From: Microbacterium aurugineum
GTDB taxonomy: Bacteria > Actinomycetota > Actinomycetes > Actinomycetales > Microbacteriaceae
Assembly (NCBI RefSeq): GCF_023101205.1
Contig: NZ_CP078078.1
Span: forward strand, 868,001 to 932,000
DNA length: 64,000 nt
Direction of reading: 5' to 3'
The translations under genes were made by a program, and so were the position numbers. Under the pieces are notes generated by a model. The model worked only from the letters and a program-made list of their open reading frames with translations, ran no database searches and was not told where the DNA came from. Positions 1-64,000 of this stretch are shown in pieces. Each line of letters begins with the position of its first letter. Positions within the stretch are counted from its first letter, which is position 1.

Positions 1-111
1 CTCGCGCTCGCCGACGCCGAGCCCGACAGGTTCCTGGTTCTGGACGCCGCTGCCTCTCCCGAGAGCATCGTCGAACGGATCCGCGCGCGGGTCGGAGAGC
101 TGCTCGGCTGA
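1..111 (+). CDS. tmk: Thymidylate kinase, C-terminal fragment (5' end outside window)
   Basis: An open frame enters from the left edge and ends at TGA 109-111, giving 36 residues that finish in ...RARVGELLG. The tail pattern (FLVLDAA...SPESIVERIRARV) is that of thymidylate kinase C-termini, which would phosphorylate dTMP to dTDP. The next gene is holB, the usual actinobacterial neighbour of tmk. The active site lies outside the window, so the call rests on the tail pattern and synteny. Confidence 0.7.
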   Translation, partial: LALADAEPDRFLVLDAAASPESIVERIRARVGELLG

Positions 112-170
112 TCAGGCCGCGGCTCTCCGCGCGGGGAGGTCAGGGTCCCGACGAGGTCGGTGGTCCCGAT

Positions 171-176
171 TAGGCT
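171..176 (+). promoter_or_regulatory. -10 hexamer TAGGCT, leaderless-type promoter of holB
   Basis: TAGGCT is followed by six bases and then the ATG at 183. No Shine-Dalgarno lies between, so transcription probably starts at the start codon. Confidence 0.55.
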
Positions 177-182
177 GAGTAC

Positions 183-1340
183 ATGCCCCAGACCGTTCCC
201 GCTCCCTTCCCGTGGGTGGATGTGTGGGGGCAGGACGCCGCGGTCGACACGCTCCGTGCCGCCGCCTCCGATCCCGCCGCGCTGTCGCACGCCTGGCTGA
301 TCACCGGTCCACCCGGATCAGGAAGATCGACCCTGGCCTATGCCTTCGCGGCCGCGCTGATTGCCGATCACCCCGACGACGAGAACGTGATGCGGCAAGT
401 GCTGGCGGGCACGCATCCCGACGTCACCGCGCTGCGCACCGACAAGGTCATCATCACGATCGCCGAGGCCCGAGGCCTGGTGGAGCGCTCCTACTTCGCC
501 CCCTCCGCCGGGCGATATCGCGTGATCGTGGTCGAAGACGCCGACCGCATGGTCGAGCGCACGTCCAACGTGCTCCTGAAGGCGCTCGAGGAGCCGCCGG
601 AGCAGACGGTCTGGATCCTGTGCGCCCCCAGCGAGGCCGACCTCCTGCCCACGATCCGCTCTCGCGTGCGGTCGTTGCGGCTGACGGAACCGGACGTCGA
701 CGATGTCGCGCGTCTCATCAGCCTGCGCACGGGGGCGGACGAGGCCATCGCCGAGCAGGCCGCTCGGCACGCGCAGCGCCACATCGGCATGGCCCAGAGG
801 CTCGCGACCGACGATGCGGCGCGCCGTCGCCGCGACGAGACGCTGCGATCCGTCCTCGGTGTACGCGGTGTCGGCGATGCCGTCGAGGTCGCCGGCCGGA
901 TCATCCAGGCCGCGACGGAGGATGCGAAGGCGCTCACGGCCGAGCGTGATGCGAGCGAACGCGCCTCCCTGCTGCGCACGATCGGCATCGCGGAGGGGCA
1001 GGCGGTGCCGCCGGCGCTGCGCACCCAGCTGTCCGCGCTCGAAGACGATCAGAAGAAGCGCGCCACCCGGAGTCTGCGCGACGGGATCGACCGGGTGCTC
1101 ACCGACCTGCAATCGCTGTTCCGTGACGTCGTGATGCTGCAGTTCGACCGTGGCGGCGACCTCATCAACCGAGAACTCCGTCCCGAACTCGAGGAGCTCG
1201 CGGCCGTCTGGCCCGTGACCCGTACTCTTGTCGTACTTGACCACCTAGCCGAGACGCGGCAGTCCCTGGAGCGCAATGTCGCTCCGCTGCTCGCCCTGGA
1301 GAGCTTGCTCGTGACGATCGCGAGCGGGAGGAAACCGTGA
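183..1340 (+). CDS. holB: DNA polymerase III subunit delta-prime
   Basis: Clamp-loader subunit that with tau/gamma and delta loads the beta clamp during replication. The 385-residue protein opens with an AAA+ fold. The P-loop at 42-49 reads GPPGSGRS, with Arg in place of the Walker A Lys, which fits delta-prime being a non-ATPase stator. A second conserved block, AEARGLVERSYFAPSAGRYRVIVVEDADR, spans about 95-125 and is followed by LLKALEEPP; the sensor region IRSRVRSL is near 160. The ATG at 183 follows a -10-like hexamer by six bases. The end overlaps the start of the next gene by four bases (ATGA-type), so the two are co-transcribed. Confidence 0.93.
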   Translation: MPQTVPAPFPWVDVWGQDAAVDTLRAAASDPAALSHAWLITGPPGSGRSTLAYAFAAALIADHPDDENVMRQVLAGTHPDVTALRTDKVIITIAEARGLVERSYFAPSAGRYRVIVVEDADRMVERTSNVLLKALEEPPEQTVWILCAPSEADLLPTIRSRVRSLRLTEPDVDDVARLISLRTGADEAIAEQAARHAQRHIGMAQRLATDDAARRRRDETLRSVLGVRGVGDAVEVAGRIIQAATEDAKALTAERDASERASLLRTIGIAEGQAVPPALRTQLSALEDDQKKRATRSLRDGIDRVLTDLQSLFRDVVMLQFDRGGDLINRELRPELEELAAVWPVTRTLVVLDHLAETRQSLERNVAPLLALESLLVTIASGRKP

Positions 1341-2890
1341 ACAACCGATCGACTTCCCGCTTCCGGCGTGCCCTCGGGGTCATCGCCGGCCTCGCCGCGG
1401 CTTCCGTCGCCCTCTCCGGCTGCCTCTACGCGATGATCCCCGAGCAGTCCTCGCGGCCGTCCACGACCGCCGCTCCCGATACCGAGGGTGTGGCAGAAGA
1501 CCTGCTGCCGTTCTACTCGCAGGAATTGACCTGGACCGAGTGCGGCACCGGCTTCGACTGCACCGACGTCACGGCTCCGCTCGACTGGGAGAACCCGGCA
1601 GCGGGCGACATCACGCTCGCGGTCGTGCGCCACCGGGCGGAGGGGACCCCGGTCGGCTCGCTGCTGACCAACCCCGGTGGCCCTGGTGCCAGCGGTGTGG
1701 ACCTCGTCCTGAACAACCTCGGATTCGCCGTCGGGGCCGACCTCATCGAGAACTTCGATGTGATCGGCTTCGACCCGCGCGGAGTCGGCGACTCGACCGC
1801 GGTGACCTGCTACGACGCCCCCGAGATGGACGACTACCTCTACGGCATCCCCGCCGCCGCCCGCGGTACCGCGGAGTGGGAGGCCGAACTGCTCGACGCG
1901 CATAAATCGTTCGCCGAAGCGTGCGATGCGAACAGCGGCGGGATCCTGCCCTACGTCACCACCGTCAACGCCGCCCGCGACATGGATCTGATCCGTGCCG
2001 TGCTGGGCGACAAGCAGCTGAACTACCTCGGCTACTCGTACGGCACATTCCTCGGCGCGACCTACGCCAAGCTCTACCCCGAGAAGGCCGGGCGTCTGGT
2101 GCTCGACGGTGCGATCGATCCCGCTGTCCCCGGCCTCGAGGTCGGCGCGACGCAGGCACTCGGTTTCGAATCGGCGCTGCGCGCCTACATGCAGAGCTGC
2201 CTCGACTCCGGGGAGTGCCCGTTCGCCGGAACGGTCGATGAAGCGATGGCCGATCTCGGAGCGCTGCTGGCGAGCGTCGATCGCACGCCGTTGCAGAGCG
2301 GAGACGGTCGACTCATGGGCGCGGACACCCTGCTGACGGGCATCATCGCGGCGCTCTATTCGCAGGACAACTGGGGATTCCTCACGCAGGCGCTCGATGA
2401 GGCTCTGCAGGGCGACCCGACCTCGGCGTTCCTCCTCGCCGACTTCTACAACAGCCGCGAAGACGGCGTCTACATCGACAACTCCACCGAGGCGTTCCGC
2501 GCATACAACTGCATGGACTACCCAGTGGAGGACGACCCCGCCGCGGAAGCCGCCATCGATGCCAAGATCGCCGAGGGTGCCCCGACCATCGCGCCGTATT
2601 GGAGCGGTCCGGATTCCTGCGAGGTCTGGCCCTATCCGCCGACCGGAACCCGGGGTGAGATCACGGCCGAAGGTGCGGGACCCATCCTGGTGATCGGGAC
2701 GACCAACGACCCGGCGACCCCGTACGAGTGGTCCGAATCGCTCGCGGATCAACTGGAGGAGGGCGTTCTCATCACTCGCGTGGGCGAGGGGCACACCGGC
2801 TACAACAAGGGCAACATCTGCGTCGACGACGCGGTCGAGGCGTTCCTGCTCGACGACGTGGTGCCCGAAGACGGCCTCCGCTGCGAGTGA
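1337..2890 (+). CDS. Secreted alpha/beta hydrolase lipoprotein, TAP-like (tripeptidyl aminopeptidase family)
   Basis: Exported serine hydrolase, 517 residues. A signal peptide with lipobox ALSGC predicts lipidation at Cys29. The catalytic core has the oxyanion segment NPGGPGASG, FDPRGVGDS and nucleophile elbow GYSYG with Ser234. A C-terminal TAP-like domain holds TTNDPATP (candidate acid) and GEGHTGY (candidate His). This is the architecture of Streptomyces SlpD/SlpE and mycobacterial CaeA-type proteases, which trim peptides from the N-terminus. Paired cysteines (CGTGFDC and others) suggest disulfides. It overlaps holB by four bases. The substrate is not readable from the sequence. Confidence 0.85.
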   Translation: MNNRSTSRFRRALGVIAGLAAASVALSGCLYAMIPEQSSRPSTTAAPDTEGVAEDLLPFYSQELTWTECGTGFDCTDVTAPLDWENPAAGDITLAVVRHRAEGTPVGSLLTNPGGPGASGVDLVLNNLGFAVGADLIENFDVIGFDPRGVGDSTAVTCYDAPEMDDYLYGIPAAARGTAEWEAELLDAHKSFAEACDANSGGILPYVTTVNAARDMDLIRAVLGDKQLNYLGYSYGTFLGATYAKLYPEKAGRLVLDGAIDPAVPGLEVGATQALGFESALRAYMQSCLDSGECPFAGTVDEAMADLGALLASVDRTPLQSGDGRLMGADTLLTGIIAALYSQDNWGFLTQALDEALQGDPTSAFLLADFYNSREDGVYIDNSTEAFRAYNCMDYPVEDDPAAEAAIDAKIAEGAPTIAPYWSGPDSCEVWPYPPTGTRGEITAEGAGPILVIGTTNDPATPYEWSESLADQLEEGVLITRVGEGHTGYNKGNICVDDAVEAFLLDDVVPEDGLRCE

Positions 2891-2925
2891 GACCGGCCCG
2901 ATTCGCGAGCGAGCGCGAGACAGGG

Positions 2926-2931
2926 TAATAT
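2926..2931 (+). promoter_or_regulatory. -10 hexamer TAATAT, probable promoter of tRNA-Thr
   Basis: TAATAT lies 28 bases before the tRNA 5' end in an otherwise GC-rich gap. No convincing -35 was found at 16-18 bases upstream. Confidence 0.4.
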
Positions 2932-2959
2932 CGGTGATCGCGCCGCTCACGCGTCGCAC

Positions 2960-3032
2960 GCCGCTTTAGCTCAGTCGGCAGAGCATTTCACTCGTAATGA
3001 AAAGGTCGTCAGTTCGATTCTGACAAGCGGCT
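2960..3032 (+). tRNA. tRNA-Thr, anticodon CGT
   Basis: A complete 73-nt cloverleaf. The acceptor GCCGCTT pairs with AAGCGGC, the D arm is GCTC/GAGC, the anticodon stem TTTCA/TGAAA encloses CTCGTAA, and the T arm is GTCAG/CTGAC. The anticodon CGT reads ACG codons. CCA is not encoded. A strong hairpin follows at once. Confidence 0.96.
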
Positions 3033-3035
3033 CCG

Positions 3036-3074
3036 AAGGCCCCGTGATGCGAAGAACATCACGGGGCCTTTCCC
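3036..3074 (+). terminator. Rho-independent terminator after tRNA-Thr
   Basis: A perfect 14-bp stem (3036-3049 with 3057-3070) closes a 7-base loop, CGAAGAA. The stem ends in CCTTTCCC. It separates the tRNA from pncA. Confidence 0.85.
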
Positions 3075-3086
3075 GTCCCCACGGCG

Positions 3087-3092
3087 TAACCT
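3087..3092 (+). promoter_or_regulatory. -10 hexamer TAACCT, leaderless-type promoter of pncA
   Basis: TAACCT, six bases, then ATG at 3099. No ribosome-binding site is present. Confidence 0.5.
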
Positions 3093-3098
3093 CGAAGT

Positions 3099-3680
3099 AT
3101 GAGTAGAGCGCTTCTCATCGTCGATGTGCAGAACGACTTCACCGAGGGCGGTGCGCTCGAGGTCGTGGGCGGTGATGCGGTGGCCTCCGCCGTCACGGGC
3201 TACCTCGCCGCGCACGCCACGGACTACGAGGTGATCATCGCCTCCCGCGACTGGCATGACGCCGAGGGGGACAACGGCGGTCACTTCGCCGAGACGCCGG
3301 ACTTCATCGACTCCTGGCCGGTGCACTGCGTCGCCGGGACCCCGGGGGCCGACTACGATCCGCTCCTGGTGACCGATTCCGTGACCCACCACGTCCGCAA
3401 GGGTCAGGGCAAGCCCGCCTACTCGATGTTCGAGGGGGAGACCGAAGCACAGGAGACCGTCGGTGAGGTCCTGGCGGCGGCCGGCGTGCTCAGCGCGGAT
3501 GTCGTCGGGATCGCGACGGATCACTGTGTCCGTGCGTCAGCGCTCGACGCGATCGCCCACGGTGTCCACGTCCGCATCCTGACCGACCTCGTCGCGGGGG
3601 TCGCTCCGGAGGCGAGTGAGACCGCGTTGGCCGAGCTCGTGCATGCCGGCGCGGAACTGGTCCAGAGCGCGGACGCGTGA
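3099..3680 (+). CDS. pncA: Nicotinamidase / isochorismatase-family hydrolase
   Basis: Hydrolyses nicotinamide to nicotinate in the Preiss-Handler NAD salvage route; the same enzyme type activates pyrazinamide in mycobacteria. It has 193 residues. The catalytic triad is visible as Asp9 in VDVQNDF, Lys101 in VRKGQG and Cys143 in ATDHCVRASALDA. Metal ligands are Asp51, His53 and His62 in RDWHDAEGDNGGH. The start is set by a -10-like hexamer six bases upstream. It overlaps the DUF1697 gene by four bases. Family membership is certain; nicotinamide as substrate follows from the metal-site motif. Confidence 0.9.
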   Translation: MSRALLIVDVQNDFTEGGALEVVGGDAVASAVTGYLAAHATDYEVIIASRDWHDAEGDNGGHFAETPDFIDSWPVHCVAGTPGADYDPLLVTDSVTHHVRKGQGKPAYSMFEGETEAQETVGEVLAAAGVLSADVVGIATDHCVRASALDAIAHGVHVRILTDLVAGVAPEASETALAELVHAGAELVQSADA

Positions 3681-4210
3681 GTCGTAGCGTCCTCCTGCTG
3701 CGGGCCGTGAACGTCAGCGGGCGCAACAGGGTTCCGATGGGGCGGCTGCGCGACGTGCTGGCAGCCGAGACGGACCTCGCCGATATCTCCACCTACATCG
3801 CCAGCGGGAACATCGTCTGCGCGACTCCACCGGATCCCGAGGCCGCACGCGCTGCTGTCCGTTCCGTGATCCAGCGCGAGTTCGGGGTGGACACGCCCGT
3901 GATCCATCGGACCCATGAGCAGCTGGTCTCGTCGGAGTCCGCGCAGCCCTTTCCCGAAGGGGATGTGACTTTCGTGCACGCGATGTTCCTCGAGGGGCGG
4001 CCTGCGAGTGGTGCGCTCGGAGCGTTGGAGGAACGCCTGCTCCCTGCAGAGCGCCTCGCTCTCGTCGACGACGACCTGTGGATCGACTACGGCGAAGGTG
4101 GCGTGCATTCCACGAAGCTGACGAAGGCGGTGCTCGACCGTGCGCTCGGCGTGGCGGGCACAGCGCGCAACCTCCGCACGATCCGCACGCTCATCGAGCT
4201 GGCCGCGTGA
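3677..4210 (+). CDS. DUF1697 domain protein
   Basis: A 177-residue cytosolic protein of the DUF1697 family, recognised by the opening LLRAVNVSGRNRVPMGRLRDVL, the central TYIASGNIVC and the closing ARNLRTIRTLIEL. The biochemical function of the family is unknown. It starts on GTG inside the pncA stop (four-base overlap), so it is translated from the pncA transcript. Nothing in the sequence shows why it is coupled to nicotinamidase. Confidence 0.82.
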   Translation: MSRSVLLLRAVNVSGRNRVPMGRLRDVLAAETDLADISTYIASGNIVCATPPDPEAARAAVRSVIQREFGVDTPVIHRTHEQLVSSESAQPFPEGDVTFVHAMFLEGRPASGALGALEERLLPAERLALVDDDLWIDYGEGGVHSTKLTKAVLDRALGVAGTARNLRTIRTLIELAA

Positions 4211-4227
4211 TCGTCGACGTCTGAGCC

Positions 4228-4443
4228 TCAGTGCCCTGCACCACCGAGTTCCGCGCTCACCCCGACCGGCGGTGTGTGAGGGTGCGCCTGCAGGTCGACA
4301 CGTCGGGATCCGCAGTCCGCACAGCGCACGTAGAGCACGACGCCCTCGCTCGTCGGGTGTCGGGATTCCACCCGCCAGCCGTGTTCATGGGTCGCGGTCT
4401 CCGGTCGGAGGCGGGGGATCGGGAGGGTGTTCGGCGAGGTCAT
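4228..4443 (-). CDS. Small conserved protein with a CxxC knuckle
   Basis: A 71-residue protein on the minus strand. Its core HGWRVESRHPTSEGVVLYVRC is followed by ADCGSRRVDL, giving a CADC pair that could be half a zinc ribbon. It ends in a His/Pro-rich tail. The ATG at 4443 is preferred over the ATG at 4479, because the longer form would run into the opposite gene's start and its extra residues look unstructured. CACGCT six bases upstream may be a weak leaderless -10. It is divergent from the CGNR gene. Function unknown. Confidence 0.65.
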   Translation of the reverse strand: MTSPNTLPIPRLRPETATHEHGWRVESRHPTSEGVVLYVRCADCGSRRVDLQAHPHTPPVGVSAELGGAGH

Positions 4444-4456
4444 GCATCCAGCGTGA

Positions 4457-4462
4457 TGTAAT
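4457..4462 (+). promoter_or_regulatory. -10 hexamer TGTAAT, leaderless-type promoter of the CGNR gene
   Basis: TGTAAT, six bases, then ATG at 4469. The divergent small gene starts only 25 bases away on the other strand. Confidence 0.45.
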
Positions 4463-4468
4463 GGTCTT

Positions 4469-4984
4469 ATGCATCTCAACCCTTACGGCGAGTATGCGGT
4501 CCTGCTGGCCGCGTCGTTGGCGAACGACTGGCCCGAGGATCGCGCCGGCATCGAGGAGCGCACCCTCGCCCTCGGGATGACGCAGACATTCCCGCCGGCG
4601 CCCGAGGACCATGCGGAAGTCCGAGCGGTCATCGACGACTGGCTCGCGATCGTCGACGAGCCCGATGCCGACGCGAGGGCGCTGCTGCTGAACGCACAGC
4701 TCGCCGCCGCCGCCGCGTACCCGCGGCTGACCAACCACGACGGCGAGGGCTGGCACCTGCACTACCGCGATGACGTGCCGTCGCTGCCCTACGTGCTCCG
4801 GGCGATCATCAGCCTCGGCACGTCGCTGCATCTCGTCACCCGGGGAATGAGCAGGCTCGGGCGCTGCCAGGCCGCGCCGTGCACGAATGTCGTGGCGGAC
4901 GTGACGCGCAACGGTAGCCAGCGGTTCTGCTCCGTGCGCTGCGCCAACCGTGCGGCCGTCCGTCGGCATCGGGCTCGCCTCTGA
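4469..4984 (+). CDS. CGNR zinc-finger / ABATE-domain putative regulator
   Basis: A 171-residue protein. An N-terminal helical region (about 1-125) resembles the stress-linked ABATE domain (DUF1470). A C-terminal CGNR-type zinc finger has Cys133, Cys138, Cys154 and Cys158, followed by NRAAVRRHRAR. Here the signature reads CANR, not CGNR. Family members are thought to bind DNA as transcription regulators, inferred mainly from the finger. The start follows a -10-like hexamer by six bases. The stop lies inside a hairpin shared with the convergent PfpI gene. Confidence 0.8.
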   Translation: MHLNPYGEYAVLLAASLANDWPEDRAGIEERTLALGMTQTFPPAPEDHAEVRAVIDDWLAIVDEPDADARALLLNAQLAAAAAYPRLTNHDGEGWHLHYRDDVPSLPYVLRAIISLGTSLHLVTRGMSRLGRCQAAPCTNVVADVTRNGSQRFCSVRCANRAAVRRHRARL

Positions 4985-5008
4985 GGTCGAGGTCTCGGCC
5001 TCAGAGGC
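4977..5008. terminator. Bidirectional hairpin between convergent CGNR and PfpI genes
   Basis: A 10-bp stem (4977-4986 with 4999-5008) closes a 12-base loop. It contains the CGNR stop codon and ends six bases before the PfpI stop. No U tract follows on either strand. Confidence 0.5.
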
Positions 5009-5014
5009 GCGGAA

Positions 5015-5560
5015 TCAGGCCGTCTGGCCTGCGTGCTTCCCCTCGCCGATCTCCTCGACGAGCTTCGCGTTGAAGGCCGGGAGATCGTCGGGTGTGCGGC
5101 TGGAGACGAGTCCTTCGTCCACGATGACCTCTTCGTCGACCCAGGTCGCTCCGGCATTGCGGAGGTCGGTGGTCAGGCTCGGGTAGCTCGTGAGCGTCCG
5201 GCCGTCCACGACGTCCGCCTCGATGAGGATCCAGGCGCCGTGGCAGATCACGCCGACGGGCTTGTGCTGGTCGAAGAAGGCGCGGGCGAGCGCGATCGAC
5301 GGCTTGTCGAGGCGCAGGTGGTCGGCGTTGACGACACCGCCGGGAAGGACGAGGGCGTCGAAGCTGTCGGCCGCCGCCTCGGAGGCGAGCAGGTCGACGG
5401 CTTGCTCGTGACCGTTCTTCCCTGTGATCGCCGCTCCCGCCGGGGCGATCAGTGTCGCGCTCGCGCCCGCGGCGGTGACCGCCTCCCACGGGCTGGTGAG
5501 CTCGCTGTCCTCGAATCCGTCGGTCGCCAGGAACGCCACTCGGTTGCCGGTGAGGGTCAT
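5015..5560 (-). CDS. DJ-1/PfpI family protein (YraA/YfkM type)
   Basis: A 181-residue protein of the DJ-1/PfpI superfamily with a glutamine-amidotransferase-like fold. The nucleophile elbow GVICHGAW carries Cys106 and His107, and the conserved Glu sits in DGFEDSEL near residue 17. Members act as protein/nucleotide deglycases, glyoxalases or stress proteins; the sequence does not say which. Start ATG 5560 has a good Shine-Dalgarno (AAAGGATGAACG) upstream. It converges with the CGNR gene and diverges from the lipoprotein at 5733. Confidence 0.85.
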   Translation of the reverse strand: MTLTGNRVAFLATDGFEDSELTSPWEAVTAAGASATLIAPAGAAITGKNGHEQAVDLLASEAAADSFDALVLPGGVVNADHLRLDKPSIALARAFFDQHKPVGVICHGAWILIEADVVDGRTLTSYPSLTTDLRNAGATWVDEEVIVDEGLVSSRTPDDLPAFNAKLVEEIGEGKHAGQTA

Positions 5561-5720
5561 CGTTCATCCTTTCGTGGGGAGTCGCCCGCGGATGCGGACG
5601 AGTCGACCCTCTCCCGGAACGAGCGAGGAGTGAAGGGGGTGGCCGGGGAGCGGGGCAGGATGCTAGAGGCGGAGTCGGGCGGTCGCGGAGCGCTCCCGTC
5701 GGATCGGAGTGGGGAGGCAG

Positions 5721-5726
5721 TAGCAT
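5721..5726 (+). promoter_or_regulatory. -10 hexamer TAGCAT, leaderless-type promoter of the 5733 lipoprotein
   Basis: TAGCAT, six bases, then ATG at 5733. Confidence 0.5.
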
Positions 5727-5732
5727 CCAGCC

Positions 5733-6185
5733 ATGCGCTTCCGTTCTGCCCTCGTCCTCGTGCCGGTGCTCGTGCTGCTCGCTGGCTGCGCTCCTGAGCC
5801 CGCGCCGAGCCCCTCGCCGACCGCGTCGACCGCCTCGCCTTCGCCGACGTCATCTCCGACCGACACGGCGACACCCCAGCCGACCGAGTCTGCGACGGCA
5901 TTCGCGACCGCCCAACTGGTGGAACTGTGCACGCAGAAGACCCGGAGTCTCGCGCCGGATGCGACCTATTTCGCCGACATGGCGACCACGGAGTGGCTCG
6001 GCGGGCAGTCGCTCTGGTTCGTCGTGATCCCGAAGACCCTGGACGGCCAGGACAGTGTCGCGGTGTGCGCGATCGGCGGCACCCCGGACGCTCCGGTGTT
6101 CGACCTCGAAGGCGAGACGCTGCCGAGCGGCGTGGCCGAGATCCGTGACGAGCTGCTGGCAGGAGTGCACGACGCCGAATCCTGA
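5733..6185 (+). CDS. Small secreted lipoprotein of unknown function
   Basis: A 150-residue exported protein. The signal peptide ends in LLAGC, predicting lipidation at Cys19. A Pro/Ser/Thr-rich linker follows (about 22-52) and a small globular domain of about 95 residues runs to the end. That domain has two cysteines (VELCTQKT and AVCAIGG) that could form a disulfide. No family was recognised. The layout of lipobox, spacer and domain fits a cell-envelope anchored protein. It stands alone, 28 bases from the end of tRNA-Lys on the other strand. Confidence 0.75.
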   Translation: MRFRSALVLVPVLVLLAGCAPEPAPSPSPTASTASPSPTSSPTDTATPQPTESATAFATAQLVELCTQKTRSLAPDATYFADMATTEWLGGQSLWFVVIPKTLDGQDSVAVCAIGGTPDAPVFDLEGETLPSGVAEIRDELLAGVHDAES

Positions 6186-6212
6186 ACGGGTTCGGTGCGC
6201 TCGTGCTGCGGT

Positions 6213-6285
6213 GGGCCCCGTGGGGCTCGAACCCACGACCCGCGGATTAAAAGTCCGATGCTCTGCCGACTGAGCTAGAGGCCCC
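6213..6285 (-). tRNA. tRNA-Lys, anticodon TTT
   Basis: A complete 73-nt cloverleaf on the minus strand. The acceptor GGGCCTC pairs with GGGGCCC (one G-T pair), the D arm is GCTC/GAGC, the anticodon stem TCGGA/TCCGC is slightly imperfect around loop CTTTTAA, and the T arm is GTGGG/CCCAC. The anticodon TTT reads AAA and AAG. CCA is not encoded. Confidence 0.95.
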
Positions 6286-6308
6286 TGCGTCAAGTCTAGT
6301 GCGCAAGA

Positions 6309-6349
6309 AGAAGGGCCGTCAGCGACATGACTCCGCTGACGGCCCTTCT
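6309..6349 (-). terminator. Terminator of the fasciclin gene, upstream of tRNA-Lys
   Basis: A perfect 16-bp stem (6309-6324 with 6334-6349) closes a 9-base loop, followed on the minus strand by a short T-containing tail. A second hairpin nearer the gene pairs GTCGGGTG with CACCCGAC at about 6392-6413. Together they end the fasciclin transcript before tRNA-Lys. Confidence 0.75.
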
Positions 6350-6423
6350 CTCCTTCTCAGGATCCTCCCCCTACTCCCGAGAAGGGCGTGCGTCGGGTGT
6401 CCTCCCACCCGACAGCGCCCGGC

Positions 6424-7083
6424 TTAGGATGCCGGGGGCATCAGGACCGTGTCGATGAGGTACACGGTCGCGTTCGCGGTCTGGACTCCACCGCAGATGA
6501 CCTTCGCGTCGTTGACCATCAGGTCGTCTCCGCTGCCCGTGACCTCGAGCTCGGCGCCCTGCACGGTCTTGTGCATGCCGTCGATGTCGGCCGGCTCGAT
6601 CTGGCCGGGGACCACGTGGTAGGTCAGGATCGAGCTCAGCGTGGCGCTGTCGGTCTTGAGGGCCTCGATCGTGGCCGGGTCGATCTTCGCGAAGGCGTCA
6701 TCCACCGGTGCGAACACGGTGAACTCGCCGCCGTTCAGGGTGTCGACCAGGTCGACGTCGGGGTTGAGCTGTCCGCTCACCGCCGAAACCAGCGTGGTCA
6801 GCAGCGGGTTGTTCGAGGCTGCGACCGCGACCGGGTCCTGGGCCATGCCCTCGACGGATCCTGCGCCGTCCGGCACGGCGTCGGCGTATGCCGCGCAGCC
6901 GGGACCGACCAGGTTCGCCGCCGGGTCCATCTCCGTCGGCGTCGACTCCGACGTCTCCGGTGCCTTCGGCTCGGACGACTCGTCCGTGGTGCTGCCGCTG
7001 CCCATGGAACAGGCCGAGAGCAGGAATGCGCTCGCCAGGCCGAGGGTGATTGCCGCGGTGACCTTCTTCTTGGTGCTGAACAT
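6424..7083 (-). CDS. Fasciclin (FAS1) domain lipoprotein, Mpt83-like
   Basis: A 219-residue exported protein. The signal peptide with lipobox LLSAC predicts lipidation at Cys25. An acidic Ser/Thr/Pro linker follows, then one FAS1 domain (about 65-219) with the H1 motif [11 protein letters not shown] and the H2 region [13 protein letters not shown]1 proteins are adhesion-type surface proteins; mycobacterial Mpt70/Mpt83 have this form. Two cysteines ([15 protein letters not shown]) may form a disulfide. The gene is divergent from sigK-rskA and carries a SigK-like promoter plus a strong Shine-Dalgarno (AAGGAG, six bases before ATG). Confidence 0.9.
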
Positions 7084-7133
7084 GTCGAGCTCCTTCAGAA
7101 CTGAGCCACGGCCTCTCCGTGGCGTCGAGTGCT

Positions 7134-7160
7134 GTTCGGAGCCCCTGCGGCATCGGATGG
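7134..7160 (-). promoter_or_regulatory. SigK-type promoter of the fasciclin gene
   Basis: On the minus strand CCATCC (7160-7155), 15 bases, then CCGAAC (7139-7134). Mycobacterial SigK promoters are described with CCATCC-like -35 and CCGAAT-like -10 elements. It lies about 50 bases before the fasciclin ATG and the sigK gene is adjacent. The 15-base spacer is slightly shorter than usual. Confidence 0.7.
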
Positions 7161-7233
7161 GAAGAATCTCAGAAATCTTTGAAATCGCTCCGGCAGCGGC
7201 CTCGTCTGCGCGAGACCGGGGCGGAGATACGGC

Positions 7234-7833
7234 ATGCTTATAGGGATGGTCATCGATGGGTTCGACGTTCCCGAGGACGGAGCGACGCAGGATGCTGTCG
7301 CCGACCTCATCGTCCGCGTCGCGTCAGGTGATCAAGCTGCCTTCGCGACTCTCTACGATCTGCTCTCCTCTCGCGTGTTCGGCCTCATCCTCCGTGTGCT
7401 GGTCAACCGCTCGCAGAGCGAAGAAGTGCTTCAAGAGGTCTTTCTGGAGATCTGGCAATCCGCTTCGCGCTTCGCTCCGAACAGAGGTCAGGGACGAGCA
7501 TGGATCATGACGATCGCTCATCGCCGGGCCGTTGATCGGGTGCGTGCATCGCAGTCGAGCGCCGACCGAGACGTACGAGCAGGATTCAAGGACATCGGCG
7601 TCGCGCACGACAGTGTCGCGGAGCAGGTCGAATTGGGGATAGAGGGAGGGAAGGTCGTCGAAGCGCTCTCGGGGCTTCCGGAAGCGCAGCGCGAAGCACT
7701 CGTCCTCGCGTATTACGGCGGTTACAGTCAAAACGAGATCGCGGCCCTCGTGGGCGCGCCGCTGGGGACGATCAAGACACGGATGCGAGACGGGCTGACC
7801 CGTCTGCGCACGGCGATGGGGGTGACGGCATGA
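7234..7833 (+). CDS. sigK: ECF RNA polymerase sigma factor SigK
   Basis: A 199-residue ECF (group 4) sigma factor. Region 2 spans about 35-100 ([22 protein letters not shown] through the IWQSASRF -10 recognition helix). Region 4 is about 140-195, with [28 protein letters not shown] for the -35 element. Homology and context, with rskA overlapping downstream and a fasciclin gene upstream, identify SigK. ATG 7234 has GGAG seven bases upstream; a second ATG at 7246 is possible but has no well-spaced site. It should be held inactive by RskA and released by intramembrane proteolysis after redox or envelope signals. Confidence 0.9.
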
Positions 7834-8624
7834 ACGAGAAGGACTTCGTAGAGCTCGCGGCAGGTGCCGCGCTGCACTCGCTGTCTGCAGACGATGAGCG
7901 TCGGTATCTCGCTGCCCTCGCGGAGCACCCGGAATGGGAGGACACCGTGGATGAGGATGCTGCGACCGCTGCGTCACTCGCGGACCCCGTCGAACCGGTC
8001 ACCGCTCCCGCGCACATCCGATCCGCGCTGCTCGCACAGATCGCGGACCTGCCCCAGGACGGCGGAACGCGGTCCGATCCGGATGCCACGTCGGCGATCA
8101 CGGACGCCCCCGTCGCCACCCAGAGCGACGCCATCGACGCTCGTGCCGAGCAGAAGCCGAAGCAGCGCCGCTGGACGCGGAGCGTGTTCGCCCTGGCGGC
8201 GTGCCTGGCCGTGCTGGTCGGCGTCGGAATCGGTGCGGTCGCCCTCAACCAGCAACTGAATCCTCCCGCCAGCGTGGTCGCGCTGCAGGAGATCGAGGCC
8301 GCGGGAGACGCCGAGCAGGCGACCGTCGCCCTCGATGACGGGGGATCGGCGACCGCGCACTGGTCCGCCTCGGTCGGCAAGGCCGTGCTGGTCGCCGACG
8401 GCATCCCCACCCCTGCAGAGGGGGAGACGTACGAGCTCTGGTTCGTCCGCGGTGATGCCCCGGTCTCGGCGGGTGTGTTCGATGTGGACGGCGGCGACGC
8501 CACGGCGCTCCTGACGGGCGAGATGCAGGCGGGCGACGCGATCGCCGTGACCGTCGAGCAGGCCGGTGGATCTCCGACAGGCCAGCCGACCACGGACCCG
8601 GTCATCGTCATCCCCACGGCCTGA
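7830..8624 (+). CDS. rskA: Anti-sigma-K factor RskA
   Basis: A 264-residue single-pass membrane anti-sigma factor. The cytosolic N-terminus has the usual RskA pattern (LAAGAALHSLSADDERRYLAAL, about 8-30), followed by a linker. A membrane helix spans about 118-139 (SVFALAACLAVLVGVGIGAVAL) and the extracytoplasmic RskA C-terminal domain is about 145-264, with YELWFVRG and DAIAVTVEQAGGSPTGQPTTDPV. It binds SigK and keeps it off RNA polymerase. It overlaps the sigK stop by four bases, so the two are made at similar levels. Confidence 0.92.
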   Translation: MNEKDFVELAAGAALHSLSADDERRYLAALAEHPEWEDTVDEDAATAASLADPVEPVTAPAHIRSALLAQIADLPQDGGTRSDPDATSAITDAPVATQSDAIDARAEQKPKQRRWTRSVFALAACLAVLVGVGIGAVALNQQLNPPASVVALQEIEAAGDAEQATVALDDGGSATAHWSASVGKAVLVADGIPTPAEGETYELWFVRGDAPVSAGVFDVDGGDATALLTGEMQAGDAIAVTVEQAGGSPTGQPTTDPVIVIPTA

Positions 8625-8641
8625 TCGTCGTCGATCGCGCG

Positions 8642-8647
8642 TACCCT
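8642..8647 (+). promoter_or_regulatory. -10 hexamer TACCCT upstream of the 8654 gene
   Basis: TACCCT, six bases (GGAGGG), then ATG at 8654. The spacer also looks like a Shine-Dalgarno but sits too close to the ATG to work as one, so a leaderless start is as likely. Confidence 0.4.
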
Positions 8648-8653
8648 GGAGGG

Positions 8654-9283
8654 ATGCCCGAGCAGCACCACCGCCCCGTGCGTCGCCCCACCACCGCCTT
8701 CGACAACATCGTCGGTTCACACGATCCCGCCGAGGAGACCCGTGTCGCGCACGCCACGGCTTCCGCGCTGCTGACCCGTGTGCGCGCGGATGAGAGCGGC
8801 GCGAGCGCCGAGCGACTCGTGGCCTTCACGGCCGAGCACGGCATCGACGAGATCGCCGAGCTCTGGTCGAAGGCGCCGTCGCGCACGCTTCCCGGAGCAC
8901 TGTGGCGTCTCTACGTGCTGCAGCTCGCGATCCACGCCGACGCTCGTACGGCCGCACTGCTCTACGACCGGGGCCGCGTCGAACTGTCGTCGGCGGACAC
9001 CGTGATCGCGGGTGCTCCGGTGCCGGCGGGTCCGGAGGAACTCGTCGCCCTCATCGACACCATCCTGCGCGGGGCCTTCCGCGGCGACTTCGCCGTGGCA
9101 CTCGATCGCGCCGCCGCTTTCTGTCGTGTACAGGCGTCCGGTGCGACCCATACCGCCGACGACTACGAGCCGACGGAGCCTGCGCGCGCCAGCGAGCTCA
9201 CGACGCGGGCACTCCGCTTGAGCAGCTACGCGCAGGATCTGGCAGCTTCGGCCGTGCTGTGGCGCACAGGAGCCCTCAGCTGA
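8654..9283 (+). CDS. Conserved actinobacterial protein of unknown function
   Basis: A 209-residue, mostly helical cytosolic protein without signal peptide or membrane segment. Recognisable stretches are RPTTAFDNIVGSHDPAEE near the N-terminus, LPGALWRLYVLQLAIHADA near 80-98 and LSSYAQDLAASAVLWRTG at the end. No catalytic motif is visible. Close relatives seem common in Microbacteriaceae, sometimes under the unsupported name RNA polymerase subunit beta. It lies 29 bases after rskA but has its own -10-like hexamer, so it need not belong to the SigK operon. Confidence 0.65.
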   Translation: MPEQHHRPVRRPTTAFDNIVGSHDPAEETRVAHATASALLTRVRADESGASAERLVAFTAEHGIDEIAELWSKAPSRTLPGALWRLYVLQLAIHADARTAALLYDRGRVELSSADTVIAGAPVPAGPEELVALIDTILRGAFRGDFAVALDRAAAFCRVQASGATHTADDYEPTEPARASELTTRALRLSSYAQDLAASAVLWRTGALS

Positions 9284-9464
9284 GCGGATCCTCACCGGGG
9301 AGCGCTGGTGCTTCCGCAGCGTTCGGCGCCTGGACAAGAAAAGACCGGGCCGCAAGAACGCCTCTCGGCGGAAGGCCGCTCGTAGCGGCAAAAAATGGAG
9401 CCCGGGGTTATGCGGCCCGGCCATTCAATTGTAACGCGATGCAGCCGTGGGTATTCCCGCCCTC
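9284..9464. other. Intergenic stretch without a gene
   Basis: No open frame with coding character. It holds a 6-bp hairpin (9375-9380 with 9384-9389) followed by an A run, which is wrong for a terminator on either strand, and GC-rich direct repeats of GCCCGG around 9402-9420. The right end is the pabC promoter area. Confidence 0.5.
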
Positions 9465-9470
9465 TAGGCT
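9465..9470 (+). promoter_or_regulatory. -10 hexamer TAGGCT, leaderless-type promoter of pabC
   Basis: TAGGCT, six bases, then ATG at 9477. This favours the upstream ATG over the internal Met at codon 8. Confidence 0.5.
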
Positions 9471-9476
9471 CGGATC

Positions 9477-10361
9477 ATGACCGGGCGCTTCGCATTCATG
9501 ATCGATCCCGTGGACATCGAGGAGCAGCGCTCCGACTACGCCGACACGTTCACCCAGGTGGATGCGGCGGCGCCGGCGCTCAGCGTCGGTGAACTCAGTA
9601 CCCAGCGGGGTGACGGCGTGTTCGAGTCCATCGGCGTCGTCGACGGGCACGCGCAGGAAGTGGTCCCGCATCTGGAGAGGCTCGCGCACTCCGCGCGCCT
9701 GTGCGATCTCCCCGCACCGAACCTCGCGCAGTGGCATCAGGCCATCGACGAGGCGGCGGCGCAGCTCGGATCCGGTGAGTCCGTCATCAAGCTCATCCTC
9801 AGTCGTGGCGTCGAGCACGGGCCCACTCCCACGGCCTGGGTCACGGCTGCACCGGCGCCCGACTTCTCCGCCGTGCGGGAGAACGGGGTGCGCGTCGTGA
9901 CTCTGGACCGTGGCTACGACCTCGGTGCGGCCGAGCGGGCACCGTGGTTGCTGCTGGGCGCCAAGACCCTGTCGTATGCCGTGAACATGGCGGCCCTGCG
10001 TGAGGCTCACCGCCGCGGCGCGGACGATGCGATCTTCCTTTCGAGCGACGGCTTCGTGCTCGAGGCACCGACGGCTTCGCTGATCCTGCGGTTCGGGGAC
10101 CGCTTCGTGACCCCGGCGCCGAACGGGGGCATCCTGCACGGGACGACCCAGCTCAGCATGTACGAGCACCTCGCGGCGCAGGGCTTCGAGACCGCCTACG
10201 ACCGTATCCCGGCAGCGGATCTCCCGCGAGCGGATGCGGCGTGGCTGGTGTCGAGCGTCCGCCTCGCCGCAGCCATCACCGCGATCGACGGTGTCTCTCT
10301 CCCGGTGGACCCGAGCCTGACAGCCGACCTGAACCGCTACCTGCTCTCTCCCCGCGACTGA
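9477..10361 (+). CDS. pabC: Aminodeoxychorismate lyase / class IV aminotransferase
   Basis: A PLP enzyme of fold type IV, 294 residues, expected to split 4-amino-4-deoxychorismate into p-aminobenzoate and pyruvate for folate. The PLP lysine is in LLLGAKTLSYAVNMAALREA (about residue 163). The cofactor-binding segment GFVLEAPTAS and the GGILHGTTQ loop follow. An early Arg-Gly segment STQRGDGVFESIGV matches the family. The KTLSYAVNMA pattern is the actinobacterial PabC form. In M. tuberculosis pabC (Rv0812) also lies near a nitrobindin-like gene, glnR and pho genes, as here. A D-amino acid or branched-chain aminotransferase is the alternative. Confidence 0.85.
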   Translation: MTGRFAFMIDPVDIEEQRSDYADTFTQVDAAAPALSVGELSTQRGDGVFESIGVVDGHAQEVVPHLERLAHSARLCDLPAPNLAQWHQAIDEAAAQLGSGESVIKLILSRGVEHGPTPTAWVTAAPAPDFSAVRENGVRVVTLDRGYDLGAAERAPWLLLGAKTLSYAVNMAALREAHRRGADDAIFLSSDGFVLEAPTASLILRFGDRFVTPAPNGGILHGTTQLSMYEHLAAQGFETAYDRIPAADLPRADAAWLVSSVRLAAAITAIDGVSLPVDPSLTADLNRYLLSPRD

Positions 10362-10504
10362 AGCCTCTCCTCGGTCCGGTTCGCTGGGCCGAAACGGAGA
10401 GCATCCGTCCGCACTGCGGTGCGCCCCACCAGACACGCCCTGACGTGCGCGAGACGTCTCTGTTTTGGCACGCCACACCCCGTGTCGGCGGAGCCACGCA
10501 GTCG

Positions 10505-10786
10505 TCAGAGGAGAGCCGGGGCGAGGTGTGCTCCGCGTGCGAGAGCACCCCGGATCGCGGCCTCCACGAGCGGCCAGTCGTCGATGATGAGCTCGTAGGT
10601 GAACCGGAGAGTCGTGTACCGGCGCGGCCTCGCCGACGCGGACGCGGCCCTCATCCCTGTGCATCACGCAGTCCTCGCACGCCGACCGGGGGGTTCCCGC
10701 GTTCCCCATCCAGACGTGGTGGACGGAAGGAACGAAGTCGCTGTGTTCCCTCCCGGTGCAGTCGTCGCCCACGACCCTCGGATATG
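10505..10786 (-). pseudogene. Remnant of a DUF559-type endonuclease-like gene
   Basis: A minus-strand frame ending at TGA 10507-10505 reads RRYTTLRFTYELIIDDWPL and continues as VEAAIRGALARGAHLAPALL. This closely resembles the C-terminus of DUF559 proteins (Vsr/very-short-patch endonuclease-like fold). Going upstream, this frame soon hits a stop, while the neighbouring frame continues with GREHSDF and HRDEGRVR segments that look like the preceding part of the domain. At least one frameshift is needed to join them and no start is visible. It is read as a degraded gene; the family match is from memory of the pattern only. Confidence 0.4.
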
Positions 10787-10867
10787 CGAAAACCCAGACC
10801 ATCGGGACTCAGAGCGGCGTGTCGCTGGGGGACACGCCGTCACGAGCGCGAATGGTCTGGGTTTTCG
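10787..10867. repeat. Nested palindromic element, also candidate pstB terminator
   Basis: Outer arms 10787-10802 and 10852-10867 are perfect 16-bp inverted repeats (left arm CGAAAACCCAGACCAT). Inside lies a second 9-bp inverted repeat, CGGCGTGTC/GACACGCCG (10815-10823 with 10831-10839). The outer arm ends in GGGTTTTCG on either strand, so it could terminate transcription both ways. It lies 18 bases after the pstB stop. The two-tier design is unusual for a plain terminator. Confidence 0.7.
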
Positions 10868-10885
10868 AAGTCCCCGCGCGAGGGG

Positions 10886-11665
10886 TCAGCCGAAGCGGCC
10901 GGAGACGTAGTCCTCCGTGGCCTGCACAGAGGGGGTGGTGAAGATCGACATGGTGTCGTCGTACTCGATGAGCTTGCCGGGCTTGCCGGTGCCGGCGATG
11001 TTGAAGAACGCCGTCTTGTCCGACACGCGCGAGGCCTGCTGCATGTTGTGCGTGACGATGACGATCGTGAACTCGTTCTTGAGTTCGCTGATGAGCTCTT
11101 CGATCGCGTAGGTCGAAATGGGGTCCAGGGCCGAACACGGCTCGTCCATCAGCAGGACCTGCGGCGACACGGCGATCGCGCGGGCGATGCACAGTCGCTG
11201 CTGCTGGCCGCCGGAGAGCCCGGAACCCGGCTTGTCGAGCCGGTCCTTGACCTCGTTCCACAGGTTCGCACCCGTGAGGGACTTCTCGACGAGGGCATCC
11301 TGGTCGCTCTTCGACATGCGGCTGTTGTTGAGCTTGACCCCGGCGAGCACGTTCTCCTTGATCGACATGGTGGGGAACGGGTTCGGCCGCTGGAATACCA
11401 TGCCCACCTGGCGGCGCACGAGCACCGGGTCGACTCCGGGGCCGTAGAGGTCCTTGCCATCGAGCAGGACCTCGCCCTCGACGCGTGCGCGGGGGATGAC
11501 CTCATGCATGCGGTTGAGGGTGCGAAGGAACGTCGACTTGCCACAGCCCGAGGGGCCGATGAAGGCTGTGACGCTGCGCGGTTGGATGTCGAGGGAGACG
11601 CCTTCGACGGCGAGGAAGTCGCCGTAGTAGACGTTGAGGTCGTTGACTTCGATGCTCTTGGACAC
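10886..11665 (-). CDS. pstB: Phosphate ABC transporter ATP-binding protein
   Basis: The ATPase of the high-affinity phosphate importer PstSCAB; 259 residues. Walker [10 protein letters not shown] is at about 37-45, the Q-loop at [12 protein letters not shown], signature LSGGQQQR and Walker [14 protein letters not shown] follow, and the His switch is in IVTHNMQQA. The N-terminal [17 protein letters not shown] is typical PstB. It is the last gene of pstS-pstC-pstA-pstB on the minus strand, 28 bases after pstA. A large hairpin follows. Confidence 0.97.
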
Positions 11666-11693
11666 GTGTTTCCTATTCCGGGTGGGCCGCCGC

Positions 11694-12779
11694 TCAGCGG
11701 CCGGCGAGCTTGGGTGCGAACAGCTTCGCGATGAGTCGGGCGAGCAGATTCAGCAGCATGACGATGAGGATGAGGGTGAGGGCCGCCGCCCAGGCGCGGG
11801 CGATCGCCGCGTCCGGGTTCGTGCCCTGGTTCATGTACTGGTTGTAGGCGAACACCGGCAGCGTCATCATCTGCCCGTTGAAGATGTTCGTGTTCAGGCT
11901 CTGGGTGAAGCCGGCAGTGAGCAGAAGCGGCGCCGTCTCTCCGATCACCCGCGAGATGGCCAGCATGATCGACGTCATGATGCCCGCGATCGACGTCGGC
12001 AGCACGACCTTCAGGATGGTGAGCCACTTCGGCACCCCGAGGGCGTAGGACGCCTCTCGCAGCTCGTTGGGGACGATGCGCAGCAACTCTTCGCTGCCTC
12101 GCACGACCACGGGGGTCATCAACACGGCAAGCGCGAGAGCTCCCATGAATCCCATCGAGATGCCCGGGCGCACCAGCAGCGAGAACACTGCGTAGATGAA
12201 CAGACCCGCCACGATCGAGGGGATGCCGGTCATCACGTCGACGAAGAAGGTGATCGCCTTCGCGATCTTCCCGCGGCCGTACTCGACGAGGTAGATCGAG
12301 GTCATCAGGCCGATGGGTACGGAGATGACGGTGGCTGTCAGCGTGATGAGCACAGTGCCCCAGATGGCGTGGACGATTCCGCCGCCTTCGCCGACGACGT
12401 TGCGCATCGAGTAGGAGAAGAACTCCAGGTCGAAGCGCTCGATGCCGTTGGCGACGACCGTCCAGAGCAACGAGATGAGGGGCAGGAGCGCGATGAGGAA
12501 GGCTGTCGCCACCAGTGCGGTCATGAGCCTGTCGATCGCCTTGCGGCGACTCTCCGCGATGGACGAGATCACGGTGATGATCACCATGTAGATCAGGATC
12601 CCGCAGATCACGGTACCGACGATGTTGAAGTCGGCGAGGCTGGAACCGGCAGCGGCCACGGCGAAGATCGCGGCCGAGATGGTGAAAGATGCCGCGAGCA
12701 GCGCCCACGGAGCCCACTTGGGGAGCTTGCCCGAGGTGAGCGACGCGGTGCTCGCGGGAGCGGCGGTCAGGACGGTCAT
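11694..12779 (-). CDS. pstA: Phosphate ABC transporter permease PstA
   Basis: Inner-membrane permease subunit of the phosphate importer, 361 residues from ATG 12779. About six membrane helices are visible, with an N-terminal extension of two additional hydrophobic segments (residues about 20-80) seen in actinobacterial PstA. The permease EAA-type loop is in [21 protein letters not shown]. The ATG one base after the pstC stop is preferred over the upstream frame start at 12836, because a GGGAG site within the pstC end precedes it and pstC already covers the upstream bases. Confidence 0.94.
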
Positions 12780-12780
12780 G

Positions 12781-13758
12781 TCAGTTGGCTCCCGAGAACT
12801 CGGCGCGGCGGGCGACGATCCATCGCGCCAGCGCATTGACGGCGAAGGTCACGACGAAGAGGATGAGGCCGGTGGCGATCAGCGTGTTCACTCCGGTGTC
12901 GTGTGCCTCGGGGAAGGCCAGGGCGATGTTGGCCGGGATCGGCGTGGGGTTCGTCGCGGTGAGTACCAGGAAGGTGACCACTGCGGACGGGGAGAGCACC
13001 ATGGTCACAGCCATGGTCTCGCCGAGTGCCCGGCCGAGGGCGAGCATCGCCGCCGAGACCATGCCGCCGCGAGCGAAGGGCAGGACGGCCATACGCACCA
13101 TCTCCCATCGGGTGGAACCGAGGGCGAGGGCTGCCTCCTCGTGGAGCTTCGGGGTCTGCAGGAAGACCTCACGGCAGATGGCGGTCATGATCGGGATGCA
13201 CATCACTGCCAGCACGAGAGCCGCGGTGAGGATCGTCTTCCCGGTCGACGACACCTGGCCCCCGAAGAAGGGGACCCAGGAGGCGTTCTCGTTCAGCCAG
13301 GCGTAGATCGGCTGCAGGAGCGGGGCGAGCACGAGGCCGCCCCAGAGCCCGAAGACGACGGAGGGGACGGCGGCGAGCAGATCGATGATGTAGCCGAGGA
13401 CCGCGGCGAGACGCCGGTGGGCGTAGTGGGAGATGAACAGCGCGATGCCGATCGCGATGGGAGCGGCGATGAGGAGCGCGATGAATGAGGCCCAGAGCGT
13501 TCCGAAGATGAGCGGCCACACGTACGACCAGAAGGACTCACCCTTGAGGATGTGGTTGTCGCTGGTGTCGAGCTCGAAGGCGGGGAGGCTCTGAATGAAG
13601 AGGAAGGCGGCGACGAGCGCGAGGACGACGAGGATGACGATCCCCGCCCCGAGCGCGGTGCCGGAGAAGACCCGGTCGCCAAGTCGCTGCTTCGCCTTGA
13701 TAGGCGCAGGTGGCGCCTTGGTCGGCGTCGGTGTCGGCGCCTGGGCTGTCGTGCTCAT
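12781..13758 (-). CDS. pstC: Phosphate ABC transporter permease PstC
   Basis: Second permease of the phosphate importer, 325 residues. After a Pro-rich N-terminus, the first helix is IVILVVLALVAAFLFIQSLPAF and about six helices follow. The permease signature is HEEAALALGSTRWEMVRMAVLPFA. Translation probably couples to pstA through TGACATG at 12783-12777. It is separated from pstS by 104 bases holding a strong hairpin, which would allow more PstS than PstC to be made. Confidence 0.95.
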   Translation of the reverse strand: MSTTAQAPTPTPTKAPPAPIKAKQRLGDRVFSGTALGAGIVILVVLALVAAFLFIQSLPAFELDTSDNHILKGESFWSYVWPLIFGTLWASFIALLIAAPIAIGIALFISHYAHRRLAAVLGYIIDLLAAVPSVVFGLWGGLVLAPLLQPIYAWLNENASWVPFFGGQVSSTGKTILTAALVLAVMCIPIMTAICREVFLQTPKLHEEAALALGSTRWEMVRMAVLPFARGGMVSAAMLALGRALGETMAVTMVLSPSAVVTFLVLTATNPTPIPANIALAFPEAHDTGVNTLIATGLILFVVTFAVNALARWIVARRAEFSGAN

Positions 13759-13807
13759 GATCTCCCTGTTTCGGGCCGGGTCGATATGGATCGGATACTG
13801 ACCGGGA

Positions 13808-13842
13808 GGTGCCCCCGCGCCCCGTCGGGACGCGGGGGCACC
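13808..13842 (-). terminator. Intercistronic hairpin between pstS and pstC
   Basis: A perfect 12-bp GC stem (13808-13819 with 13831-13842) closes an 11-base loop and lies 20 bases after the pstS stop. There is no U tract, so partial termination or protection of the pstS message from 3' decay is likelier than a full stop. Confidence 0.65.
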
Positions 13843-13862
13843 GTGTCAGCGTGTCGGCGTGA

Positions 13863-14963
13863 TCAGCCGACCTGGATCAGGTCGATCGCGGCGAGGACCT
13901 GATCGCGCAGGCCGTCCGAGATCGGTGCGCTGCCGGCGTTCTCGGCCGCAGCGTCCTGGCCCTCAGCGCTCGCGATGTAGGTGAAGTACTCCTTCACGAG
14001 CTCCGCGACGTTGCTGTCCTCGTACTGCTCGCAGCCGATGAGGTAGCTGACCAGGGCGATCGGGTAGGCGCCGTCCGAAGCGGTGGCGGGGTCGACGTCG
14101 AAGACGAGGTCCCCTGCGCCGCGGCCTTCGACCAGCGGCGAGTTCTCGACGAGCTTGGCGGCAGCCTCGGCCGAGTAGGCGACGAAGTCCCCGCCCACGC
14201 CGACAGCGACCTGTCCGAGTCCCTCGGCCTGCGAAGCGTCGAGGAAGCCGACGGCGCCGTTGCCTGCCGTGATGGCCTGCTTCACACCGGAGGTGCCCTG
14301 CGCTGCCTCGCCACCCTGGATCGGCCACACGTCGGCCGGCTCGTAGGTCCAGACGTCACCCGCCGTGGCGTTGAGGTACTTGGTGAACGTCTCCTGCGTC
14401 CCCGAGGGGTCGGAGCGGTGCACGGGCGAGATGGCCAGGTCGGGCAGCTCGACGCCGTCGTTCAGCGCGGCGATCTCCGGGGCGTTCCAGTTGGAGATGG
14501 TGCCGGCGAAGATGCCCGCGATGGTCGCGGCGTCCAGGTTGAGGGAGTCGACGCCCTCGAGGTTGAACGCGACGGCGACCGGCGAGATGTAGAGCGGGAC
14601 CTCGACGATGTCGTCGGTCGTGCAGGCGCCGAAGCCGCCGGCGGCCACCTCTTCGTCGTTGAACGCGCGGTCGGAGCCGATGAAGTTGCTGCCGCCTTCG
14701 AGGAAGTTCTCGCGACCCGTACCGGATCCGGTGGGCTCGTAGTTGACGGTCACGTCGGGGTTCGCGGTCTGGAACGCGGCGACCCAGGCTTCCTGAGCGG
14801 CCGCCTGCGAGGACGCGCCGGTGGCGTCGATCGTTCCGGAGAGTGTGGAATCGGTGGGAGCTTCGGTGGAACCGGAGCCGCCTTCGTTCGCGGCGCAACC
14901 GGCGAGAGCGAGAGCGGCGACGGCGCCGATGGCGCCGATTCGTGCGATTCGGGAGATCTTCAC
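13863..14963 (-). CDS. pstS: Phosphate-binding lipoprotein PstS
   Basis: Periplasmic-side phosphate receptor for PstCAB, anchored as a lipoprotein. From GTG 14963 it has 366 residues with lipobox ALAGC (Cys23). The binding protein core shows IDATGASSQAAAQEAWVAAF, YEPTGSGTGRENFLEG, FIGSDRAFND and ISPVHRSDPSGTQETFTKYL, the SGT/RSD/SGTQ phosphate loops. GTG 14963 is chosen because GAAGGA lies seven bases before it; the frame is open to an ATG at 15008 but that start would destroy the signal peptide. The promoter region carries a PHO box. Confidence 0.94.
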   Translation of the reverse strand: MKISRIARIGAIGAVAALALAGCAANEGGSGSTEAPTDSTLSGTIDATGASSQAAAQEAWVAAFQTANPDVTVNYEPTGSGTGRENFLEGGSNFIGSDRAFNDEEVAAGGFGACTTDDIVEVPLYISPVAVAFNLEGVDSLNLDAATIAGIFAGTISNWNAPEIAALNDGVELPDLAISPVHRSDPSGTQETFTKYLNATAGDVWTYEPADVWPIQGGEAAQGTSGVKQAITAGNGAVGFLDASQAEGLGQVAVGVGGDFVAYSAEAAAKLVENSPLVEGRGAGDLVFDVDPATASDGAYPIALVSYLIGCEQYEDSNVAELVKEYFTYIASAEGQDAAAENAGSAPISDGLRDQVLAAIDLIQVG

Positions 14964-15048
14964 TGTGGATCCTTCGATCTTGGATGGGTGGGGCCCGGTG
15001 CAGGGCACACAGTGACGCTATGGGCGACGGTTAACGAGACTCTCCCGA

Positions 15049-15070
15049 GCAGGTGAACGGCAGGTGAACG
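15049..15070 (-). promoter_or_regulatory. PHO box upstream of pstS
   Basis: Two adjacent identical 11-mers, GCAGGTGAACG on the plus strand (CGTTCACCTGC towards pstS), at 15049-15059 and 15060-15070. Eleven-base direct repeats of GTTCAC type are the binding sites described for actinobacterial PhoP/RegX3. They lie 86 bases before the pstS GTG. Confidence 0.82.
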
Positions 15071-15134
15071 ACGGGCGACTCTCTGGGGTGCTCCCGCGTG
15101 ATTCCGGCGGTGGTGTCCGGAATCCGTCGACGCG

Positions 15135-16124
15135 TCAGACCTTCGGGATGTGCGTCTCGATCGCGATGATGCCGGAACCGGGGTTCGTGGACGACAGGTG
15201 CACGACCGAGAACGCGGCAGGCTCGAGGTCGGCGGCGCTGCCGAGATACGACCCGGTGACGGTGCCGGTCGCGAGGGCGATCTCCGACAGCAGCCCGGGG
15301 AGCACGGGACCGTGACTGCACAGCACGGCCGGCTTTCCGGACCGCACCCGTCGGCCGACCACGGATCGAAGATCGGCCGCGCCGTCTTCCCAGGCGTCCT
15401 GGCTGATCTTCTCCGTCTGGACCGGCTTCCGGCCGAGGGCCTTCGCGAGCGGGGTGACGGTCGCGACGCAACGTACCGCGTCACTCGTGACGATCTTGCG
15501 CACACCGAAGGCGCGGAGCGGCCCGACGATGGACTTCGCCTGGGTGCGGCCACGTTCGGTGAGCGGGCGCGCGGCGTCCGAGCGGTCCCAGTCCGAGCGC
15601 GAGAGCGCCTTCGCATGGCGCAGCACGATCACCGGGAAGGTGCGCAGCACGCCGTCATCGACCAGGTTGGAGAAGAAGTCGAGGATCTCCAGGTCGACCG
15701 GGTAGCTCAGTCGGTTGCGTGCCTTCTTCACGCTGACCCATTCGAGCGCCGCGATCTCCCGATTGGGCACGAACGTGGACTCGCGGATCGCGTCGTCCGT
15801 CGCCTCGGCCGCCCAGTAGTGCACGACCTTCTGCTTGCGGGAGGCGAGGTGGTAGCGGCTCACTCCGATGGGAACGCCGAGGGAGACGCGGATGCCGGTC
15901 TCCTCGTGCACCTCGCGCACGGCGGTCTCGGCGAGCATCTCTCCCGGATCGACCTTCCCCTTGGGCAGCGTGACGTCCCGGTACTTGGTGCGGTGGATCA
16001 GGAGGATCCGCAACTTGCCGTCGATGATCCGCCAGACCACGGCGCCTGCGGCGTACACCGCCTTGTCGGCCCACTTCGACCCCGTCTCGGAGTCGGGCGG
16101 GAGCTGCAGCTGCCGCCGGATCAT
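15135..16124 (-). CDS. mutT1: Nudix hydrolase / histidine phosphatase fusion, MutT1-like
   Basis: A 329-residue two-domain enzyme. The Nudix box spans about 56-78 (GKVDPGE...REVHEETGI), and a histidine phosphatase domain starts near 163 with [12 protein letters not shown] and a later [10 protein letters not shown]. In mycobacteria MutT1 (Rv2985), with the same layout, hydrolyses 8-oxo-dGTP and diadenosine polyphosphates and lies next to ppk, as here. ATG 16124 overlaps the ppk stop by four bases. The role in nucleotide clean-up is inferred from family and position. Confidence 0.88.
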
Positions 16125-18295
16125 CGAACCGCCCGTGCGCGGCGGCGCCGCTGGATCAACCCCATGGTCTTATCTTGCAGGTCGATCAGGGGCTTTCCGT
16201 CGGCATCCACGGCGTGGCGCTCCCAGACGCCGTCGGCGCCGAGGTGCCACGACGAGGTGCCGTCGTTCATCGCCAGGTCGAAGAAGGTCCGGAGCTCCTT
16301 GAGATGGGCGGGGTCGGTCACGCGCACCAGTGCCTCGACGCGACGGTCGAGGTTGCGGTGCATCATGTCCGCGCTGCCGATGTACACCTGCGGGTCACCG
16401 GCGTTCTCGAACGCGAAGATCCGCGAGTGCTCGAGATAGCGGCCGAGGATGCTGCGCACCGTGATGTTGTCGCTGATGCCGTCCAGGTCGGTGCGCAGGC
16501 TGCAGATGCCACGCACCCAGACGTCGACCTTCACGCCCGCGGCGCTCGCGCGGTACAGCGCGTCGATGATCTCCTCGTCGACCATCGAGTTCACCTTGAT
16601 GCGGATGTGGGCGGGGATCCCGGCCTCCGCGTTCTTGCGCTCGGCGTCGATCTGGCGGATCAGTCCCTTGCGGAGGTGGAGCGGGGCGACGAGGAGTCGT
16701 TTGAACTTCTTCTCGATGGCGTACCCGCTCAACTCGTTGAACAGGCGCGTCAGGTCCTTGCCGACCTGTGCGTCGGCGGTGAAGAGCCCGAAGTCCTCGT
16801 AGATGCGGCTGGTCTTGGGGTTGTAGTTGCCGGTCCCGACGTGGGAGTAGTGCCGCAGCATCCCTTCTTCCTCGCGGATGACCAGGGCGAGTTTGCAGTG
16901 TGTCTTGAGTCCCACGAGGCCGTACACGACGTGCACGCCGGCCTTCTCGAGCTTGCGCGCCCAGACGATGTTGTTGGCCTCGTCGAACCGGGCCTTCACC
17001 TCGACCAGCGCGAGGACCTGCTTGCCGGCCTCAGCGGCGTCGATCAGGGCCTGCACGACGGGGCTGTCTCCGGAGGTGCGGTACAGCGTCTGCTTGATGG
17101 CGAGCACATGCGGGTCACGGGCGGCCTGCTCGAGGAAGGCCTGCACGCTCGTCGTGAACGACTCGTAGGGGTGGTGGACGAGCACGTCCGACTTGCGGAT
17201 CGCCTTGAAGATGTCGGCCCGTGCGCTCGATCCCGCGGGCTGGAAGGCCACCGCCGTGGTGGGCAGGTGCGGCGGGTAGCGCAGATCGGGGCGGTCGATG
17301 CGCGAGAGGTCGAAGAGTCCGCGGAGGTCGAGAGGCCCGGGGAGGCGGTAGACCTCGAGATCCGTGATGTCGAGCTCGCGGACCAGCAGATCCATCGTGA
17401 CGTCATCCATGTCATCGGTGATCTCGAGCCGGATCGGCGGACCGAACCGGCGGCGCAGGAGCTCGGCCTCCAGCGCCTGGATGAGGTTCTCGCTCTCGTC
17501 CTCCTCGATCTCCACATCTTCGTTGCGGGTGAGGCGGAACGCATGGTGGTCGAGCACCTCCATGCCCGGGAACAGGTCGCCCAGGTGGTTGGCGATGAGT
17601 TCCTCCAGGCGCAGGAAGCGCTTGATCTCGCCGGCGCCGGGAACCTCCACGAAGCGGGGGAGCATCGGCGGGACCTTGATGCGCGCGAACTCCTGGCGCC
17701 CGGTGCGGGCGTTGCGGATGCGGATCGCGAGGTTCAGCGAGAGTCCGGAGATGTAGGGGAACGGGTGCGCCGGGTCGACCGCGAGGGGCATCAGCACCGG
17801 GAACACCTGCGCCTGGAAGTAGTCGGACAGCGCGGAGCGCTCGCCGTCCGTGAGCTCGGACCAGTCCGTGATCTCGATACCGGATTCGGCGAGGGCGGGG
17901 CGCACGAGCGAGTTCCACGCGTCCGCGTGGCGCAGCTGCAGTGCGTGCGCCTCACGGGAGATGTCGGCCAGCGCGTCGACCGGGGAGCGGCCGATGTTCG
18001 TCGGCACCGCGAGACCGGTCATGATGCGCCGCTTGAGCCCTGCGACGCGCACCATGAAGAACTCGTCGAGGTTGCTGGCGAAGATGGCCAGGAAATTCGC
18101 CCGCTCGAGTTCGGGCAGTGACGGGTCTTCCGCGAGCTCCAACACGCGCTGATTGAACGCGAGCCAGCTGAGCTCGCGATCCAGGTAGCGGTGGTCGGGC
18201 AGCATCGAGTCCGGGGACTCGATGGCGTCGAAGTCGTCGTCTTCGGCGTCACCGAGACCGGCGTCGGCGAGTGCGGGATCGATCATGGGGTACAT
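16121..18295 (-). CDS. ppk: Polyphosphate kinase 1
   Basis: Makes inorganic polyphosphate from ATP, reversibly; 724 residues, a typical PPK1 length. After an acidic start, the N domain begins at [19 protein letters not shown]. The head and catalytic domains contain [31 protein letters not shown] and the autophosphorylated His in [14 protein letters not shown] 18295 is used; ATG 18286 three codons later is equally possible. Phosphate-box repeats at 18306-18327 lie directly upstream, in the 42 bases after the glnR stop. Its stop overlaps the mutT1 start. Confidence 0.96.
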
Positions 18296-18305
18296 CTAAG
18301 CACCG

Positions 18306-18327
18306 CCAGGTGACGCTCGTGTGAACG
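18306..18327 (-). promoter_or_regulatory. Candidate PHO box upstream of ppk
   Basis: Two adjacent 11-mers, CCAGGTGACGC and TCGTGTGAACG (plus strand), match the pstS unit GCAGGTGAACG at 7 and 8 of 11 positions, with the same orientation to the gene. They fall 11-32 bases before the ppk ATG at 18295. Confidence 0.55.
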
Positions 18328-18337
18328 GTGTCGATCC

Positions 18338-19021
18338 TCAGTGGCCCGCGGCGACGCTCTCTTCTTCGTTGACGTTGAAGCGATAGCCGACGTTGCGCAC
18401 CGTGCCGATGATCTGTTCCTGGTCGCCGAGCTTCGCCCGGAGGCGCCGCACGTGCACGTCGACCGTGCGGGTTCCGCCGAAGTAGTCGTAGCCCCACACC
18501 TCGCTGAGCAGCTGCTCCCGCGTGAAGACACGCGAAGGATGGGTGGCCAGGAAGTGCAGCAGCTGGAACTCCTTGTAGGTGAGGTCCAACGGCCTGCCGC
18601 GCAGCTTCGCCGAGTACGACTGCTCGTCGATCGTGACTCCGGAAGCCTGCACGCTCGCGGGCTCGGCGACCTCATCGCGGCGGGCCAGCGCGAGGCGGAG
18701 GCGCGCGTCGATCTCCGCCGGGCCCGCGGTCGCGAGCAGCACGTCGTCGATTCCCCAGTCGCCCGAGAGGGCGCTCATGCCTCCCTCCGTGACGACGAGG
18801 AGGAGAGGGGCGTCCTGACCTGTGGCGCGCAGCAGCCGGCACAGCGACTTCGCGGCGACCAGATCATGGCGTCCGTCGACGATCACGACGTCGTACTCCG
18901 GAGCGTTGACCAGCTGTGCGGGTTCCGCAGGGATCTGGCGCGCTCTATGGCTCAGCAGCTCAAGGGCGGGCAGGACCTGCTCCGAGAGCGGAGCATTGGT
19001 CAGAACCAGGACCAGGGCCAC
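18338..19021 (-). CDS. glnR: GlnR-like orphan response regulator (OmpR family)
   Basis: A 227-residue regulator. The receiver-like domain (1-115) has the GlnR pattern [19 protein letters not shown] and [20 protein letters not shown]. It keeps Asp49 but lacks the usual acidic cluster, as in GlnR, which does not need a partner kinase. A winged-helix domain (about 130-222) ends in [16 protein letters not shown]. GlnR controls ammonium assimilation genes in Streptomyces and mycobacteria. GTG 19021 is chosen because GAGGAG is five bases upstream; GTG 19027 is the alternative. No sensor kinase lies beside it. Confidence 0.85.
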
Positions 19022-19094
19022 GCGCACTCCTCACCGACGGGGGATCGACGTCGTGCCGCCATGATACCGGGGCGGATGCGCAACAATGGTTGTC

Positions 19095-19385
19095 ATGACG
19101 GAACCAGCACTCGCACCACGCAACGCGTTCGTCGGTGTGATCGTCGTGTGGGCGGCGGCATTCGTCGCGACCGTCGCGATCGGGATCTTCGTGCCGGAGG
19201 AGTGGCGTGTCCCCTGGATGCTGGTGGGCTTCGGAGGCGTCGTCCTGCTCTCCTTCGCCGTGCAGCTCTGGTACGGCCGCACCCAGGGATTCATCTTCCG
19301 GGTGGCGAGCAGCGTGATCGGCGCCCTGATGCTGATGGGGCTCATCTCGGTCGGTTTCGGTCTCGCGGCGCTGATCCCGTCCTGA
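19095..19385 (+). CDS. Small three-helix membrane protein
   Basis: A 96-residue integral membrane protein with hydrophobic segments at about 12-30 (GVIVVWAAAFVATVAIGIF), 40-58 (LVGFGGVVLLSFAVQLW) and 70-95 (VIGALMLMGLISVGFGLAALI). It is divergent from glnR, so it may share regulatory DNA with it. ATG 19095 is preferred; ATG 19086 would add three residues. No family was recognised. Confidence 0.7.
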   Translation: MTEPALAPRNAFVGVIVVWAAAFVATVAIGIFVPEEWRVPWMLVGFGGVVLLSFAVQLWYGRTQGFIFRVASSVIGALMLMGLISVGFGLAALIPS

Positions 19386-19414
19386 CGACGGCGGGGCGCG
19401 GTAAGGTGGGGGAC

Positions 19415-19528
19415 ATGGACCTCATGGCGCTCGAAATCTTCTTCATCGGCCTGCTGGGCCTCGCGAGCCTCGCTATCGTCTTCGTCTCGGCAGTGGTGCT
19501 GCGCAACCTCTTCCGCGGCCAGCGCTGA
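19415..19528 (+). CDS. Very small single-helix membrane protein (37 aa)
   Basis: A short gene starting at ATG 19415 behind a good Shine-Dalgarno (AAGGTGGGGG). The product is 37 residues: one hydrophobic helix (about residues 7-28, IFFIGLLGLASLAIVFVSAVVL) and a basic tail RNLFRGQR. It sits between a membrane protein gene and the nitrobindin-like gene with gaps of 29 and 7 bases, so all three are probably one transcript. It is easily missed by gene callers. Unknown function; small transport or assembly subunits have this form. Confidence 0.6.
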   Translation: MDLMALEIFFIGLLGLASLAIVFVSAVVLRNLFRGQR

Positions 19529-19535
19529 CGCGATC

Positions 19536-20138
19536 GTGATCGAACTGCCCGTCGACCTTCCGGCCGATCTCGTCCCCTTCGCGTGGCTGATCGGCGTCTG
19601 GGAGGGTACCGGTGTCATCGACTACCCGGTCGGCGACGAACGCCTGCAGGGTGAGTTCACCCATCGGGTCAGTTTCAGCCATGACGGCGGCCCGTTCCTG
19701 AACTACTCCGGCTCAGCCACCTTCCTCACCGACGAGGGGGCGCCGGCGGCGGCACTGCTCGCCGAGACGGGATTCTGGCGACTCGCGCGACCGGCGACGG
19801 ACTCGGATCCCGGTCCCGCGCTGCTCCCGCCCACCGCGCCCGCCGTCGCACGCACGGTCGACGACGTGGAGGAGCTGCGCGCGCCGAGCGGCGGATTCCC
19901 CATCGAGGTGTCGCTCGCGCACGCAGACGGTGCCCTCGAGCTGTACATCGGCGAGATCAACGGTCCGCGCATCGACATCGGCTCCGACGCCGTCGTGCGC
20001 AGTGCCGGCGCCAAGGTGCACACCGCATCATCGCGCATGTACGGCCTCGTCGACGGACACCTGCTGTGGGCGTGGGACATCGCCGCGCTCGGCACCCCGC
20101 TGCGCTCCCACGCCTCCGCCCGGCTGGCCAAGGTCTGA
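19536..20138 (+). CDS. Nitrobindin-like heme-binding beta-barrel protein
   Basis: A 200-residue protein of the THAP4/nitrobindin (FABP-like, DUF1794) family. The diagnostic GVWEGTG is at 20-26. The barrel continues with TGFWRL, VEVSL-like strands and LLWAWDIAALG, and a C-terminal His192 in PLRSHASARLAKV fits the proximal heme ligand. Family members bind ferric heme and can isomerise peroxynitrite or react with NO; a heme role here is inference from the conserved His. It starts on GTG and lies one base before the YgfZ-like gene, so the two are coupled. M. tuberculosis Rv0813c, near glnR, is comparable. Confidence 0.87.
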   Translation: MIELPVDLPADLVPFAWLIGVWEGTGVIDYPVGDERLQGEFTHRVSFSHDGGPFLNYSGSATFLTDEGAPAAALLAETGFWRLARPATDSDPGPALLPPTAPAVARTVDDVEELRAPSGGFPIEVSLAHADGALELYIGEINGPRIDIGSDAVVRSAGAKVHTASSRMYGLVDGHLLWAWDIAALGTPLRSHASARLAKV

Positions 20139-20139
20139 G

Positions 20140-21276
20140 ATGTCCGGTTTCGACCAGGTCGACGGTGCCGTCGCCGAGGGTGATCTGATCGCCCACTTCG
20201 GCGATGTGTTCCGAGAGCAGCGGCGCCTCGCCGACGGCGCGGCTCTCGCCCCGCTCGGCGATCGCACCGTGATCGAGGTCGCGGGTCCGGAGCGGTTGAG
20301 CTGGCTCGATTCGATCACGTCACAGGCCGTGGGACGCCTCGCCCCCGGTGACAGCACCGAGCTTCTGGTGCTCGACCCGCAGGGCCGGGTGGAGCACGCG
20401 GCCGGTGTCATCGACGACGGCGAATCCACGTGGCTCATCGCCGACGACGGAGACGCCGAGGCGCTTGCCGGCTGGTTGACGCGGATGAAGTTCCGCACAC
20501 AGGCGACCGTCGACCTCCGCTCCGACCTCGTGCTGGTCGGATACATCGACGGCGGCGTCATCTCCGCGACGGCGACCGCCGCGGCGTTCGCCCCGAACGG
20601 CGCCGCACTCGTGTGGTCCGACCCGTGGCAGCGGATCAGCGTCGGCGGACACCAGTATTCCGAGGTCATCGAGCATCCGGCGGCCGACTACGCCTGGCGG
20701 GTGGCGATCCTCACCGCGGAGCAGGCCGACGCTCTCGCCGCTTCTCTCGACCGGGAGGCGTTCGCCGGCGTTCTCGCCGCAGAGGCTCTGCGGGTCGCGG
20801 CGTGGCGCCCGCGCTGGACGACCGAGGTCGACGAGCGCTCGCTTCCTCATGAGTCCGACTGGATTCGCAGCGCGGTGCACCTGAGCAAGGGCTGCTACCG
20901 CGGACAGGAGACCGTCGCCAAGGTCCACAACCTCGGGCACCCGCCGCGTCGTCTGGCCGCGCTCCACCTGGACGGCAGCGATGCGGTCCTGCCCGAGCCC
21001 GGTACCGCGGTCTTCGCCGGCGACGACGAGGTCGGGCACCTGACCTCGGTGGCGCGTCATCATGAAGACGGTCCGATCGCCCTCGCGATCCTCTCCCGGC
21101 GCGCGCCCATCGGCGACCTGGTGGTTCGCGCCGACGGCATCGACATCGCCGCATCGCAGCAGGTCATCGTTCCGGCCGACGCGGGGGCCACGGCAGACGT
21201 CCCGCGCCTGACCCGGCTGTCTCGGAGACCCACGGCGCCGGACCCGCGTGACGCCGTCCCCGGAAACGGAAGCTGA
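20140..21276 (+). CDS. ygfZ: Folate-binding YgfZ/GcvT-like Fe-S assembly protein
   Basis: A 378-residue aminomethyltransferase-fold protein. The YgfZ signature KGCYRGQETVAKVHNLGHPPRRL is near 248-270, with the conserved Cys in KGCYxGQE. Upstream blocks GPERLSWLDSITSQAV and LLVLDPQGRVEHAA match the family. In E. coli YgfZ helps repair or assemble certain Fe-S proteins and binds folate. It starts one base after the nitrobindin stop. The Pro/Arg-rich last 20 residues look disordered. Confidence 0.88.
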   Translation: MSGFDQVDGAVAEGDLIAHFGDVFREQRRLADGAALAPLGDRTVIEVAGPERLSWLDSITSQAVGRLAPGDSTELLVLDPQGRVEHAAGVIDDGESTWLIADDGDAEALAGWLTRMKFRTQATVDLRSDLVLVGYIDGGVISATATAAAFAPNGAALVWSDPWQRISVGGHQYSEVIEHPAADYAWRVAILTAEQADALAASLDREAFAGVLAAEALRVAAWRPRWTTEVDERSLPHESDWIRSAVHLSKGCYRGQETVAKVHNLGHPPRRLAALHLDGSDAVLPEPGTAVFAGDDEVGHLTSVARHHEDGPIALAILSRRAPIGDLVVRADGIDIAASQQVIVPADAGATADVPRLTRLSRRPTAPDPRDAVPGNGS

Positions 21277-21278
21277 GC

Positions 21279-22106
21279 TCAGCCGGGCAGCGGCGCGACC
21301 GCGGCCCACGGCAGTGTGAGCTCGCCGAGACGCCAGCGGGTGCGCCCGCCGAGCACCGGCCAGCCCTGATCCCGTAGTCCTGTCACCGCGGCGAGGAAGC
21401 GCTGCGTGGCGCCGAACGTCGACAGGGGAGCCGCGCGGTCCCACTCCCGGTCGAGGTCGATGAGCAGATCGTGCACGCGCTCCCCGGCGACGTTGCGGTG
21501 GATCAGGGCCTTCGGCAGACGCTCGGCGACGACGCTCGGACGTTCGAGATCGGCGAGACGGAGCGAGATCGTGAAGCGCAGCGGTGTGGCCTGCGAATCG
21601 ACGTCGATCCAACTCGACACGCGCCCGATCTCGTCGCAGGTCCCTTCGAAGAGCAGGCCGCCGGGGGACAGGCGTGCGGTCATGCGTGCCCAGGCATCCG
21701 GCACGTCTTCCTCGTCGTACTGGCGCAAGACGTTCATGGCCCGGATCGCCGCAGCGCTGCGTCCTCGGGGGAGGGGGACCTCGAAGCCACCCCGCGCGAA
21801 CGACACGGGGAGATCGGCGGCGAAAGGAGTCCGTCCGGCCCGCACCTCCGCGAGCTGAGCCTCGGCCGTGGCGACGCGGGCGGGGTCGATCTCGAGCCCG
21901 AGCACCTCGACATCGTCGCGGACGCGCACGAGACGTGTGGCGAGTTCGAACGCGGTGACTCCGCTGGCACCGTAGCCGAGGTCGACGACCAGGGGATCGT
22001 GCGCGCGGCGCAGCGCGTCGCTCTGCGCGATCCAACGGTCGTTGCGTCGGAGTCGGTTCGTCCCCGTCGTGCCGCGGGTCGGCCGGCCGAGGGGAGATGA
22101 CGCCAT
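21279..22106 (-). CDS. Class I SAM-dependent methyltransferase-like protein
   Basis: A 275-residue Rossmann-fold methyltransferase-like protein. The AdoMet motif I reads LVVDLGYGASGVTAFELA (about 38-55), motif II VLGLEIDPARV, and a later MNVLRQYDEEDVPDAWARM replaces the usual N/D-PPY type motif, so it is probably not a DNA methylase. ATG 22106 is chosen because GGGAGGA lies eight bases upstream; the frame is open further up but without coding character. It is convergent with the YgfZ gene and divergent from gpmA. Substrate unknown. Confidence 0.78.
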   Translation of the reverse strand: MASSPLGRPTRGTTGTNRLRRNDRWIAQSDALRRAHDPLVVDLGYGASGVTAFELATRLVRVRDDVEVLGLEIDPARVATAEAQLAEVRAGRTPFAADLPVSFARGGFEVPLPRGRSAAAIRAMNVLRQYDEEDVPDAWARMTARLSPGGLLFEGTCDEIGRVSSWIDVDSQATPLRFTISLRLADLERPSVVAERLPKALIHRNVAGERVHDLLIDLDREWDRAAPLSTFGATQRFLAAVTGLRDQGWPVLGGRTRWRLGELTLPWAAVAPLPG

Positions 22107-22152
22107 GTCACCATCCTCCCAGGATCCGACTCGGCGGGACGTCCCAGGTGGA

Positions 22153-22158
22153 TAAACT
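22153..22158 (+). promoter_or_regulatory. -10 hexamer TAAACT, leaderless-type promoter of gpmA
   Basis: TAAACT, six bases, then ATG at 22165. Confidence 0.5.
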
Positions 22159-22164
22159 GGCGGC

Positions 22165-22914
22165 ATGACTGCGACGCGTACCCTCATCCTGCTCCGCCAT
22201 GGCCGAAGCGAGTGGAACGAACTGAACCTCTTCACCGGTTGGGTGGACGTCCGCCTCAACGCTCAGGGCGAGAAGGAGGCGCGTCGCGGCGGCGAGCTGC
22301 TCGCCGAGTCCGGCATCCTGCCGGACGTGCTGCACACCTCGCTGCTGAGCCGGGCGATCCAGACGGCGAACATCGCTCTGGACGCCGCCGACCGTCTGTG
22401 GATCCCCGTGACGCGCTCCTGGCGTCTGAACGAGCGTCACTACGGTGCGCTCCAGGGCAAGGACAAGGCGCAGACGCTCGAGGAGTTCGGTCCCGAGCAG
22501 TTCCAGCTGTGGCGCCGGTCGTTCGACGTGCCTCCGCCCGTGCTCGACGACGAGAGCGAGTTCAGCCAGGTGCACGATGTCCGCTACCAGGGCATCGACG
22601 GCGAGGTGCCCCGCACGGAGTCGCTCAAGCTCGTCATCGACCGTCTGCTGCCGTACTGGGAGAGCGCGATCGTCCCCGACCTCGAAGCCGGCAAGACGGT
22701 CCTCGTCACCGCGCACGGCAACTCGCTGCGCGGCCTGGTGAAGCACCTCGAGGGCATCAGCGACGAAGACATCGCCGAGCTGAACATCCCGACCGGCATC
22801 CCGCTGGTGTACGAGCTCGATGAGAACAACGTCCCGACCGGTCCCGGCCGCTACCTCGACCCCGAGGCTGCGGCTGCCGGCGCGGCCGCCGTCGCCGCGC
22901 AGGGCAAGAAGTAG
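22165..22914 (+). CDS. gpmA: 2,3-bisphosphoglycerate-dependent phosphoglycerate mutase
   Basis: Glycolytic enzyme interconverting 3- and 2-phosphoglycerate; 249 residues. The catalytic [21 protein letters not shown] holds phospho-His12. [19 protein letters not shown] and the second active-site His in [19 protein letters not shown] follow. The ending [17 protein letters not shown] is standard, with an Ala-rich tail. It precedes phoU on the opposite strand, separated by a large nested hairpin that overlaps the gpmA stop. Confidence 0.96.
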
Positions 22915-22997
22915 GTCGAGACCCCCTCACACCGTCGGCGCCCCTCCTGATTCACGCGAATCAGGAGGGGCGCCGACGTGCAGAGGGGGTCTCGACC
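22914..22997. terminator. Nested two-tier palindrome between gpmA and phoU
   Basis: An inner perfect 20-bp stem (22934-22953 with 22958-22977) around loop ACGC sits inside an outer perfect 15-bp stem (22914-22928 with 22983-22997). Short 5-base internal loops separate them, giving 35 paired positions in 84 bases. It starts on the last base of the gpmA stop. It should terminate both convergent genes, though no long U tract is present. Confidence 0.7.
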
Positions 22998-23037
22998 GAA
23001 ATGTCCGGAGGAACCGGAGGAGAGGCGGAGAGACGGG

Positions 23038-23748
23038 TCAGGCGTGGCCGTGTTCCTGCTGCTCCAGCTCCTGCTGTTCGACGGCGAGGGGGATGTCCTC
23101 CTCCTCGACCGCCCAGTCGCCGGTCGAGAGGTAGACGACCTTCTTCGCGACGGCCACCGCGTGGTCGGCGAAACGCTCGTGGTAGCGGCTGGCGAGCGTG
23201 GCGTCGACGGTCGCCGTGGCCTCGCCCTTCCAGTTGTCGCTGAGTACCTTCTCGAAGACGGTGGCGTGCAGTTCGTCGACATCGTCGTCCGCGTTGCGGA
23301 TGGCGTCGGCGAAACGCAGGTCCTGTGTGCGCAGCAGCTCCGACAGCGTGCGCGCGACCTCGACGTCGAGCTCGCCCATCTTCACGAACGTGCCCTTGAG
23401 GCCCTTCGGGATGGCGCGCTCGGGGAAGCGGAGGCGGGCGAGCTGGGCGATGTGCTCCGACATGTCGCCCATGCGCTCGAGCGAGGCGCTCACGCGCAGA
23501 GCCGTCACGACGATGCGCAGGTCGCGTGCGACCGGCTGCTGGCGGGCGAGGATCTCGATCGCCTGCTCGTCGAGGGCGACGGCCAGCTCGTCGATCTTCG
23601 CGTCGTCGGCGATGACCTCCTCGGCCAGTGCCACGTCGCTCGTGGCGAATGCCCGGGTGGCCTTGTCGATGGAGACCGTGACGAGGTCGGCGATCTCGAC
23701 CAGGCGGTTCTGAAGATCCTCGAGGGACTGGTGGAACACTTCGCGCAT
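23038..23748 (-). CDS. phoU: Phosphate signalling regulator PhoU
   Basis: Two repeats of a three-helix bundle, 236 residues from ATG 23748. The repeats are seen as MREVFHQSLEDLQNRLVEIADLV with DDAKIDELAVALDEQAIEILARQQPVARDLRIVVTALRV, and LRTQDLRFADAIRNADDDVDELHATVFEKVL further on. PhoU links the Pst transporter to the sensor kinase and keeps the Pho response off when phosphate is plentiful. An upstream TTG at 23760 is less likely because AAAGG would touch it. It is divergent from senX3-regX3, the usual actinobacterial order. Confidence 0.94.
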   Translation of the reverse strand: MREVFHQSLEDLQNRLVEIADLVTVSIDKATRAFATSDVALAEEVIADDAKIDELAVALDEQAIEILARQQPVARDLRIVVTALRVSASLERMGDMSEHIAQLARLRFPERAIPKGLKGTFVKMGELDVEVARTLSELLRTQDLRFADAIRNADDDVDELHATVFEKVLSDNWKGEATATVDATLASRYHERFADHAVAVAKKVVYLSTGDWAVEEEDIPLAVEQQELEQQEHGHA

Positions 23749-23860
23749 GTTGGGGCGCAACCTTTCATTCGGATCTCGGCTGTGTCAGCGCGAGACGGCG
23801 GGTCGTCCGCACGAGAGCAGGTCTGTGCTCCCGCACAAGCCCGAAGCGATTGTCCGCTTC

Positions 23861-23893
23861 GAAGGTTAACGAACGGTGCCCAGCACGTGAATA
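23861..23893 (-). promoter_or_regulatory. Candidate three-unit PHO box upstream of phoU
   Basis: Three consecutive 11-mers on the plus strand: GAAGGTTAACG, AACGGTGCCCA and GCACGTGAATA. They match the pstS unit at 9, 5 and 8 of 11 positions. The orientation relative to phoU is the same as at pstS and ppk. The box lies 113-145 bases before the phoU ATG. Confidence 0.5.
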
Positions 23894-23952
23894 GTACTTC
23901 CCCTGTTCCCGCCAGGGCGCGGAAACCCGCCGGACGGACGGTGAACGCACTC

Positions 23953-23958
23953 TACGCT
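23953..23958 (+). promoter_or_regulatory. -10 hexamer TACGCT, leaderless-type promoter of senX3
   Basis: TACGCT, six bases, then ATG at 23965. A single PHO-like unit, GACGGTGAACG (23937-23947), ends five bases before the hexamer, with a weaker unit before it, so autoregulation is possible. Confidence 0.5.
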
Positions 23959-23964
23959 TGTGAC

Positions 23965-25188
23965 ATGACCTTGCCGCAGCTCGCGCTGTCCTCGCTCGCC
24001 ATCGGGCTGGTGATCGGTGTCGGCCTCTCCCTGCTCGTGGCCTGGGCATACCGGGCACGCGCACGTGTGCAGGAGGAGACGTCGCTGGCCGTCCCGGCCG
24101 GTATCACCGACGTTCTGCGCAGCATGGACGATGCAGCGGCGATCGTCGACACCTCCGGCATGGTTCTCGCCTCCTCGCAGGCCGCGACCCGCTTCGGTAT
24201 CGAGGTCGGGGCGACGCTCGACAACCCGGAGCTCCGTCAGCTCGTACGTGTCGTGAGGGACACGGGAGGTTCCGTCACCGAGTCGATGCGCATCACGCGG
24301 GGAGGATTGAGCCTCGATCCGCGACTCGTGTCGGCGCGCGCGAGCGTGATCGGCACGCGCCTGGTGCTGCTGATCATCCGCGACGTCACCGAGCAGGAAC
24401 GCCTCGATCAGATGCGCCGGGATTTCGTCGCCAACACGAGCCACGAGCTGAAGACACCGGTGGGCGCAGTGAGCCTTCTCGCCGAGGCCATCGAGTCGGC
24501 GGCCGACGACCCCGCGCAGGTGCGCATCTTCGCCGCCCGCATCGCGGCGGAGGCCGGGCGACTAGGACAGCTCACGGGTCGGATCATGAGCCTGTCCCGC
24601 CTCCAGGCCGAGGACGGTCTGACCAAGGTCGGTCCCGTGGCGATCGACGAGGTGATCGCCTCCTCGATCGAGGCCCATGTCGTACAGGCCGATTCCGCCG
24701 GCGTCGATCTCGCCCGCGGCGGTGACCGGGGCGTCTGGGTGCGCGGCGACGCGCAGATCCTCATCGAGGCGGTCGGCAACCTGATCGCCAACGCCATCGT
24801 CTATTCGCCCCGGGGATCCCGGGTGGGCGTCGGCGTGCGCGCCGAGGACGGAGTGGTCGAGATCGCGGTGTCCGACCAGGGCATCGGTATCGCAGAAGCG
24901 GACCGTGAGCGCATCTTCGAGCGGTTCTACCGAGCGGATGAGGCCCGTTCCCGGCGCACGGGCGGCACGGGACTCGGGCTGTCGATCGTCAAGCACGCCA
25001 CGCAGCGCCACGGTGGGGAGGTGCGGCTGTGGTCCCGCCCCGGACGCGGCTCCACCTTCACGATCCGGCTTCCTCGGATCGACGCCCCGGAGCACGGCGA
25101 CTCGGGCAAGAAGAGCAAGAAGAAGCGTGCGCGCAAGGCCGCCAAGGCTGCGGCATCCGCGCGCGTTCGAAACGGAGAGAGAACATGA
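23965..25188 (+). CDS. senX3: Phosphate-response sensor histidine kinase, SenX3/PhoR-like
   Basis: A 407-residue kinase. One N-terminal membrane helix (about 8-28, SLAIGLVIGVGLSLLVAWAYRA) is followed by a PAS-like sensor region (about 45-145). The HisKA domain carries phospho-His160 in NTSHELKTPVGA, and the ATPase domain shows GNLIANAIVYSP, DQGIGIAEADRERIFERFYR and TGGTGLGLSIVKH. The tail of about 30 residues is very Lys/Arg/Ala-rich (KKSKKKRARKAAKAAASARVR), an odd addition. It overlaps regX3 by four bases. Partner phoU is divergent. It should phosphorylate RegX3 when phosphate is low. Confidence 0.9.
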   Translation: MTLPQLALSSLAIGLVIGVGLSLLVAWAYRARARVQEETSLAVPAGITDVLRSMDDAAAIVDTSGMVLASSQAATRFGIEVGATLDNPELRQLVRVVRDTGGSVTESMRITRGGLSLDPRLVSARASVIGTRLVLLIIRDVTEQERLDQMRRDFVANTSHELKTPVGAVSLLAEAIESAADDPAQVRIFAARIAAEAGRLGQLTGRIMSLSRLQAEDGLTKVGPVAIDEVIASSIEAHVVQADSAGVDLARGGDRGVWVRGDAQILIEAVGNLIANAIVYSPRGSRVGVGVRAEDGVVEIAVSDQGIGIAEADRERIFERFYRADEARSRRTGGTGLGLSIVKHATQRHGGEVRLWSRPGRGSTFTIRLPRIDAPEHGDSGKKSKKKRARKAAKAAASARVRNGERT

Positions 25189-25868
25189 CCCGAATCCTTC
25201 TCGTCGAGGACGAGCCCGACCTCGCCGACCCGCTCGCGTATCTGCTTCGCCGTGAAGGCTACGAGGTGGAGATCGCGGAGGACGGCCCCGGCGCGCTCTC
25301 CGCGTTCCGGGAGCGGGGCGCGGACATCGTGCTGCTCGACCTGATGCTGCCCGGGATGCCGGGCACCGAGGTGTGCCGTCAGATCCGCTCGACGTCGGCC
25401 GTGCCGATCATCATGCTCACGGCGAAGGACTCCGAGGTCGACATCGTGGTCGGGCTCGAGCTGGGCGCCGACGACTACATCACCAAGCCGTACTCGTCGC
25501 GCGAACTGCTCGCGCGGATGCGCGCCGTGCTGCGCCGGGTCGTGCAGGCCGACGGCGAGCTCGACGAACGCGTGCTCGACGGCGGCAGGGTCTCACTCGA
25601 CATCGACCGGCACACCGTGTCCGTCGCGGGTGAGCAGATCAACATGCCGCTGAAGGAGTTCGAGCTCCTCGAGGTCCTGATGCGCAACTCCGGACGCGTG
25701 CTCACCCGCGGTCAGCTCATCGACCGGGTCTGGGGGAGCGATTACTTCGGCGACACCAAGACGCTCGACGTGCACATCAAGCGCATCCGTTCGCGCATCG
25801 AGGAGAACCCGAGCGAACCGGTGATGCTCGTCACGGTGCGCGGCCTGGGCTACCGCTTCGAGGGCTGA
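25185..25868 (+). CDS. regX3: Response regulator RegX3/PhoP-like
   Basis: An OmpR-family regulator of 227 residues. The receiver has acidic residues in VEDEP, phospho-acceptor Asp52 in LLDLMLPG and the conserved Lys in DYITKPYSSREL. The winged helix (about 130-225) has the recognition helix TLDVHIKRIRSRIEE. With the coupled kinase and phoU it is the phosphate-starvation regulator, expected to bind the PHO boxes at 15049, 18306 and 23861. ATG 25185 lies in the senX3 stop (ATGA) behind GGAGAGAG. Confidence 0.92.
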   Translation: MTRILLVEDEPDLADPLAYLLRREGYEVEIAEDGPGALSAFRERGADIVLLDLMLPGMPGTEVCRQIRSTSAVPIIMLTAKDSEVDIVVGLELGADDYITKPYSSRELLARMRAVLRRVVQADGELDERVLDGGRVSLDIDRHTVSVAGEQINMPLKEFELLEVLMRNSGRVLTRGQLIDRVWGSDYFGDTKTLDVHIKRIRSRIEENPSEPVMLVTVRGLGYRFEG

Positions 25869-25916
25869 ACACAGAGGAGGCCGGCACCCCGTAAGGTGCC
25901 GGCCTCCTGTGTGTTC
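25867..25916. terminator. Bidirectional terminator between regX3 and the LpqE-like gene
   Basis: A 22-position stem with one G-G mismatch (25867-25888 with 25895-25916) around loop CCGTAA. It includes the end of the regX3 stop. Both arms end in TGTGTTC, giving a few U residues in each direction. Confidence 0.8.
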
Positions 25917-25925
25917 GACGCGGGG

Positions 25926-26459
25926 TCACTCCGAGGGAGCAGGCGCCGCCGTGTCGGTCGGCATCGGCGTCGGTGCCGATGTGCGCACCGACTCCGAGGG
26001 GACGAGGTCCGAGTAGTAGGGGAGAGAGCCGTCGAGCACGGGAACGTCGGCCTTGACGCCGGTGGAGTCTCCGGACTGGAAGTGCATCTCGACGGTCGCA
26101 CCCGGCTTGGTGTCGAGTCCGACGATGCGCAGCGGCTCTTCGTCGGCGCCCAGGCTCTTCGTCTCGCCCGCAGGGACCGTGACCTTGAAATCGTTGCCGT
26201 CTCCGAGGGAGATCGTGAGTGTGGCGCTCTCTTCGGTGGGGTTCACGACGGCGGCGATGAAGTTGCCGATCGATCCGTCCTCCGTCGCGATCACGAGGGC
26301 GTTGCGCACGTCGATCGGGCCGTCGGCGTCGGAGATGTTCACACCGTCGGACGCCGGATACTCGATCTTCGTCGACTGCGGGGTGATGAACGTGCACCCG
26401 GTCGCGCCGAGCAGAACGAGGGCGCTGAGGGCTGCAGACGCAACAAGGCGCGATTTCAC
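25926..26459 (-). CDS. LpqE-like lipoprotein
   Basis: A 177-residue exported lipoprotein. The signal peptide ends in LLGATGC, predicting lipidation at Cys21. The mature part is a beta-rich domain with repeated VxNPTEESATLTISL and VPAGETKSLG strands and a Pro/Thr/Ala-rich tail. The position directly divergent from carD is that of mycobacterial lpqE (Rv3584), which is also a lipoprotein; function unknown. GTG 26459 follows a strong AGGAGG site by five bases, which fixes the start although the frame is open far upstream. Confidence 0.78.
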   Translation of the reverse strand: MKSRLVASAALSALVLLGATGCTFITPQSTKIEYPASDGVNISDADGPIDVRNALVIATEDGSIGNFIAAVVNPTEESATLTISLGDGNDFKVTVPAGETKSLGADEEPLRIVGLDTKPGATVEMHFQSGDSTGVKADVPVLDGSLPYYSDLVPSESVRTSAPTPMPTDTAAPAPSE

Positions 26460-26594
26460 GGGTCCTCCTGAGGTCCGGCGGGATATCCGCATCCATTCTA
26501 TGGGTAAGTCGTGAGCGACTCTGCGGCCCTGGGGCGCGAACCTTAGCGCATCTGCCCTGTGGTATCCTTGAGGTTGCCGAAAGGACACGTTTTT

Positions 26595-27077
26595 ATGCTT
26601 TTTGAGGTTGGCGAAACCGTCGTCTATCCCCACCATGGCGCTGCGACCATCATCGAGGTCAAGGAGCGCATCATCAAGGGTGAGGCGAAGAAATATCTGA
26701 AGCTCAACGTCACCCAGGGCGATCTCATCATCGAGGTTCCTGCTGAGAATGTCGACCTGGTCGGCGTTCGCGATGTGATCGGGAAAGAGGGCCTCGACCA
26801 CGTGTTCGAGGTGCTGCGCGCACCCTTCACGGAGGAGCCCACGAACTGGTCCCGCCGGTACAAGGCGAACCTCGAGAAGCTCGCCTCCGGCGATGTCATC
26901 AAGGTGAGCGAGGTCGTCCGCGACCTGTGGCGTCGCGATCAGGACCGCGGGTTGTCGGCGGGCGAGAAGCGGATGCTGGCGAAGGCTCGTCAGATACTCA
27001 TCTCCGAGCTCGCGCTCGCGGAGAAGACCGACGAGGACAAGGCGGGCGCACTGCTCGACGAGGTCCTCGCTTCCTGA
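26595..27077 (+). CDS. carD: CarD-family RNA polymerase-binding transcription regulator
   Basis: A 160-residue protein that stabilises RNA polymerase open complexes, notably at rRNA promoters, and is essential in mycobacteria. The N-terminal RNAP-interaction domain (about 1-55) is [23 protein letters not shown] through YLKLNV. The helical DNA-contact domain continues with [17 protein letters not shown] and [16 protein letters not shown]. It has AAAGGA about nine bases before ATG. The order lpqE-like, carD, ispD, ispF, cysS, rlmB equals that around Rv3583c in mycobacteria. Confidence 0.96.
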
Positions 27078-27082
27078 GTTCT

Positions 27083-27122
27083 CGACGAAGGGGCGGATGC
27101 TGTGGCATCCGCCCCTTCGTCG
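27083..27122 (+). terminator. Terminator after carD
   Basis: A perfect 18-bp stem (27083-27100 with 27105-27122) closes the tetraloop TGTG, six bases after the carD stop. It separates carD from ispDF, which has its own -10. Confidence 0.82.
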
Positions 27123-27136
27123 TCCCTGCCACGCGG

Positions 27137-27142
27137 TAGCGT
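27137..27142 (+). promoter_or_regulatory. -10 hexamer TAGCGT, leaderless-type promoter of ispDF
   Basis: TAGCGT, six bases (GAGAGG), then GTG at 27149, directly after the carD terminator. Confidence 0.5.
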
Positions 27143-27148
27143 GAGAGG

Positions 27149-28378
27149 GTGACCCTGCTTCCTGTCCCCGACATCGCGATCATCGTCGTCGCCGCCGGCT
27201 CCGGCACTCGGCTGGAGGCGGGGGCGCCGAAGGCTCTCGTGGGGATCGACGCGCATTCGATCCTCCGGCATGCCCTGGACGGCGTGTTCGCAGCCCTGCC
27301 TGCGCAGGTGATCGTCGTCGCACCCGCCGGCCACGAGGGCGACGCGTTGGCGGAACTCGAAGCCGCCGCAGGAGACCGGCGAGACCTCGGTCGCGTCGTG
27401 ACGGGCGGCGCGACGCGGCAGCAGTCCGTCGCCGCGGGGCTCGACGCTCTCTGGGGGGACGTGAAGACCGTGCTCGTGCACGACGCGGCGCGCGCCCTCA
27501 CGCCACCCTCTCAGATCGATGCGGTCGCTCGTGCCGTCACCGCGCAGGAAGGAGTCGTGCCCGCGCTCCCCGTGGTCGACACGCTCAAGAAGGTGGCGGA
27601 CGGTGCCGTGGTGGCCGCGGTCGACCGTTCCGAGCTCGCCGCGGCGCAGACGCCGCAGGGCTTTCCCCGCGCTGCGCTCGAAGCGGCTTACGCGGAAGCC
27701 GTCTCCGCGGGGGTCGAGTACACCGACGACGCGGCGTTGTTCGCCGCGGCCGGGAACACGGTGCGGCACATCGACGGTTCCGCTCGAGCGTTCAAGATCA
27801 CCACCCCCGATGACCTCGAGCGCGCCCGGCACCTGCTCGGTGCGTCTGCAACGCCGGCGCACGCGCCGCAGGAGGCGCCGATCACCGGTCCCGTCATCCC
27901 TCGAATCGGCATCGGCACCGATGTGCATGCGTTCGGCGGCGAGGGGAACCTCTGGCTCGCCGGCGTGGAATGGCCGGGGGAGCAGCCCCTCTCCGGACAC
28001 TCCGACGGGGATGCGGTCGCACACGCGATCGTCGATGCTCTCCTCGGCGCCGCCGGCCTCGGGGACATCGGCGAGCACTTCGGCACCTCGCACCCGGAGT
28101 ACGCGGGCGCACATGCGGAGGTCTTCCTCGCGCGCACCCGTGAGCTGCTGGCAGACGCGGGCTTCGAGATCGGCAACGTCTCCGTGCAGCTGCAGGGGAA
28201 CCGGCCGCGCTTCAGCGTGCGTCGTCGCGAGGCGGAAGGCGTCTTGTCCTCCGTGCTGGGCGCTCCCGTGTCCGTCACAGCGACCACGACCGACCGGCTG
28301 GGCTTTCCCGGGCGGGGCGAGGGCATCGCGGTGACGGCGGTCGCGGTCGTGGTGGCCGTCGATCCGCGCGACGGGTGA
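27149..28378 (+). CDS. ispDF: Bifunctional IspD-IspF enzyme of the MEP isoprenoid pathway
   Basis: A natural fusion of 409 residues. Residues about 1-235 are MEP cytidylyltransferase (IspD): AAGSGTRLEAGAPKAL, VLVHDAARAL and EYTDDAALF. Residues about 250-409 are MECDP synthase (IspF): RIGIGTDVHAF with the metal Asp/His, LSGHSDGDAVAHAIVDALLGA and TTTDRLGFPGRGEGIA. It thus runs the CTP-transfer and cyclisation steps, with the IspE kinase step lying between them elsewhere. A short Ala/Pro-rich linker (about 232-247) joins the domains. In mycobacteria the two are separate adjacent genes. Confidence 0.95.
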   Translation: MTLLPVPDIAIIVVAAGSGTRLEAGAPKALVGIDAHSILRHALDGVFAALPAQVIVVAPAGHEGDALAELEAAAGDRRDLGRVVTGGATRQQSVAAGLDALWGDVKTVLVHDAARALTPPSQIDAVARAVTAQEGVVPALPVVDTLKKVADGAVVAAVDRSELAAAQTPQGFPRAALEAAYAEAVSAGVEYTDDAALFAAAGNTVRHIDGSARAFKITTPDDLERARHLLGASATPAHAPQEAPITGPVIPRIGIGTDVHAFGGEGNLWLAGVEWPGEQPLSGHSDGDAVAHAIVDALLGAAGLGDIGEHFGTSHPEYAGAHAEVFLARTRELLADAGFEIGNVSVQLQGNRPRFSVRRREAEGVLSSVLGAPVSVTATTTDRLGFPGRGEGIAVTAVAVVVAVDPRDG

Positions 28379-28451
28379 CGGTCCACCACGTTCAGATCGT
28401 CACACGCCGCATGAATCGTCATCGCGGGGCGGTCGCTCAGCAGTCGCCGAG

Positions 28452-28457
28452 TAGGCT
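28452..28457 (+). promoter_or_regulatory. -10 hexamer TAGGCT, leaderless-type promoter of cysS
   Basis: TAGGCT, six bases, then GTG at 28464. It supports the GTG as the true start. Confidence 0.52.
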
Positions 28458-28463
28458 TGAGCG

Positions 28464-29870
28464 GTGACTCTCCGCCTCTACGACACCCGCGCTGCGGTGT
28501 TGCGCGACTTCGTGCCTCTCGATCCCGAGAACATCACGATGTACGTGTGCGGACCCACGGTGCAATCCGGACCCCACATCGGGCACGTCCGAGCGGCCCT
28601 GAGCTTCGATCTGCTGCGTCGCTGGTTGGCCCACCGCTATGGTCGGGTCACCTTCGTGCGCAACGTCACCGACATCGACGACAAGGTGCTCGCCAATGCG
28701 ACGGATGCGGAGCCCTGGTGGGCACTGGCCTACCGCATGGAGCAGGAGTTCACGGCCGCGTATGCCGGTGTCGGCATCCTTCCTCCGACCTACGAGCCTC
28801 GCGCCACGGCATCCGTTCCTCAGATGCAGGAGCTGATCGCTGGTCTGATCACCCGCGGACACGCCTACCCCGCCCCCGACGACTCGGGAGACGTGTACTT
28901 CGACGTGCGCTCCTGGGCGGAGTACGGCTCCCTCACGCATCAGTCCATCGACGCCATGGAGCCCGCGGAGGATGCCGACCCCCGAGGCAAGCGGAACCCG
29001 CAGGACTTCGCGCTCTGGAAAGGCGCCAAGCCGGAGGAACCGGCGGACGCGACGTGGGCCTCGCCGTGGGGCGCCGGTCGTCCTGGGTGGCACATCGAGT
29101 GCTCCGCCATGGCGAAGCGCTACCTCGGCGCGGAGTTCGACATCCACGGCGGCGGGCTCGACCTGCGATTCCCGCATCACGAGAACGAGCTCGCGCAGTC
29201 GACGGCGGCGGGCGACGGTTTCGCCCGCTACTGGGTGCACAACGGACTCGTGACCGTGGCCGGGCAGAAGATGTCCAAGTCGCTGGGCAACTTCACCTTG
29301 GCGGCGGACGTCCTGTCTGCACATGACCCGCGGGTGGTGCGCTATGCGCTCGCCGCCGCGCACTACCGATCGAGCCTCGACCTCAGCGAATCGTCCTGGG
29401 CGGAGGCCGAGGCCGCGTTGGCGCGCATCGACATCTTCGCTGCTCGCGTCCGCCGCGCCGTTCCCGGCATGACGGATGACGCTGAGGGCGATGCTGCTGT
29501 TCCGGATGCATTCGCCGACGCGATGGACGACGACCTGGGGGTCCCCCAGGCGCTGGCCGTGCTGCACGACACCGTGCGCCGCGGCAACTCGGCACTCGAC
29601 GCCGGGTCGAAGGAGGAGGCCTGGACCGCTTTCGTCCAGGTGGACGCGATGGTCCGCCTCCTCGGATTCGACGAACTCCCGTCCGGTGGGGCAGACCTCG
29701 CCGAGCACCGCACTCTGGACGCCCTCGTCCAGACGATGATCACCCAGCGCGCGCAAGCTCGCGCTGACAAGGACTGGGCGGCGGCGGATCGCATCCGAGA
29801 CGCGATCGCCGCCGCAGGAATCACGCTGGAGGACACTCCGGCCGGAACTCATTGGAGTATCGATGGCTAA
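28464..29870 (+). CDS. cysS: Cysteinyl-tRNA synthetase
   Basis: Charges tRNA-Cys; 468 residues, the usual CysS length and longer than the related mycothiol ligase MshC (about 410). The class I HIGH motif is literal in SGPHIGHVRAALSFD, and KMSKSLGN follows near residue 270. The zinc-site cysteines are in MYVCGPTV and HIECSAMAKRYLG, with HHENELAQ. The C-terminal tRNA-binding region is present. It overlaps rlmB by eight bases, so cysS and rlmB form one operon. Confidence 0.96.
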   Translation: MTLRLYDTRAAVLRDFVPLDPENITMYVCGPTVQSGPHIGHVRAALSFDLLRRWLAHRYGRVTFVRNVTDIDDKVLANATDAEPWWALAYRMEQEFTAAYAGVGILPPTYEPRATASVPQMQELIAGLITRGHAYPAPDDSGDVYFDVRSWAEYGSLTHQSIDAMEPAEDADPRGKRNPQDFALWKGAKPEEPADATWASPWGAGRPGWHIECSAMAKRYLGAEFDIHGGGLDLRFPHHENELAQSTAAGDGFARYWVHNGLVTVAGQKMSKSLGNFTLAADVLSAHDPRVVRYALAAAHYRSSLDLSESSWAEAEAALARIDIFAARVRRAVPGMTDDAEGDAAVPDAFADAMDDDLGVPQALAVLHDTVRRGNSALDAGSKEEAWTAFVQVDAMVRLLGFDELPSGGADLAEHRTLDALVQTMITQRAQARADKDWAAADRIRDAIAAAGITLEDTPAGTHWSIDG

Positions 29871-30876
29871 GCCACAGCGCCCCGGCGCGAGCAACGGTAA
29901 GAAGAAGGGCCCGACCAAGGGCACGGGCGGACTCGGGCGCAAGGCACTCGAGGGCCGCGGTCCGACCCCGAAGGCGGAGGACCGCGCCTGGCACCCCGCG
30001 GGCAAGCGCAAGGCAGCAGCTGAGCGCTATGCCGCCTCCGGGGGCAAGGGCAAGCCCGGTGGACAGCGCCAGACCTCGGGCGGCAATCCCAACCGCTCCG
30101 CGAGGGCGAAGGACAACACCACCGACACCGAGACGGTCACCGGGCGCAACTCGGTGCTCGAGGCGCTGCGGGCGAAGATCCCCGCGGCGGCCTTCTACAT
30201 CGCGCAGCGCGTGGAGATGGACGACCGCGTCAAGGAGATGCTGTCGATCGCGACCCATCGCGGAATCCCCGTGATGGAGGTCACCCGGCAGGAGCTCGAC
30301 CGCATGGCCGGCTTCGACGGCGTGCACCAGGGCGTCGCGCTCAAGGTGCCCCCGTACGAGTACGCCCACCCGCAGGACCTCCTCGAGAAGGTCATCGACC
30401 AGGGCGAGGTGCCGCTGTTCGTGGCGCTGGACGGTGTCACCGATCCCCGCAACCTCGGAGCGATCATCCGATCCGCTGCCGCTTTCGGAGGTCACGGCAT
30501 CATCCTGCCGCAGCGCCGTTCCGCCGGGGTGAACTCCGCGGCCTGGAAGACCAGTGCGGGCGCCGCTGCGAGGATCCCGGTGGCACTCGCGACGAACCTC
30601 ACGACGCAGCTCAAGGAGTTCAAGAAGCAGGGCGTGTTCGTGCTCGGACTCGACGGTGGCGGCGATGTGTCGCTTCCCGACCTGCAGCTCGCCGATCGTC
30701 CCGTGGTGATCGTCGTGGGTTCGGAGGGCAAGGGGCTGTCGCGGCTCGTCACCGAGACGTGCGACCAGATCGTCTCGATCCCGATCTCCGCCGCGACGGA
30801 GTCGCTGAACGCCGGTATCGCGACGTCGGTCGCGCTGTATCAGGTGGCGACGGTCCGCGCCGCGAAGCAGTCCTAG
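29863..30876 (+). CDS. rlmB: 23S rRNA (guanosine-2'-O-) methyltransferase RlmB/TrmH family
   Basis: SPOUT methyltransferase expected to methylate G2251 of 23S rRNA; 337 residues. The first 80 or so residues are a Lys/Arg/Gly-rich disordered extension not found in E. coli RlmB. A substrate-binding domain begins at VTGRNSVLEALRAKIP. The knotted domain has the three family motifs DGVTDPRNLGAIIRSAAAFG, VVGSEGKGLSRLV and IPISAATESLNAGIATSVALY. It overlaps the cysS end by eight bases. Confidence 0.94.
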   Translation: MAKPQRPGASNGKKKGPTKGTGGLGRKALEGRGPTPKAEDRAWHPAGKRKAAAERYAASGGKGKPGGQRQTSGGNPNRSARAKDNTTDTETVTGRNSVLEALRAKIPAAAFYIAQRVEMDDRVKEMLSIATHRGIPVMEVTRQELDRMAGFDGVHQGVALKVPPYEYAHPQDLLEKVIDQGEVPLFVALDGVTDPRNLGAIIRSAAAFGGHGIILPQRRSAGVNSAAWKTSAGAAARIPVALATNLTTQLKEFKKQGVFVLGLDGGGDVSLPDLQLADRPVVIVVGSEGKGLSRLVTETCDQIVSIPISAATESLNAGIATSVALYQVATVRAAKQS

Positions 30877-30901
30877 CCGCACGCCCAGAGAGAGGTCCAC
30901 C

Positions 30902-31543
30902 ATGGCTCGCATCATCGTCCTCGGAGGAACCGGGTACGCCGGTCGTCATATCGTCGCCGAGGCGGTGAGTCGAGGACATGCCGTGATCGCGATCTCGCGC
31001 TCGGAGGCGACCGATCCGGTAGCGGGCGCAGCCTACGTGCAGGGCTCCGCGCTGGAGCCGGCGTCGCTCGCGGACGCCTTCGTCGGTGCGGACGCCGTCG
31101 TCTCGGCGCTCTCACCGCGCGGGGACATGGCCGATCGGGCGTTGGAGGCGTTGACCAATGTCGTCTCTCAGCTCGCCGGTACGCCGACGCGTCTCGGTGT
31201 GGTCGGAGGAGCAGGTGGCAGCCTCGTCGCTCCGGGCGGACCGCGTCTGTTCGATCAGGACTTCCCCGAGGAGTACAAGCACGAAGCGCAGGTCGGCATC
31301 GATTCTCTCGCGCTCCTGGAGAGCACGGATGAGGATCTCGACTGGTTCTTCATCCACCCCGCAGAGGTCTTCGGTCCCTGGGCCGAGGGTGAGCGCACCG
31401 GACACTACCGCGACGGCGGTGACGTGATCGTCCGCGATGCCGAGGGGAAGTCGTTCATCTCCGGTGCGGACTTCGCGATGGCCGTGGTCGACGAGATCGA
31501 ACAGGGGAATCACCACCGCGAGCGCTTCACGGTCGGCTACTGA
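30902..31543 (+). CDS. NAD(P)-binding epimerase/NmrA-like reductase
   Basis: A 213-residue Rossmann-fold protein of the atypical short-chain dehydrogenase group. The nucleotide-binding motif is VLGGTGYAGRHIVAEAVSRG (about 5-24). A second conserved block, LGVVGGAGGSLVAPGG, and WFFIHPAEVFGP follow; the catalytic YxxxK is not present, so it may act as a sensor or redox reductase (YwnB/NmrA type). It has GAGAGAGG before ATG and lies 25 bases after rlmB. Substrate unknown. Confidence 0.8.
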   Translation: MARIIVLGGTGYAGRHIVAEAVSRGHAVIAISRSEATDPVAGAAYVQGSALEPASLADAFVGADAVVSALSPRGDMADRALEALTNVVSQLAGTPTRLGVVGGAGGSLVAPGGPRLFDQDFPEEYKHEAQVGIDSLALLESTDEDLDWFFIHPAEVFGPWAEGERTGHYRDGGDVIVRDAEGKSFISGADFAMAVVDEIEQGNHHRERFTVGY

Positions 31544-31614
31544 CCGCGCGTATCGACGCAACCGCGCGTACCGGCGCGACCACGTCTCGGGCGGTCGACG
31601 CCCCCCTGCCGTGT

Positions 31615-31673
31615 CGAAACCCCCGGGCTCCGGCACCGTTCACCGGGGGTATCGACGATGAAGAGGGGTTTCG
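31615..31673. terminator. Imperfect nested hairpin between convergent genes
   Basis: Outer arms CGAAACCCC (31615-31623) and GGGGTTTCG (31665-31673) enclose a second GC-rich pairing, CCCCGG with CCGGGG. It ends 24 bases before the DUF4032 stop and could serve both convergent genes. Confidence 0.45.
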
Positions 31674-31677
31674 GCGC

Positions 31678-31715
31678 TCAGACCAGGTCCCGCCGCTCAG
31701 ACCAGGTCCCGCCAG
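31678..31715. repeat. Tandem 19-bp duplication at the 3' end of the DUF4032 gene
   Basis: Two adjacent identical copies of GCTCAGACCAGGTCCCGCC. The inner copy carries the last codons and stop of the DUF4032 gene; the outer copy repeats them, including the stop, just beyond. Confidence 0.85.
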
Positions 31716-33001
31716 TCGATGTCCTCGTCGTCGTCGGTGACGGGAGTCACCCCGGTGATGACGGGCAGGCTCATCGTCTCGGTGGGTGGACCCATGATGG
31801 TGGCCTCGTCACGGCGGTGGCGCAACACCTCGTTGATGTAGCTCGTCAGGACCTCCGCGAGGGGCACGGAACGTCCCTGCGCCTGTGACAGGTACCACCG
31901 GTGCTCCAGTACCTGGTGGAACACCTCCGCGGGCTCGAGTTTGGCGCGCAGTTCGTACGGGATCGCGCGGACGACGGGCTCGAAGACCCGCGTGAGCCAC
32001 TCGTGCGCGTACATCTCCTCGTCGGACCACTGCTTCGTCGAACGGGCGCGGAACTCGTCGAGGTCGTTGAGCAGGCGCCGGGCCTGGTTCTCTTCGACGT
32101 CGAGCCCCGTCAGGCGGATCAGGCGGCGCTGGTGGTGACCGGCGTCCACCACCTTCGGCTGGATCTCGACGACCGTGCCATCCGCCGTCGTCGACATGGA
32201 CATCTCGTCGATGTCGAAGCCCAGAGCGTTGAGCCGCTCGACGCGTTCCGTGATGCGCCACGTCTCCGCGGCCGAGAACGACTCCTGGGCGGTCAACTCC
32301 GCCCACAGGGACCGATACGAGGACACGATGCCGTCGGCGATCGCGATGGCGTCCACACCGTGCTCCAGGCGGCCCCCGGCGGCGAGGTCCATGATCTCCC
32401 CGGCGATGTTCGTGCGGGCGAGGTCGAGGTCGTAGGCGCGTTGGCCGTCGGTCAGCCCCTCCTCGTGCAGTTCCCCGGTCTCGGCGTCGACCAGATACGC
32501 CGCGAAGGCTCCGGCGTCGCGACGGAACAGCGTGTTCGACAGGGAGACATCACCCCAGTAGAAGCCGACGTTGTGCAGGCGCACCAGGAGGAGTGCCAAG
32601 GCGTCCACGAGCCGGGTGGCCGTATCCGGACGGAGGACGCGGGTGAACAGCGCGCGATAGGGCATGGAGAAGCGCAGATGCGCTGTCACGAGGGCTGCCG
32701 GCAGCGGCTCCCCGTCGGCGTCCGTACGTCCGGCGATCACGGCGACGCGGTCGACGCAGGGGACATCGAGCCGAGCGAGGTTGCCCAGCATGTCGTATTC
32801 GCGTTGGGCCATCTCGGCCGTGGTCTCCTTCACCGCGATCACGCGGCCGGAGAGGTCGGCGAAGCGCACGAGATGGCGGGAAAGACCCTTCGGGAGCGAC
32901 ACGATGTACTCCGAGGGCCACTTCGCGAGCGTGGTGGACCAGGGGAGGGCCAGGAGACCCGGATCGATCTTGCTCGCGGTGATCCGCAGTGAATCGTGCA
33001 T
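31697..33001 (-). CDS. DUF4032 domain protein, kinase-like fold
   Basis: A 434-residue cytosolic protein. The N-terminal two thirds resemble a lipopolysaccharide/protein kinase fold: SLPKGLSRHLVRFA, VIAVKETTAEMAQREYDML (possible Lys of the nucleotide site) and FYWGDVSLSNTLFRRDAGAFAAYLVDAETGEL, which matches a catalytic-loop HGDxxxxN plus Mg-binding DxE region with Trp-Gly-Asp. The C-terminal part is DUF4032 (HEWLTRVFEPVVRAIP). The substrate is unknown. ATG 33001 has GGGAGC six bases upstream. It lies on the same strand after the msmK gene but beyond a terminator. Confidence 0.8.
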   Translation of the reverse strand: MHDSLRITASKIDPGLLALPWSTTLAKWPSEYIVSLPKGLSRHLVRFADLSGRVIAVKETTAEMAQREYDMLGNLARLDVPCVDRVAVIAGRTDADGEPLPAALVTAHLRFSMPYRALFTRVLRPDTATRLVDALALLLVRLHNVGFYWGDVSLSNTLFRRDAGAFAAYLVDAETGELHEEGLTDGQRAYDLDLARTNIAGEIMDLAAGGRLEHGVDAIAIADGIVSSYRSLWAELTAQESFSAAETWRITERVERLNALGFDIDEMSMSTTADGTVVEIQPKVVDAGHHQRRLIRLTGLDVEENQARRLLNDLDEFRARSTKQWSDEEMYAHEWLTRVFEPVVRAIPYELRAKLEPAEVFHQVLEHRWYLSQAQGRSVPLAEVLTSYINEVLRHRRDEATIMGPPTETMSLPVITGVTPVTDDDEDIDWRDLV

Positions 33002-33040
33002 GGTGCTCCCTGAACGCGGGGTGACGACGGAGACAGAAAG

Positions 33041-33081
33041 AGACGCGGCGCAGGCGACCGAAGTCAGCCTGCGCCGCGTCT
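33041..33081 (-). terminator. Terminator of the msmK/ugpC gene
   Basis: A perfect 15-bp stem (33041-33055 with 33067-33081) around an 11-base loop, followed on the minus strand by CTTTCTGTC. It lies 10 bases after the gene. Confidence 0.82.
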
Positions 33082-33091
33082 GTGGATCCGA

Positions 33092-34195
<1,104 letters not shown>

Positions 34196-34428
34196 CGTTG
34201 TTTCTCCTTCACCGGCAGGTACGTGCCGGACGATCCGTAGTGATGAAGCGGCGGAGTGAACCCGCCGTGACCCGACTCTGGGTCGGAATCAGTATGGCAC
34301 GAACCGGGGTACCTGGGTATTTCTCAGCCTGAATCGCTAGCATCGAACTCGGCCGCGCGCTGCGGCGATCGTCGCCGAGCGGCGGTCGGGGCCAACCCGG
34401 ACCCCCCTGGAGACTTACAAGAGGAACG

Positions 34429-35367
34429 ATGTCGAGCGACGAAACGCCGAACGTCCCCACGCCACGCAATTCCCGCGAGGTCGTGCGGGAGAAGGCTCAG
34501 AGAGTGCACGCCCAGCAGTCGCGGGCGCGCCTCATGCGACGGATCATCATCGGCGCCGTGGCGCTGGTCGCGGTGGGCGCGATCGGCACGGCGGTGACAC
34601 TGGCGGTGTCATCGCAGGTGTCCAAGCCGCGGCTCACGCCGACCGGCATGGAATCGGACGGCGTCGTCGTCACCGACGTCGAAGCCTTCGCCGGATCCGC
34701 TGCAGTACCCACGACCCCCACGCCCGAGCCGAGCGACGCGGGCGCTTCCGAATCTCCGACGCCGGAGCCGACGGCGTCCGAGAAGGTCGACATCCACGTC
34801 TACGTCGACTACCTGTCGCCCGACGCCGGAATGTTCGAGCGTGCCAACGCCCGCCAGCTCGCCGGATGGATCAAGGAAGGCGCGGTCACGGTCAGCTACC
34901 ACCCGGTGGCCCTGCTCACCGCGAGCTCGAACGGCACCAAGTTCTCGCTGCGTTCGGCTGCGGCTGCGGCGTGCGTCGCCACGCATTCGCCCGAGCAGTT
35001 CTACGCGTTCAACCACGAGCTGCTCGACGATCAGCCCGAGGTCGGCAGCGATGGTCTCTCCGACGAAGACCTCGCGAATCTCGCTCTCGCGGTCGGCGTC
35101 GGCAACGGCAAGGCCGTCCGCTCGTGCATCGAGGACGGCGACTTCGTCAGCTGGGCCAAGGAAGCCACGACCCGGGCGCTGGACGGCCCGCTCGCCGGTT
35201 CCGATGACCTGGTGCTGACCGCGACCCCGATGATCGTGGCGAACGGCGAGGCCTACGTCGGCGCCATGGACGATCCCGCCGAGTTCTCGCAGTTCGTCCT
35301 CAGCGTCGCCAGCGACGCGTCGCGCGAAACGCCGACCCCGACACCGACCTCCACACCCGCCCCCTGA
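34429..35367 (+). CDS. DsbA-like thioredoxin-fold membrane protein without catalytic cysteines
   Basis: A 312-residue protein. The cytosolic N-terminus is followed by a membrane anchor (about 37-62, RRIIIGAVALVAVGAIGTAVTLAV), a Pro/Thr/Glu spacer and a DsbA/thioredoxin_4 domain (about 120-300). The domain begins VDIHVYVDYLSPDAGMFERANARQL. Relatives have CPYC or CPxC where this protein has SPDA, so the redox pair is lost. Two other cysteines, in AAACVATHS and VRSCIEDGD, are far apart. The domain is therefore predicted to bind or chaperone, not oxidise. AGAGGAACG precedes the ATG. Confidence 0.82.
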   Translation: MSSDETPNVPTPRNSREVVREKAQRVHAQQSRARLMRRIIIGAVALVAVGAIGTAVTLAVSSQVSKPRLTPTGMESDGVVVTDVEAFAGSAAVPTTPTPEPSDAGASESPTPEPTASEKVDIHVYVDYLSPDAGMFERANARQLAGWIKEGAVTVSYHPVALLTASSNGTKFSLRSAAAAACVATHSPEQFYAFNHELLDDQPEVGSDGLSDEDLANLALAVGVGNGKAVRSCIEDGDFVSWAKEATTRALDGPLAGSDDLVLTATPMIVANGEAYVGAMDDPAEFSQFVLSVASDASRETPTPTPTSTPAP

Positions 35368-35380
35368 TTCGGAGGGGGTC

Positions 35381-35406
35381 GATGCCATCGCTAAGCTGAT
35401 GGCATC
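35381..35406. repeat. Inverted repeat over the tRNA-Thr(TGT) promoter
   Basis: GATGCCATC (35381-35389) and GATGGCATC (35398-35406) form a perfect 9-bp palindrome with an 8-base centre. The centre contains TAAGCT (35392-35397), a plausible -10 of the tRNA, with TTCGGA 18 bases upstream. It may instead be the terminator of the DsbA-like gene. Confidence 0.5.
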
Positions 35407-35407
35407 C

Positions 35408-35480
35408 GCCGACTTGGCGCAATTGGTAGCGCACCGTACTTGTAATACGGGGGTTACGGGTTCGAGTCCCGTAGTCGGCT
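35408..35480 (+). tRNA. tRNA-Thr, anticodon TGT
   Basis: A complete 73-nt cloverleaf. The acceptor GCCGACT pairs with AGTCGGC, the D arm is GCGC/GCGC, the anticodon stem CCGTA/TACGG holds CTTGTAA, and the T arm is ACGGG/CCCGT. The anticodon TGT reads ACA codons. CCA is not encoded. This is the second tRNA-Thr in the window. Confidence 0.96.
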
Positions 35481-35633
35481 CACGACACGCAGTGAAAAGC
35501 CCTGATGGGATGCCTCTCGTCGGCACGACGAGGTCTTGTCGCCGAGGGGGCGATGCGCTACTTTGAGCGCCATCCAGTGCGCGGTGCTCGGATCGATCCG
35601 ACCTTCGTCTCTGGCGGGAGTTCGGAGAAGTCG

Positions 35634-37979
35634 ATGGTTGCTGGATCCGAAGGAGTTCGGCCGATTCGTTCGGCACCGTTGCCGCCTGCGAGGGTGCTGC
35701 CCTTTCCGCCGCCGCCATCGGGAAGCGTCGCGGGGCGCATCATGCAGGAATCGACGTATTCCCCGAAGCCTGTCGAGTCGCATCTTCCCTCGGATGCGCC
35801 GAACATCCTGATCGTTCTGATCGATGATGCAGGCCCCGCATTGCCGACCTCGCTCGGCGGCGAGGTGAGCACGCCGACATTCGACCGGCTGCGTGACGAG
35901 GGAGTCGGCTACAACAGGTTCCACACGACGGCGATGTGCTCGCCCACGAGAGCGGCGTTGTTGACAGGGCGAAACCACCATCGGGTGGGGAACGGCCAGA
36001 TCGCCGAGCTGGCGAACGACTGGGACGGCTACTCCGGCCACATTCCGAAGAGCACGGCGACCGTCGCGGAGGTGCTTCGCAACTACGGCTACTCCACCGC
36101 GGCGTGGGGGAAATGGCACAACACTCCCGCGGAGGAGACCACCGCTGCCGGTCCTTTCGACAGGTGGCCCACCGGATACGGGTTCGAGTACTTCTACGGC
36201 TTCCTCGCGGGGGAGGCGTCGCAGTATGAACCGAACTTGGTGCGCAACACGACGGTCGTGCTGCCGCCGAAGACGCCGGAGGAGGGCTATCACCTGAGCG
36301 AGGACATCGCCGATGATGCCATCGGCTGGCTCCGCGCGCACAAGGCGCTCGCGCCCGAGAAGCCGTTCCTGATGTATTGGGCGAGCGGAGCGATCCACGG
36401 TCCCCATCACGTCACCAAGGACTGGGCCGACAAGTACAAGGGCAAGTTCGACGACGGGTGGGATGCGTACCGTGAGCGCGTCCATGAACGGGCCAAGAGC
36501 GCAGGGTGGATCCCCGCCGATGCCGAGCTCACTCCCCGCCATCCCGAAATGGCCGCATGGGATGACATTCCCGATGACGAGAAGCCATTCCAACGTCGTC
36601 TGATGGAGGTCGCGGCCGGTTTCGCCGAGCACGTCGACGTGCAGGCGGGCAGGGTCATCGACGAGGTGGAACGACTCGGCTACGGAGAGAACACCATCGT
36701 CCTCTACCTGTGGGGCGACAACGGCTCGTCCGGCGAGGGGCAGAACGGCACCATCAGTGAGCTGCTCGCGCAGAACGGCATCCCGAGCAACGTCTCCGAT
36801 CACATCGCCGCACTCGAAGAGCTCGGAGGACTGGACGCGATCGGCACGCCCGCGACCGACAACCAGTATCACGCAGGCTGGGCCTGGGCGGGTTCCACTC
36901 CCTACCAAGGGATGAAGCTTCTGGCATCGCACCTCGGGGGCACTCGGAACCCGCTCATCGTGAAGTGGCCCGCGCGGCTCCAGCCCGATGCGACTCCGCG
37001 TACTCAGTTCCACCACGTCATCGACGTCGTGCCGACGATCTACGACATCCTGGGAATCAGCGAACCCGACGTGGTGAACGGGATCCCCCAGGAGCCCCTC
37101 GACGGCGTCAGCTTCGCGTACTCGCTCGCCGATGCGGAGGCGGAAGGACGCCGGCACACGCAGTACTTCGAGATCATGGGGAGCAGATCCATCTACTCGG
37201 ATGGGTGGATGGCCTCCGCGATCGGGCCGCGTCTGCCCTGGGTGCAAGGCCTGCCTGCGGGTATCCGGACCTGGACCCCGGATGAGGACCTGTGGGAGCT
37301 CTACGATCTCGAGAACGACTGGAGCCAGGCCCACGACGTGGCGTCGGAGCACCCGGAGAAGCTCGCACAGCTCAAAGAACTCTTCGCCATGGAAGCGGCC
37401 AAGAACAAGGTGCTGCCCGTCGGGGGCGGGCTGTGGGTCGTCGCCCTCCATCCGGAACAGCGCATCGCGCCGCCGTACACGGAGTGGAGTTTCACGGGCG
37501 ACACGTTCCGCATTCCGGAGTTCTGCGCTCCCGCTCTCGGTAACAAGCCGAACGTGGTCCGGTTGGGCGTCACCCTTCCGGAGCGGGCGAACGGGGTTCT
37601 GTACAAGCTCGGGGGCTCGGGAGGCGGGCTGACGTGCTTCCTCGATGACGGTGTCCTCACCTATGAGTACAACCTCTTCCTCATCCAACGAACCACCATC
37701 GCGACAGAGTCGCCTCTCGCCCCAGGGGAGTCGGTGATCGAAGTGGTGACGGACTATGTGGAACGTCGACCAGGCGGTCCGCTGAAGGTCGTGCTCCGGG
37801 CCGACGGCGTCGAGGTGGCGTCCGGGGTGGTGCCGGTCAGCGCGCCCTTGCTGTTCAGTGCGAACGACTGCCTCGACATCGGGCGCGCATACGGCGGCCC
37901 CGTCTCACGTCGGTATGCGGATCGGATGCCGTTTCCTTTCGACGGCCTCATCGACGACGTGCACATCGCCTATCTCTGA
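35634..37979 (+). CDS. Large arylsulfatase (type I, formylglycine-dependent)
   Basis: A 781-residue sulfatase from ATG 35634. The modification motif is CSPTRAALLTGR, where the Cys is converted to formylglycine. Metal residues are in LIVLIDDAGP, DNGSSGEGQ and HHVIDVVPT. The length and the C-terminal beta domain (from about 590, TEWSFTGDTFRIPEFCAPALG to the end) match the roughly 780-residue aryl/choline-type sulfatases of actinobacteria. No signal peptide is seen, so it is cytosolic. GGAG lies seven bases before ATG 35634; the frame is open to 35505 but those residues look non-coding. It stands alone, 153 bases after tRNA-Thr, with no maturase in the window. Confidence 0.92.
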   Translation: MVAGSEGVRPIRSAPLPPARVLPFPPPPSGSVAGRIMQESTYSPKPVESHLPSDAPNILIVLIDDAGPALPTSLGGEVSTPTFDRLRDEGVGYNRFHTTAMCSPTRAALLTGRNHHRVGNGQIAELANDWDGYSGHIPKSTATVAEVLRNYGYSTAAWGKWHNTPAEETTAAGPFDRWPTGYGFEYFYGFLAGEASQYEPNLVRNTTVVLPPKTPEEGYHLSEDIADDAIGWLRAHKALAPEKPFLMYWASGAIHGPHHVTKDWADKYKGKFDDGWDAYRERVHERAKSAGWIPADAELTPRHPEMAAWDDIPDDEKPFQRRLMEVAAGFAEHVDVQAGRVIDEVERLGYGENTIVLYLWGDNGSSGEGQNGTISELLAQNGIPSNVSDHIAALEELGGLDAIGTPATDNQYHAGWAWAGSTPYQGMKLLASHLGGTRNPLIVKWPARLQPDATPRTQFHHVIDVVPTIYDILGISEPDVVNGIPQEPLDGVSFAYSLADAEAEGRRHTQYFEIMGSRSIYSDGWMASAIGPRLPWVQGLPAGIRTWTPDEDLWELYDLENDWSQAHDVASEHPEKLAQLKELFAMEAAKNKVLPVGGGLWVVALHPEQRIAPPYTEWSFTGDTFRIPEFCAPALGNKPNVVRLGVTLPERANGVLYKLGGSGGGLTCFLDDGVLTYEYNLFLIQRTTIATESPLAPGESVIEVVTDYVERRPGGPLKVVLRADGVEVASGVVPVSAPLLFSANDCLDIGRAYGGPVSRRYADRMPFPFDGLIDDVHIAYL

Positions 37980-38020
37980 TGGCGGCGGCGGGGTTCTGGT
38001 CGGGGTGGCGTCCACCCGGG

Positions 38021-38650
38021 TCAGATCTTGATCGGGAACGTGATCAACAGGGCGAGTCCGCACAGCACGATGACGCCGCTCAGGCCGAGGAACACCCGGC
38101 GTCGCCAGGGGACCGCCTGGTGCTGAGAGATCGCGGCGAAGAACAGGACGAGCGCGAACAGCACGGTGAGCAGGGAGTAGTTGTCGCCGCGCTGATTGTT
38201 GGTGAGCGCTTCGTCGAACTTCGCATCCGCTCGCGCGCTCAACTGCTCGGCTTCCCGTGTGCCGGGCGGCACGTATTCCTCCATCACGAACGGCCCGCGC
38301 GCGGCGCGCCCCTCTGCGGTCCATGCGTCGAAAGCCACCGCGAACTCCTCGGTGAAGCGTTCCTCGACGAAGCTCACCAGATCGTCCCGCCCGTCGGCTT
38401 CCGCGAGAACCCATTCCGTGTACAGCGTGAGGTCGTACTGTCGCGCAGCTTGGGCGGTGGACTGGGCGGAAGCCGCTTGAACGCGAGCGCTGGAGGCCTG
38501 GCTGAACGCGATGGACATCTCGCCGCCCCACTTCGAGGCCTCGAAGCCGCACCACGCCGTCACGACCGCGGTCACCGAGAGCAGGACGACCGTGACGATG
38601 TCCAGAACACGTGTCGTGGGGGTGGGCTCATCCGAGGCGCCTCTGTGCAT
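38021..38650 (-). CDS. Membrane protein of DUF4337 type
   Basis: A 209-residue membrane protein. One N-terminal helix (about 16-36, VLDIVTVVLLSVTAVVTAWCGF) is followed by a long helical extracytosolic or cytosolic loop (about 40-150), and two closing helices are at about 158-178 and 185-205. The pattern WCGFEASKWGGEMSIAFSQASSARVQAA matches small membrane proteins annotated as DUF4337-like. Function unknown. CAGAAT lies six bases before the ATG. It converges with the sulfatase gene; a short GGGTGG/CCACCC hairpin at 38003-38017 separates them. Confidence 0.72.
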   Translation of the reverse strand: MHRGASDEPTPTTRVLDIVTVVLLSVTAVVTAWCGFEASKWGGEMSIAFSQASSARVQAASAQSTAQAARQYDLTLYTEWVLAEADGRDDLVSFVEERFTEEFAVAFDAWTAEGRAARGPFVMEEYVPPGTREAEQLSARADAKFDEALTNNQRGDNYSLLTVLFALVLFFAAISQHQAVPWRRRVFLGLSGVIVLCGLALLITFPIKI

Positions 38651-38656
38651 GAGCCG

Positions 38657-38662
38657 ATTCTG
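38657..38662 (-). promoter_or_regulatory. -10 hexamer CAGAAT, leaderless-type promoter of the 38650 gene
   Basis: On the minus strand CAGAAT, six bases, then ATG at 38650. Confidence 0.4.
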
Positions 38663-38735
38663 CGGCCCTCGACGCGGGCGCTGCCGTTCTTCTCACCCGG
38701 ACGGGGTGACCGGCGGCACACTCACCCGATGGCAC

Positions 38736-39360
38736 TCAGAACAGGGTCACCGTGCGAGAGCTCGTCGTCCCGTCCGTCGGGTCGCCTGTGGCTCGGACCT
38801 CCACGGTGATGCCTGAATGCAGCGGGCTCGAGCCGAGGATGCCGAAGGTGACGTGGGTCACGCCCTGACCGGCCACCGACCCTGCGAAGACGAGTGTGTA
38901 GGACACTGTGCCGTCGCCGTTGTCGACCGCGCCTCCGGCCGTCCACGTCGGGTCGGTCGCCGGCAGCGCACCCACGACGGGGCTGCCGCCGCCGGCGTTC
39001 GCGATGATGGCGGGTGCCACGGCGCCGACATCGATCGAGGCGAACGTCACCACGACGACGCCGCTGGTGATCGGCTCGACAGGCAGCGAGACGGCCTGTG
39101 TGTCGTCGTTGCGCAGCTGGATCGATGCCCCGTAGTACTCGGGATCGATCCAGGTGCCGCCCAACATCGACTCGATCACGAACCGCCCACGCGCACCCCC
39201 CCGATGCGGCGGCGAGCGGTGTCGCGACAGCCGCAGCGATCACGGGAACCGACCATGCCGCACCAGCCAGGAGCGAGCGCCGTCTCACCTCGCCGTGTCG
39301 CTCCCTGGTCGCAGGATCCCCCGTGGGGAGGCCGTCGACGTGCTCTTCGCGCGGTGCCAC
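38736..39360 (-). pseudogene. Frameshifted Tat-exported beta-sandwich protein
   Basis: From GTG 39360 the frame reads a Tat signal (RRRSLLAGAAWSVPVIAAAVATPLAAASG) and then turns into low-quality sequence. From about 39195 to the stop at 38736 the next frame gives a good secreted domain: FVIESMLGGTWIDPEYYGASIQLRN through ITVEVRATGDPTDGTTSSRTVTLF. The two halves join exactly if the run of seven G (39202-39196) had six. The full protein would be about 207 residues. This is either a real mutation, slippage-based on/off switching, or a sequencing error. The domain family was not recognised. It starts four bases after the DUF7882 stop. Confidence 0.75.
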
Positions 39361-39364
39361 GGTG

Positions 39365-39679
39365 TCACGCCTCTTGCGGCACGTCGAGCACCTCGTCGAC
39401 GAGGCTGATTCCGCCCGTCGAGCTCGCGGAGTGCATCAGGTTCTGGATCCAGGTCGGATTCAGCTGCGGTGCCTCGGGTGCCTCGAAGGTGAAACGCAGC
39501 GGAATGGACGGGTGCAGCCAGATCGTCGAGCGTCCGGCGGGTTCGCCATCGGGATGACGCCAGGACAGGGTGAAGCTCTCGTTGCGGCGGAGCTTGGTCG
39601 CGATGACCACCTTCAGATGGGCGAGCGCGCGGTCCTCGATGTGGATCTCTTCGCCGTTGCCGTACTGGATCGTTCCCAT
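39365..39679 (-). CDS. DUF7882 family small protein
   Basis: A 104-residue cytosolic protein conserved in Microbacteriaceae. Recognisable blocks are IEDRALAHLKVVIATKLRRNESF, TLSWRHPDGEPAGRSTIWLHPSIPLRF and LNPTWIQNLMHSASSTGGI. Some databases call it ATP-dependent DNA ligase, but it has no ligase motif. Function unknown. TATCGT lies six bases before the ATG. The next gene downstream starts four bases after its stop, so they share a transcript. Confidence 0.82.
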   Translation of the reverse strand: MGTIQYGNGEEIHIEDRALAHLKVVIATKLRRNESFTLSWRHPDGEPAGRSTIWLHPSIPLRFTFEAPEAPQLNPTWIQNLMHSASSTGGISLVDEVLDVPQEA

Positions 39680-39685
39680 CCCCGC

Positions 39686-39691
39686 ACGATA
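39686..39691 (-). promoter_or_regulatory. -10 hexamer TATCGT, leaderless-type promoter of the DUF7882 gene
   Basis: On the minus strand TATCGT, six bases, then ATG at 39679. Confidence 0.5.
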
Positions 39692-39740
39692 GTCGCGATT
39701 CGCGCCTTTCGCCGATTTCGCGGCGTGATCTCGTATCCTG

Positions 39741-39766
39741 ACATATCACCTTAGTGGGTGATATGT
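39741..39766. promoter_or_regulatory. Operator-like inverted repeat upstream of ppk2
   Basis: ACATATCACC (39741-39750) and GGTGATATGT (39757-39766) form a perfect 10-bp inverted repeat with a 6-base centre. A second one, GTGGGT/ACCCAC (39754-39759 with 39768-39773), overlaps it. TATCCT (39734-39739), a possible -10 towards ppk2, ends one base before it, so a bound repressor would block transcription. The AT-rich palindrome is out of place in this GC-rich DNA. Confidence 0.6.
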
Positions 39767-39814
39767 TACCCACGCCGATCCTCCGGTGCCCGATGGAGTC
39801 GTACCGGGGGAGAC

Positions 39815-39853
39815 GGCGCAGGTGGCCGCCTCCCCGGTCCGGCCACCTGCGCC
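39815..39853 (+). other. Leader hairpin before ppk2
   Basis: A perfect 13-bp stem (39815-39827 with 39841-39853) around a 13-base loop, in the probable 5' untranslated region, 51 bases before the ppk2 ATG. No U tract follows, so it may control message stability or be an attenuator. Confidence 0.5.
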
Positions 39854-39904
39854 GCGGTGAGGCGCGGTGCGCTCGGATCGGCCGGTCGGGAAGGGACGTA
39901 CCTC

Positions 39905-40780
39905 ATGGGCGCATCGGACGTGGCCGCGGTCGCGACGGAGGGGCAGCACGGCCATCCGCCCACCGAGAAGCTCTCCGCGGCGGCATACGAACGCGAGAAG
40001 CGACTGCTCCAGATCGAACTCCTCAAACTCCAATCCCATGTCAAGAGCGCTTCCGAACGTGTGCTCGTCCTGTTCGAAGGGAGGGATGCGGCAGGCAAGG
40101 GAGGGGCGATCACGCGCTTCATGGAACACCTCAATCCGCGCGGGGCGCGGGTCGTCGCTCTCGACAAGCCCACGGATGCCGAGCGCACCCAGTGGTACTT
40201 CCAGCGCTATGTCGCACACCTGCCGTCCGGCGGCGAGATCGTGCTGATGGACCGCTCCTGGTACAACCGTGCCGGTGTCGAGCGGGTGATGGGCTACTGC
40301 TCGTCCGCCGACTACGAGGAGTTCCTGCAGACGGCTCCCTCGTTCGAGCGGATGCTCGTGGGATCGGGCATCCGTCTCGTCAAGCTCTGGTTCTCCGTCG
40401 GCGAGGCGGAGCAGAGGCGCCGGTTCCGGCGACGCAGCGCGGATCCGCTCACGCAATGGAAGCTGAGTCCGACGGATCTCGCCGGCGTCGATCGGTGGGC
40501 GGACTACACGGCGGCAGAGGAGGCGATGTTCATCCACACCGACACATCGGCCGCCCCGTGGATCGTCATCGCCTCGGACGACAAGAAGCGAGCGCGGCTC
40601 GAGGCCATGAGATGCGTTCTCGCCCGATTCGACTACCCCGGCAAGGACCCCCTGATCGCTCATGCTCCCGATCCGCGTCTCGTCGGGCGCCCGTCGCAGG
40701 TCCGGCTCGAGGAGGAGGCGAGCGGGAATGCGCAAGGCACCGCGGGCGGTTATGACCGACATGACTCGTATCGGCAGTAG
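39905..40780 (+). CDS. ppk2: Polyphosphate kinase 2 (PPK2 family)
   Basis: A 291-residue P-loop kinase that uses polyphosphate to phosphorylate NDP or NMP. Walker A FEGRDAAGKGGAI is near residue 60, the Walker B/lid region LMDRSWYNRAGVERVMGYC near 120, and the pattern LVKLWFSVGEAEQRRRFRRRSADPLTQWKLSPTD is diagnostic of PPK2 class I. ATG 39905 has AAGGGA ten bases upstream; the open frame continues to 39758 but reads through the operator palindrome and hairpin. It overlaps the next gene by about 29 bases. It complements ppk at 16121. Confidence 0.93.
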   Translation: MGASDVAAVATEGQHGHPPTEKLSAAAYEREKRLLQIELLKLQSHVKSASERVLVLFEGRDAAGKGGAITRFMEHLNPRGARVVALDKPTDAERTQWYFQRYVAHLPSGGEIVLMDRSWYNRAGVERVMGYCSSADYEEFLQTAPSFERMLVGSGIRLVKLWFSVGEAEQRRRFRRRSADPLTQWKLSPTDLAGVDRWADYTAAEEAMFIHTDTSAAPWIVIASDDKKRARLEAMRCVLARFDYPGKDPLIAHAPDPRLVGRPSQVRLEEEASGNAQGTAGGYDRHDSYRQ

Positions 40781-41714
40781 TGATCTTGACGTGCTCCCGC
40801 TCTCGCTCGGCGGCAATGTGTTCGGCTGGACGGCCGACCGCGACACCTCCTTCGCGGTGCTCGACGCCTTCGTGGACGGGGGCGGCGACTTCATCGACAC
40901 CGCCGACTCCTACAGCTCCTGGGTGGCGGGCAACGAGGGCGGGGAGAGCGAGACCATCGTCGGCGAATGGTTGGCCTCCCGCAAGCCCGCCGGTATCGTC
41001 GTCGCGACCAAGGTCAGCCAGCACCCGCAGTTCCGAGGGCTGTCCGCGGGCAACATCCGCAAGGCGGCCGAGGCATCGCTGATGCGCCTGGGCGTCGACG
41101 AGCTCGATCTGTATTACGCGCACTTCGATGACGAGACCGTCCCGCTGGAGGAGACCGTCGCCGCGTTCGGCCAGCTCGTCGCGGATGGCCAGGTGCGGCA
41201 CGTCGCCGTCTCGAACTACTCAGCCGATCGGATCCGGGAATGGATCGAGATCGCCCGACGCACCGGAGCGGCCGTGCCGGTCGCCGTGCAGCCGCACTAC
41301 AACCTCGTGCACCGCAACGAGGTCGAGGAGGCGATCATCCCGGTCGCCGAGGAGTTCGGGCTCGGGCTCGTCCCCTACTACTCTCTCGCGAGCGGATTCC
41401 TCACCGGCAAATACCGTTCGACGGATGCCGCGGGCCAGGCCTCTCCGCGCGCACAGGGCGCCGCGAAGTACGCCACCGAGGCCGGCCTGCGGATCATCGA
41501 CGCGCTGGAGGAGATCGGCGATGCCCACGGCGAGTCGATCGCGGCGACCTCGCTCGCCTGGTTGCGTGCGCAGCCCACCGTCGTCGCACCGATCGCCAGC
41601 GCCCGCTCGGTCGAGCAGGTGCCGGACCTGCTCGCGGGAGCACGCCTCGAACTCTCCCCGGAAGAGGTGGCCGTGCTCGATCAGGTCTCGGAGTGGAGTC
41701 CCGCCCAGGCGTGA
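40752..41714 (+). CDS. Aldo/keto reductase
   Basis: A 320-residue NADPH-dependent oxidoreductase with a TIM barrel. The catalytic tetrad is visible as Asp and Tyr in DTADSYSSW, Lys in VVATKVSQH and His in LYYAHFDDE. The cofactor segment LAWLRAQPTVVAPIASARSVEQ closes the protein. Its substrate cannot be read. The start is ATG 40752 or 40761; both lie inside the end of ppk2 in another frame, and neither has a strong ribosome-binding site, so coupling to ppk2 translation is likely. Confidence 0.88.
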   Translation: MTDMTRIGSSDLDVLPLSLGGNVFGWTADRDTSFAVLDAFVDGGGDFIDTADSYSSWVAGNEGGESETIVGEWLASRKPAGIVVATKVSQHPQFRGLSAGNIRKAAEASLMRLGVDELDLYYAHFDDETVPLEETVAAFGQLVADGQVRHVAVSNYSADRIREWIEIARRTGAAVPVAVQPHYNLVHRNEVEEAIIPVAEEFGLGLVPYYSLASGFLTGKYRSTDAAGQASPRAQGAAKYATEAGLRIIDALEEIGDAHGESIAATSLAWLRAQPTVVAPIASARSVEQVPDLLAGARLELSPEEVAVLDQVSEWSPAQA

Positions 41715-41724
41715 TGCGAGGCGG

Positions 41725-42402
41725 CTAGTCGCCGACGAGGCCGAGTCGGTGGGCCAGGATCACCGCGTGGATGCGGTCGCGGGCGGCGAGCTTGGTCAGT
41801 ACCCGGCCCACATGCGTCTTCACGGTGGACTCGCCCACGTAGAGCGTCTGGGCGATCTCGGCATTGGTGAGGCCGCGTCCGATCGCCAGGAACACATCGC
41901 GCTCTCGTTCGGTCAAGGAGGCGAGCGCGGCGCTCTCCGCCGCGTCGGGCGCCGGGGTCGCGGAGGGGCCCAGGTGCGGCGTCACGTGCTCGAGCAGCAT
42001 CCGTGTGACGCGCGGTGAGAGGGCGGCATCTCCGCGGTGCACGGCGCGCACGGCAGAGATCATCTCCTGTCGCTGCGCATCCTTCAGCAGGAAGCCGCTC
42101 GCGCCCGCGCGGATGGCGCCGAAGGCGTATTCGTCGAGGTCGAAGGTGGTCAGCACGAGCACTTTCGTCTGCGGATGTTCGCGCACGATCGTCTCGGTGG
42201 CCGCGATGCCATCCAGTTCCGGCATGCGGATGTCCATCAGCACGAGGTCGGGGGCGAGGCTCCTGCTCTGCATGATCGCGGCTCTCCCGTCGGCGGCCTC
42301 ACCGACCACGACGATGTCGCCCTCGGCTTCGAGAACCATGCGGAACCCGACTCGGATGAGCTCCTGATCGTCCACCAGGAGCACTCTGATCGCGTCTGTC
42401 AT
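41725..42402 (-). CDS. NarL/LuxR-type response regulator
   Basis: A 225-residue regulator, last gene of a four-gene operon. The receiver has the acidic pair in LLVDDQE, the phospho-Asp in LVLMDIRMPELDG and KDAQRQEM near the end. A LuxR HTH (about 155-215) reads LTERERDVFLAIGRGLTNAEIAQTLYVGESTVKTHVGRVLTKL. It starts at ATG 42402 overlapping the kinase stop by four bases. The likely target is its own ABC exporter operon; this is inferred from the layout. Confidence 0.93.
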   Translation of the reverse strand: MTDAIRVLLVDDQELIRVGFRMVLEAEGDIVVVGEAADGRAAIMQSRSLAPDLVLMDIRMPELDGIAATETIVREHPQTKVLVLTTFDLDEYAFGAIRAGASGFLLKDAQRQEMISAVRAVHRGDAALSPRVTRMLLEHVTPHLGPSATPAPDAAESAALASLTERERDVFLAIGRGLTNAEIAQTLYVGESTVKTHVGRVLTKLAARDRIHAVILAHRLGLVGD

Positions 42403-43673
42403 CTGTCGCCCCCCATCGACTCGCTCCCGGCGCCGGGAGCGCTTCCCCCTGTCGGTAGCACGGCCTGCAGCACCCACCGTCCTTCACCGGCCGGCCCCGA
42501 TTGCAGCGTGCCGTGCACATGGGCCGCACGTTCGGACAGTCCGCGGACACCGAAACCGGCGGATCCGACCTCGCCCGTGACGCCGTCGTTCACGATCTCG
42601 ATCGTCGCCGTCTCCGGTGCGTAGTCCAGGCGTACGGTGATCGCCGACGCGGTCGGTGCATGGCGCATCGCGTTGGTCACGCCCTCCTGGACGATGCGAC
42701 CGATCGCGTGTGCGACTGCGGGGGAGACATCGGGCTGCCCCACCACGGTGAGCGTGGCCGGAAAGCCGGCGCGTTGCGCGGCTTCGACGGTGTCCCGGGG
42801 CGGTACCGGCTGCAGCGGCGCGAGAGGCAGCGGTGAATCGTCGCCACGCAGGACGCCCAACATCGACCGCATCTCGGTGAGCGCGGCACGAGCGGTCTCC
42901 GCCGTCGAGAGCGCGGCCTTGCGCGCCTGCTCGCGGTCCGACGTCGCCGCGCCGCCCTCGGAGAGCGCCACGATCACGGTCAGCGAATGCGACACGATGT
43001 CATGCATCTCGCGGGCGATGCGTGCGCGCTCGGAGGCGGCCGCCAACTTGGCCTGCTGGTCGCGTTCGACGAGGAGCTGTCGGGAGCGATCGATGACGGC
43101 GGAGAGGTAGCGCTTGCGTCCTCCGACGTTGACGCCGATGAGCGTGCCGATCAAGCCGAGCACGATGTAACTGAGGGCGGTGTCGAGCCCGCTCTGGAGC
43201 ACGACCCCGCCCGAGAGCATGAGCAGAGTGGTGAGGCCGACGAACCACGCGGCGCCGATTCCGTACCAGGTCCAGGCGGCGCGGGAGGAGCGATAGACCG
43301 CCAGGCCGTAGCAGGCGACGAGCAGAAGGATCAGCCCGCCGGACAACCCCGTGAACAGGCCCACGGTGCCCAGGACCACCGACGCGACGAAGGGGGCCAG
43401 CGGCGCCCGGCGCCGCCAGAGCAGGGTGCTGCAGGCGAGGACCACCATCGACAGCGTGGCGATGTTGATCGCGATGGCGGTCGCCTCGGGGATCGAATCG
43501 TCCAGGAGTCGCCCGGCGGGGACGAGCGAGAGGAGGAGACAGAGAAGCGCGAGCAGCACATCGGCGAGCACCGGGTGCCGCGCCCAGAAGCGCCGGAAGA
43601 GCCCGGGCGCACGCGGAAGCCGCAGCTCCTCGTCCTCACGGACCGAGTCGCTGCGGCTTCGCGTTCTCCTCAC
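42399..43673 (-). CDS. Sensor histidine kinase, HisKA_3/NarX-DesK type
   Basis: A 424-residue kinase. About six hydrophobic segments between residues 35 and 185 form the membrane sensor, with no large external loop. The dimerisation domain carries the phospho-His in IAREMHDIVSHSLTVIVAL. The ATPase domain has VQEGVTNAMRHAP and GFGVRGLSERAAHVHG. It belongs with the regulator that overlaps it and follows the ABC permease by ten bases. Similar kinases sense membrane or antibiotic stress through their transporter. Confidence 0.92.
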   Translation of the reverse strand: MRRTRSRSDSVREDEELRLPRAPGLFRRFWARHPVLADVLLALLCLLLSLVPAGRLLDDSIPEATAIAINIATLSMVVLACSTLLWRRRAPLAPFVASVVLGTVGLFTGLSGGLILLLVACYGLAVYRSSRAAWTWYGIGAAWFVGLTTLLMLSGGVVLQSGLDTALSYIVLGLIGTLIGVNVGGRKRYLSAVIDRSRQLLVERDQQAKLAAASERARIAREMHDIVSHSLTVIVALSEGGAATSDREQARKAALSTAETARAALTEMRSMLGVLRGDDSPLPLAPLQPVPPRDTVEAAQRAGFPATLTVVGQPDVSPAVAHAIGRIVQEGVTNAMRHAPTASAITVRLDYAPETATIEIVNDGVTGEVGSAGFGVRGLSERAAHVHGTLQSGPAGEGRWVLQAVLPTGGSAPGAGSESMGGDR

Positions 43674-43683
43674 GGACCCGACT

Positions 43684-44499
43684 CTACGCGTCGCGGGTGC
43701 GCAGAACCGCCCAGGCCACGAGGGCGCCGCCGGCGACCCAGCAGGCCAGCGTCAGGAAGACCACAGGAGTATCGAGCGGGGCGCCATCACTGGGCAGGAT
43801 GGCGCTCTGCGCGGCTGCCACCGGGAGGTAGTTCGCGGCATCGACGAGCCATGCCCAGGTCTCGCCGGCGAAGGTGAAGAAGCTCGCCACGATCGGCAGT
43901 ACGAACAGCACACCGACGGTCGCGGCGATCGCACCCGCGCCGGAGCGCAGGATGAATCCGAACGACACACCGATCAGGGCGAAGACCGCCATCGAGAGCG
44001 AGGCCACGACGATCGGGAGCAGCGACATCGATGGGTCTGACCAATCGATGCTCTGGTCGCGCGGTGCCACGACGAGAGAGACCGCGGCTGCCGCGAGGGC
44101 GAAGATGATCAGCGACGACAGGAACAGGAACACGGCGAGCACGATCGACTTCGCCGCCAGCACGGATCCGCGGATCGGGTTGGCCGTCAGGGTCGAGCGG
44201 ATCATGCCGGTGGAGTACTCCCCGGTGACCGAGATCGCGCCGATGATGCCGGCGAGCAGCATGGTGAACTGGATCGGCATGATGACGGCCTGGATCGGCT
44301 CGAAGCCCGGCATGTCGACCGCCTGTGCGATGAGCACGGCGATCCCGATGGTGAGAGCCGCGGCGATCCCGATGGACCACCAGGTGGAGCGCAGGGTGGC
44401 GAGCTTGATCCACTCGCCGCGCAGTGCGCGCACGAACGTCAGGCGTCGACCGGTGTCGACGCGCGGCCGCGTGGGAGCGGGTGCCTGTGTCGTGGTCAT
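43684..44499 (-). CDS. ABC-2 type transporter permease
   Basis: A 271-residue membrane protein with about six helices, e.g. GIAAALTIGIAVLIAQAV, FTMLLAGIIGAISVTGEYSTG, IVLAVFLFLSSLIIFALAAAAVSLVV and VVFLTLACWVAGGALVAWAVL. The stretch ISVTGEYSTGMIRSTLTANP is a hallmark of ABC-2 permeases of the EcsB/YhaP kind. It starts in the ATPase stop (four-base overlap), so they form one exporter. Substrate unknown; peptide antibiotics or lipids are typical. Confidence 0.9.
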   Translation of the reverse strand: MTTTQAPAPTRPRVDTGRRLTFVRALRGEWIKLATLRSTWWSIGIAAALTIGIAVLIAQAVDMPGFEPIQAVIMPIQFTMLLAGIIGAISVTGEYSTGMIRSTLTANPIRGSVLAAKSIVLAVFLFLSSLIIFALAAAAVSLVVAPRDQSIDWSDPSMSLLPIVVASLSMAVFALIGVSFGFILRSGAGAIAATVGVLFVLPIVASFFTFAGETWAWLVDAANYLPVAAAQSAILPSDGAPLDTPVVFLTLACWVAGGALVAWAVLRTRDA

Positions 44500-45407
44500 G
44501 AGATCTCCTTGGTGCGGTACTCGACGGAGTCGCCGGTGAGGGCGAGGTACGCGTCTTCGAGCGAACCGGTGGTGGGGGTGAGTTCGTGTAGCGGGATGCC
44601 ACGATCGGCGGCCAGGTCGCCGATGCGTGCGGCGGGCAGTCCCACGATGTCGAGCAGATCAGGAGCGGAGCTCACGATCTCCACATCCGGGCCGCCCACG
44701 GCCGCGGCCAGGTCAGCCGGTCGGGGCGTGCGAACCCGCACGGTGTTCCTGGTCCAGGAACGCACGAGGTCGGCCAGGGCCGCATCCGCGAGCACCCGAC
44801 CGCGACCCATGACGATGACGTGATCCGCCGTCTGCGCCATCTCGCTCATCAAGTGACTCGAGAGCAGCACGGTGCGCCCTTCGGAAGCCGCATGCCGGAC
44901 GAACTGGCGCACCCAGCGGACACCCTCCGGGTCGAGGCCGTTGACGGGCTCGTCGAGGATCAGCGTGTGCGGGTCGCCGAGCAGTGCCGAGGCGATGCCG
45001 AGGCGCTGTCCCATCCCGAGGGAGAACTTGCCCGCCCGCTTGCGGGCGACGGAGCCGATACCCGCGAGGTCGATCACCTCGTCCACCCGCGAGGAGGAGA
45101 TGCCGTGGGTAGCCGCCATCGCGCGAAGGTGATTGCGCGCGGTGCGGCCGGTGTGCACGGCCTTCGCGTCGAGCAGCACGCCGACCTCGGTGAGGGGCGC
45201 GCGCAACTTGCGGTACTCACGACCGGCGACGGCGGCGCGGCCGGAGGTCGGGCGATCCAGCCCGACGATCATCCGCATGGTGGTGGACTTGCCCGCGCCG
45301 TTCGGTCCGAGGAACCCGGTGACGCTGCCCGGCTTGACGGTGAACGACACGTCGTCGACGGCGGTCTTGTCTCCGAACCTCTTCGTGAGGCCTTCTGCTG
45401 TGATCAT
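44496..45407 (-). CDS. ABC exporter ATP-binding protein
   Basis: A 303-residue ATPase from ATG 45407, first gene of the exporter/two-component operon. Walker A GPNGAGKST is near residue 37. The signature is FSLGMGQRLGIASAL, a Gly-Met variant of LSGGQ common in this group. Walker B TLILDEPVNGLDPEGV and the His switch LLSSHLMSEMAQTADH follow. A C-terminal domain of about 80 residues continues. TAGCGT lies seven bases before the ATG. The frame is open upstream to 45494 but without conserved residues. Confidence 0.92.
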   Translation of the reverse strand: MITAEGLTKRFGDKTAVDDVSFTVKPGSVTGFLGPNGAGKSTTMRMIVGLDRPTSGRAAVAGREYRKLRAPLTEVGVLLDAKAVHTGRTARNHLRAMAATHGISSSRVDEVIDLAGIGSVARKRAGKFSLGMGQRLGIASALLGDPHTLILDEPVNGLDPEGVRWVRQFVRHAASEGRTVLLSSHLMSEMAQTADHVIVMGRGRVLADAALADLVRSWTRNTVRVRTPRPADLAAAVGGPDVEIVSSAPDLLDIVGLPAARIGDLAADRGIPLHELTPTTGSLEDAYLALTGDSVEYRTKEIS

Positions 45408-45474
45408 GACATCCACGCTACGGAGCATCCTCCGGACTCCGCATCCGCCCCAGGTACCGTCTTCTGCTCCGGAC

Positions 45475-45492
45475 GTCCTCCCCGCGGAGGAC
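45475..45492 (-). terminator. Weak hairpin after the arsenic operon
   Basis: GTCCTCC (45475-45481) pairs with GGAGGAC (45486-45492) around CCGC, 20 bases after the arsC stop. A short stem without a U tract, so a modest candidate. Confidence 0.35.
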
Positions 45493-45512
45493 ATCCCGGG
45501 CTCGGGCCTCGC

Positions 45513-45923
45513 CTAGACCAGCTCGTTCACCAACTGCTCGATGCGTGCGCGGATGTCGTCGCGGATCGGACGGACAGCATCGATGCCCTGGCCCGCCGGG
45601 TCGTCGAGCTTCCAGTCCTCGTAGCGCTTGCCGGGGAAGAACGGGCAGGCGTCGCCGCACCCCATCGTGATCACGACGTCGGACGCCTGTACGGCCTCGG
45701 TCGTCAGTACCTTGGGCTGCTCGGCGGTGATGTCGATGCCGAGTTCCTGCATCGCCTCGACCGCGGTCGGGTTGATCTGGTCGGCGGGCATGGAGCCGGC
45801 GGAGCGGACCTCGATGCGGTCGCCGGCGATGTCGCGGAGGAACCCGGCGGCCATCTGCGAGCGTCCGGCGTTGTGCACGCAGACGAAGAGGACGGAGGGC
45901 TTGGCGGTGGTCGTGTCAGTCAT
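45513..45923 (-). CDS. arsC: Arsenate reductase ArsC, low-molecular-weight phosphatase type
   Basis: Reduces arsenate to arsenite; 136 residues. The P-loop CVHNAGRS carries the nucleophile (VLFVCVHNAGRSQMAAGF), and a second Cys pair lies in ITMGCGDACPFFPG, followed by KRYEDWKLDDP. The arrangement of one P-loop Cys plus two close cysteines resembles thioredoxin-linked reductases, matching the trxB gene in the operon. It has AGGAG five bases before ATG and is the last operon gene, 25 bases after arsRC. Confidence 0.92.
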   Translation of the reverse strand: MTDTTTAKPSVLFVCVHNAGRSQMAAGFLRDIAGDRIEVRSAGSMPADQINPTAVEAMQELGIDITAEQPKVLTTEAVQASDVVITMGCGDACPFFPGKRYEDWKLDDPAGQGIDAVRPIRDDIRARIEQLVNELV

Positions 45924-45948
45924 GGTTGCTCCTGGTGAGAGGGGGTGG

Positions 45949-46941
45949 TCAAGAGAGAAGGTCGTCGACGAGGGCGCGCACGCGGGCGGCGATGTCGTCG
46001 CGGATGGCTTCGACGCCTTCCCGCGACGCGAGGGCGGGATCACCGACGGCCCAGTCGTCGTAGCGCACGCCGGGGATGATCGGGCAGACGTCGCCACAGC
46101 CCATCGTGATGACGACGTCGGCCGCGCGGACGGCGTCGTCGGTGAGCGGCTTCGGGAAGCGCTCGGCAGCCCGGTCGCCTTCGATCTCGGCGAGGATCGA
46201 GCGGACGTGCGGGTGGATGATGTCCGCGGGAGCGGATCCTGCCGAGCGTGCGACGACCTTGCCGGCGGCGAGCGTGTTGACGAGCGCGGCGGCGAGCTGC
46301 GAGCGTCCGGCGTTGGCGACGCAGACGAAGAGCACCTGGGGGACGGACGCATCGCGGTCACGAGTGAGGTCCGCGAGTCGCTGACGCGCGAAGCGCTCGG
46401 TCAGAGGAACGAGGGCGGAAGTGACCCTGGCGGTGCGCGCGAGCGCGGTGTACGACTCACGGACGATGGTGAGCACCACGTCGGGGTCGAGGTCGGGGAT
46501 TTCCGCCGCGAGCTCGTCCGCGAGACGGGTCACGCGGGCGTCGAAGTCCGGTCGCGGGTGATCGTGGTCGCCGGTGACACCCCCGGGTGCGAGCGTCGCG
46601 GGCGCGAACGACTCCAGCAGAGCTGTGACCGCGCTGCGGCGGTTCGGGGTGATCCGATACCAGACCCAGGTTCCTCGCCGCTCGGAGGTGAGGACATCCA
46701 CGTCCTTGAGCACTTTGAGGTGGTGAGAAATCGTCGGTTGCGAGACCTCTGCGAGCTCGGCGAGATCGCAGACACACGACTCCCCGCGCGGGTCGGAGGC
46801 GATGGCGGACAGCATCCGCAGCCGCAGCGGATCCGACAGAGCCTTCAACGTCGCTGCGACCGAGGACGCCGCGTCGAGTCCGATGGCGTGGGTGGCGACG
46901 GGACTGCAAGTGTCGTCCGCGGTGGTCAGGGTGACGTTCAT
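45949..46941 (-). CDS. ArsR repressor-ArsC arsenate reductase fusion protein
   Basis: A 330-residue fusion. Residues about 20-110 are an ArsR winged helix (LKALSDPLRLRMLSAIAS, CVCDLAELAEVSQPTISHHLKVLKDVDVLTSERRGTWVWYR) with a CxC metal-site motif, ESCVCDL. Residues about 125-190 form a helical linker domain seen before LMW-phosphatase ArsC in actinobacteria. Residues about 200-330 are an ArsC domain with P-loop CVANAGRS and second cysteines in ITMGCGDVCP. It may sense arsenite at the promoter and reduce arsenate itself. It overlaps acr3 by four bases. The frame is open far upstream, but ATG 46941 is coupled and correct. Confidence 0.92.
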   Translation of the reverse strand: MNVTLTTADDTCSPVATHAIGLDAASSVAATLKALSDPLRLRMLSAIASDPRGESCVCDLAELAEVSQPTISHHLKVLKDVDVLTSERRGTWVWYRITPNRRSAVTALLESFAPATLAPGGVTGDHDHPRPDFDARVTRLADELAAEIPDLDPDVVLTIVRESYTALARTARVTSALVPLTERFARQRLADLTRDRDASVPQVLFVCVANAGRSQLAAALVNTLAAGKVVARSAGSAPADIIHPHVRSILAEIEGDRAAERFPKPLTDDAVRAADVVITMGCGDVCPIIPGVRYDDWAVGDPALASREGVEAIRDDIAARVRALVDDLLS

Positions 46942-48047
46942 GACGGAATCCTTCCAGCGGTGAATGGATCGGTATGGAACCAGCGCCGGGCGGCCCAGAG
47001 CGAGACATAGACGAGCCCGACGAGAACCGGGACTTCGATCAGCGGGCCGACGACGCCGGCGAGCGCCTGGCCGGATGTCGCGCCGAAGGTGCCGATGGCG
47101 ACCGCGATCGCGAGTTCGAAGTTGTTGCCGGCGGCGGTGAAAGCCAGGGTCGACGATCGTGCGTATCCGAGGCCGAGAGTCTTCCCCGTGAGGAGGCCGA
47201 GGAACCACATGACGCCGAAGTACACCAGGAGTGGGAGCGCGATCCTGGCGACGTCCCAGGGACGACTCGTGACCTGTTCCCCCTGGAGAGCGAACAGCAG
47301 AACGATCGTGAACAGGAGGCCGTAGAGCGCCCAGGGGCCGATCTTCGGGAGGAAGCTGTCTCCGTACCAGTCGCGTCCCTTCGTGCGCTCTCCGAAGAAG
47401 CGGGAGGCGAATCCCGCGACGAGGGGGATGCCGAGGAAGATCAGGACATTGAGCGCGATCTGTCCGAGCGAGATGTCCAAGCCCTGCGAGTCGAGTCCGA
47501 GCCAGCCGGGGAGGACAGTGAGGTAGAACCAGCCGAGGAGTGAGAAGGCGATGACCTGGAAGACCGAGTTGATGGCGACGAGCACGGCTGCGGCTTCGCG
47601 GTCGCCGCAGGCGAGGTCGTTCCAGATGACGACCATCGCGATGCAGCGCGCGAGCCCCACGATGATGAGGCCGGTGCGGTACTCGGGCAGATCGGGCAGG
47701 AAAGCCCACGCGAGGACGAACATCAGCGCCGGGCCCACGAGCCAGTTGAGCGCCAGCGACGAGATGAGGAGTTTCTTGTCGCCGGTGACGGCGGCGACCT
47801 TGTCGTAGCGGACCTTCGCGAGCACCGGGTACATCATCACCAGCAGGCCGAGGGCGATCGGGATCGAGATCCCACCGACCTCGAGGCGGGCCAGGAGGTC
47901 GGAGACCCCGGGGATGAAGCGGCCGATGACGATGCCGCCGATCATGGCCAGTCCGATCCAGAGTGGCAGCCACCGATCGAGGGTCGACAGTCGGCGGGCG
48001 GTTGGCGTGGAGGCCGGCAGGGTGGCCTCGGCGATCGGCGCGATCAC
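46938..48047 (-). CDS. acr3: Arsenite efflux permease Acr3
   Basis: A membrane carrier of 369 residues exporting As(III), ten helices. The family signature is [36 protein letters not shown], containing the Cys essential in Acr3 transporters. The first helix pair is [19 protein letters not shown]. It lies between trxB and the arsRC fusion, overlapping both by four bases (ATGA), so expression is tightly coupled. Confidence 0.95.
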
Positions 48048-49021
48048 GCGAAGACCTCCTCGGTCCGGCGCGAAAGGGGGGCGACTTCGTCAAGCGCGGC
48101 GAGGTAGTGCTGAGCATCCTGCGCTGCCGCGCAGCCGGTACCTGCGGCGGTGATCGCCTGACGGTAGGTGTGGTCGACGAGATCGCCGGCGGCGAAGACT
48201 CCAGCGAGGTTTGTGCGGGTCGAGGGGTGCTCGACGAGCACGTAGCCGTCAGCATCGGTGCCGACGAGGCCGGTGACGATCTCGGAGCGCGGGTCATGAC
48301 CGATCGCGACGAAGACTCCCGTTGCCGCCAGCTCCCGCTCGACGCCCGAGACGGTATCGCGCAGTGCGACTGCTTCGACCTTCTCGGCGCCGATGAGGCT
48401 CGCGACTTCGCTGTTCCATGCCACTTCGATCTTCGGGTGGTCGAGTACGCGCTGTGCCATGATCTTCGAGGCCCGGAACTCGGCGCGACGGTGGACGACG
48501 GTGACCTTCGACGCGAAGCGAGTGAGGAACAGCGCCTCCTCCATGGCGGAGTCCCCGCCGCCGACCACGACGACCTCTTGCTCACGGAAGAAGAAACCGT
48601 CGCAAGTGGCGCACCAAGAGACCCCGCGTCCGGTGAGTCGCTCCTCGTCGGGGATGCCGAGCTTGCGGTACGCGGAGCCCATGGACAGGATGACTGCGCG
48701 AGCGAGGAATGTCTCCCCAGCCCCCGTCTCGACCGTCTTGATGGGGCCGTCGAGGTCGACCAGAACGGCGTCGTCGAGAAGGATGCGGGCACCGAAGCGC
48801 TCGGCCTGCGCGCGCATCGATTCCATCAGCTCGGGTCCTTGGATGCCGTCGACGAACCCGGGGAAGTTCTCGACCTCCGTCGTGGTCATCAGCGCGCCGC
48901 CGGCCGTCACGGAACCGGCAAGCACCACGGGGGTGAGTCCCGCGCGCGCCGCGTACACGGCGGCGGTGTATCCGGCAGGGCCGGACCCGATGATGACCAG
49001 TTCAACCTCTTGAATCGACAT
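48044..49021 (-). CDS. trxB: Thioredoxin reductase of the arsenic operon
   Basis: FAD/NADPH disulfide reductase, 325 residues. The FAD motif [17 protein letters not shown] is near the N-terminus, the redox centre CATCDGFFF near residue 140, NADPH motif [15 protein letters not shown] near 155, and [23 protein letters not shown] closes the FAD site. It is the first gene of the ars operon and probably regenerates the thiol donor for ArsC. No thioredoxin gene lies in the window. The ATG follows CAATAT by six bases. Confidence 0.93.
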
Positions 49022-49024
49022 GTG

Positions 49025-49050
49025 TCTATATTGATGCTTGTCGATATCAA
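49025..49050 (-). promoter_or_regulatory. ars operon promoter with candidate ArsR operator
   Basis: Minus strand: TTGATA (49050-49045), then CAATAT (49033-49028) and TATAGA (49030-49025) as alternative -10 elements; CAATAT gives the six-base spacing to ATG 49021. TTGAT and ATCAA form an inverted repeat (49031-49035 with 49046-49050) over the core promoter, fitting an ArsR operator. Confidence 0.5.
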
Positions 49051-49100
49051 GCGCAACCGGCGCCGGAAGAGTTCACCTGTTCGTCACCGTGGCGGTCAGA

Positions 49101-49733
49101 TCACGAGGATCGCCCGTCGGCCGGTTCCACACGGATCCGCTCATTGATCGGAGCGGCAGCCGCGACGGCCGCGTTGATCAACTCCCCGGGTGCGTTCGGC
49201 GTCGTGAGCCATTCTTCGGCGAAACCCGGATTGATGAGCAAGGGCATCCGGTCGTGGATGTGCGCCAGATGCCCCGCAGCGGGTTGCATCACGATGCTGT
49301 AGCAGGTGTAGTCGACACCGTCGGCGGTGCGTCCGGGCCGAGTGACCGCTGCCAGCCCGAGGAGACCGTCATCGGGCGCGGTGAAGTGGTGCCAGATGCG
49401 GGACGGCTTGGCCATCTCTCGCCAGAACGAGACCGGCACGATCGCGCGATCGGGGAGTGCTCCCTTGGCAGTGGCGAGTCGTTCCGATCGGGTGTTGATC
49501 GACGCGAAGCTCGCGGGCGCACCGTTGACCAGATACCCCCACCAAGCGAGCTGCACAGTGGAGGGGTCGGTGATGATCGGGTTCAGGTTGCGCAGGTTCT
49601 TTCCCGTGGGGCGCAGAATCTCGCCGTCATTGCCCGCTGCCCACGAGCGGAGCCCCTCGAGGACGTCGGCATCGAGCGCATCCCGATAGGCGTCGTCGGT
49701 GAACCGGGGATCGAGGCCATAGCTCGCGCACAT
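49101..49733 (-). CDS. SRAP-domain abasic site-processing protein (YedK/HMCES)
   Basis: A 210-residue protein that crosslinks to abasic sites in single-stranded DNA through Cys2. It begins MCASYGL, so the Cys is exposed after Met removal. Other conserved parts are RPTGKNLRNLNPIITD, LAWWGYLVNG, FASINTRSERLA, CYSIVMQPA and the catalytic His in HIHDRMPLLI. The start at 49733 is required for Cys2 and is backed by TACGCT six bases upstream. It stands 79 bases from trxB on the same strand. Confidence 0.92.
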   Translation of the reverse strand: MCASYGLDPRFTDDAYRDALDADVLEGLRSWAAGNDGEILRPTGKNLRNLNPIITDPSTVQLAWWGYLVNGAPASFASINTRSERLATAKGALPDRAIVPVSFWREMAKPSRIWHHFTAPDDGLLGLAAVTRPGRTADGVDYTCYSIVMQPAAGHLAHIHDRMPLLINPGFAEEWLTTPNAPGELINAAVAAAAPINERIRVEPADGRSS

Positions 49734-49739
49734 GCCGTC

Positions 49740-49745
49740 AGCGTA
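49740..49745 (-). promoter_or_regulatory. -10 hexamer TACGCT, leaderless-type promoter of the SRAP gene
   Basis: Minus strand TACGCT, six bases, then ATG at 49733. The hexamer lies 53 bases from the divergent -10 of the DMT gene. Confidence 0.52.
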
Positions 49746-49797
49746 GACCCGGGCTCCGACATCGCGCTGGCGACCGGGCGAGGCGGGCGTGCTCGGG

Positions 49798-49803
49798 TAG
49801 GGT
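49798..49803 (+). promoter_or_regulatory. -10 hexamer TAGGGT, leaderless-type promoter of the DMT gene
   Basis: TAGGGT, six bases, then GTG at 49810. Confidence 0.48.
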
Positions 49804-49809
49804 CGATGG

Positions 49810-50751
49810 GTGCCAGAACCCCGCCGCCTCCCCGCTCCGCTGGCACTCGGCGGAGCTGTCGCGATCGGGGTCATGACAGCCGTCCAGGCGCGGATCAACG
49901 GTGTGCTCGGGGTGCGCGTCGACGACGGCATCGTCGCGGGACTGCTCTCGTTCTCGGTGGGCCTGCTGGCCCTCGTCGCGGTGATCTCCTGCATCCCGTC
50001 GGCCCGTCGTGGTGTCGGGCGTCTGTGGCGCGGGATCCGTGAGAACACCATCCCGTTCTGGATGCTGCTGGGCGGCGCGTGCGGAGCGCTCACGGTTTCG
50101 ACGCAGGGGCTGACGGCCGGCGTGCTGGGGGTCTCCCTGTTCAGCGTCGGCGTCGTCGCGGGCCAGACACTGCACGGACTCGTGCTCGATCGGATCGGCT
50201 TCGGGCCGGCCGGTGTCGTGGCGGTCACGCCGGGGCGCGTCGCCGGTGGGGTGCTCGCGCTCGCCGCCGTCGGAATCTCCCTGTCCGGGGACGTGCTCGC
50301 CGCCGCTCCGCTGTGGATGCTGCTGCTGCCGTTCGCCGCGGGCGTGGGCATCGCATGGCAGGCGGCCACCAACGGACGCCTCGCCCAGCGCGTGCGCTCG
50401 CCGCTCGCGGCGACCCTGATGAGTTTCATCACGGGAACGGTCGTGCTGATGCTCGCGGCCGGAGCCAGCATCGCGTTCCGGGGGATGCCCGATGCCCTCC
50501 CCACGGAGCCGTGGCTGTATCTGGGCGGGTTCCTCGGCGCCGGCTACATCCTCCTCGGGGCGTTCATCGTCGGGCACACCGGAGTGCTCCTGATGGGGCT
50601 GGGGTCCGTGCTCGGGCAGCTTCTGACCTCGGTCGTCATCGACCTGATCTGGCCGGCTGCGGCAGGGCCCGCCCTCTGGCAGGTCATCGCGATGGTCACC
50701 GTCGCGGTCGCATCGGTGCTCATCGCGGTCCCGCGGCTGTGGCGCCGCTGA
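49810..50751 (+). CDS. DMT-family transporter, YdcZ (DUF606) type
   Basis: A 313-residue membrane protein with about ten helices in two similar halves. The first half starts LALGGAVAIGVMTAVQARINGVLG and the second FAAGVGIAWQAATNGRLAQRVRSPLAATLMSFITGTVVL, both ending with GGxxGAxxV-like stretches (LLGGACGALTVSTQGL and LGGFLGAGYILLGAFIV). This inverted duplication is the DMT hallmark. Substrate unknown. It is divergent from SRAP and convergent with the nitroreductase gene, with four bases between the stops. Confidence 0.87.
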   Translation: MPEPRRLPAPLALGGAVAIGVMTAVQARINGVLGVRVDDGIVAGLLSFSVGLLALVAVISCIPSARRGVGRLWRGIRENTIPFWMLLGGACGALTVSTQGLTAGVLGVSLFSVGVVAGQTLHGLVLDRIGFGPAGVVAVTPGRVAGGVLALAAVGISLSGDVLAAAPLWMLLLPFAAGVGIAWQAATNGRLAQRVRSPLAATLMSFITGTVVLMLAAGASIAFRGMPDALPTEPWLYLGGFLGAGYILLGAFIVGHTGVLLMGLGSVLGQLLTSVVIDLIWPAAAGPALWQVIAMVTVAVASVLIAVPRLWRR

Positions 50752-50755
50752 CGCG

Positions 50756-51358
50756 CTACTTCTTCTTCTCGGCCTTCTTCTTCTTCTTCTTCTTGCTCGA
50801 CTTCTTCGGGGAAGCCGACCCGGGCGCGGGCATGCGCGTGAGCAGCTTCCGCGCATCGACCATCTTGCGGCGTCCCGCCTTCTTGCCCTCCGGCTTGCCA
50901 CCGACGTAGAGCCAGCCCAGAAGTTCTTCGTCCTTGCCGAGGCCGTGAGCCTTCGCCACGGCTTTGGCGCGGGTGTAGTGACCCGTGCGCCAGATCACGC
51001 CCCACCCGGCCTCATCGAGCAGCAGACTCAGCATGTGCGCGACGCCGGAGGCGACGGCCTCCTGCTCCCAGCGCGGCACCTTCTCGCTCTTGCGGTAGCT
51101 CGCGACGACGGCGATCAGCAGCGGAGCTCTCAGCGGCTTGGTGGAGGGGGAGGAGTCGCCCTGGGCTTTCGCGATGGCGGCGCCGAGGACTTCGCGGTCC
51201 GCGCCCCGGAGCTCGATGAGCCGCCACGGGCGCAACGAGGAATGATCGGCCACGCGACCGGCGGCGGCCACGAAGGTCAGCAACTCCTCGCGGCCTGGGG
51301 CCGCGTCTTCCACCTTCGACCAAGATTGACGCGCGCGAACGGCGTCCAGGGCGCTCAC
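50756..51358 (-). CDS. Nitroreductase-family protein with poly-lysine tail
   Basis: A 200-residue FMN-dependent oxidoreductase. FMN-site residues show in VRARQSWSKVEDAAPGREELL, DHSSLRPWRLIELRG and LLDEAGWGVIWRTGHYTRAKAVAKAHGL. The last 18 residues are almost only Lys with Ser and Ala (KSSKKKKKKKAEKKK), coded by AAG repeats. Such a tail could bind nucleic acid or membranes, but that is a guess. It overlaps msrB by four bases; the pair may handle oxidised or electrophilic compounds. Confidence 0.85.
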   Translation of the reverse strand: MSALDAVRARQSWSKVEDAAPGREELLTFVAAAGRVADHSSLRPWRLIELRGADREVLGAAIAKAQGDSSPSTKPLRAPLLIAVVASYRKSEKVPRWEQEAVASGVAHMLSLLLDEAGWGVIWRTGHYTRAKAVAKAHGLGKDEELLGWLYVGGKPEGKKAGRRKMVDARKLLTRMPAPGSASPKKSSKKKKKKKAEKKK

Positions 51359-51759
51359 GAGGCGTCGGGGGTGAAGTTCATCGCGATCGAGTTCATGCAG
51401 TAGCGGTCGCCGGTCGGCGTGCCGAACCCGTCCGGGAACACGTGGCCGAGGTGCGAGCCGCAGTTGGCGCAGCGGACTTCGGTGCGCACCATGCCCAGGC
51501 TGTCGTCCTCGAGGAGCTCCACCGCATCAGGGCGGATCGACTCGTAGAAGCTCGGCCAGCCGCAGCCGGAGTCGAACTTGGTCCCGCTCTTGAACAGCTC
51601 GGCGTTGCAGGCTCCGCAGGTGTAGAGACCCGCGCGTTCCTCGTCGAGAAGCTCTCCCGTCCACGCGCGCTCGGTGGCGGCCTTCCTCAGCACGGCGTAT
51701 CGCTCCTCGCCGAGCTCCTCGCGCCATTCGTCTTCGGTCTTGTCCACGCTGTACGACAT
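51355..51759 (-). CDS. msrB: Peptide methionine (R)-S-oxide reductase
   Basis: Repairs oxidised methionine; 134 residues. The zinc cysteines are two CxxC pairs, in YTCGACNAEL and VRCANCGSHLG. The catalytic Cys is in DRYCMNSIAMNF, and the substrate site includes FDSGCGWPSFYE and HLGHVFPDG. It is upstream of, and overlaps, the nitroreductase gene. CAGGAGG lies six bases before ATG, so it has a leader. Confidence 0.96.
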   Translation of the reverse strand: MSYSVDKTEDEWREELGEERYAVLRKAATERAWTGELLDEERAGLYTCGACNAELFKSGTKFDSGCGWPSFYESIRPDAVELLEDDSLGMVRTEVRCANCGSHLGHVFPDGFGTPTGDRYCMNSIAMNFTPDAS

Positions 51760-51818
51760 GTGTCCTCCTGAGTCGCCTCCATTCTCCCTCCTGCAACGGC
51801 CTCTCGGGTGCTTCGCGT

Positions 51819-51824
51819 CAGAAT
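51819..51824 (+). promoter_or_regulatory. -10 hexamer CAGAAT, leaderless-type promoter of the DUF2332 gene
   Basis: CAGAAT, six bases, then ATG at 51831. Confidence 0.4.
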
Positions 51825-51830
51825 GGACGG

Positions 51831-52823
51831 ATGACGGATGCTGTCCAGGAGCGGTATGCGCGCTTCGCTCGTGACGAGGCGCCGGGTCGCAGCGCCCTCT
51901 ACGTCGAATGGGCGGGCGGCATCGCGTCGGACGATGCGGTGCGGGCGGTCCTCCGCCGGATCCCGGAGACGAGGAGGCAGCCGCCGCTGGTGTTCGCCGT
52001 CACCCGGATGCTCGGCGCACCGCTGGCCGCATACCCGCAGTGGCGGCGCTTCGTGCTGCAGCATGCGGACGACATCGTCGTCGAGTGCGCCCGCCGGTCG
52101 CTGCAGACCAACGAGCCGCTTCGACTCGCCGCCCTCCTTCCCGTGCTCTCCGAGATACCCGGCCCGGTGGCATTGCTCGAGGTCGGCGCGGCAGCCGGGC
52201 TCTGTCTCTATCCGGATCGGTATTCGTACCGCGTCGCCGATGAGCACGGGGAGGTGCGTGTCGCACTGGATCCGGTGGACGGACCGTCCTCGGTCGTGCT
52301 GGAGACCCGGGTGTCCGGACCCCTGCCGCCCCTGCGGATACCGGAGGTGGTCTGGCGTGCCGGAATCGACCTGGCTCCGCTCGACGCGGGGGACGAGCGT
52401 GACCGTCGCTGGCTGCGGGGGCTCGTGTGGCCGGGCGAGACGGGACGCGATGAGCGCATCGCCGCTGCCCTCGACATCGTCGCGGCCGATCCTCCGAGGC
52501 TCGTCGCCGGAGATGCGCTGGCGTCCATCGAGGCGCTCGCCGCGTCCGCCCCGAACGACGCCACCCTCGTCATCACGACGCCGGGGGTGCTCGTGCACAT
52601 CCCGTGGGCGTCCCGGAACGCGCTCGTCGCGACCATCGACGGCCTGGACGCGCGCTGGATCACGATCGATCCGCCGGGTGTGCTCGACGTCTGGGAGCCG
52701 CCGGTCGATGCAGACGACTGGCCGGGTTTCGTGGTCGCGCTGGACGGTCGAGTGCGCGCTGCTGCGGATCCGCTCGGGCGCTGGTGGGAGTGGCGAGCGG
52801 CTCTGCCTGCGAACGCGTCCTAA
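51831..52823 (+). CDS. DUF2332 family protein
   Basis: A 330-residue cytosolic protein of DUF2332, common in actinobacteria and uncharacterised. Family blocks are VQERYARFARDEAPGRSALYVEWAGGIASDDAVRAVL, LLEVGAAAGLCLYPDRYSY (resembling an AdoMet-binding loop) and LRGLVWPGETGRDERIAAALDIV. The GAAAGL stretch hints at a methyltransferase-like fold, unproven. Its stop TAA is also the first half of the next gene's -10 hexamer TAACCT. Confidence 0.85.
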   Translation: MTDAVQERYARFARDEAPGRSALYVEWAGGIASDDAVRAVLRRIPETRRQPPLVFAVTRMLGAPLAAYPQWRRFVLQHADDIVVECARRSLQTNEPLRLAALLPVLSEIPGPVALLEVGAAAGLCLYPDRYSYRVADEHGEVRVALDPVDGPSSVVLETRVSGPLPPLRIPEVVWRAGIDLAPLDAGDERDRRWLRGLVWPGETGRDERIAAALDIVAADPPRLVAGDALASIEALAASAPNDATLVITTPGVLVHIPWASRNALVATIDGLDARWITIDPPGVLDVWEPPVDADDWPGFVVALDGRVRAAADPLGRWWEWRAALPANAS

Positions 52824-52826
52824 CCT
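52821..52826 (+). promoter_or_regulatory. -10 hexamer TAACCT, leaderless-type promoter of the DUF3263 gene
   Basis: TAACCT, six bases, then ATG at 52833. It overlaps the DUF2332 stop codon. Confidence 0.45.
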
Positions 52827-52832
52827 GTACCC

Positions 52833-53090
52833 ATGATCGGAGACCTCACGGAGCGCGATCGCGCGATCCTCGCCCTGGAAGGGACCTGGCCCCGGCATGA
52901 CGGGGCGAAGGAAGAGGTCATCCGCACGCAGCTGGGGATGAGCGCCGCGCGCTACTACCAGCTCCTCGGACGTCTGATCGATTCGGAGGTCGCGCTGGAA
53001 TACGACCCGATGCTGGTGCGCAGGCTCCGTCGACTCCGCGATTCGCGAGCGGCACGGCGTCGCGCACGCACCCCCGGTTTCGTCGGCTGA
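52833..53090 (+). CDS. DUF3263 small helix-turn-helix-like protein
   Basis: An 85-residue protein conserved in actinobacteria. It reads LTERDRAILALEGTWPRHDGAKEEVIRTQLGMSAARYYQLLGRLID, a pattern like a sigma-factor region 4 or HTH, followed by an Arg-rich tail. DNA binding is likely but untested. In actinobacteria this gene often precedes a LytR_C membrane protein, as it does here. Confidence 0.82.
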   Translation: MIGDLTERDRAILALEGTWPRHDGAKEEVIRTQLGMSAARYYQLLGRLIDSEVALEYDPMLVRRLRRLRDSRAARRRARTPGFVG

Positions 53091-53157
53091 GCGGTCCTGC
53101 CCGAATCGCGAGGGCGTCGTCGCCTCGCCGCAGAACCGATTGACAGGAACCTGCCGC

Positions 53158-53163
53158 TAGCAT
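53158..53163 (+). promoter_or_regulatory. -10 hexamer TAGCAT, leaderless-type promoter of the LytR_C gene
   Basis: TAGCAT, six bases, then GTG at 53170. A perfect TTGACA lies at 53140-53145, but only 12 bases upstream, too close for a standard -35. Confidence 0.48.
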
Positions 53164-53169
53164 CGAGGG

Positions 53170-53748
53170 GTGTCAAAGCCCTCCCGCGATCGTTTCGATG
53201 ACGTTCCCCGTTCCTCCGGACGTGTGGGAGCGCACCGCGCCGAAGCTCCCGGCATGAACGGCTGGGTCGTGCTGCTGTGGTCTTTCGTCGCCGCGCTCAT
53301 CCTCATCATCGCCGGCATCTTCGGCTCGCTCGTCGTGATGGGGCGGGTCTCGCTGTTCCCCGAGGCCGCGCCGTCCGTGGTCCCGTCGCCGGTCGACACG
53401 GGGATCGTCGACCCGACCATCTCCGTGATGGTCCTGAACGGGACGCCGGATGAGGGTCTCGACACGCAGATGCGCGACACTCTGATCAACAACGGCTGGG
53501 CGGCCGACGACGTCTTCGCCGGCGACAGCTCCAGCCAGGATTTCGCCGAGACGACCGTCTTCTACGTCAACGAAGAGGATGAGGAGGCCGCGATCGGATT
53601 GGCCAACCTCCTCGGTGGTGCACAGGTCCAGCAGAGCGACTACTACTCCGGTCAGACCGAAGACGGGGAGAAGCAGTTCACCGTGGTGATCGGTCTCGAT
53701 CGGTCGCCCTCCGCGCCGGAGACACCCGCCGACGAGCCCGCCTCCTGA
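53170..53748 (+). CDS. LytR C-terminal domain membrane protein
   Basis: A 192-residue single-pass protein. A cytosolic tail (1-30), membrane helix (about 33-58, WVVLLWSFVAALILIIAGIFGSLVVM) and an external LytR_C domain (about 85-180) with VMVLNGTPDEGLDTQMRDTLINNGWAADDV and TVVIGLD are seen. LytR_C domains accompany LCP enzymes that attach cell-wall polymers, but the catalytic LCP domain is absent. A cell-envelope role is inferred. It starts on GTG. Confidence 0.84.
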   Translation: MSKPSRDRFDDVPRSSGRVGAHRAEAPGMNGWVVLLWSFVAALILIIAGIFGSLVVMGRVSLFPEAAPSVVPSPVDTGIVDPTISVMVLNGTPDEGLDTQMRDTLINNGWAADDVFAGDSSSQDFAETTVFYVNEEDEEAAIGLANLLGGAQVQQSDYYSGQTEDGEKQFTVVIGLDRSPSAPETPADEPAS

Positions 53749-53776
53749 CCTCCGGAGGCGACCCGCGCCCGGCGGC

Positions 53777-53805
53777 TTGCACTCGAAGGTGTCGAGTGCC
53801 AGAAT
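53777..53805 (+). promoter_or_regulatory. groEL promoter with a degenerate upstream CIRCE copy
   Basis: TTGCAC (53777-53782), 17 bases, then CAGAAT (53800-53805) form a well-spaced promoter. The same bases include TTGCACTC-N9-GAGTGCCA (53777-53801), a degenerate CIRCE-like repeat overlapping the -35. Confidence 0.65.
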
Positions 53806-53809
53806 GGCG

Positions 53810-53836
53810 TTAGCACTCTCTCACTCTGAGTGCTAA
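53810..53836 (+). promoter_or_regulatory. CIRCE operator of groEL
   Basis: TTAGCACTC (53810-53818), nine bases, GAGTGCTAA (53828-53836): the exact CIRCE consensus bound by the heat-shock repressor HrcA. It covers the predicted transcription start. HrcA is not in this window. Confidence 0.95.
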
Positions 53837-55492
<1,656 letters not shown>

Positions 55493-55506
55493 TCCATCCT
55501 TCCTGA

Positions 55507-55540
55507 CAGAACGCCCCCGGCTTCGGCCGGGGGCGTTCTG
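55507..55540 (+). terminator. groEL terminator
   Basis: A perfect 15-bp stem (55507-55521 with 55526-55540) on tetraloop TTCG, 15 bases after the groEL stop; it also faces the convergent WXG100 gene. Confidence 0.85.
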
Positions 55541-55558
55541 CATTCTCGGGAACCAGTC

Positions 55559-55846
55559 TCAGCGGAACAGGCTCGCCGAATACTGGTCGGCATCGGCGTA
55601 CTGGGAGGCGGCCGATCCGAGCGAGGTGCCGATCGAGTCGAGGACCTGCTCCACATGCAGCTGGGCTCCCTGCCACTGCTCTGCACAGCCCTGGAATGCG
55701 TTGGAGGCGCTTCCGACCCAGGATGTCTGCAGCTGACGGAGCTGGGCCATGAGCGTCGCCGATTCACTCTGCAGGCGCTCGATGGTGGCTCTGACGGCGC
55801 CGTGGGCAGCGTGGACGGCTTCGGTGTCGACGGTGAAGACAGACAT
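55559..55846 (-). CDS. WXG100 family (ESAT-6-like) protein
   Basis: A 95-residue helical hairpin protein. The turn motif is SWVGSASNAF with Trp43 and Gly45, between two long amphipathic helices. Such proteins are dimeric substrates of type VII secretion. A C-terminal YxxxD/E signal is suggested by YADADQ. No EccC or other secretion gene is in the window, so it is an orphan. ATG 55846 has GAAGGAG five bases upstream; the longer frame to 55927 is not needed. It is separated from the groEL terminator by 19 bases. Confidence 0.88.
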   Translation of the reverse strand: MSVFTVDTEAVHAAHGAVRATIERLQSESATLMAQLRQLQTSWVGSASNAFQGCAEQWQGAQLHVEQVLDSIGTSLGSAASQYADADQYSASLFR

Positions 55847-56008
55847 GGGAACTCCTTCTCGTTGGAGCTCCGACGCTAGGTGCGAGGCGGCACCGAGAAT
55901 CATGTCCGTCACGGGAGGACTCGGCACCTGGGGGAAGCCGATCGATCCCGTGAGCCGTGCAGAACTCTCGGCGTCACGGATCGTCCCCTCGTCCGTGGCG
56001 GCTACGGG

Positions 56009-57715
56009 TCAGGGGAGGTCGAGCCGTTCCAACGGCTGCGTGTCCTCGAGCAGGTGTGCGGGGGTCGCGCGGGCCGGTGCGAGGGGGAGGGTGACCGTGA
56101 AGGTCGCTCCGCCGCCCGGGGTCTCCGACACCTCGACGCCCCCGTGCAGCGCCTTCATGATCGACGCGACGATCGCGAGGCCGAGGCCCGATCCCCCTGT
56201 TTCCCTCGCCCGTGAGGTGTCGGCGCGCCAGAATCGCTCGAAGATCTGCTCACGGATCTGCGGCGGGATGCCTTCGCCATGATCCACGACCGCGATGCTC
56301 CCGGTGCCGCGGACGCGGTCGGAGTCGACGATGAGTTCGATCGGCCCGTCCTCGGGGGAGAAGCGGCGGGCATTTCCCAGCAGGTTGGTGACGACCTGGC
56401 GCACCTTGTTCTCCTCCCCGAGCACGATCGGAGGCGTCCGCACGGGGATGTCCGGGATCTCGGTGAAGTCGATGGCCGGAGCCGGCTCGGGAGCACGGGG
56501 ACGGCGACGCAGACGGGAGAGTGCTGTCCGGGAGAGTCCGCGGGGAGCCGGGGACGCGGCATCCTGCGGTTGCGGGGAAGGAGTGATGCGCAAAGGGGTC
56601 GTGGCCGGGGCGCCGACGGTCCGGTCGATCACGGTGACCGTCCGGCCCGGAGCGGCGGCGCGCAGGTCGAGTGCAGCGTCGCGTGCGATCGGACGCAGAT
56701 CGAGCGGGACGATCTCCGGTTCCCGCTCCTCGTCCAGGCGTGCCAGCGCGAGGAGGTCCTCCACGAGGACGCCCATCCGGATCGCTTCCTTCTCGATGCG
56801 CTCCATGGCTCTGGCGGTGTCCTCCTCGCCCTTGATCGCGCCCATCCGATAGAGCTCCGCATACCCGCGAACGCTCACGAGGGGTGTGCGCAACTCATGG
56901 CTGGCGTCGCCGATGAAACGTCGCATGTGCTGCACGGTCCGGTCGCGCTGCGCGAGCGAGCGGTCGACACGATCGAGCATCGTGTTGATCGCCGCGTTCA
57001 GACGGCCGACCTCCGTCGTCGGCTCGAGATCGGTGAGGCGCTGCCGGAAGTCGCCGGCGGCGATCGACATGGCGGTCGCCTCGACCTGGCCGAGTCTGCG
57101 GAAGGTCAGGGTGACGAGGCCGCGAGTGAGCAGCGCGGCGACGAGGATCGTGATCAGGGCGATTGTGATGTAGATACCGAAGTACTGGCTGACGATACGA
57201 TCCGCCGGTGCGAGCGGCAGGGCGACCAGCTGGATGCGGAGCGCGCCCCCGCTTCCCTCCGAGCCCACCACGGCGACCGCGGCGTGGAAGACCTCGCCAT
57301 CGGGTCCTGCGAGCTCGATCGGGGTGCGTTCGGAATCGGCGGTCGCCTTGGCGAGCGAATACTCGGAGGGGAAGAGGGGCGACGGGCCGGAGGTGCCGCG
57401 CGCGGTGGCCCGCAGCACCCCGGTCGCATCGTAGATGGCGAAGGAGAAGTCCCGCGGCTGCTCTTCGCGCGGTGTGTAGGTGGTGGTTCCGTCCACCGTC
57501 GCGGTCTCGAAGTACCGTTCCACGAGATCACCGGAGACCAGCGCGGGAAGCTGCGCATCGATGTTCGCGACGAGGGCGTTGCGCAGGATCGGCACCGTTC
57601 CGATGCCTGCCACCAGTAGCCCGAGCGCCAGGACGGCCACCGTGACTCCGGTCACCTTCGCCCGGAGGCTGATGCGGCGCCACCAGCTGGTGACCGCATC
57701 GGGCTTGTGCGCCAT
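56009..57715 (-). CDS. HAMP-containing sensor histidine kinase
   Basis: A 568-residue kinase. Membrane helices at about 17-40 and 160-185 flank an extracytosolic sensor of about 120 residues. HAMP follows (about 185-240), then HisKA with phospho-His in GDASHELRTPLVSVRGYAELY. A proline/arginine-rich insert of about 60 residues (PQPQDAASPAPRGLSRTALSRLRRRPRAP) breaks the ATPase domain, which otherwise has NLLGNARRFSPEDGP, DHGEGIPPQIREQIFERFWR and GGSGLGLAIVASI. It pairs with the regulator 62 bases upstream. TrcS/MprB-like in layout; signal unknown. Confidence 0.9.
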   Translation of the reverse strand: MAHKPDAVTSWWRRISLRAKVTGVTVAVLALGLLVAGIGTVPILRNALVANIDAQLPALVSGDLVERYFETATVDGTTTYTPREEQPRDFSFAIYDATGVLRATARGTSGPSPLFPSEYSLAKATADSERTPIELAGPDGEVFHAAVAVVGSEGSGGALRIQLVALPLAPADRIVSQYFGIYITIALITILVAALLTRGLVTLTFRRLGQVEATAMSIAAGDFRQRLTDLEPTTEVGRLNAAINTMLDRVDRSLAQRDRTVQHMRRFIGDASHELRTPLVSVRGYAELYRMGAIKGEEDTARAMERIEKEAIRMGVLVEDLLALARLDEEREPEIVPLDLRPIARDAALDLRAAAPGRTVTVIDRTVGAPATTPLRITPSPQPQDAASPAPRGLSRTALSRLRRRPRAPEPAPAIDFTEIPDIPVRTPPIVLGEENKVRQVVTNLLGNARRFSPEDGPIELIVDSDRVRGTGSIAVVDHGEGIPPQIREQIFERFWRADTSRARETGGSGLGLAIVASIMKALHGGVEVSETPGGGATFTVTLPLAPARATPAHLLEDTQPLERLDLP

Positions 57716-57777
57716 GCGGTCCTCCTCGGTGCGGCGAACACGCCGCTGTGCGGCGTCGAGTGGTGGTGGCCCGGGGG

Positions 57778-58470
57778 TCAGGCCGACTTGCCGACCTTCA
57801 ACATGTATCCGAAGCCGCGCTTCGTCTGGATCAGCGACTCCTCGGTGTGGGGATCGATCTTGCGGCGAAGGTACGAGATGTAGCTCTCGACGATGCCCGC
57901 GTCACCGTTGAAGTCGTACTCCCACACGTGGTCGAGGATCTGCGCCTTCGACAGCACACGGTTCGGGTTGAGCATCAGGTAGCGCAGCAGCTTGAACTCG
58001 GTCGGGCTGAGCTCGATCGGCTCCTTGCCCACGTGGACGTCATGGGTGTCCTGGTCCATCGACAACTCGCCGGCACGGATGATCGACTCCTCGTCGGCCT
58101 GCATGGTGCGGCGGAGGATCGCCTGCGCTCTGGCCACGATCTCGTCGAGGCTGAACGGCTTGGTGACGTAGTCATCACCGCCGGCGTTGAGCCCCTCGAT
58201 CTTGTCGTCGGTGCCGTCCTTCGCCGTCAGGAAGAGGATCGGGGCGGTGAAACCGGCGCCGCGGAGGCGCTTGGTCACGCTGAACCCGTTCATGTCCGGG
58301 AGCATGACGTCCAGGATGATCAGGTCCGGTTCCTCTTCGAGGACGGCCGAGATCGTGGCGGCGCCGTTGGCGACCGTCTTCACCTGGAATCCGGCGAAGC
58401 TGAGACCCGTGGAGAGCAGGTCGCGGATGTTGGGTTCGTCATCGACGACCAGGATGCGCGGAGCAGTCAT
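57778..58470 (-). CDS. OmpR-family response regulator
   Basis: A 230-residue regulator, first gene of the pair with the HAMP kinase. The receiver has VVDDEPNIRDLL, phospho-Asp in LIILDVMLPDMNG and Lys in DYVTKPFSLDE. The winged helix reads LSPTEFKLLRYLMLNPNRVLSKAQILDHVWEYDFNGDAGIVESYISYLRRKI. It resembles the TcrX/TrcR/PrrA class of mycobacteria. CATAAT lies six bases before ATG 58470. Confidence 0.93.
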   Translation of the reverse strand: MTAPRILVVDDEPNIRDLLSTGLSFAGFQVKTVANGAATISAVLEEEPDLIILDVMLPDMNGFSVTKRLRGAGFTAPILFLTAKDGTDDKIEGLNAGGDDYVTKPFSLDEIVARAQAILRRTMQADEESIIRAGELSMDQDTHDVHVGKEPIELSPTEFKLLRYLMLNPNRVLSKAQILDHVWEYDFNGDAGIVESYISYLRRKIDPHTEESLIQTKRGFGYMLKVGKSA

Positions 58471-58476
58471 GTCCCC

Positions 58477-58482
58477 ATTATG
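58477..58482 (-). promoter_or_regulatory. -10 hexamer CATAAT, leaderless-type promoter of the 58470 regulator
   Basis: Minus strand CATAAT, six bases, then ATG at 58470. Confidence 0.5.
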
Positions 58483-58621
58483 GTGACTCCGGCCATGCGG
58501 ATGCTGACTATTGTGCGGAACGGCGTGGAGTCGCGCTCTCCCGGGAGGCCGCCGACGCGCTCGTCACCCCGCGGGAAACGACATCATTCCGGGGTGGGAG
58601 GAGAGGCACAGGTGAACAGGC

Positions 58622-58627
58622 CAGGAT
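58622..58627 (+). promoter_or_regulatory. -10-like CAGGAT upstream of the CPBP gene
   Basis: CAGGAT, six bases, then ATG at 58634. Weak as a hexamer but with the same spacing as the other genes. Confidence 0.35.
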
Positions 58628-58633
58628 TGAGAC

Positions 58634-59641
58634 ATGAGCTCGAACGAGGACGCGTCCGCCGCCCCCGCCCCGCCCACACTCTCGCCTGCCACGCAGATCC
58701 CGTACCACCGCCTGGCGCACCTGCGACCGCGATATCGCTGGTGGCGGCCGCTCCTCACCGGGCTCCTCGCCCTCGCGTTCTACATCGTCCTCCTCCTCGT
58801 CCTGACGGTGCCCCTGGTCGTCGCAGCGGTGGTCATCCCGGGGTGGGGCGACGAGATGATGGTGCTCCTCACCTCCGTGCGGTACTTCGATCTCGACCGT
58901 CCCTGGCTGCTGATCGCGCTGGTGCTCCCCTTGATCCTGATGATCCCGGCCCTGCTGCTGGCATCCCGGGTCGTGGAAGGCCGTGGCGTCGGGCTGCTGT
59001 CCTCGGTCACGGCACGACTGCGGATGGGGTGGCTCGGGAAGAGCCTCCTGCTGGCGCTCGCGGTGTTCGCCGTGTACTTCGCCGTCGTGCTGGGGTGGTC
59101 GGCGCTCGCCGGAGAGGCGGTGGTCGCTGACTTCTCGCACCCCGGACTGTGGATCATGGTCCTCCTCGTGCTGCTGCTGATCCCCTTCCAGGCAGCCGCA
59201 GAGGAGTACGTCTTCCGCGGCTACCTCATGCAGCTGGTCGGCAGCTGGCTCCGGCATCCGGCCTTCGCCATCCTGCTGCCCGTCCCCTTGTTCGTCCTCG
59301 GCCACGGCTACGACGTCTGGGGCGCTGCGAGCGTGGGGGCCTTCGCGATCGTCGCCGCCTGGCTGACCTGGCGGACCGGCGGCCTCGAGGCGGCGATCTC
59401 CCTGCACATCGTCAACAACGTGCTCATCTTCCTGCTCGGATCCGTCGCCCTCGTCGATGCGAACGCCACGTCGGGAACGGCGGCGGACCTCGTCGGCTCG
59501 ATGATCGCGATGGTCGTGTACGCGGTGCTCGCCGACCGGTGGGCGCGACGCCTCGGTGTCACGCGCACGGCGACGGCGCCCGTGCCCGCACCGGCCCGGC
59601 GCGAGGGGACCCATCATCTGCCGCGCGCCCTGCACGGCTGA
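58634..59641 (+). CDS. CPBP-family intramembrane glutamic protease
   Basis: A 335-residue membrane protein with about eight helices. The Abi/CPBP motifs are all present: EEYVFRGYLMQL (catalytic Glu-Glu and Arg), a GHGYDVWG His motif and SLHIVNN. Family members cleave within membranes, e.g. Rce1, or mature and resist bacteriocins. Substrate unknown. The first 40 residues are a Pro/Ala-rich cytosolic tail. It stands alone, convergent with the XPB helicase. Confidence 0.88.
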   Translation: MSSNEDASAAPAPPTLSPATQIPYHRLAHLRPRYRWWRPLLTGLLALAFYIVLLLVLTVPLVVAAVVIPGWGDEMMVLLTSVRYFDLDRPWLLIALVLPLILMIPALLLASRVVEGRGVGLLSSVTARLRMGWLGKSLLLALAVFAVYFAVVLGWSALAGEAVVADFSHPGLWIMVLLVLLLIPFQAAAEEYVFRGYLMQLVGSWLRHPAFAILLPVPLFVLGHGYDVWGAASVGAFAIVAAWLTWRTGGLEAAISLHIVNNVLIFLLGSVALVDANATSGTAADLVGSMIAMVVYAVLADRWARRLGVTRTATAPVPAPARREGTHHLPRALHG

Positions 59642-59676
59642 GCGGCTCGACCTCCGGGGAGGTCGAACGGACGAGA

Positions 59677-61317
59677 TCAGGCGGCGAGGGCGTCGGAGTC
59701 CATGATCGTGTAGCTGTAACCCTGCTCGGCGAGGAAGCGCTGCCGGTTCTGGGCGTAGTCCTGATCGATGGTGTCGCGGGCGACGAGGGTGTAGAAGCTC
59801 GCGGTGTGTCCGGACTGCTTCGGGCGCAGCAGGCGTCCGAGTCGCTGGGCCTCTTCCTGGCGCGATCCGAACGAGCCGGACACCTGGATGGCGACGGATG
59901 CCTCCGGCAGGTCGATCGAGAAGTTCGCGACCTTCGACACCACCAGGAGCGAGATCTCGCCCTCGCGGAAGGCCCGGTACAGCTCCTCGCGCTCGTCGAC
60001 CGGCGTCGCCCCGGTGATCTGCGGAGCATCCAAGGCCGCCGACAGCGACTCGAGCTGATCGAGGTACTGGCCGATCACGAGGATGCGCTCGCCCTCATGC
60101 TTGGCGATGAGCTCGCGCACCGCCGTCACCTTAGCCGGCGCGGAAGCAGCGAGCCGATAGCGTTCGTCGTCGGTCGCCGCGGCGTACTCGAGACGGTCGC
60201 TCGGCGGGAGGTCGACGCGCACTTCGTAGCAGGCGGCGGGGGAGATGAACCCCTGCGCCTCGATCTGCTTCCACGGCGCGTCGAAGCGCTTGGGCCCGAT
60301 CAGGCTGAACACGTCTCCCTCGCGCCCGTCCTCGCGGACCAGGGTCGCGGTCAGGCCGATACGGCGGCGGGCCTGCAGGTCGGCGGTGAGCTTGAACACG
60401 GGGGCCGGGAGCAAGTGGACCTCGTCATACACGATGAGGCCCCAGTCGAGGGCATCCAGCAATGCCAGGTGCGCGTACTGGCCCTTCCGCTTCGCGGTGA
60501 GGATCTGATACGTCGCAATGGTGACGGGCTTGACCTCTTTGGCCTGGCCGGAGTACTCGCCGATCTCCTCGGGGGTCAGACTCGTGCGCTTGAGCAGCTC
60601 GTCGCGCCACTGCCGGGCCGACACCGTGTTGGTGACGAGGATCAGCGTGGTGGTCTTCGTCGCGGCCATCGCCCCGGCGCCGACGATCGTCTTCCCCGCA
60701 CCGCAGGGGAGCACCACGACGCCCGAACCGTCCTTCGAGAAAGCATCGACGGCATCCTGCTGGTACGGACGGATCTCCCAGCCGTCTTCGGCGAGGTCGA
60801 TCTCGTGCGGAGTGCCGGGGGTGTAGCCGGCGAGGTCCTCGGCGGGCCAGCCGATCTTCAGCAGCTCCTGCTTGATCTGTCCGCGTGCCCAGGCGTCGAC
60901 GACGTACGTCTCAGGGCTTGGGTGACCGATCAGCAGAGGCTGGATGCGCTTGTTGTTCGCGACCTGCGCGAGGACGGCAGGATCCGACGAACGCAGGATC
61001 AGGGTGCCTTCGTCGTCACGCTCGATGACCAGCCGGCCGTAGCGATTCACGGTCTCGCGCAGATCGACGGAGACGGAGGGCGGCACCGGGAATCGCGACC
61101 AGCGGTCCAGCGTCTCGAGCATGTCGTCCGCGGTGTGCCCGGCGGCACGGGCGTTCCACAGACCGAGCCGGGTGATGCGATAGGTGTGGATGTGTTCGGG
61201 AGCGCGTTCCAGCTCGGCGAAGATCGCGAGTTCGTGGCGGGCGCTCTCGGCGTCGGCATGGGCCACTTCGAGCAGCACGGTGCGATCGCTCTGGACGATC
61301 AGGGGGCCATCAGACAT
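59677..61317 (-). CDS. xpb: XPB/Rad25-type DNA repair helicase
   Basis: An SF2 helicase of 546 residues. An N-terminal damage-recognition region (1-190) precedes the motor. Motif I is VLPCGAGKTIVGAGAM, motif II VYDEVHLLP (DEVH), motif III TATLVRED, and motif VI RLGRLLRPK. The RED motif and thumb region of XPB are suggested by RRIGLTATLVREDGREGDVF. Mycobacterial XPB unwinds 3'-5' DNA. It is the last of two genes on this strand, 36 bases after its usual partner. Confidence 0.93.
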   Translation of the reverse strand: MSDGPLIVQSDRTVLLEVAHADAESARHELAIFAELERAPEHIHTYRITRLGLWNARAAGHTADDMLETLDRWSRFPVPPSVSVDLRETVNRYGRLVIERDDEGTLILRSSDPAVLAQVANNKRIQPLLIGHPSPETYVVDAWARGQIKQELLKIGWPAEDLAGYTPGTPHEIDLAEDGWEIRPYQQDAVDAFSKDGSGVVVLPCGAGKTIVGAGAMAATKTTTLILVTNTVSARQWRDELLKRTSLTPEEIGEYSGQAKEVKPVTIATYQILTAKRKGQYAHLALLDALDWGLIVYDEVHLLPAPVFKLTADLQARRRIGLTATLVREDGREGDVFSLIGPKRFDAPWKQIEAQGFISPAACYEVRVDLPPSDRLEYAAATDDERYRLAASAPAKVTAVRELIAKHEGERILVIGQYLDQLESLSAALDAPQITGATPVDEREELYRAFREGEISLLVVSKVANFSIDLPEASVAIQVSGSFGSRQEEAQRLGRLLRPKQSGHTASFYTLVARDTIDQDYAQNRQRFLAEQGYSYTIMDSDALAA

Positions 61318-61353
61318 AGCTGACCAGTTTACCGGTCGCGCGAGGCACGGGGC

Positions 61354-63066
61354 CTACGGCGCGACGATCGTCGCAGCGCGGATGCTCGATACGGGAAGGG
61401 TGCGCTCCACGTCGGCGGCGCGATCGCGCCCGCGCAGCCGCCCACCGCCCATCCCCGTCGCCTCCAGGAGAAGCTCTCGCGTCGAGCCGTCCGGCATGCC
61501 GACGGTCACCTGCAGCACGGACTTCGTCCGTACCGCGGCCTCGAGCTCGCGATCGAGCCAGGCGGCGTCGGCATCCGGTCCCTGGTGCGACCGCAATCGG
61601 TCGATGAGGGGGCTCAGGTCCGACGCGTCGGCGTGTGCGGCCTCGGACGCGGGGGCCGGGTGGCGCTCGCGGACGAGGAGGGCACCGTCAGACCCGACCA
61701 GGGTCGCCGGGTATCGCGCATCCGTGAGCGCCCAGTACACGGTGTCTCGGCCGACCCGGGTGGTGAGCGATCCGACGTGTGCGGTGAGAGCGAGCGGCCG
61801 CAGCGACTGGTCGACGGCCATCGTGTCGATGAGGTGTCCGTCTGTGCTCTCGATCCGGGTGCGGCCGGTCTCCTCGTCCGTGGAGACGCGGACCAGACCG
61901 TGCCGTTGCGCCGTCTGCGCGATCAGGTAGCTGAGCGGCTGCGGGATTCCCGTGAGCGAGAGGGTGCCGAGGAAGTCGAGGATCGACTGCTCCGTCTCTC
62001 CGGTCGCGAATGCGTGTGCGACGGACTCCGCAGTGAAACGGTAGGACGAAGCCTGCGCCGCGGACTCCCGGGCGGCGATCGTGCGCAGCCGCACGTCGAG
62101 AGCGGGTTCCAGCGGGCCGGGGGCGATGGCCGTGAGGTCGTTCTGCAGGAAGATCCGGTCGACCTCGGCGGGAAGGAGTCTCGCGAGCGCGTCCGTCTCC
62201 GCAGCGTCGCCGCTGCGCAGTGCCGCGGCCCACTCGGGTTCGGTGCCGTCTTCGGCGATCAGGCCGAGCAGGCGGGCCGCGTCGTGCAGCGTCTCAGAGC
62301 GCTCCGGCCAGCCCTGGTCCCAGGGGTGAGCGTCGAGCCACGACTCCGGCGGGATCCATCCGCCGTCCGCGGACCGGATTCCGCGCGGAAGGGCATCGCG
62401 AAAAGAGCGTGCCAGCACGCTCCAGCGGTCGACGGCCGAGGAACGCAGCCATTCCTCTGCGGACCGGCTCGATCGAAGACGACGGTCGGCGGAGACCGCG
62501 AGACCTGCCTGGAGGGCGATGGAGGCCAGCGTGTCGACCAGCTCCCCCGGTACACCTGCTTCGGTGAGCTGACGCTTCTCGCCCGCGTTCACACCGCCGC
62601 CGGTGAGCAGCGCGAAGGGACGCTCCCGCGCGATGAGGAGGAGGTCTGCGAGCACGGCCACCGTCGTGAAGGCGCGTTCGGCCGCGTGCGCCGAGGCGGC
62701 GTCGGAGGAGCGGGGCGGAACCGGTCGATCCGTCACGGGCTCAGGAGTAGGTCGTCCCGCGATCGCGGCGGTCACGGGTGGATACGGTGTGCCGTCGGGG
62801 CGCAGCAGAGCGAGCGCTGTCAGTCGTTCCTGCAGGGCACCGGCAGAAGCGCCCGATGTCGTGTCGGTGAGGGCCCTCGCCTCGGCCGCGGTCAGCGCGG
62901 GGAGGACTTTCGCCAGCGACGCCGGGTCGAGCAGCGCCTCAGCCGCGTCGAAGAAGTCCTGCCAGGCCGCGTCCGGCCGCACCCGACGCGCGGTGAAGAG
63001 TCGTCGGAGGTCGTCATCGCTCGCCGCTGCCAGCCAGTCCGCCAGCGGTCGTGCGTGAGTGCTCAT
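61354..63066 (-). CDS. Helicase-associated domain protein, partner of XPB
   Basis: A 570-residue cytosolic protein with a helicase-associated/XPB-like domain. Its N-terminus reads LADWLAAASDDDLRRLFTARRVRPDA and the middle IFLQNDLTAIAPGPLEPALDVRLR, a pattern kept in actinobacterial proteins encoded directly before XPB. The C-terminal third resembles the XPB N-terminal region. It has no ATPase motif. A role as an accessory or regulatory subunit of the helicase is inferred from conserved adjacency. Confidence 0.85.
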   Translation of the reverse strand: MSTHARPLADWLAAASDDDLRRLFTARRVRPDAAWQDFFDAAEALLDPASLAKVLPALTAAEARALTDTTSGASAGALQERLTALALLRPDGTPYPPVTAAIAGRPTPEPVTDRPVPPRSSDAASAHAAERAFTTVAVLADLLLIARERPFALLTGGGVNAGEKRQLTEAGVPGELVDTLASIALQAGLAVSADRRLRSSRSAEEWLRSSAVDRWSVLARSFRDALPRGIRSADGGWIPPESWLDAHPWDQGWPERSETLHDAARLLGLIAEDGTEPEWAAALRSGDAAETDALARLLPAEVDRIFLQNDLTAIAPGPLEPALDVRLRTIAARESAAQASSYRFTAESVAHAFATGETEQSILDFLGTLSLTGIPQPLSYLIAQTAQRHGLVRVSTDEETGRTRIESTDGHLIDTMAVDQSLRPLALTAHVGSLTTRVGRDTVYWALTDARYPATLVGSDGALLVRERHPAPASEAAHADASDLSPLIDRLRSHQGPDADAAWLDRELEAAVRTKSVLQVTVGMPDGSTRELLLEATGMGGGRLRGRDRAADVERTLPVSSIRAATIVAP

Positions 63067-63076
63067 GGCCGATTCC

Positions 63077-63352
63077 TCACGAACGCGTGGAAGCGCGTCC
63101 CTTTCGGACGAAGCTCATGATGAGGAGCGTGAGGATCATCAGGAAGGCGACGGGGAGGCCCCAGTAGGGGATCGCCGCGATGAACGGCCACGCTCCCTCG
63201 CCGAAGGCGCTCTGGTCCATGCCGACAGCGGTCCCGATGATGATGGCGAAGAAGCACACCACGGAGGCCGCGGCGATACCGAGCGCGGTGAACGCCAGGA
63301 AACGATCCAGCCGGCGGACGGGAACCTCCGGTTCGGAATTCTGCGTGCTCAT
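63077..63352 (-). CDS. Small two-helix membrane protein
   Basis: A 91-residue membrane protein with helices at about 20-45 (FLAFTALGIAAASVVCFFAIIIGTAVG) and 60-82 (AIPYWGLPVAFLMILTLLIMSFV). ATG 63352 follows TAGGCT by seven bases. It ends 11 bases before the helicase-associated gene and may be the first gene of that transcript. The frame is open upstream to 63436 but across the promoter. No family recognised. Confidence 0.7.
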   Translation of the reverse strand: MSTQNSEPEVPVRRLDRFLAFTALGIAAASVVCFFAIIIGTAVGMDQSAFGEGAWPFIAAIPYWGLPVAFLMILTLLIMSFVRKGRASTRS

Positions 63353-63470
63353 CCGCCTCAGCCTACTCTCACCGACACCATCGGATCGGCGAAGCCCGCG
63401 ACCGGTAGGCTGGGAGTACGCGCACGAGCGCGTCAATGGTTCTGCATATCGATCTCAGCGAGGTTCTCCC

Positions 63471-63851
63471 ATGCCCACCGGCAAGGTCAGGTTCTACGAC
63501 GAAGACAAGGGTTTCGGCTTCATCGCCAGCGATGACGGCCAGGACGTCTTCCTGCACGCCTCTGCGATGCCTGCGGGTGCCGCGGTGAAGGCGGGTGCGC
63601 GCGTGGAGTTCGGCGTGGCAGACGGCAAGCGCGGCCTCCAGGCGCTCTCGGTGCGGGTGCTCGAGGCGCCGCCCAGCCTGTCGAAGGCCAAGCGCAAGCC
63701 CGCCGACGACATGGCGATCATCGTCGAAGACCTCGTGAAGCTCCTCGACGGCATCGGCGGAGACCTGCGCCGCGGGCGCTACCCCTCATCCGGACACGGC
63801 CGCAAGATCGCGGCCGTCCTGCGCAAGGTCGCCGATGACCTCGAAGCCTGA
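63471..63851 (+). CDS. Cold-shock domain protein with C-terminal extension
   Basis: A 126-residue single-stranded nucleic-acid-binding protein. The CSD (1-62) has RNP1 KGFGFI and RNP2 DVFLHASAM. A C-terminal helical extension of about 60 residues (DDMAIIVEDLVKLLDGIGGDLRRGRY, GRKIAAVLRKVADDL) doubles the usual length of about 67; this longer form is known in actinobacteria. It overlaps the next gene by 17 bases, as is typical for csp-DUF3027 pairs. ATG 63471 has GAGG ten bases upstream. Confidence 0.9.
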   Translation: MPTGKVRFYDEDKGFGFIASDDGQDVFLHASAMPAGAAVKAGARVEFGVADGKRGLQALSVRVLEAPPSLSKAKRKPADDMAIIVEDLVKLLDGIGGDLRRGRYPSSGHGRKIAAVLRKVADDLEA

Positions 63852-64000
63852 CGCCGACGCCCGTCTCATCGGCGCCCACGATCTCGCGCTGGCGGCTCTG
63901 CGCGAGATCACCCCTGCGTCCTCCATCGGACCGGCTGCCGGCTACCTCCCCGAGGATGACGGCTCGGTCTCGTTGCGATTCGAGAACCGTCTCGCCGGCT
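63835..64000 (+). CDS. DUF3027 family protein, N-terminal fragment (3' end outside window)
   Basis: From ATG 63835 the frame stays open to the edge: KPDADARLIGAHDLALAALREI and a following YLPEDDGSVSLRFENRLAG stretch, 55 residues. This is the start of DUF3027 proteins, found after the long cold-shock gene in actinobacteria, function unknown. It overlaps the cold-shock stop by 17 bases. Confidence 0.72.
   Translation, partial: MTSKPDADARLIGAHDLALAALREITPASSIGPAAGYLPEDDGSVSLRFENRLAG

Follow-up and report, generated by a model that had tools for sequence, protein, structure and literature searches.

A window of 64,000 nucleotides from Microbacterium aurugineum (contig NZ_CP078078.1, positions 868,001 to 932,000) raises the question of why a -10-like hexamer should end at one fixed distance from the start codons of many unrelated genes. 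An earlier note on this DNA had described a constant gap of six bases before about twenty ATG or GTG codons and had taken it as a sign of leaderless mRNA. Given that leaderless transcription has long been known in actinobacteria, its presence in Microbacterium is ordinary and expected. The available part of Zheng et al. 2011 (PMC3160421) describes closely similar TA-led genes, with TANNNT roughly 12 bp ahead of the start codon in about one fifth of genes, as opposed to Shine-Dalgarno-led genes. That work, as far as its available text goes, deals in genome averages and reports that initiation-signal switching is proportional to 16S distance, whereas the present work follows single genes, among them cysS across its class, and tells two -10 classes apart. 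The additions made here are the gene-specific conservation, the class-wide conservation of the cysS site together with its filler bases, a hexamer class of the form VANNAT, and a 37-codon gene. Among open-licence full texts, leaderless transcription in Microbacterium brought up a single paper, which deals with Corynebacterium, and the three found for Microbacteriaceae do not concern transcription, judging by their titles.

Hexamer spacing before start codons

All 20 hexamers listed in the earlier note are present as placed with a gap of six bases (14 TANNNT, five CANNNT and one TGTAAT), and the gaps of seven at 45407 and 63352 and of eight at 61317 were found as noted. To put a number on the spacing, we counted TANNNT before the starts of 768 genes in 864 kb, with starts chosen by a home-made caller that considers nothing but codon usage and the type of start codon. 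The hexamer lies at gap 6 in 103 genes, at gap 7 in 20 and at gap 8 in 7, and at each other gap from 0 to 19 in at most 3 (about 2 per gap), so that N6 is commoner than N4, N5, N7 or N8. The count against shuffled upstream regions that had been proposed gave a mean of 3.6 and a maximum of 10 at gap 6 (200 rounds, 770 genes). Likewise, 1129 genes at loci of the genus yielded 144, 42 and 17 hexamers at gaps 6, 7 and 8, versus at most 3 at other gaps. Raw counts of TANNNT-Nk-RTG on both strands of the window were 16 for k=6, 6 for k=7, 0 for k=5 and 1-5 for each remaining k within 0-15. Genome-wide, TANNNT followed by ATG occurs 391 times at gap 6 versus 139 for the backwards-read pattern, and 177 versus 112 times at gap 7. 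The spacing of the -10-like hexamer is real and far above chance. With all hexamer classes taken together, the excess amounts to 159 of the 768 genes (20.7%); the published mean for actinobacteria, as given in the available text of PMC3160421, is 19.2%.

The gap is thus six in most cases but not constant, since gaps of seven and eight also exist and are conserved at individual genes. The hexamers carry the A at position 2 and the T at position 6 of a sigma-A-type -10; at gap 6 with T as first letter, other second or sixth letters occur in 1-4 of 768 genes, which is within background. CANNNT is also enriched as a class, with 28 at gap 6 versus about 5 expected among the 768 genes. No such enrichment was found for TGNNNT (2/768 at gap 6). 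Two of the three proposed hexamer forms therefore hold, and the TGTAAT site of 4469, without class support, is doubtful.

Probable promoters at the start codon and competing explanations

Genes with TANNNT at gap 6 also differ from the others in their starts. A Shine-Dalgarno motif is found at 1 of the 103 versus 225 of 638 others, and a same-strand upstream gene lies less than 15 bp away in 8 of 103 versus 200 of 610. Their start codons comprise 75 ATG, 28 GTG and 0 TTG, although the start caller itself handicaps TTG (9/610 among other genes). At the second base 3' of the hexamer, G stands in 67, 65 and 57% of cases for gaps 6, 7 and 8 (n=103, 20 and 7), and because this frequency is alike at the three gaps, the discriminator G is anchored to the hexamer and not to the codon. 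These features, along with the gap peak, the cysS filler and the conservation described below, support the leaderless interpretation of the earlier note. We are highly confident that the sites are sigma-A-type promoters that start RNA on the start codon, yielding mRNA without a leader that is translated by the leaderless route. The -10 would be placed so that RNA polymerase begins at the opening base of the start codon. With neither leader nor Shine-Dalgarno site, the resulting mRNA would enter leaderless translation. From the sequence we infer the transcription start on the codon, the sigma factor and the mode of translation; the hexamers are candidates for the main promoters of these genes.

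Leaders need not be absent altogether. Since G directly precedes the codon in 39 of the 103 gap-6 starts and gaps of seven and eight leave room, mRNA leaders of one or two bases may occur at such sites. A pyrimidine precedes the codon in 17 of 20 gap-7 starts of this genome versus 369 of 638 others (p 0.02); the preference is absent over all gap-7 genus loci (26/42), and the base before the codon is G in 10/10 members of the 63352 family, which has gap 7.

Nearly three quarters of the gap-6 hexamers (75/103, 73%) begin with TAG or TAA, so that an in-frame stop at -12, combined with calling the first ATG after a stop, might have produced the spacing as an artefact. Non-stop TA[CT]NNT hexamers, however, show a matching peak, with 28 and 11 at gaps 6 and 7 and 0-2 at every other gap, a control that rules this artefact out. 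Moreover, the in-frame gaps 0, 3, 9 and 12 are not raised, gap-7 hexamers are in excess although out of frame, and the class-wide conservation of the cysS motif speaks against a stop artefact as well; we give this explanation practically no credence. The idea that the stop codon within the hexamer acts as a functional barrier was likewise rejected, since G at hexamer position 3 is also common at the out-of-frame gap 7 (9/20 in this genome and 74% of 42 in the genus). It is also very improbable that the hexamer serves as a translation-linked signal or as the site of an RNA-acting regulator instead of a promoter. Its position relative to the start codon would fit such a role, as would the failure to find a -35 element in the TANNNT class, where TTG at a spacer of 15-20 occurs in 5/103 versus 2 and 4 at control distances. 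Yet the discriminator G tracks the hexamer, VANNAT hexamers more often have an upstream TG resembling that of an extended -10, and transcription starts mapped in Corynebacterium glutamicum follow a TAnnnT -10 at a distance of 3-11 nt, according to the available part of PMC3890552.

VANNAT forms a second hexamer class, in which the extended -10 TG is commoner than in the TANNNT class. TGn precedes the hexamer at 9/34 VANNAT sites of this genome and 21/52 of the genus, versus 3/103 and 1/144 for TANNNT, and is not a fixed feature. The two classes do not interconvert among orthologs: in T families the first hexamer position is T in 188 orthologs and C in none, and no T stands there in 22 orthologs of three C families or in 19 of the 22106 family. 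This separation, together with the small share of VANNAT sites in this genome that bear TG, would fit recognition of the class by a different sigma factor or dependence on an activator. We consider this rather unlikely; VANNAT shares its gap and G discriminator with TANNNT, its logo shows no distinct -35, and its TG enrichment fits a weak sigma-A -10 with an extended element.

Measured systems show a similar picture. For Mycobacterium tuberculosis, the available text of Cortes et al. 2013 (PMC3898074) classes as leaderless 26% of the genes that have a primary start, and 7/14 when only tRNA synthetase genes of this kind are counted, and reports, as here, the use of both ATG and GTG. The corresponding part of the C. 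glutamicum study (PMC3890552) gives 33% leaderless with AUG at 79% and GUG at 21%, and resembles our data in its TAnnnT -10, weak -35 and discussion of extended -10 promoters. Both differ from the present work, the former in being measured by RNA-seq and the latter in being measured and, in the text available, having no separate VANNAT class; ours is a prediction from sequence in another genus.

Conservation of single sites in the genus

We compared orthologous starts for the 65 genes of the window, minus the mis-called ORFs 19406 and 19137 and eight genes without orthologs, with starts 3099, 23965, 45407 (minus strand) and 53170 hand-set to the leaderless position. The motif was sought no further than 30 bases from the aligned start; this and the hand-setting favour finding it. 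Even so, the 36 unclassed families had it at 0/416 orthologous starts, whereas the 16 T-class families kept it at 188/190, and 0/416 together with 0/82 at an inner control point of cysS gives the false rate of such searches. The two genome collections used overlap in places. Judged from these alignments, the leaderless-type arrangement is gene-specific and kept in evolution.

In what follows, sites are on the plus strand with gap 6 unless stated. Every ortholog keeps the motif at TAACCT (3087..3092) before ATG 3099 (pncA-like; 7/7), TACCCT (8642..8647) before ATG 8654 (17/17), TAGGCT (9465..9470) before ATG 9477 (pabC; 17/17), TACGCT (23953..23958) before ATG 23965 (senX3-like kinase; 17/17), TAGCGT (27137..27142) before GTG 27149 (ispDF; 22/22), TATCGT (39686..39691, minus) before ATG 39679 (DUF7882; 3/3), TACGCT (49740..49745, minus) before ATG 49733 (SRAP; 6/6), TAACCT (52821..52826) before ATG 52833 (DUF3263; 11/11) and TAGCAT (53158..53163) before GTG 53170 (LytR_C; 10/10). 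TAAACT (22153..22158) before ATG 22165 (gpmA) is kept in 21/21 genus orthologs and 10/15 wider loci, and TAGGGT (49798..49803) before GTG 49810 (YdcZ-type exporter) in 7/9. Wider gaps are conserved too: gap 7 in each of 4/4 orthologs for TAGCGT (45415..45420, minus) before ATG 45407 (ABC transporter ATPase) and of 10/10 for TAGGCT (63360..63365, minus) before ATG 63352, and gap 8 in each of 11/11 for TAAACT (61326..61331, minus) before ATG 61317 (XPB helicase). The one ortholog found for TAGGCT (171..176) before ATG 183 (holB) is leaderless-type with gap 7. No ortholog was found in the loci searched for TAGCAT (5721..5726) before ATG 5733, nor was one found for CAGAAT (38657..38662, minus) before ATG 38650, a member of an enriched class, or CAATAT (49028..49033, minus) before ATG 49021 (trxB of the ars cluster).

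Among the sites beginning with other letters, CAGAAT (51819..51824) before ATG 51831 (DUF2332) is CANNNT in 5/9 orthologs and GANNAT in three others, CATAAT (58477..58482, minus) before ATG 58470 (response regulator) is CANNNT in 10/11 and GATAAT in the remaining one, and CAGGAT (58622..58627) before ATG 58634 (CAAX protease family) is kept in 1/2. GAGGAT (22113..22118, minus), a VANNAT hexamer before ATG 22106 with 19 orthologs, is new to the list. So is CATGCT (7233..7238) at gap 7 before ATG 7246 (ECF-like sigma factor), a less sure candidate noticed by eye in orthologs without a class count. The TGTAAT of doubtful membership (4457..4462, before ATG 4469 of a CGNR zinc finger protein by Pfam) is conserved, with a TGA before the hexamer, in 5/5 relatives.

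The cysS site and a 37-codon gene

TAGGCT (28452..28457) before GTG 28464 of cysS is kept in 24/24 genus orthologs. Searched from 48 bases upstream to 30 downstream of the aligned start, the motif was present at 36/36, 14/15 and 61/63 loci in three sets, the last at class level, versus none of the control points within the gene; loci of other bacteria had it in 1/44. The class set holds 63 of 69 genomes: our own was not counted again, nor were G023 and G027, which belong to the order set, and G181, G189 and G205 were left out because their best matches looked mshC-like. A pyrimidine precedes the codon at 13/73 loci with gap 6, 25/30 with gap 7 and 8/8 with gap 8; pyrimidines make up most of the bases added to the gap, which would suit a start of transcription on the first purine, here that of the start codon. 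Retention of GTG for initiation with GTP is weakened as an explanation by ATG at 11/61 class loci, and also by GTG being equally kept within the genus in the leader-bearing minus-strand genes 11665 (17/17) and 14963 (14/14).

We tentatively suggest that leaderlessness is a gene-specific, selected trait, with codon and transcription start of cysS fused almost throughout the Actinomycetes while hexamer, gap (6-8) and GTG/ATG drift, the pyrimidine filler ensuring that no usable purine lies ahead of the codon. If so, cysS regulation would functionally require initiation on leaderless mRNA, which would not be a relic. The conservation and the filler make the relic-or-selected question for leaderless genes testable on one essential gene. 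Among the matches listed in open-licence full texts, none was by title a class-wide single-gene study of the leaderless state, nor did any of the 15 listed out of 323 matches on leaderless mRNA and cysS bear on this point.

The signature also has a practical use, in that it helps assign start codons when RNA data are lacking, and reveals small genes. A conserved, putatively leaderless ORF of 37 codons (19415..19528, plus strand) encodes a product with one hydrophobic stretch by eye and no Pfam, NCBIfam or PDB match. Its hexamer, TAAGGT (19402..19407, plus strand) at gap 7 before ATG 19415, was absent from the earlier list. The motif is kept at 19/19 genus loci and, within 30 bases upstream to 15 downstream of the aligned start, at 12/12 loci of the order, our own included.

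Spacing between a -10-like hexamer and the start codon

Gene starts in the host chromosome (3.63 Mb, a single contig, GC content about 68%) were called from codon usage and start-codon type only, so the hexamer plays no part in their choice. The calls covered the window (chromosome bases 868001-932000) plus forty 20-kb stretches elsewhere on this chromosome and yielded 791 genes, of which 768-770 were usable. The earlier note had described a -10-like hexamer ending six bases before ATG or GTG in about twenty genes and had read this as leaderless mRNA, and every hexamer that it listed was located in the sequence. Among 768 genes, we observed TANNNT at a gap of six bases before 103 starts, at gap 7 before 20 and at gap 8 before seven, and each remaining gap within 0-19 held 0-3. 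With shuffled upstream regions, gap 6 averaged 3.6 occurrences and never exceeded 10. Gap 6 is therefore clearly in excess over its neighbors, the comparison that the note itself had proposed. Likewise, 1129 genes from 60 stretches of 22 relatives in the genus gave 144, 42 and 17 at gaps 6, 7 and 8, and a count over the whole chromosome, with no gene calling, gave 391 occurrences of TANNNT-N6-ATG versus 139 in a backward control, and 177 versus 112 for TANNNT-N7-ATG. These counts confirm the spacing and, as sequence evidence, support the leaderless interpretation; leaders of one or two bases at these genes are possible. The genes starting at 4469 (encoding a CGNR zinc finger protein), 38650, 49021 (trxB, minus strand) and 58634 are candidate members of uncertain status.

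The 103 gap-6 sites share features beyond the defining T, A and T: hexamer position 3 is G in 62%, position 5 is C in 61%, the second base past the hexamer is G in 67%, and the base directly 5' of the codon is C in 53% and G in 38%. The start codon is also informative (75 ATG, 28 GTG, none other). Neither a -35 element nor an extended -10 was found in the predicted TANNNT promoters examined. At gaps 7 and 8 the downstream G keeps its spacing to the hexamer. In E. coli, the discriminator contact of sigma region 1.2 would hold a fixed distance to the hexamer, and the G, fixed in this way at gaps 6-8, resembles that contact. Shine-Dalgarno motifs precede one of the 103 gap-6 genes versus 225 of 638 others, and a same-strand upstream gene less than 15 bp away, which would suggest a place inside an operon, occurs in eight of 103 versus 200 of 610 others.

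Conservation in the genus and of cysS across the class

Orthologous starts came from two named Microbacterium loci and from the 60 stretches of the 22 relatives in the genus. Sixteen genes of the window have TANNNT six to eight bases before the start, and 188 of their 190 orthologous starts keep it, 165 with an identical gap; the letters in the middle of the hexamer vary. Across 36 families assigned to no hexamer class, TANNNT occurs in 0 of 416 orthologous starts and CANNNT in 11, seven of which belong to the family of the minus-strand gene at 22106 (GAGGAT in the host); three CANNNT families retain CANNNT in 16 of 22 orthologs. Longer gaps are also maintained, with gap 7 in 10/10 orthologs of the gene at 63352 and 4/4 of that at 45407. 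The XPB helicase gene (59677-61331, minus strand) has gap 8 in 11/11 relatives, both bases 5' of ATG being pyrimidines in all 11. In wider samples, TANNNT precedes gpmA in 10 of 15 loci; it is absent at gap 6-8 from all 26 carD loci, most of which have, by eye, a GAAAGG-like stretch 5' of the start.

Two further sites lie on the plus strand. About 35 bases across the start codon of 4469 (4440-4490) are nearly identical in 5/5 relatives and may represent either a regulator site or an unusual promoter. An ECF-like sigma factor gene has CATGCT at gap 7 (7233-7246), and this hexamer lies near the gene's start in most of 13 relatives, judged by eye.

The nearest named relatives of the host cysS are from Microbacterium (82-83% protein identity), which places the host in or near that genus. 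TANNNT at gap 6-8 was found in 36 of 36 actinobacterial cysS loci of the named collection (35 under another alignment choice, since L046 aligns only from residue 65), in 14 of 15 other families of the order, one locus each, and in 61 of 63 loci sampled evenly across the class. The exceptions are L183, whose match is split in two pieces, L252, and L282, a divergent copy with 39% identity. For other classes of the phylum the picture is mixed: a hexamer was found in six of the 20 loci that matched best, in one of them as CANNNT. In other bacteria, one of 44 loci, among them one labelled only 'bacterium', has the motif, 30 bases off the aligned start, and a control point within the gene gave 0 of 82. 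Of the cysS loci with gap 6, 13 of 73 have a pyrimidine directly 5' of the start codon, compared with 25 of the 30 with gap 7 and all eight with gap 8; among loci added after the idea of a pyrimidine filler arose, 13 of the 15 with gap 7 and all three with gap 8 have one. Most simply, polymerase would begin at the earliest purine from position 7 past the hexamer onward, and this would mostly be that of the start codon at gaps 6, 7 and 8 alike.

A second hexamer class

The CANNNT hexamers that the earlier note had included are truly enriched, with 28 at gap 6 among the 768 host genes versus about five expected. GANNAT (11) and AANNAT (5) are also real at this gap, and [ACG]ANNAT hexamers pooled number 34 versus 4.3 per gap in the host and 52 versus 5.7 in the genus. 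Hexamer letter 5 is A in 18 of 28 CANNNT gap-6 sites versus 27 of 108 CANNNT elsewhere upstream. In the pooled class, 9 of 34 host and 21 of 52 genus sites (several of the latter being orthologs of a few genes) carry TG where an extended -10 would have it, versus 3 of 103 and 1 of 144 TANNNT sites, respectively. Thus, loss of the first T accompanies A at position 5 and, at some sites, an extended -10. Since Shine-Dalgarno-like motifs are commoner in the pooled class (8 of 34 host, 5 of 52 genus), it probably includes some chance matches such as AGGAT. Summed over all classes, the excess over background amounts to 159 of 768 host genes (20.7%) and 243 of 1129 genus loci (21.5%) that look leaderless by sequence.

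Leaderless genes, marked by TANNNT about 12 bp 5' of the start, have been predicted for 86 of 89 genomes of actinobacteria, at a mean of 19.2% of genes (PMC3160421). Measurements put them at 26% of the genes that have a primary start in M. tuberculosis, where 7 of 14 tRNA synthetase genes are leaderless (PMC3898074), and at 33% in C. glutamicum (PMC3890552). Given these predictions and measurements, the Microbacterium case is another instance of a known phenomenon. A limited literature survey did not turn up the class-wide cysS fixation, the filler rule or the [ACG]ANNAT class, which is a weak negative.

Overlapping the CAATAT -10 of trxB, which heads an ars cluster containing genes for ACR3 and arsenate reductase, is an inverted repeat, TTGAT-N10-ATCAA (49031-49050, minus strand), that could be a repressor's operator. 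A single minus-strand ORF (45952-46941) fuses an ArsR-type regulator to an arsenate-reductase-like domain.

A 37-codon gene of the leaderless type

A 37-codon ORF (19415-19528, plus strand) with TAAGGT at gap 7 came to light when orthologs were sought for a wrongly called start at 19406. The ORF and its stop codon are present in 19/19 genus loci, each preceded by TANNNT at a gap of six or seven bases. Counting the host, 13 of 59 genomes from the order contain a match; 12 of these 13 loci were inspected (again including the host's), and in every one TANNNT stands six or seven bases before a nearby in-frame ATG. No Pfam family (E 0.01), NCBIfam family (0.001) or PDB match was found. The product is a hydrophobic peptide with C-terminal LFRGQR, judged by eye to be a probable single-span membrane peptide, and the ORF lies upstream of a THAP4-like heme-binding gene (19536).
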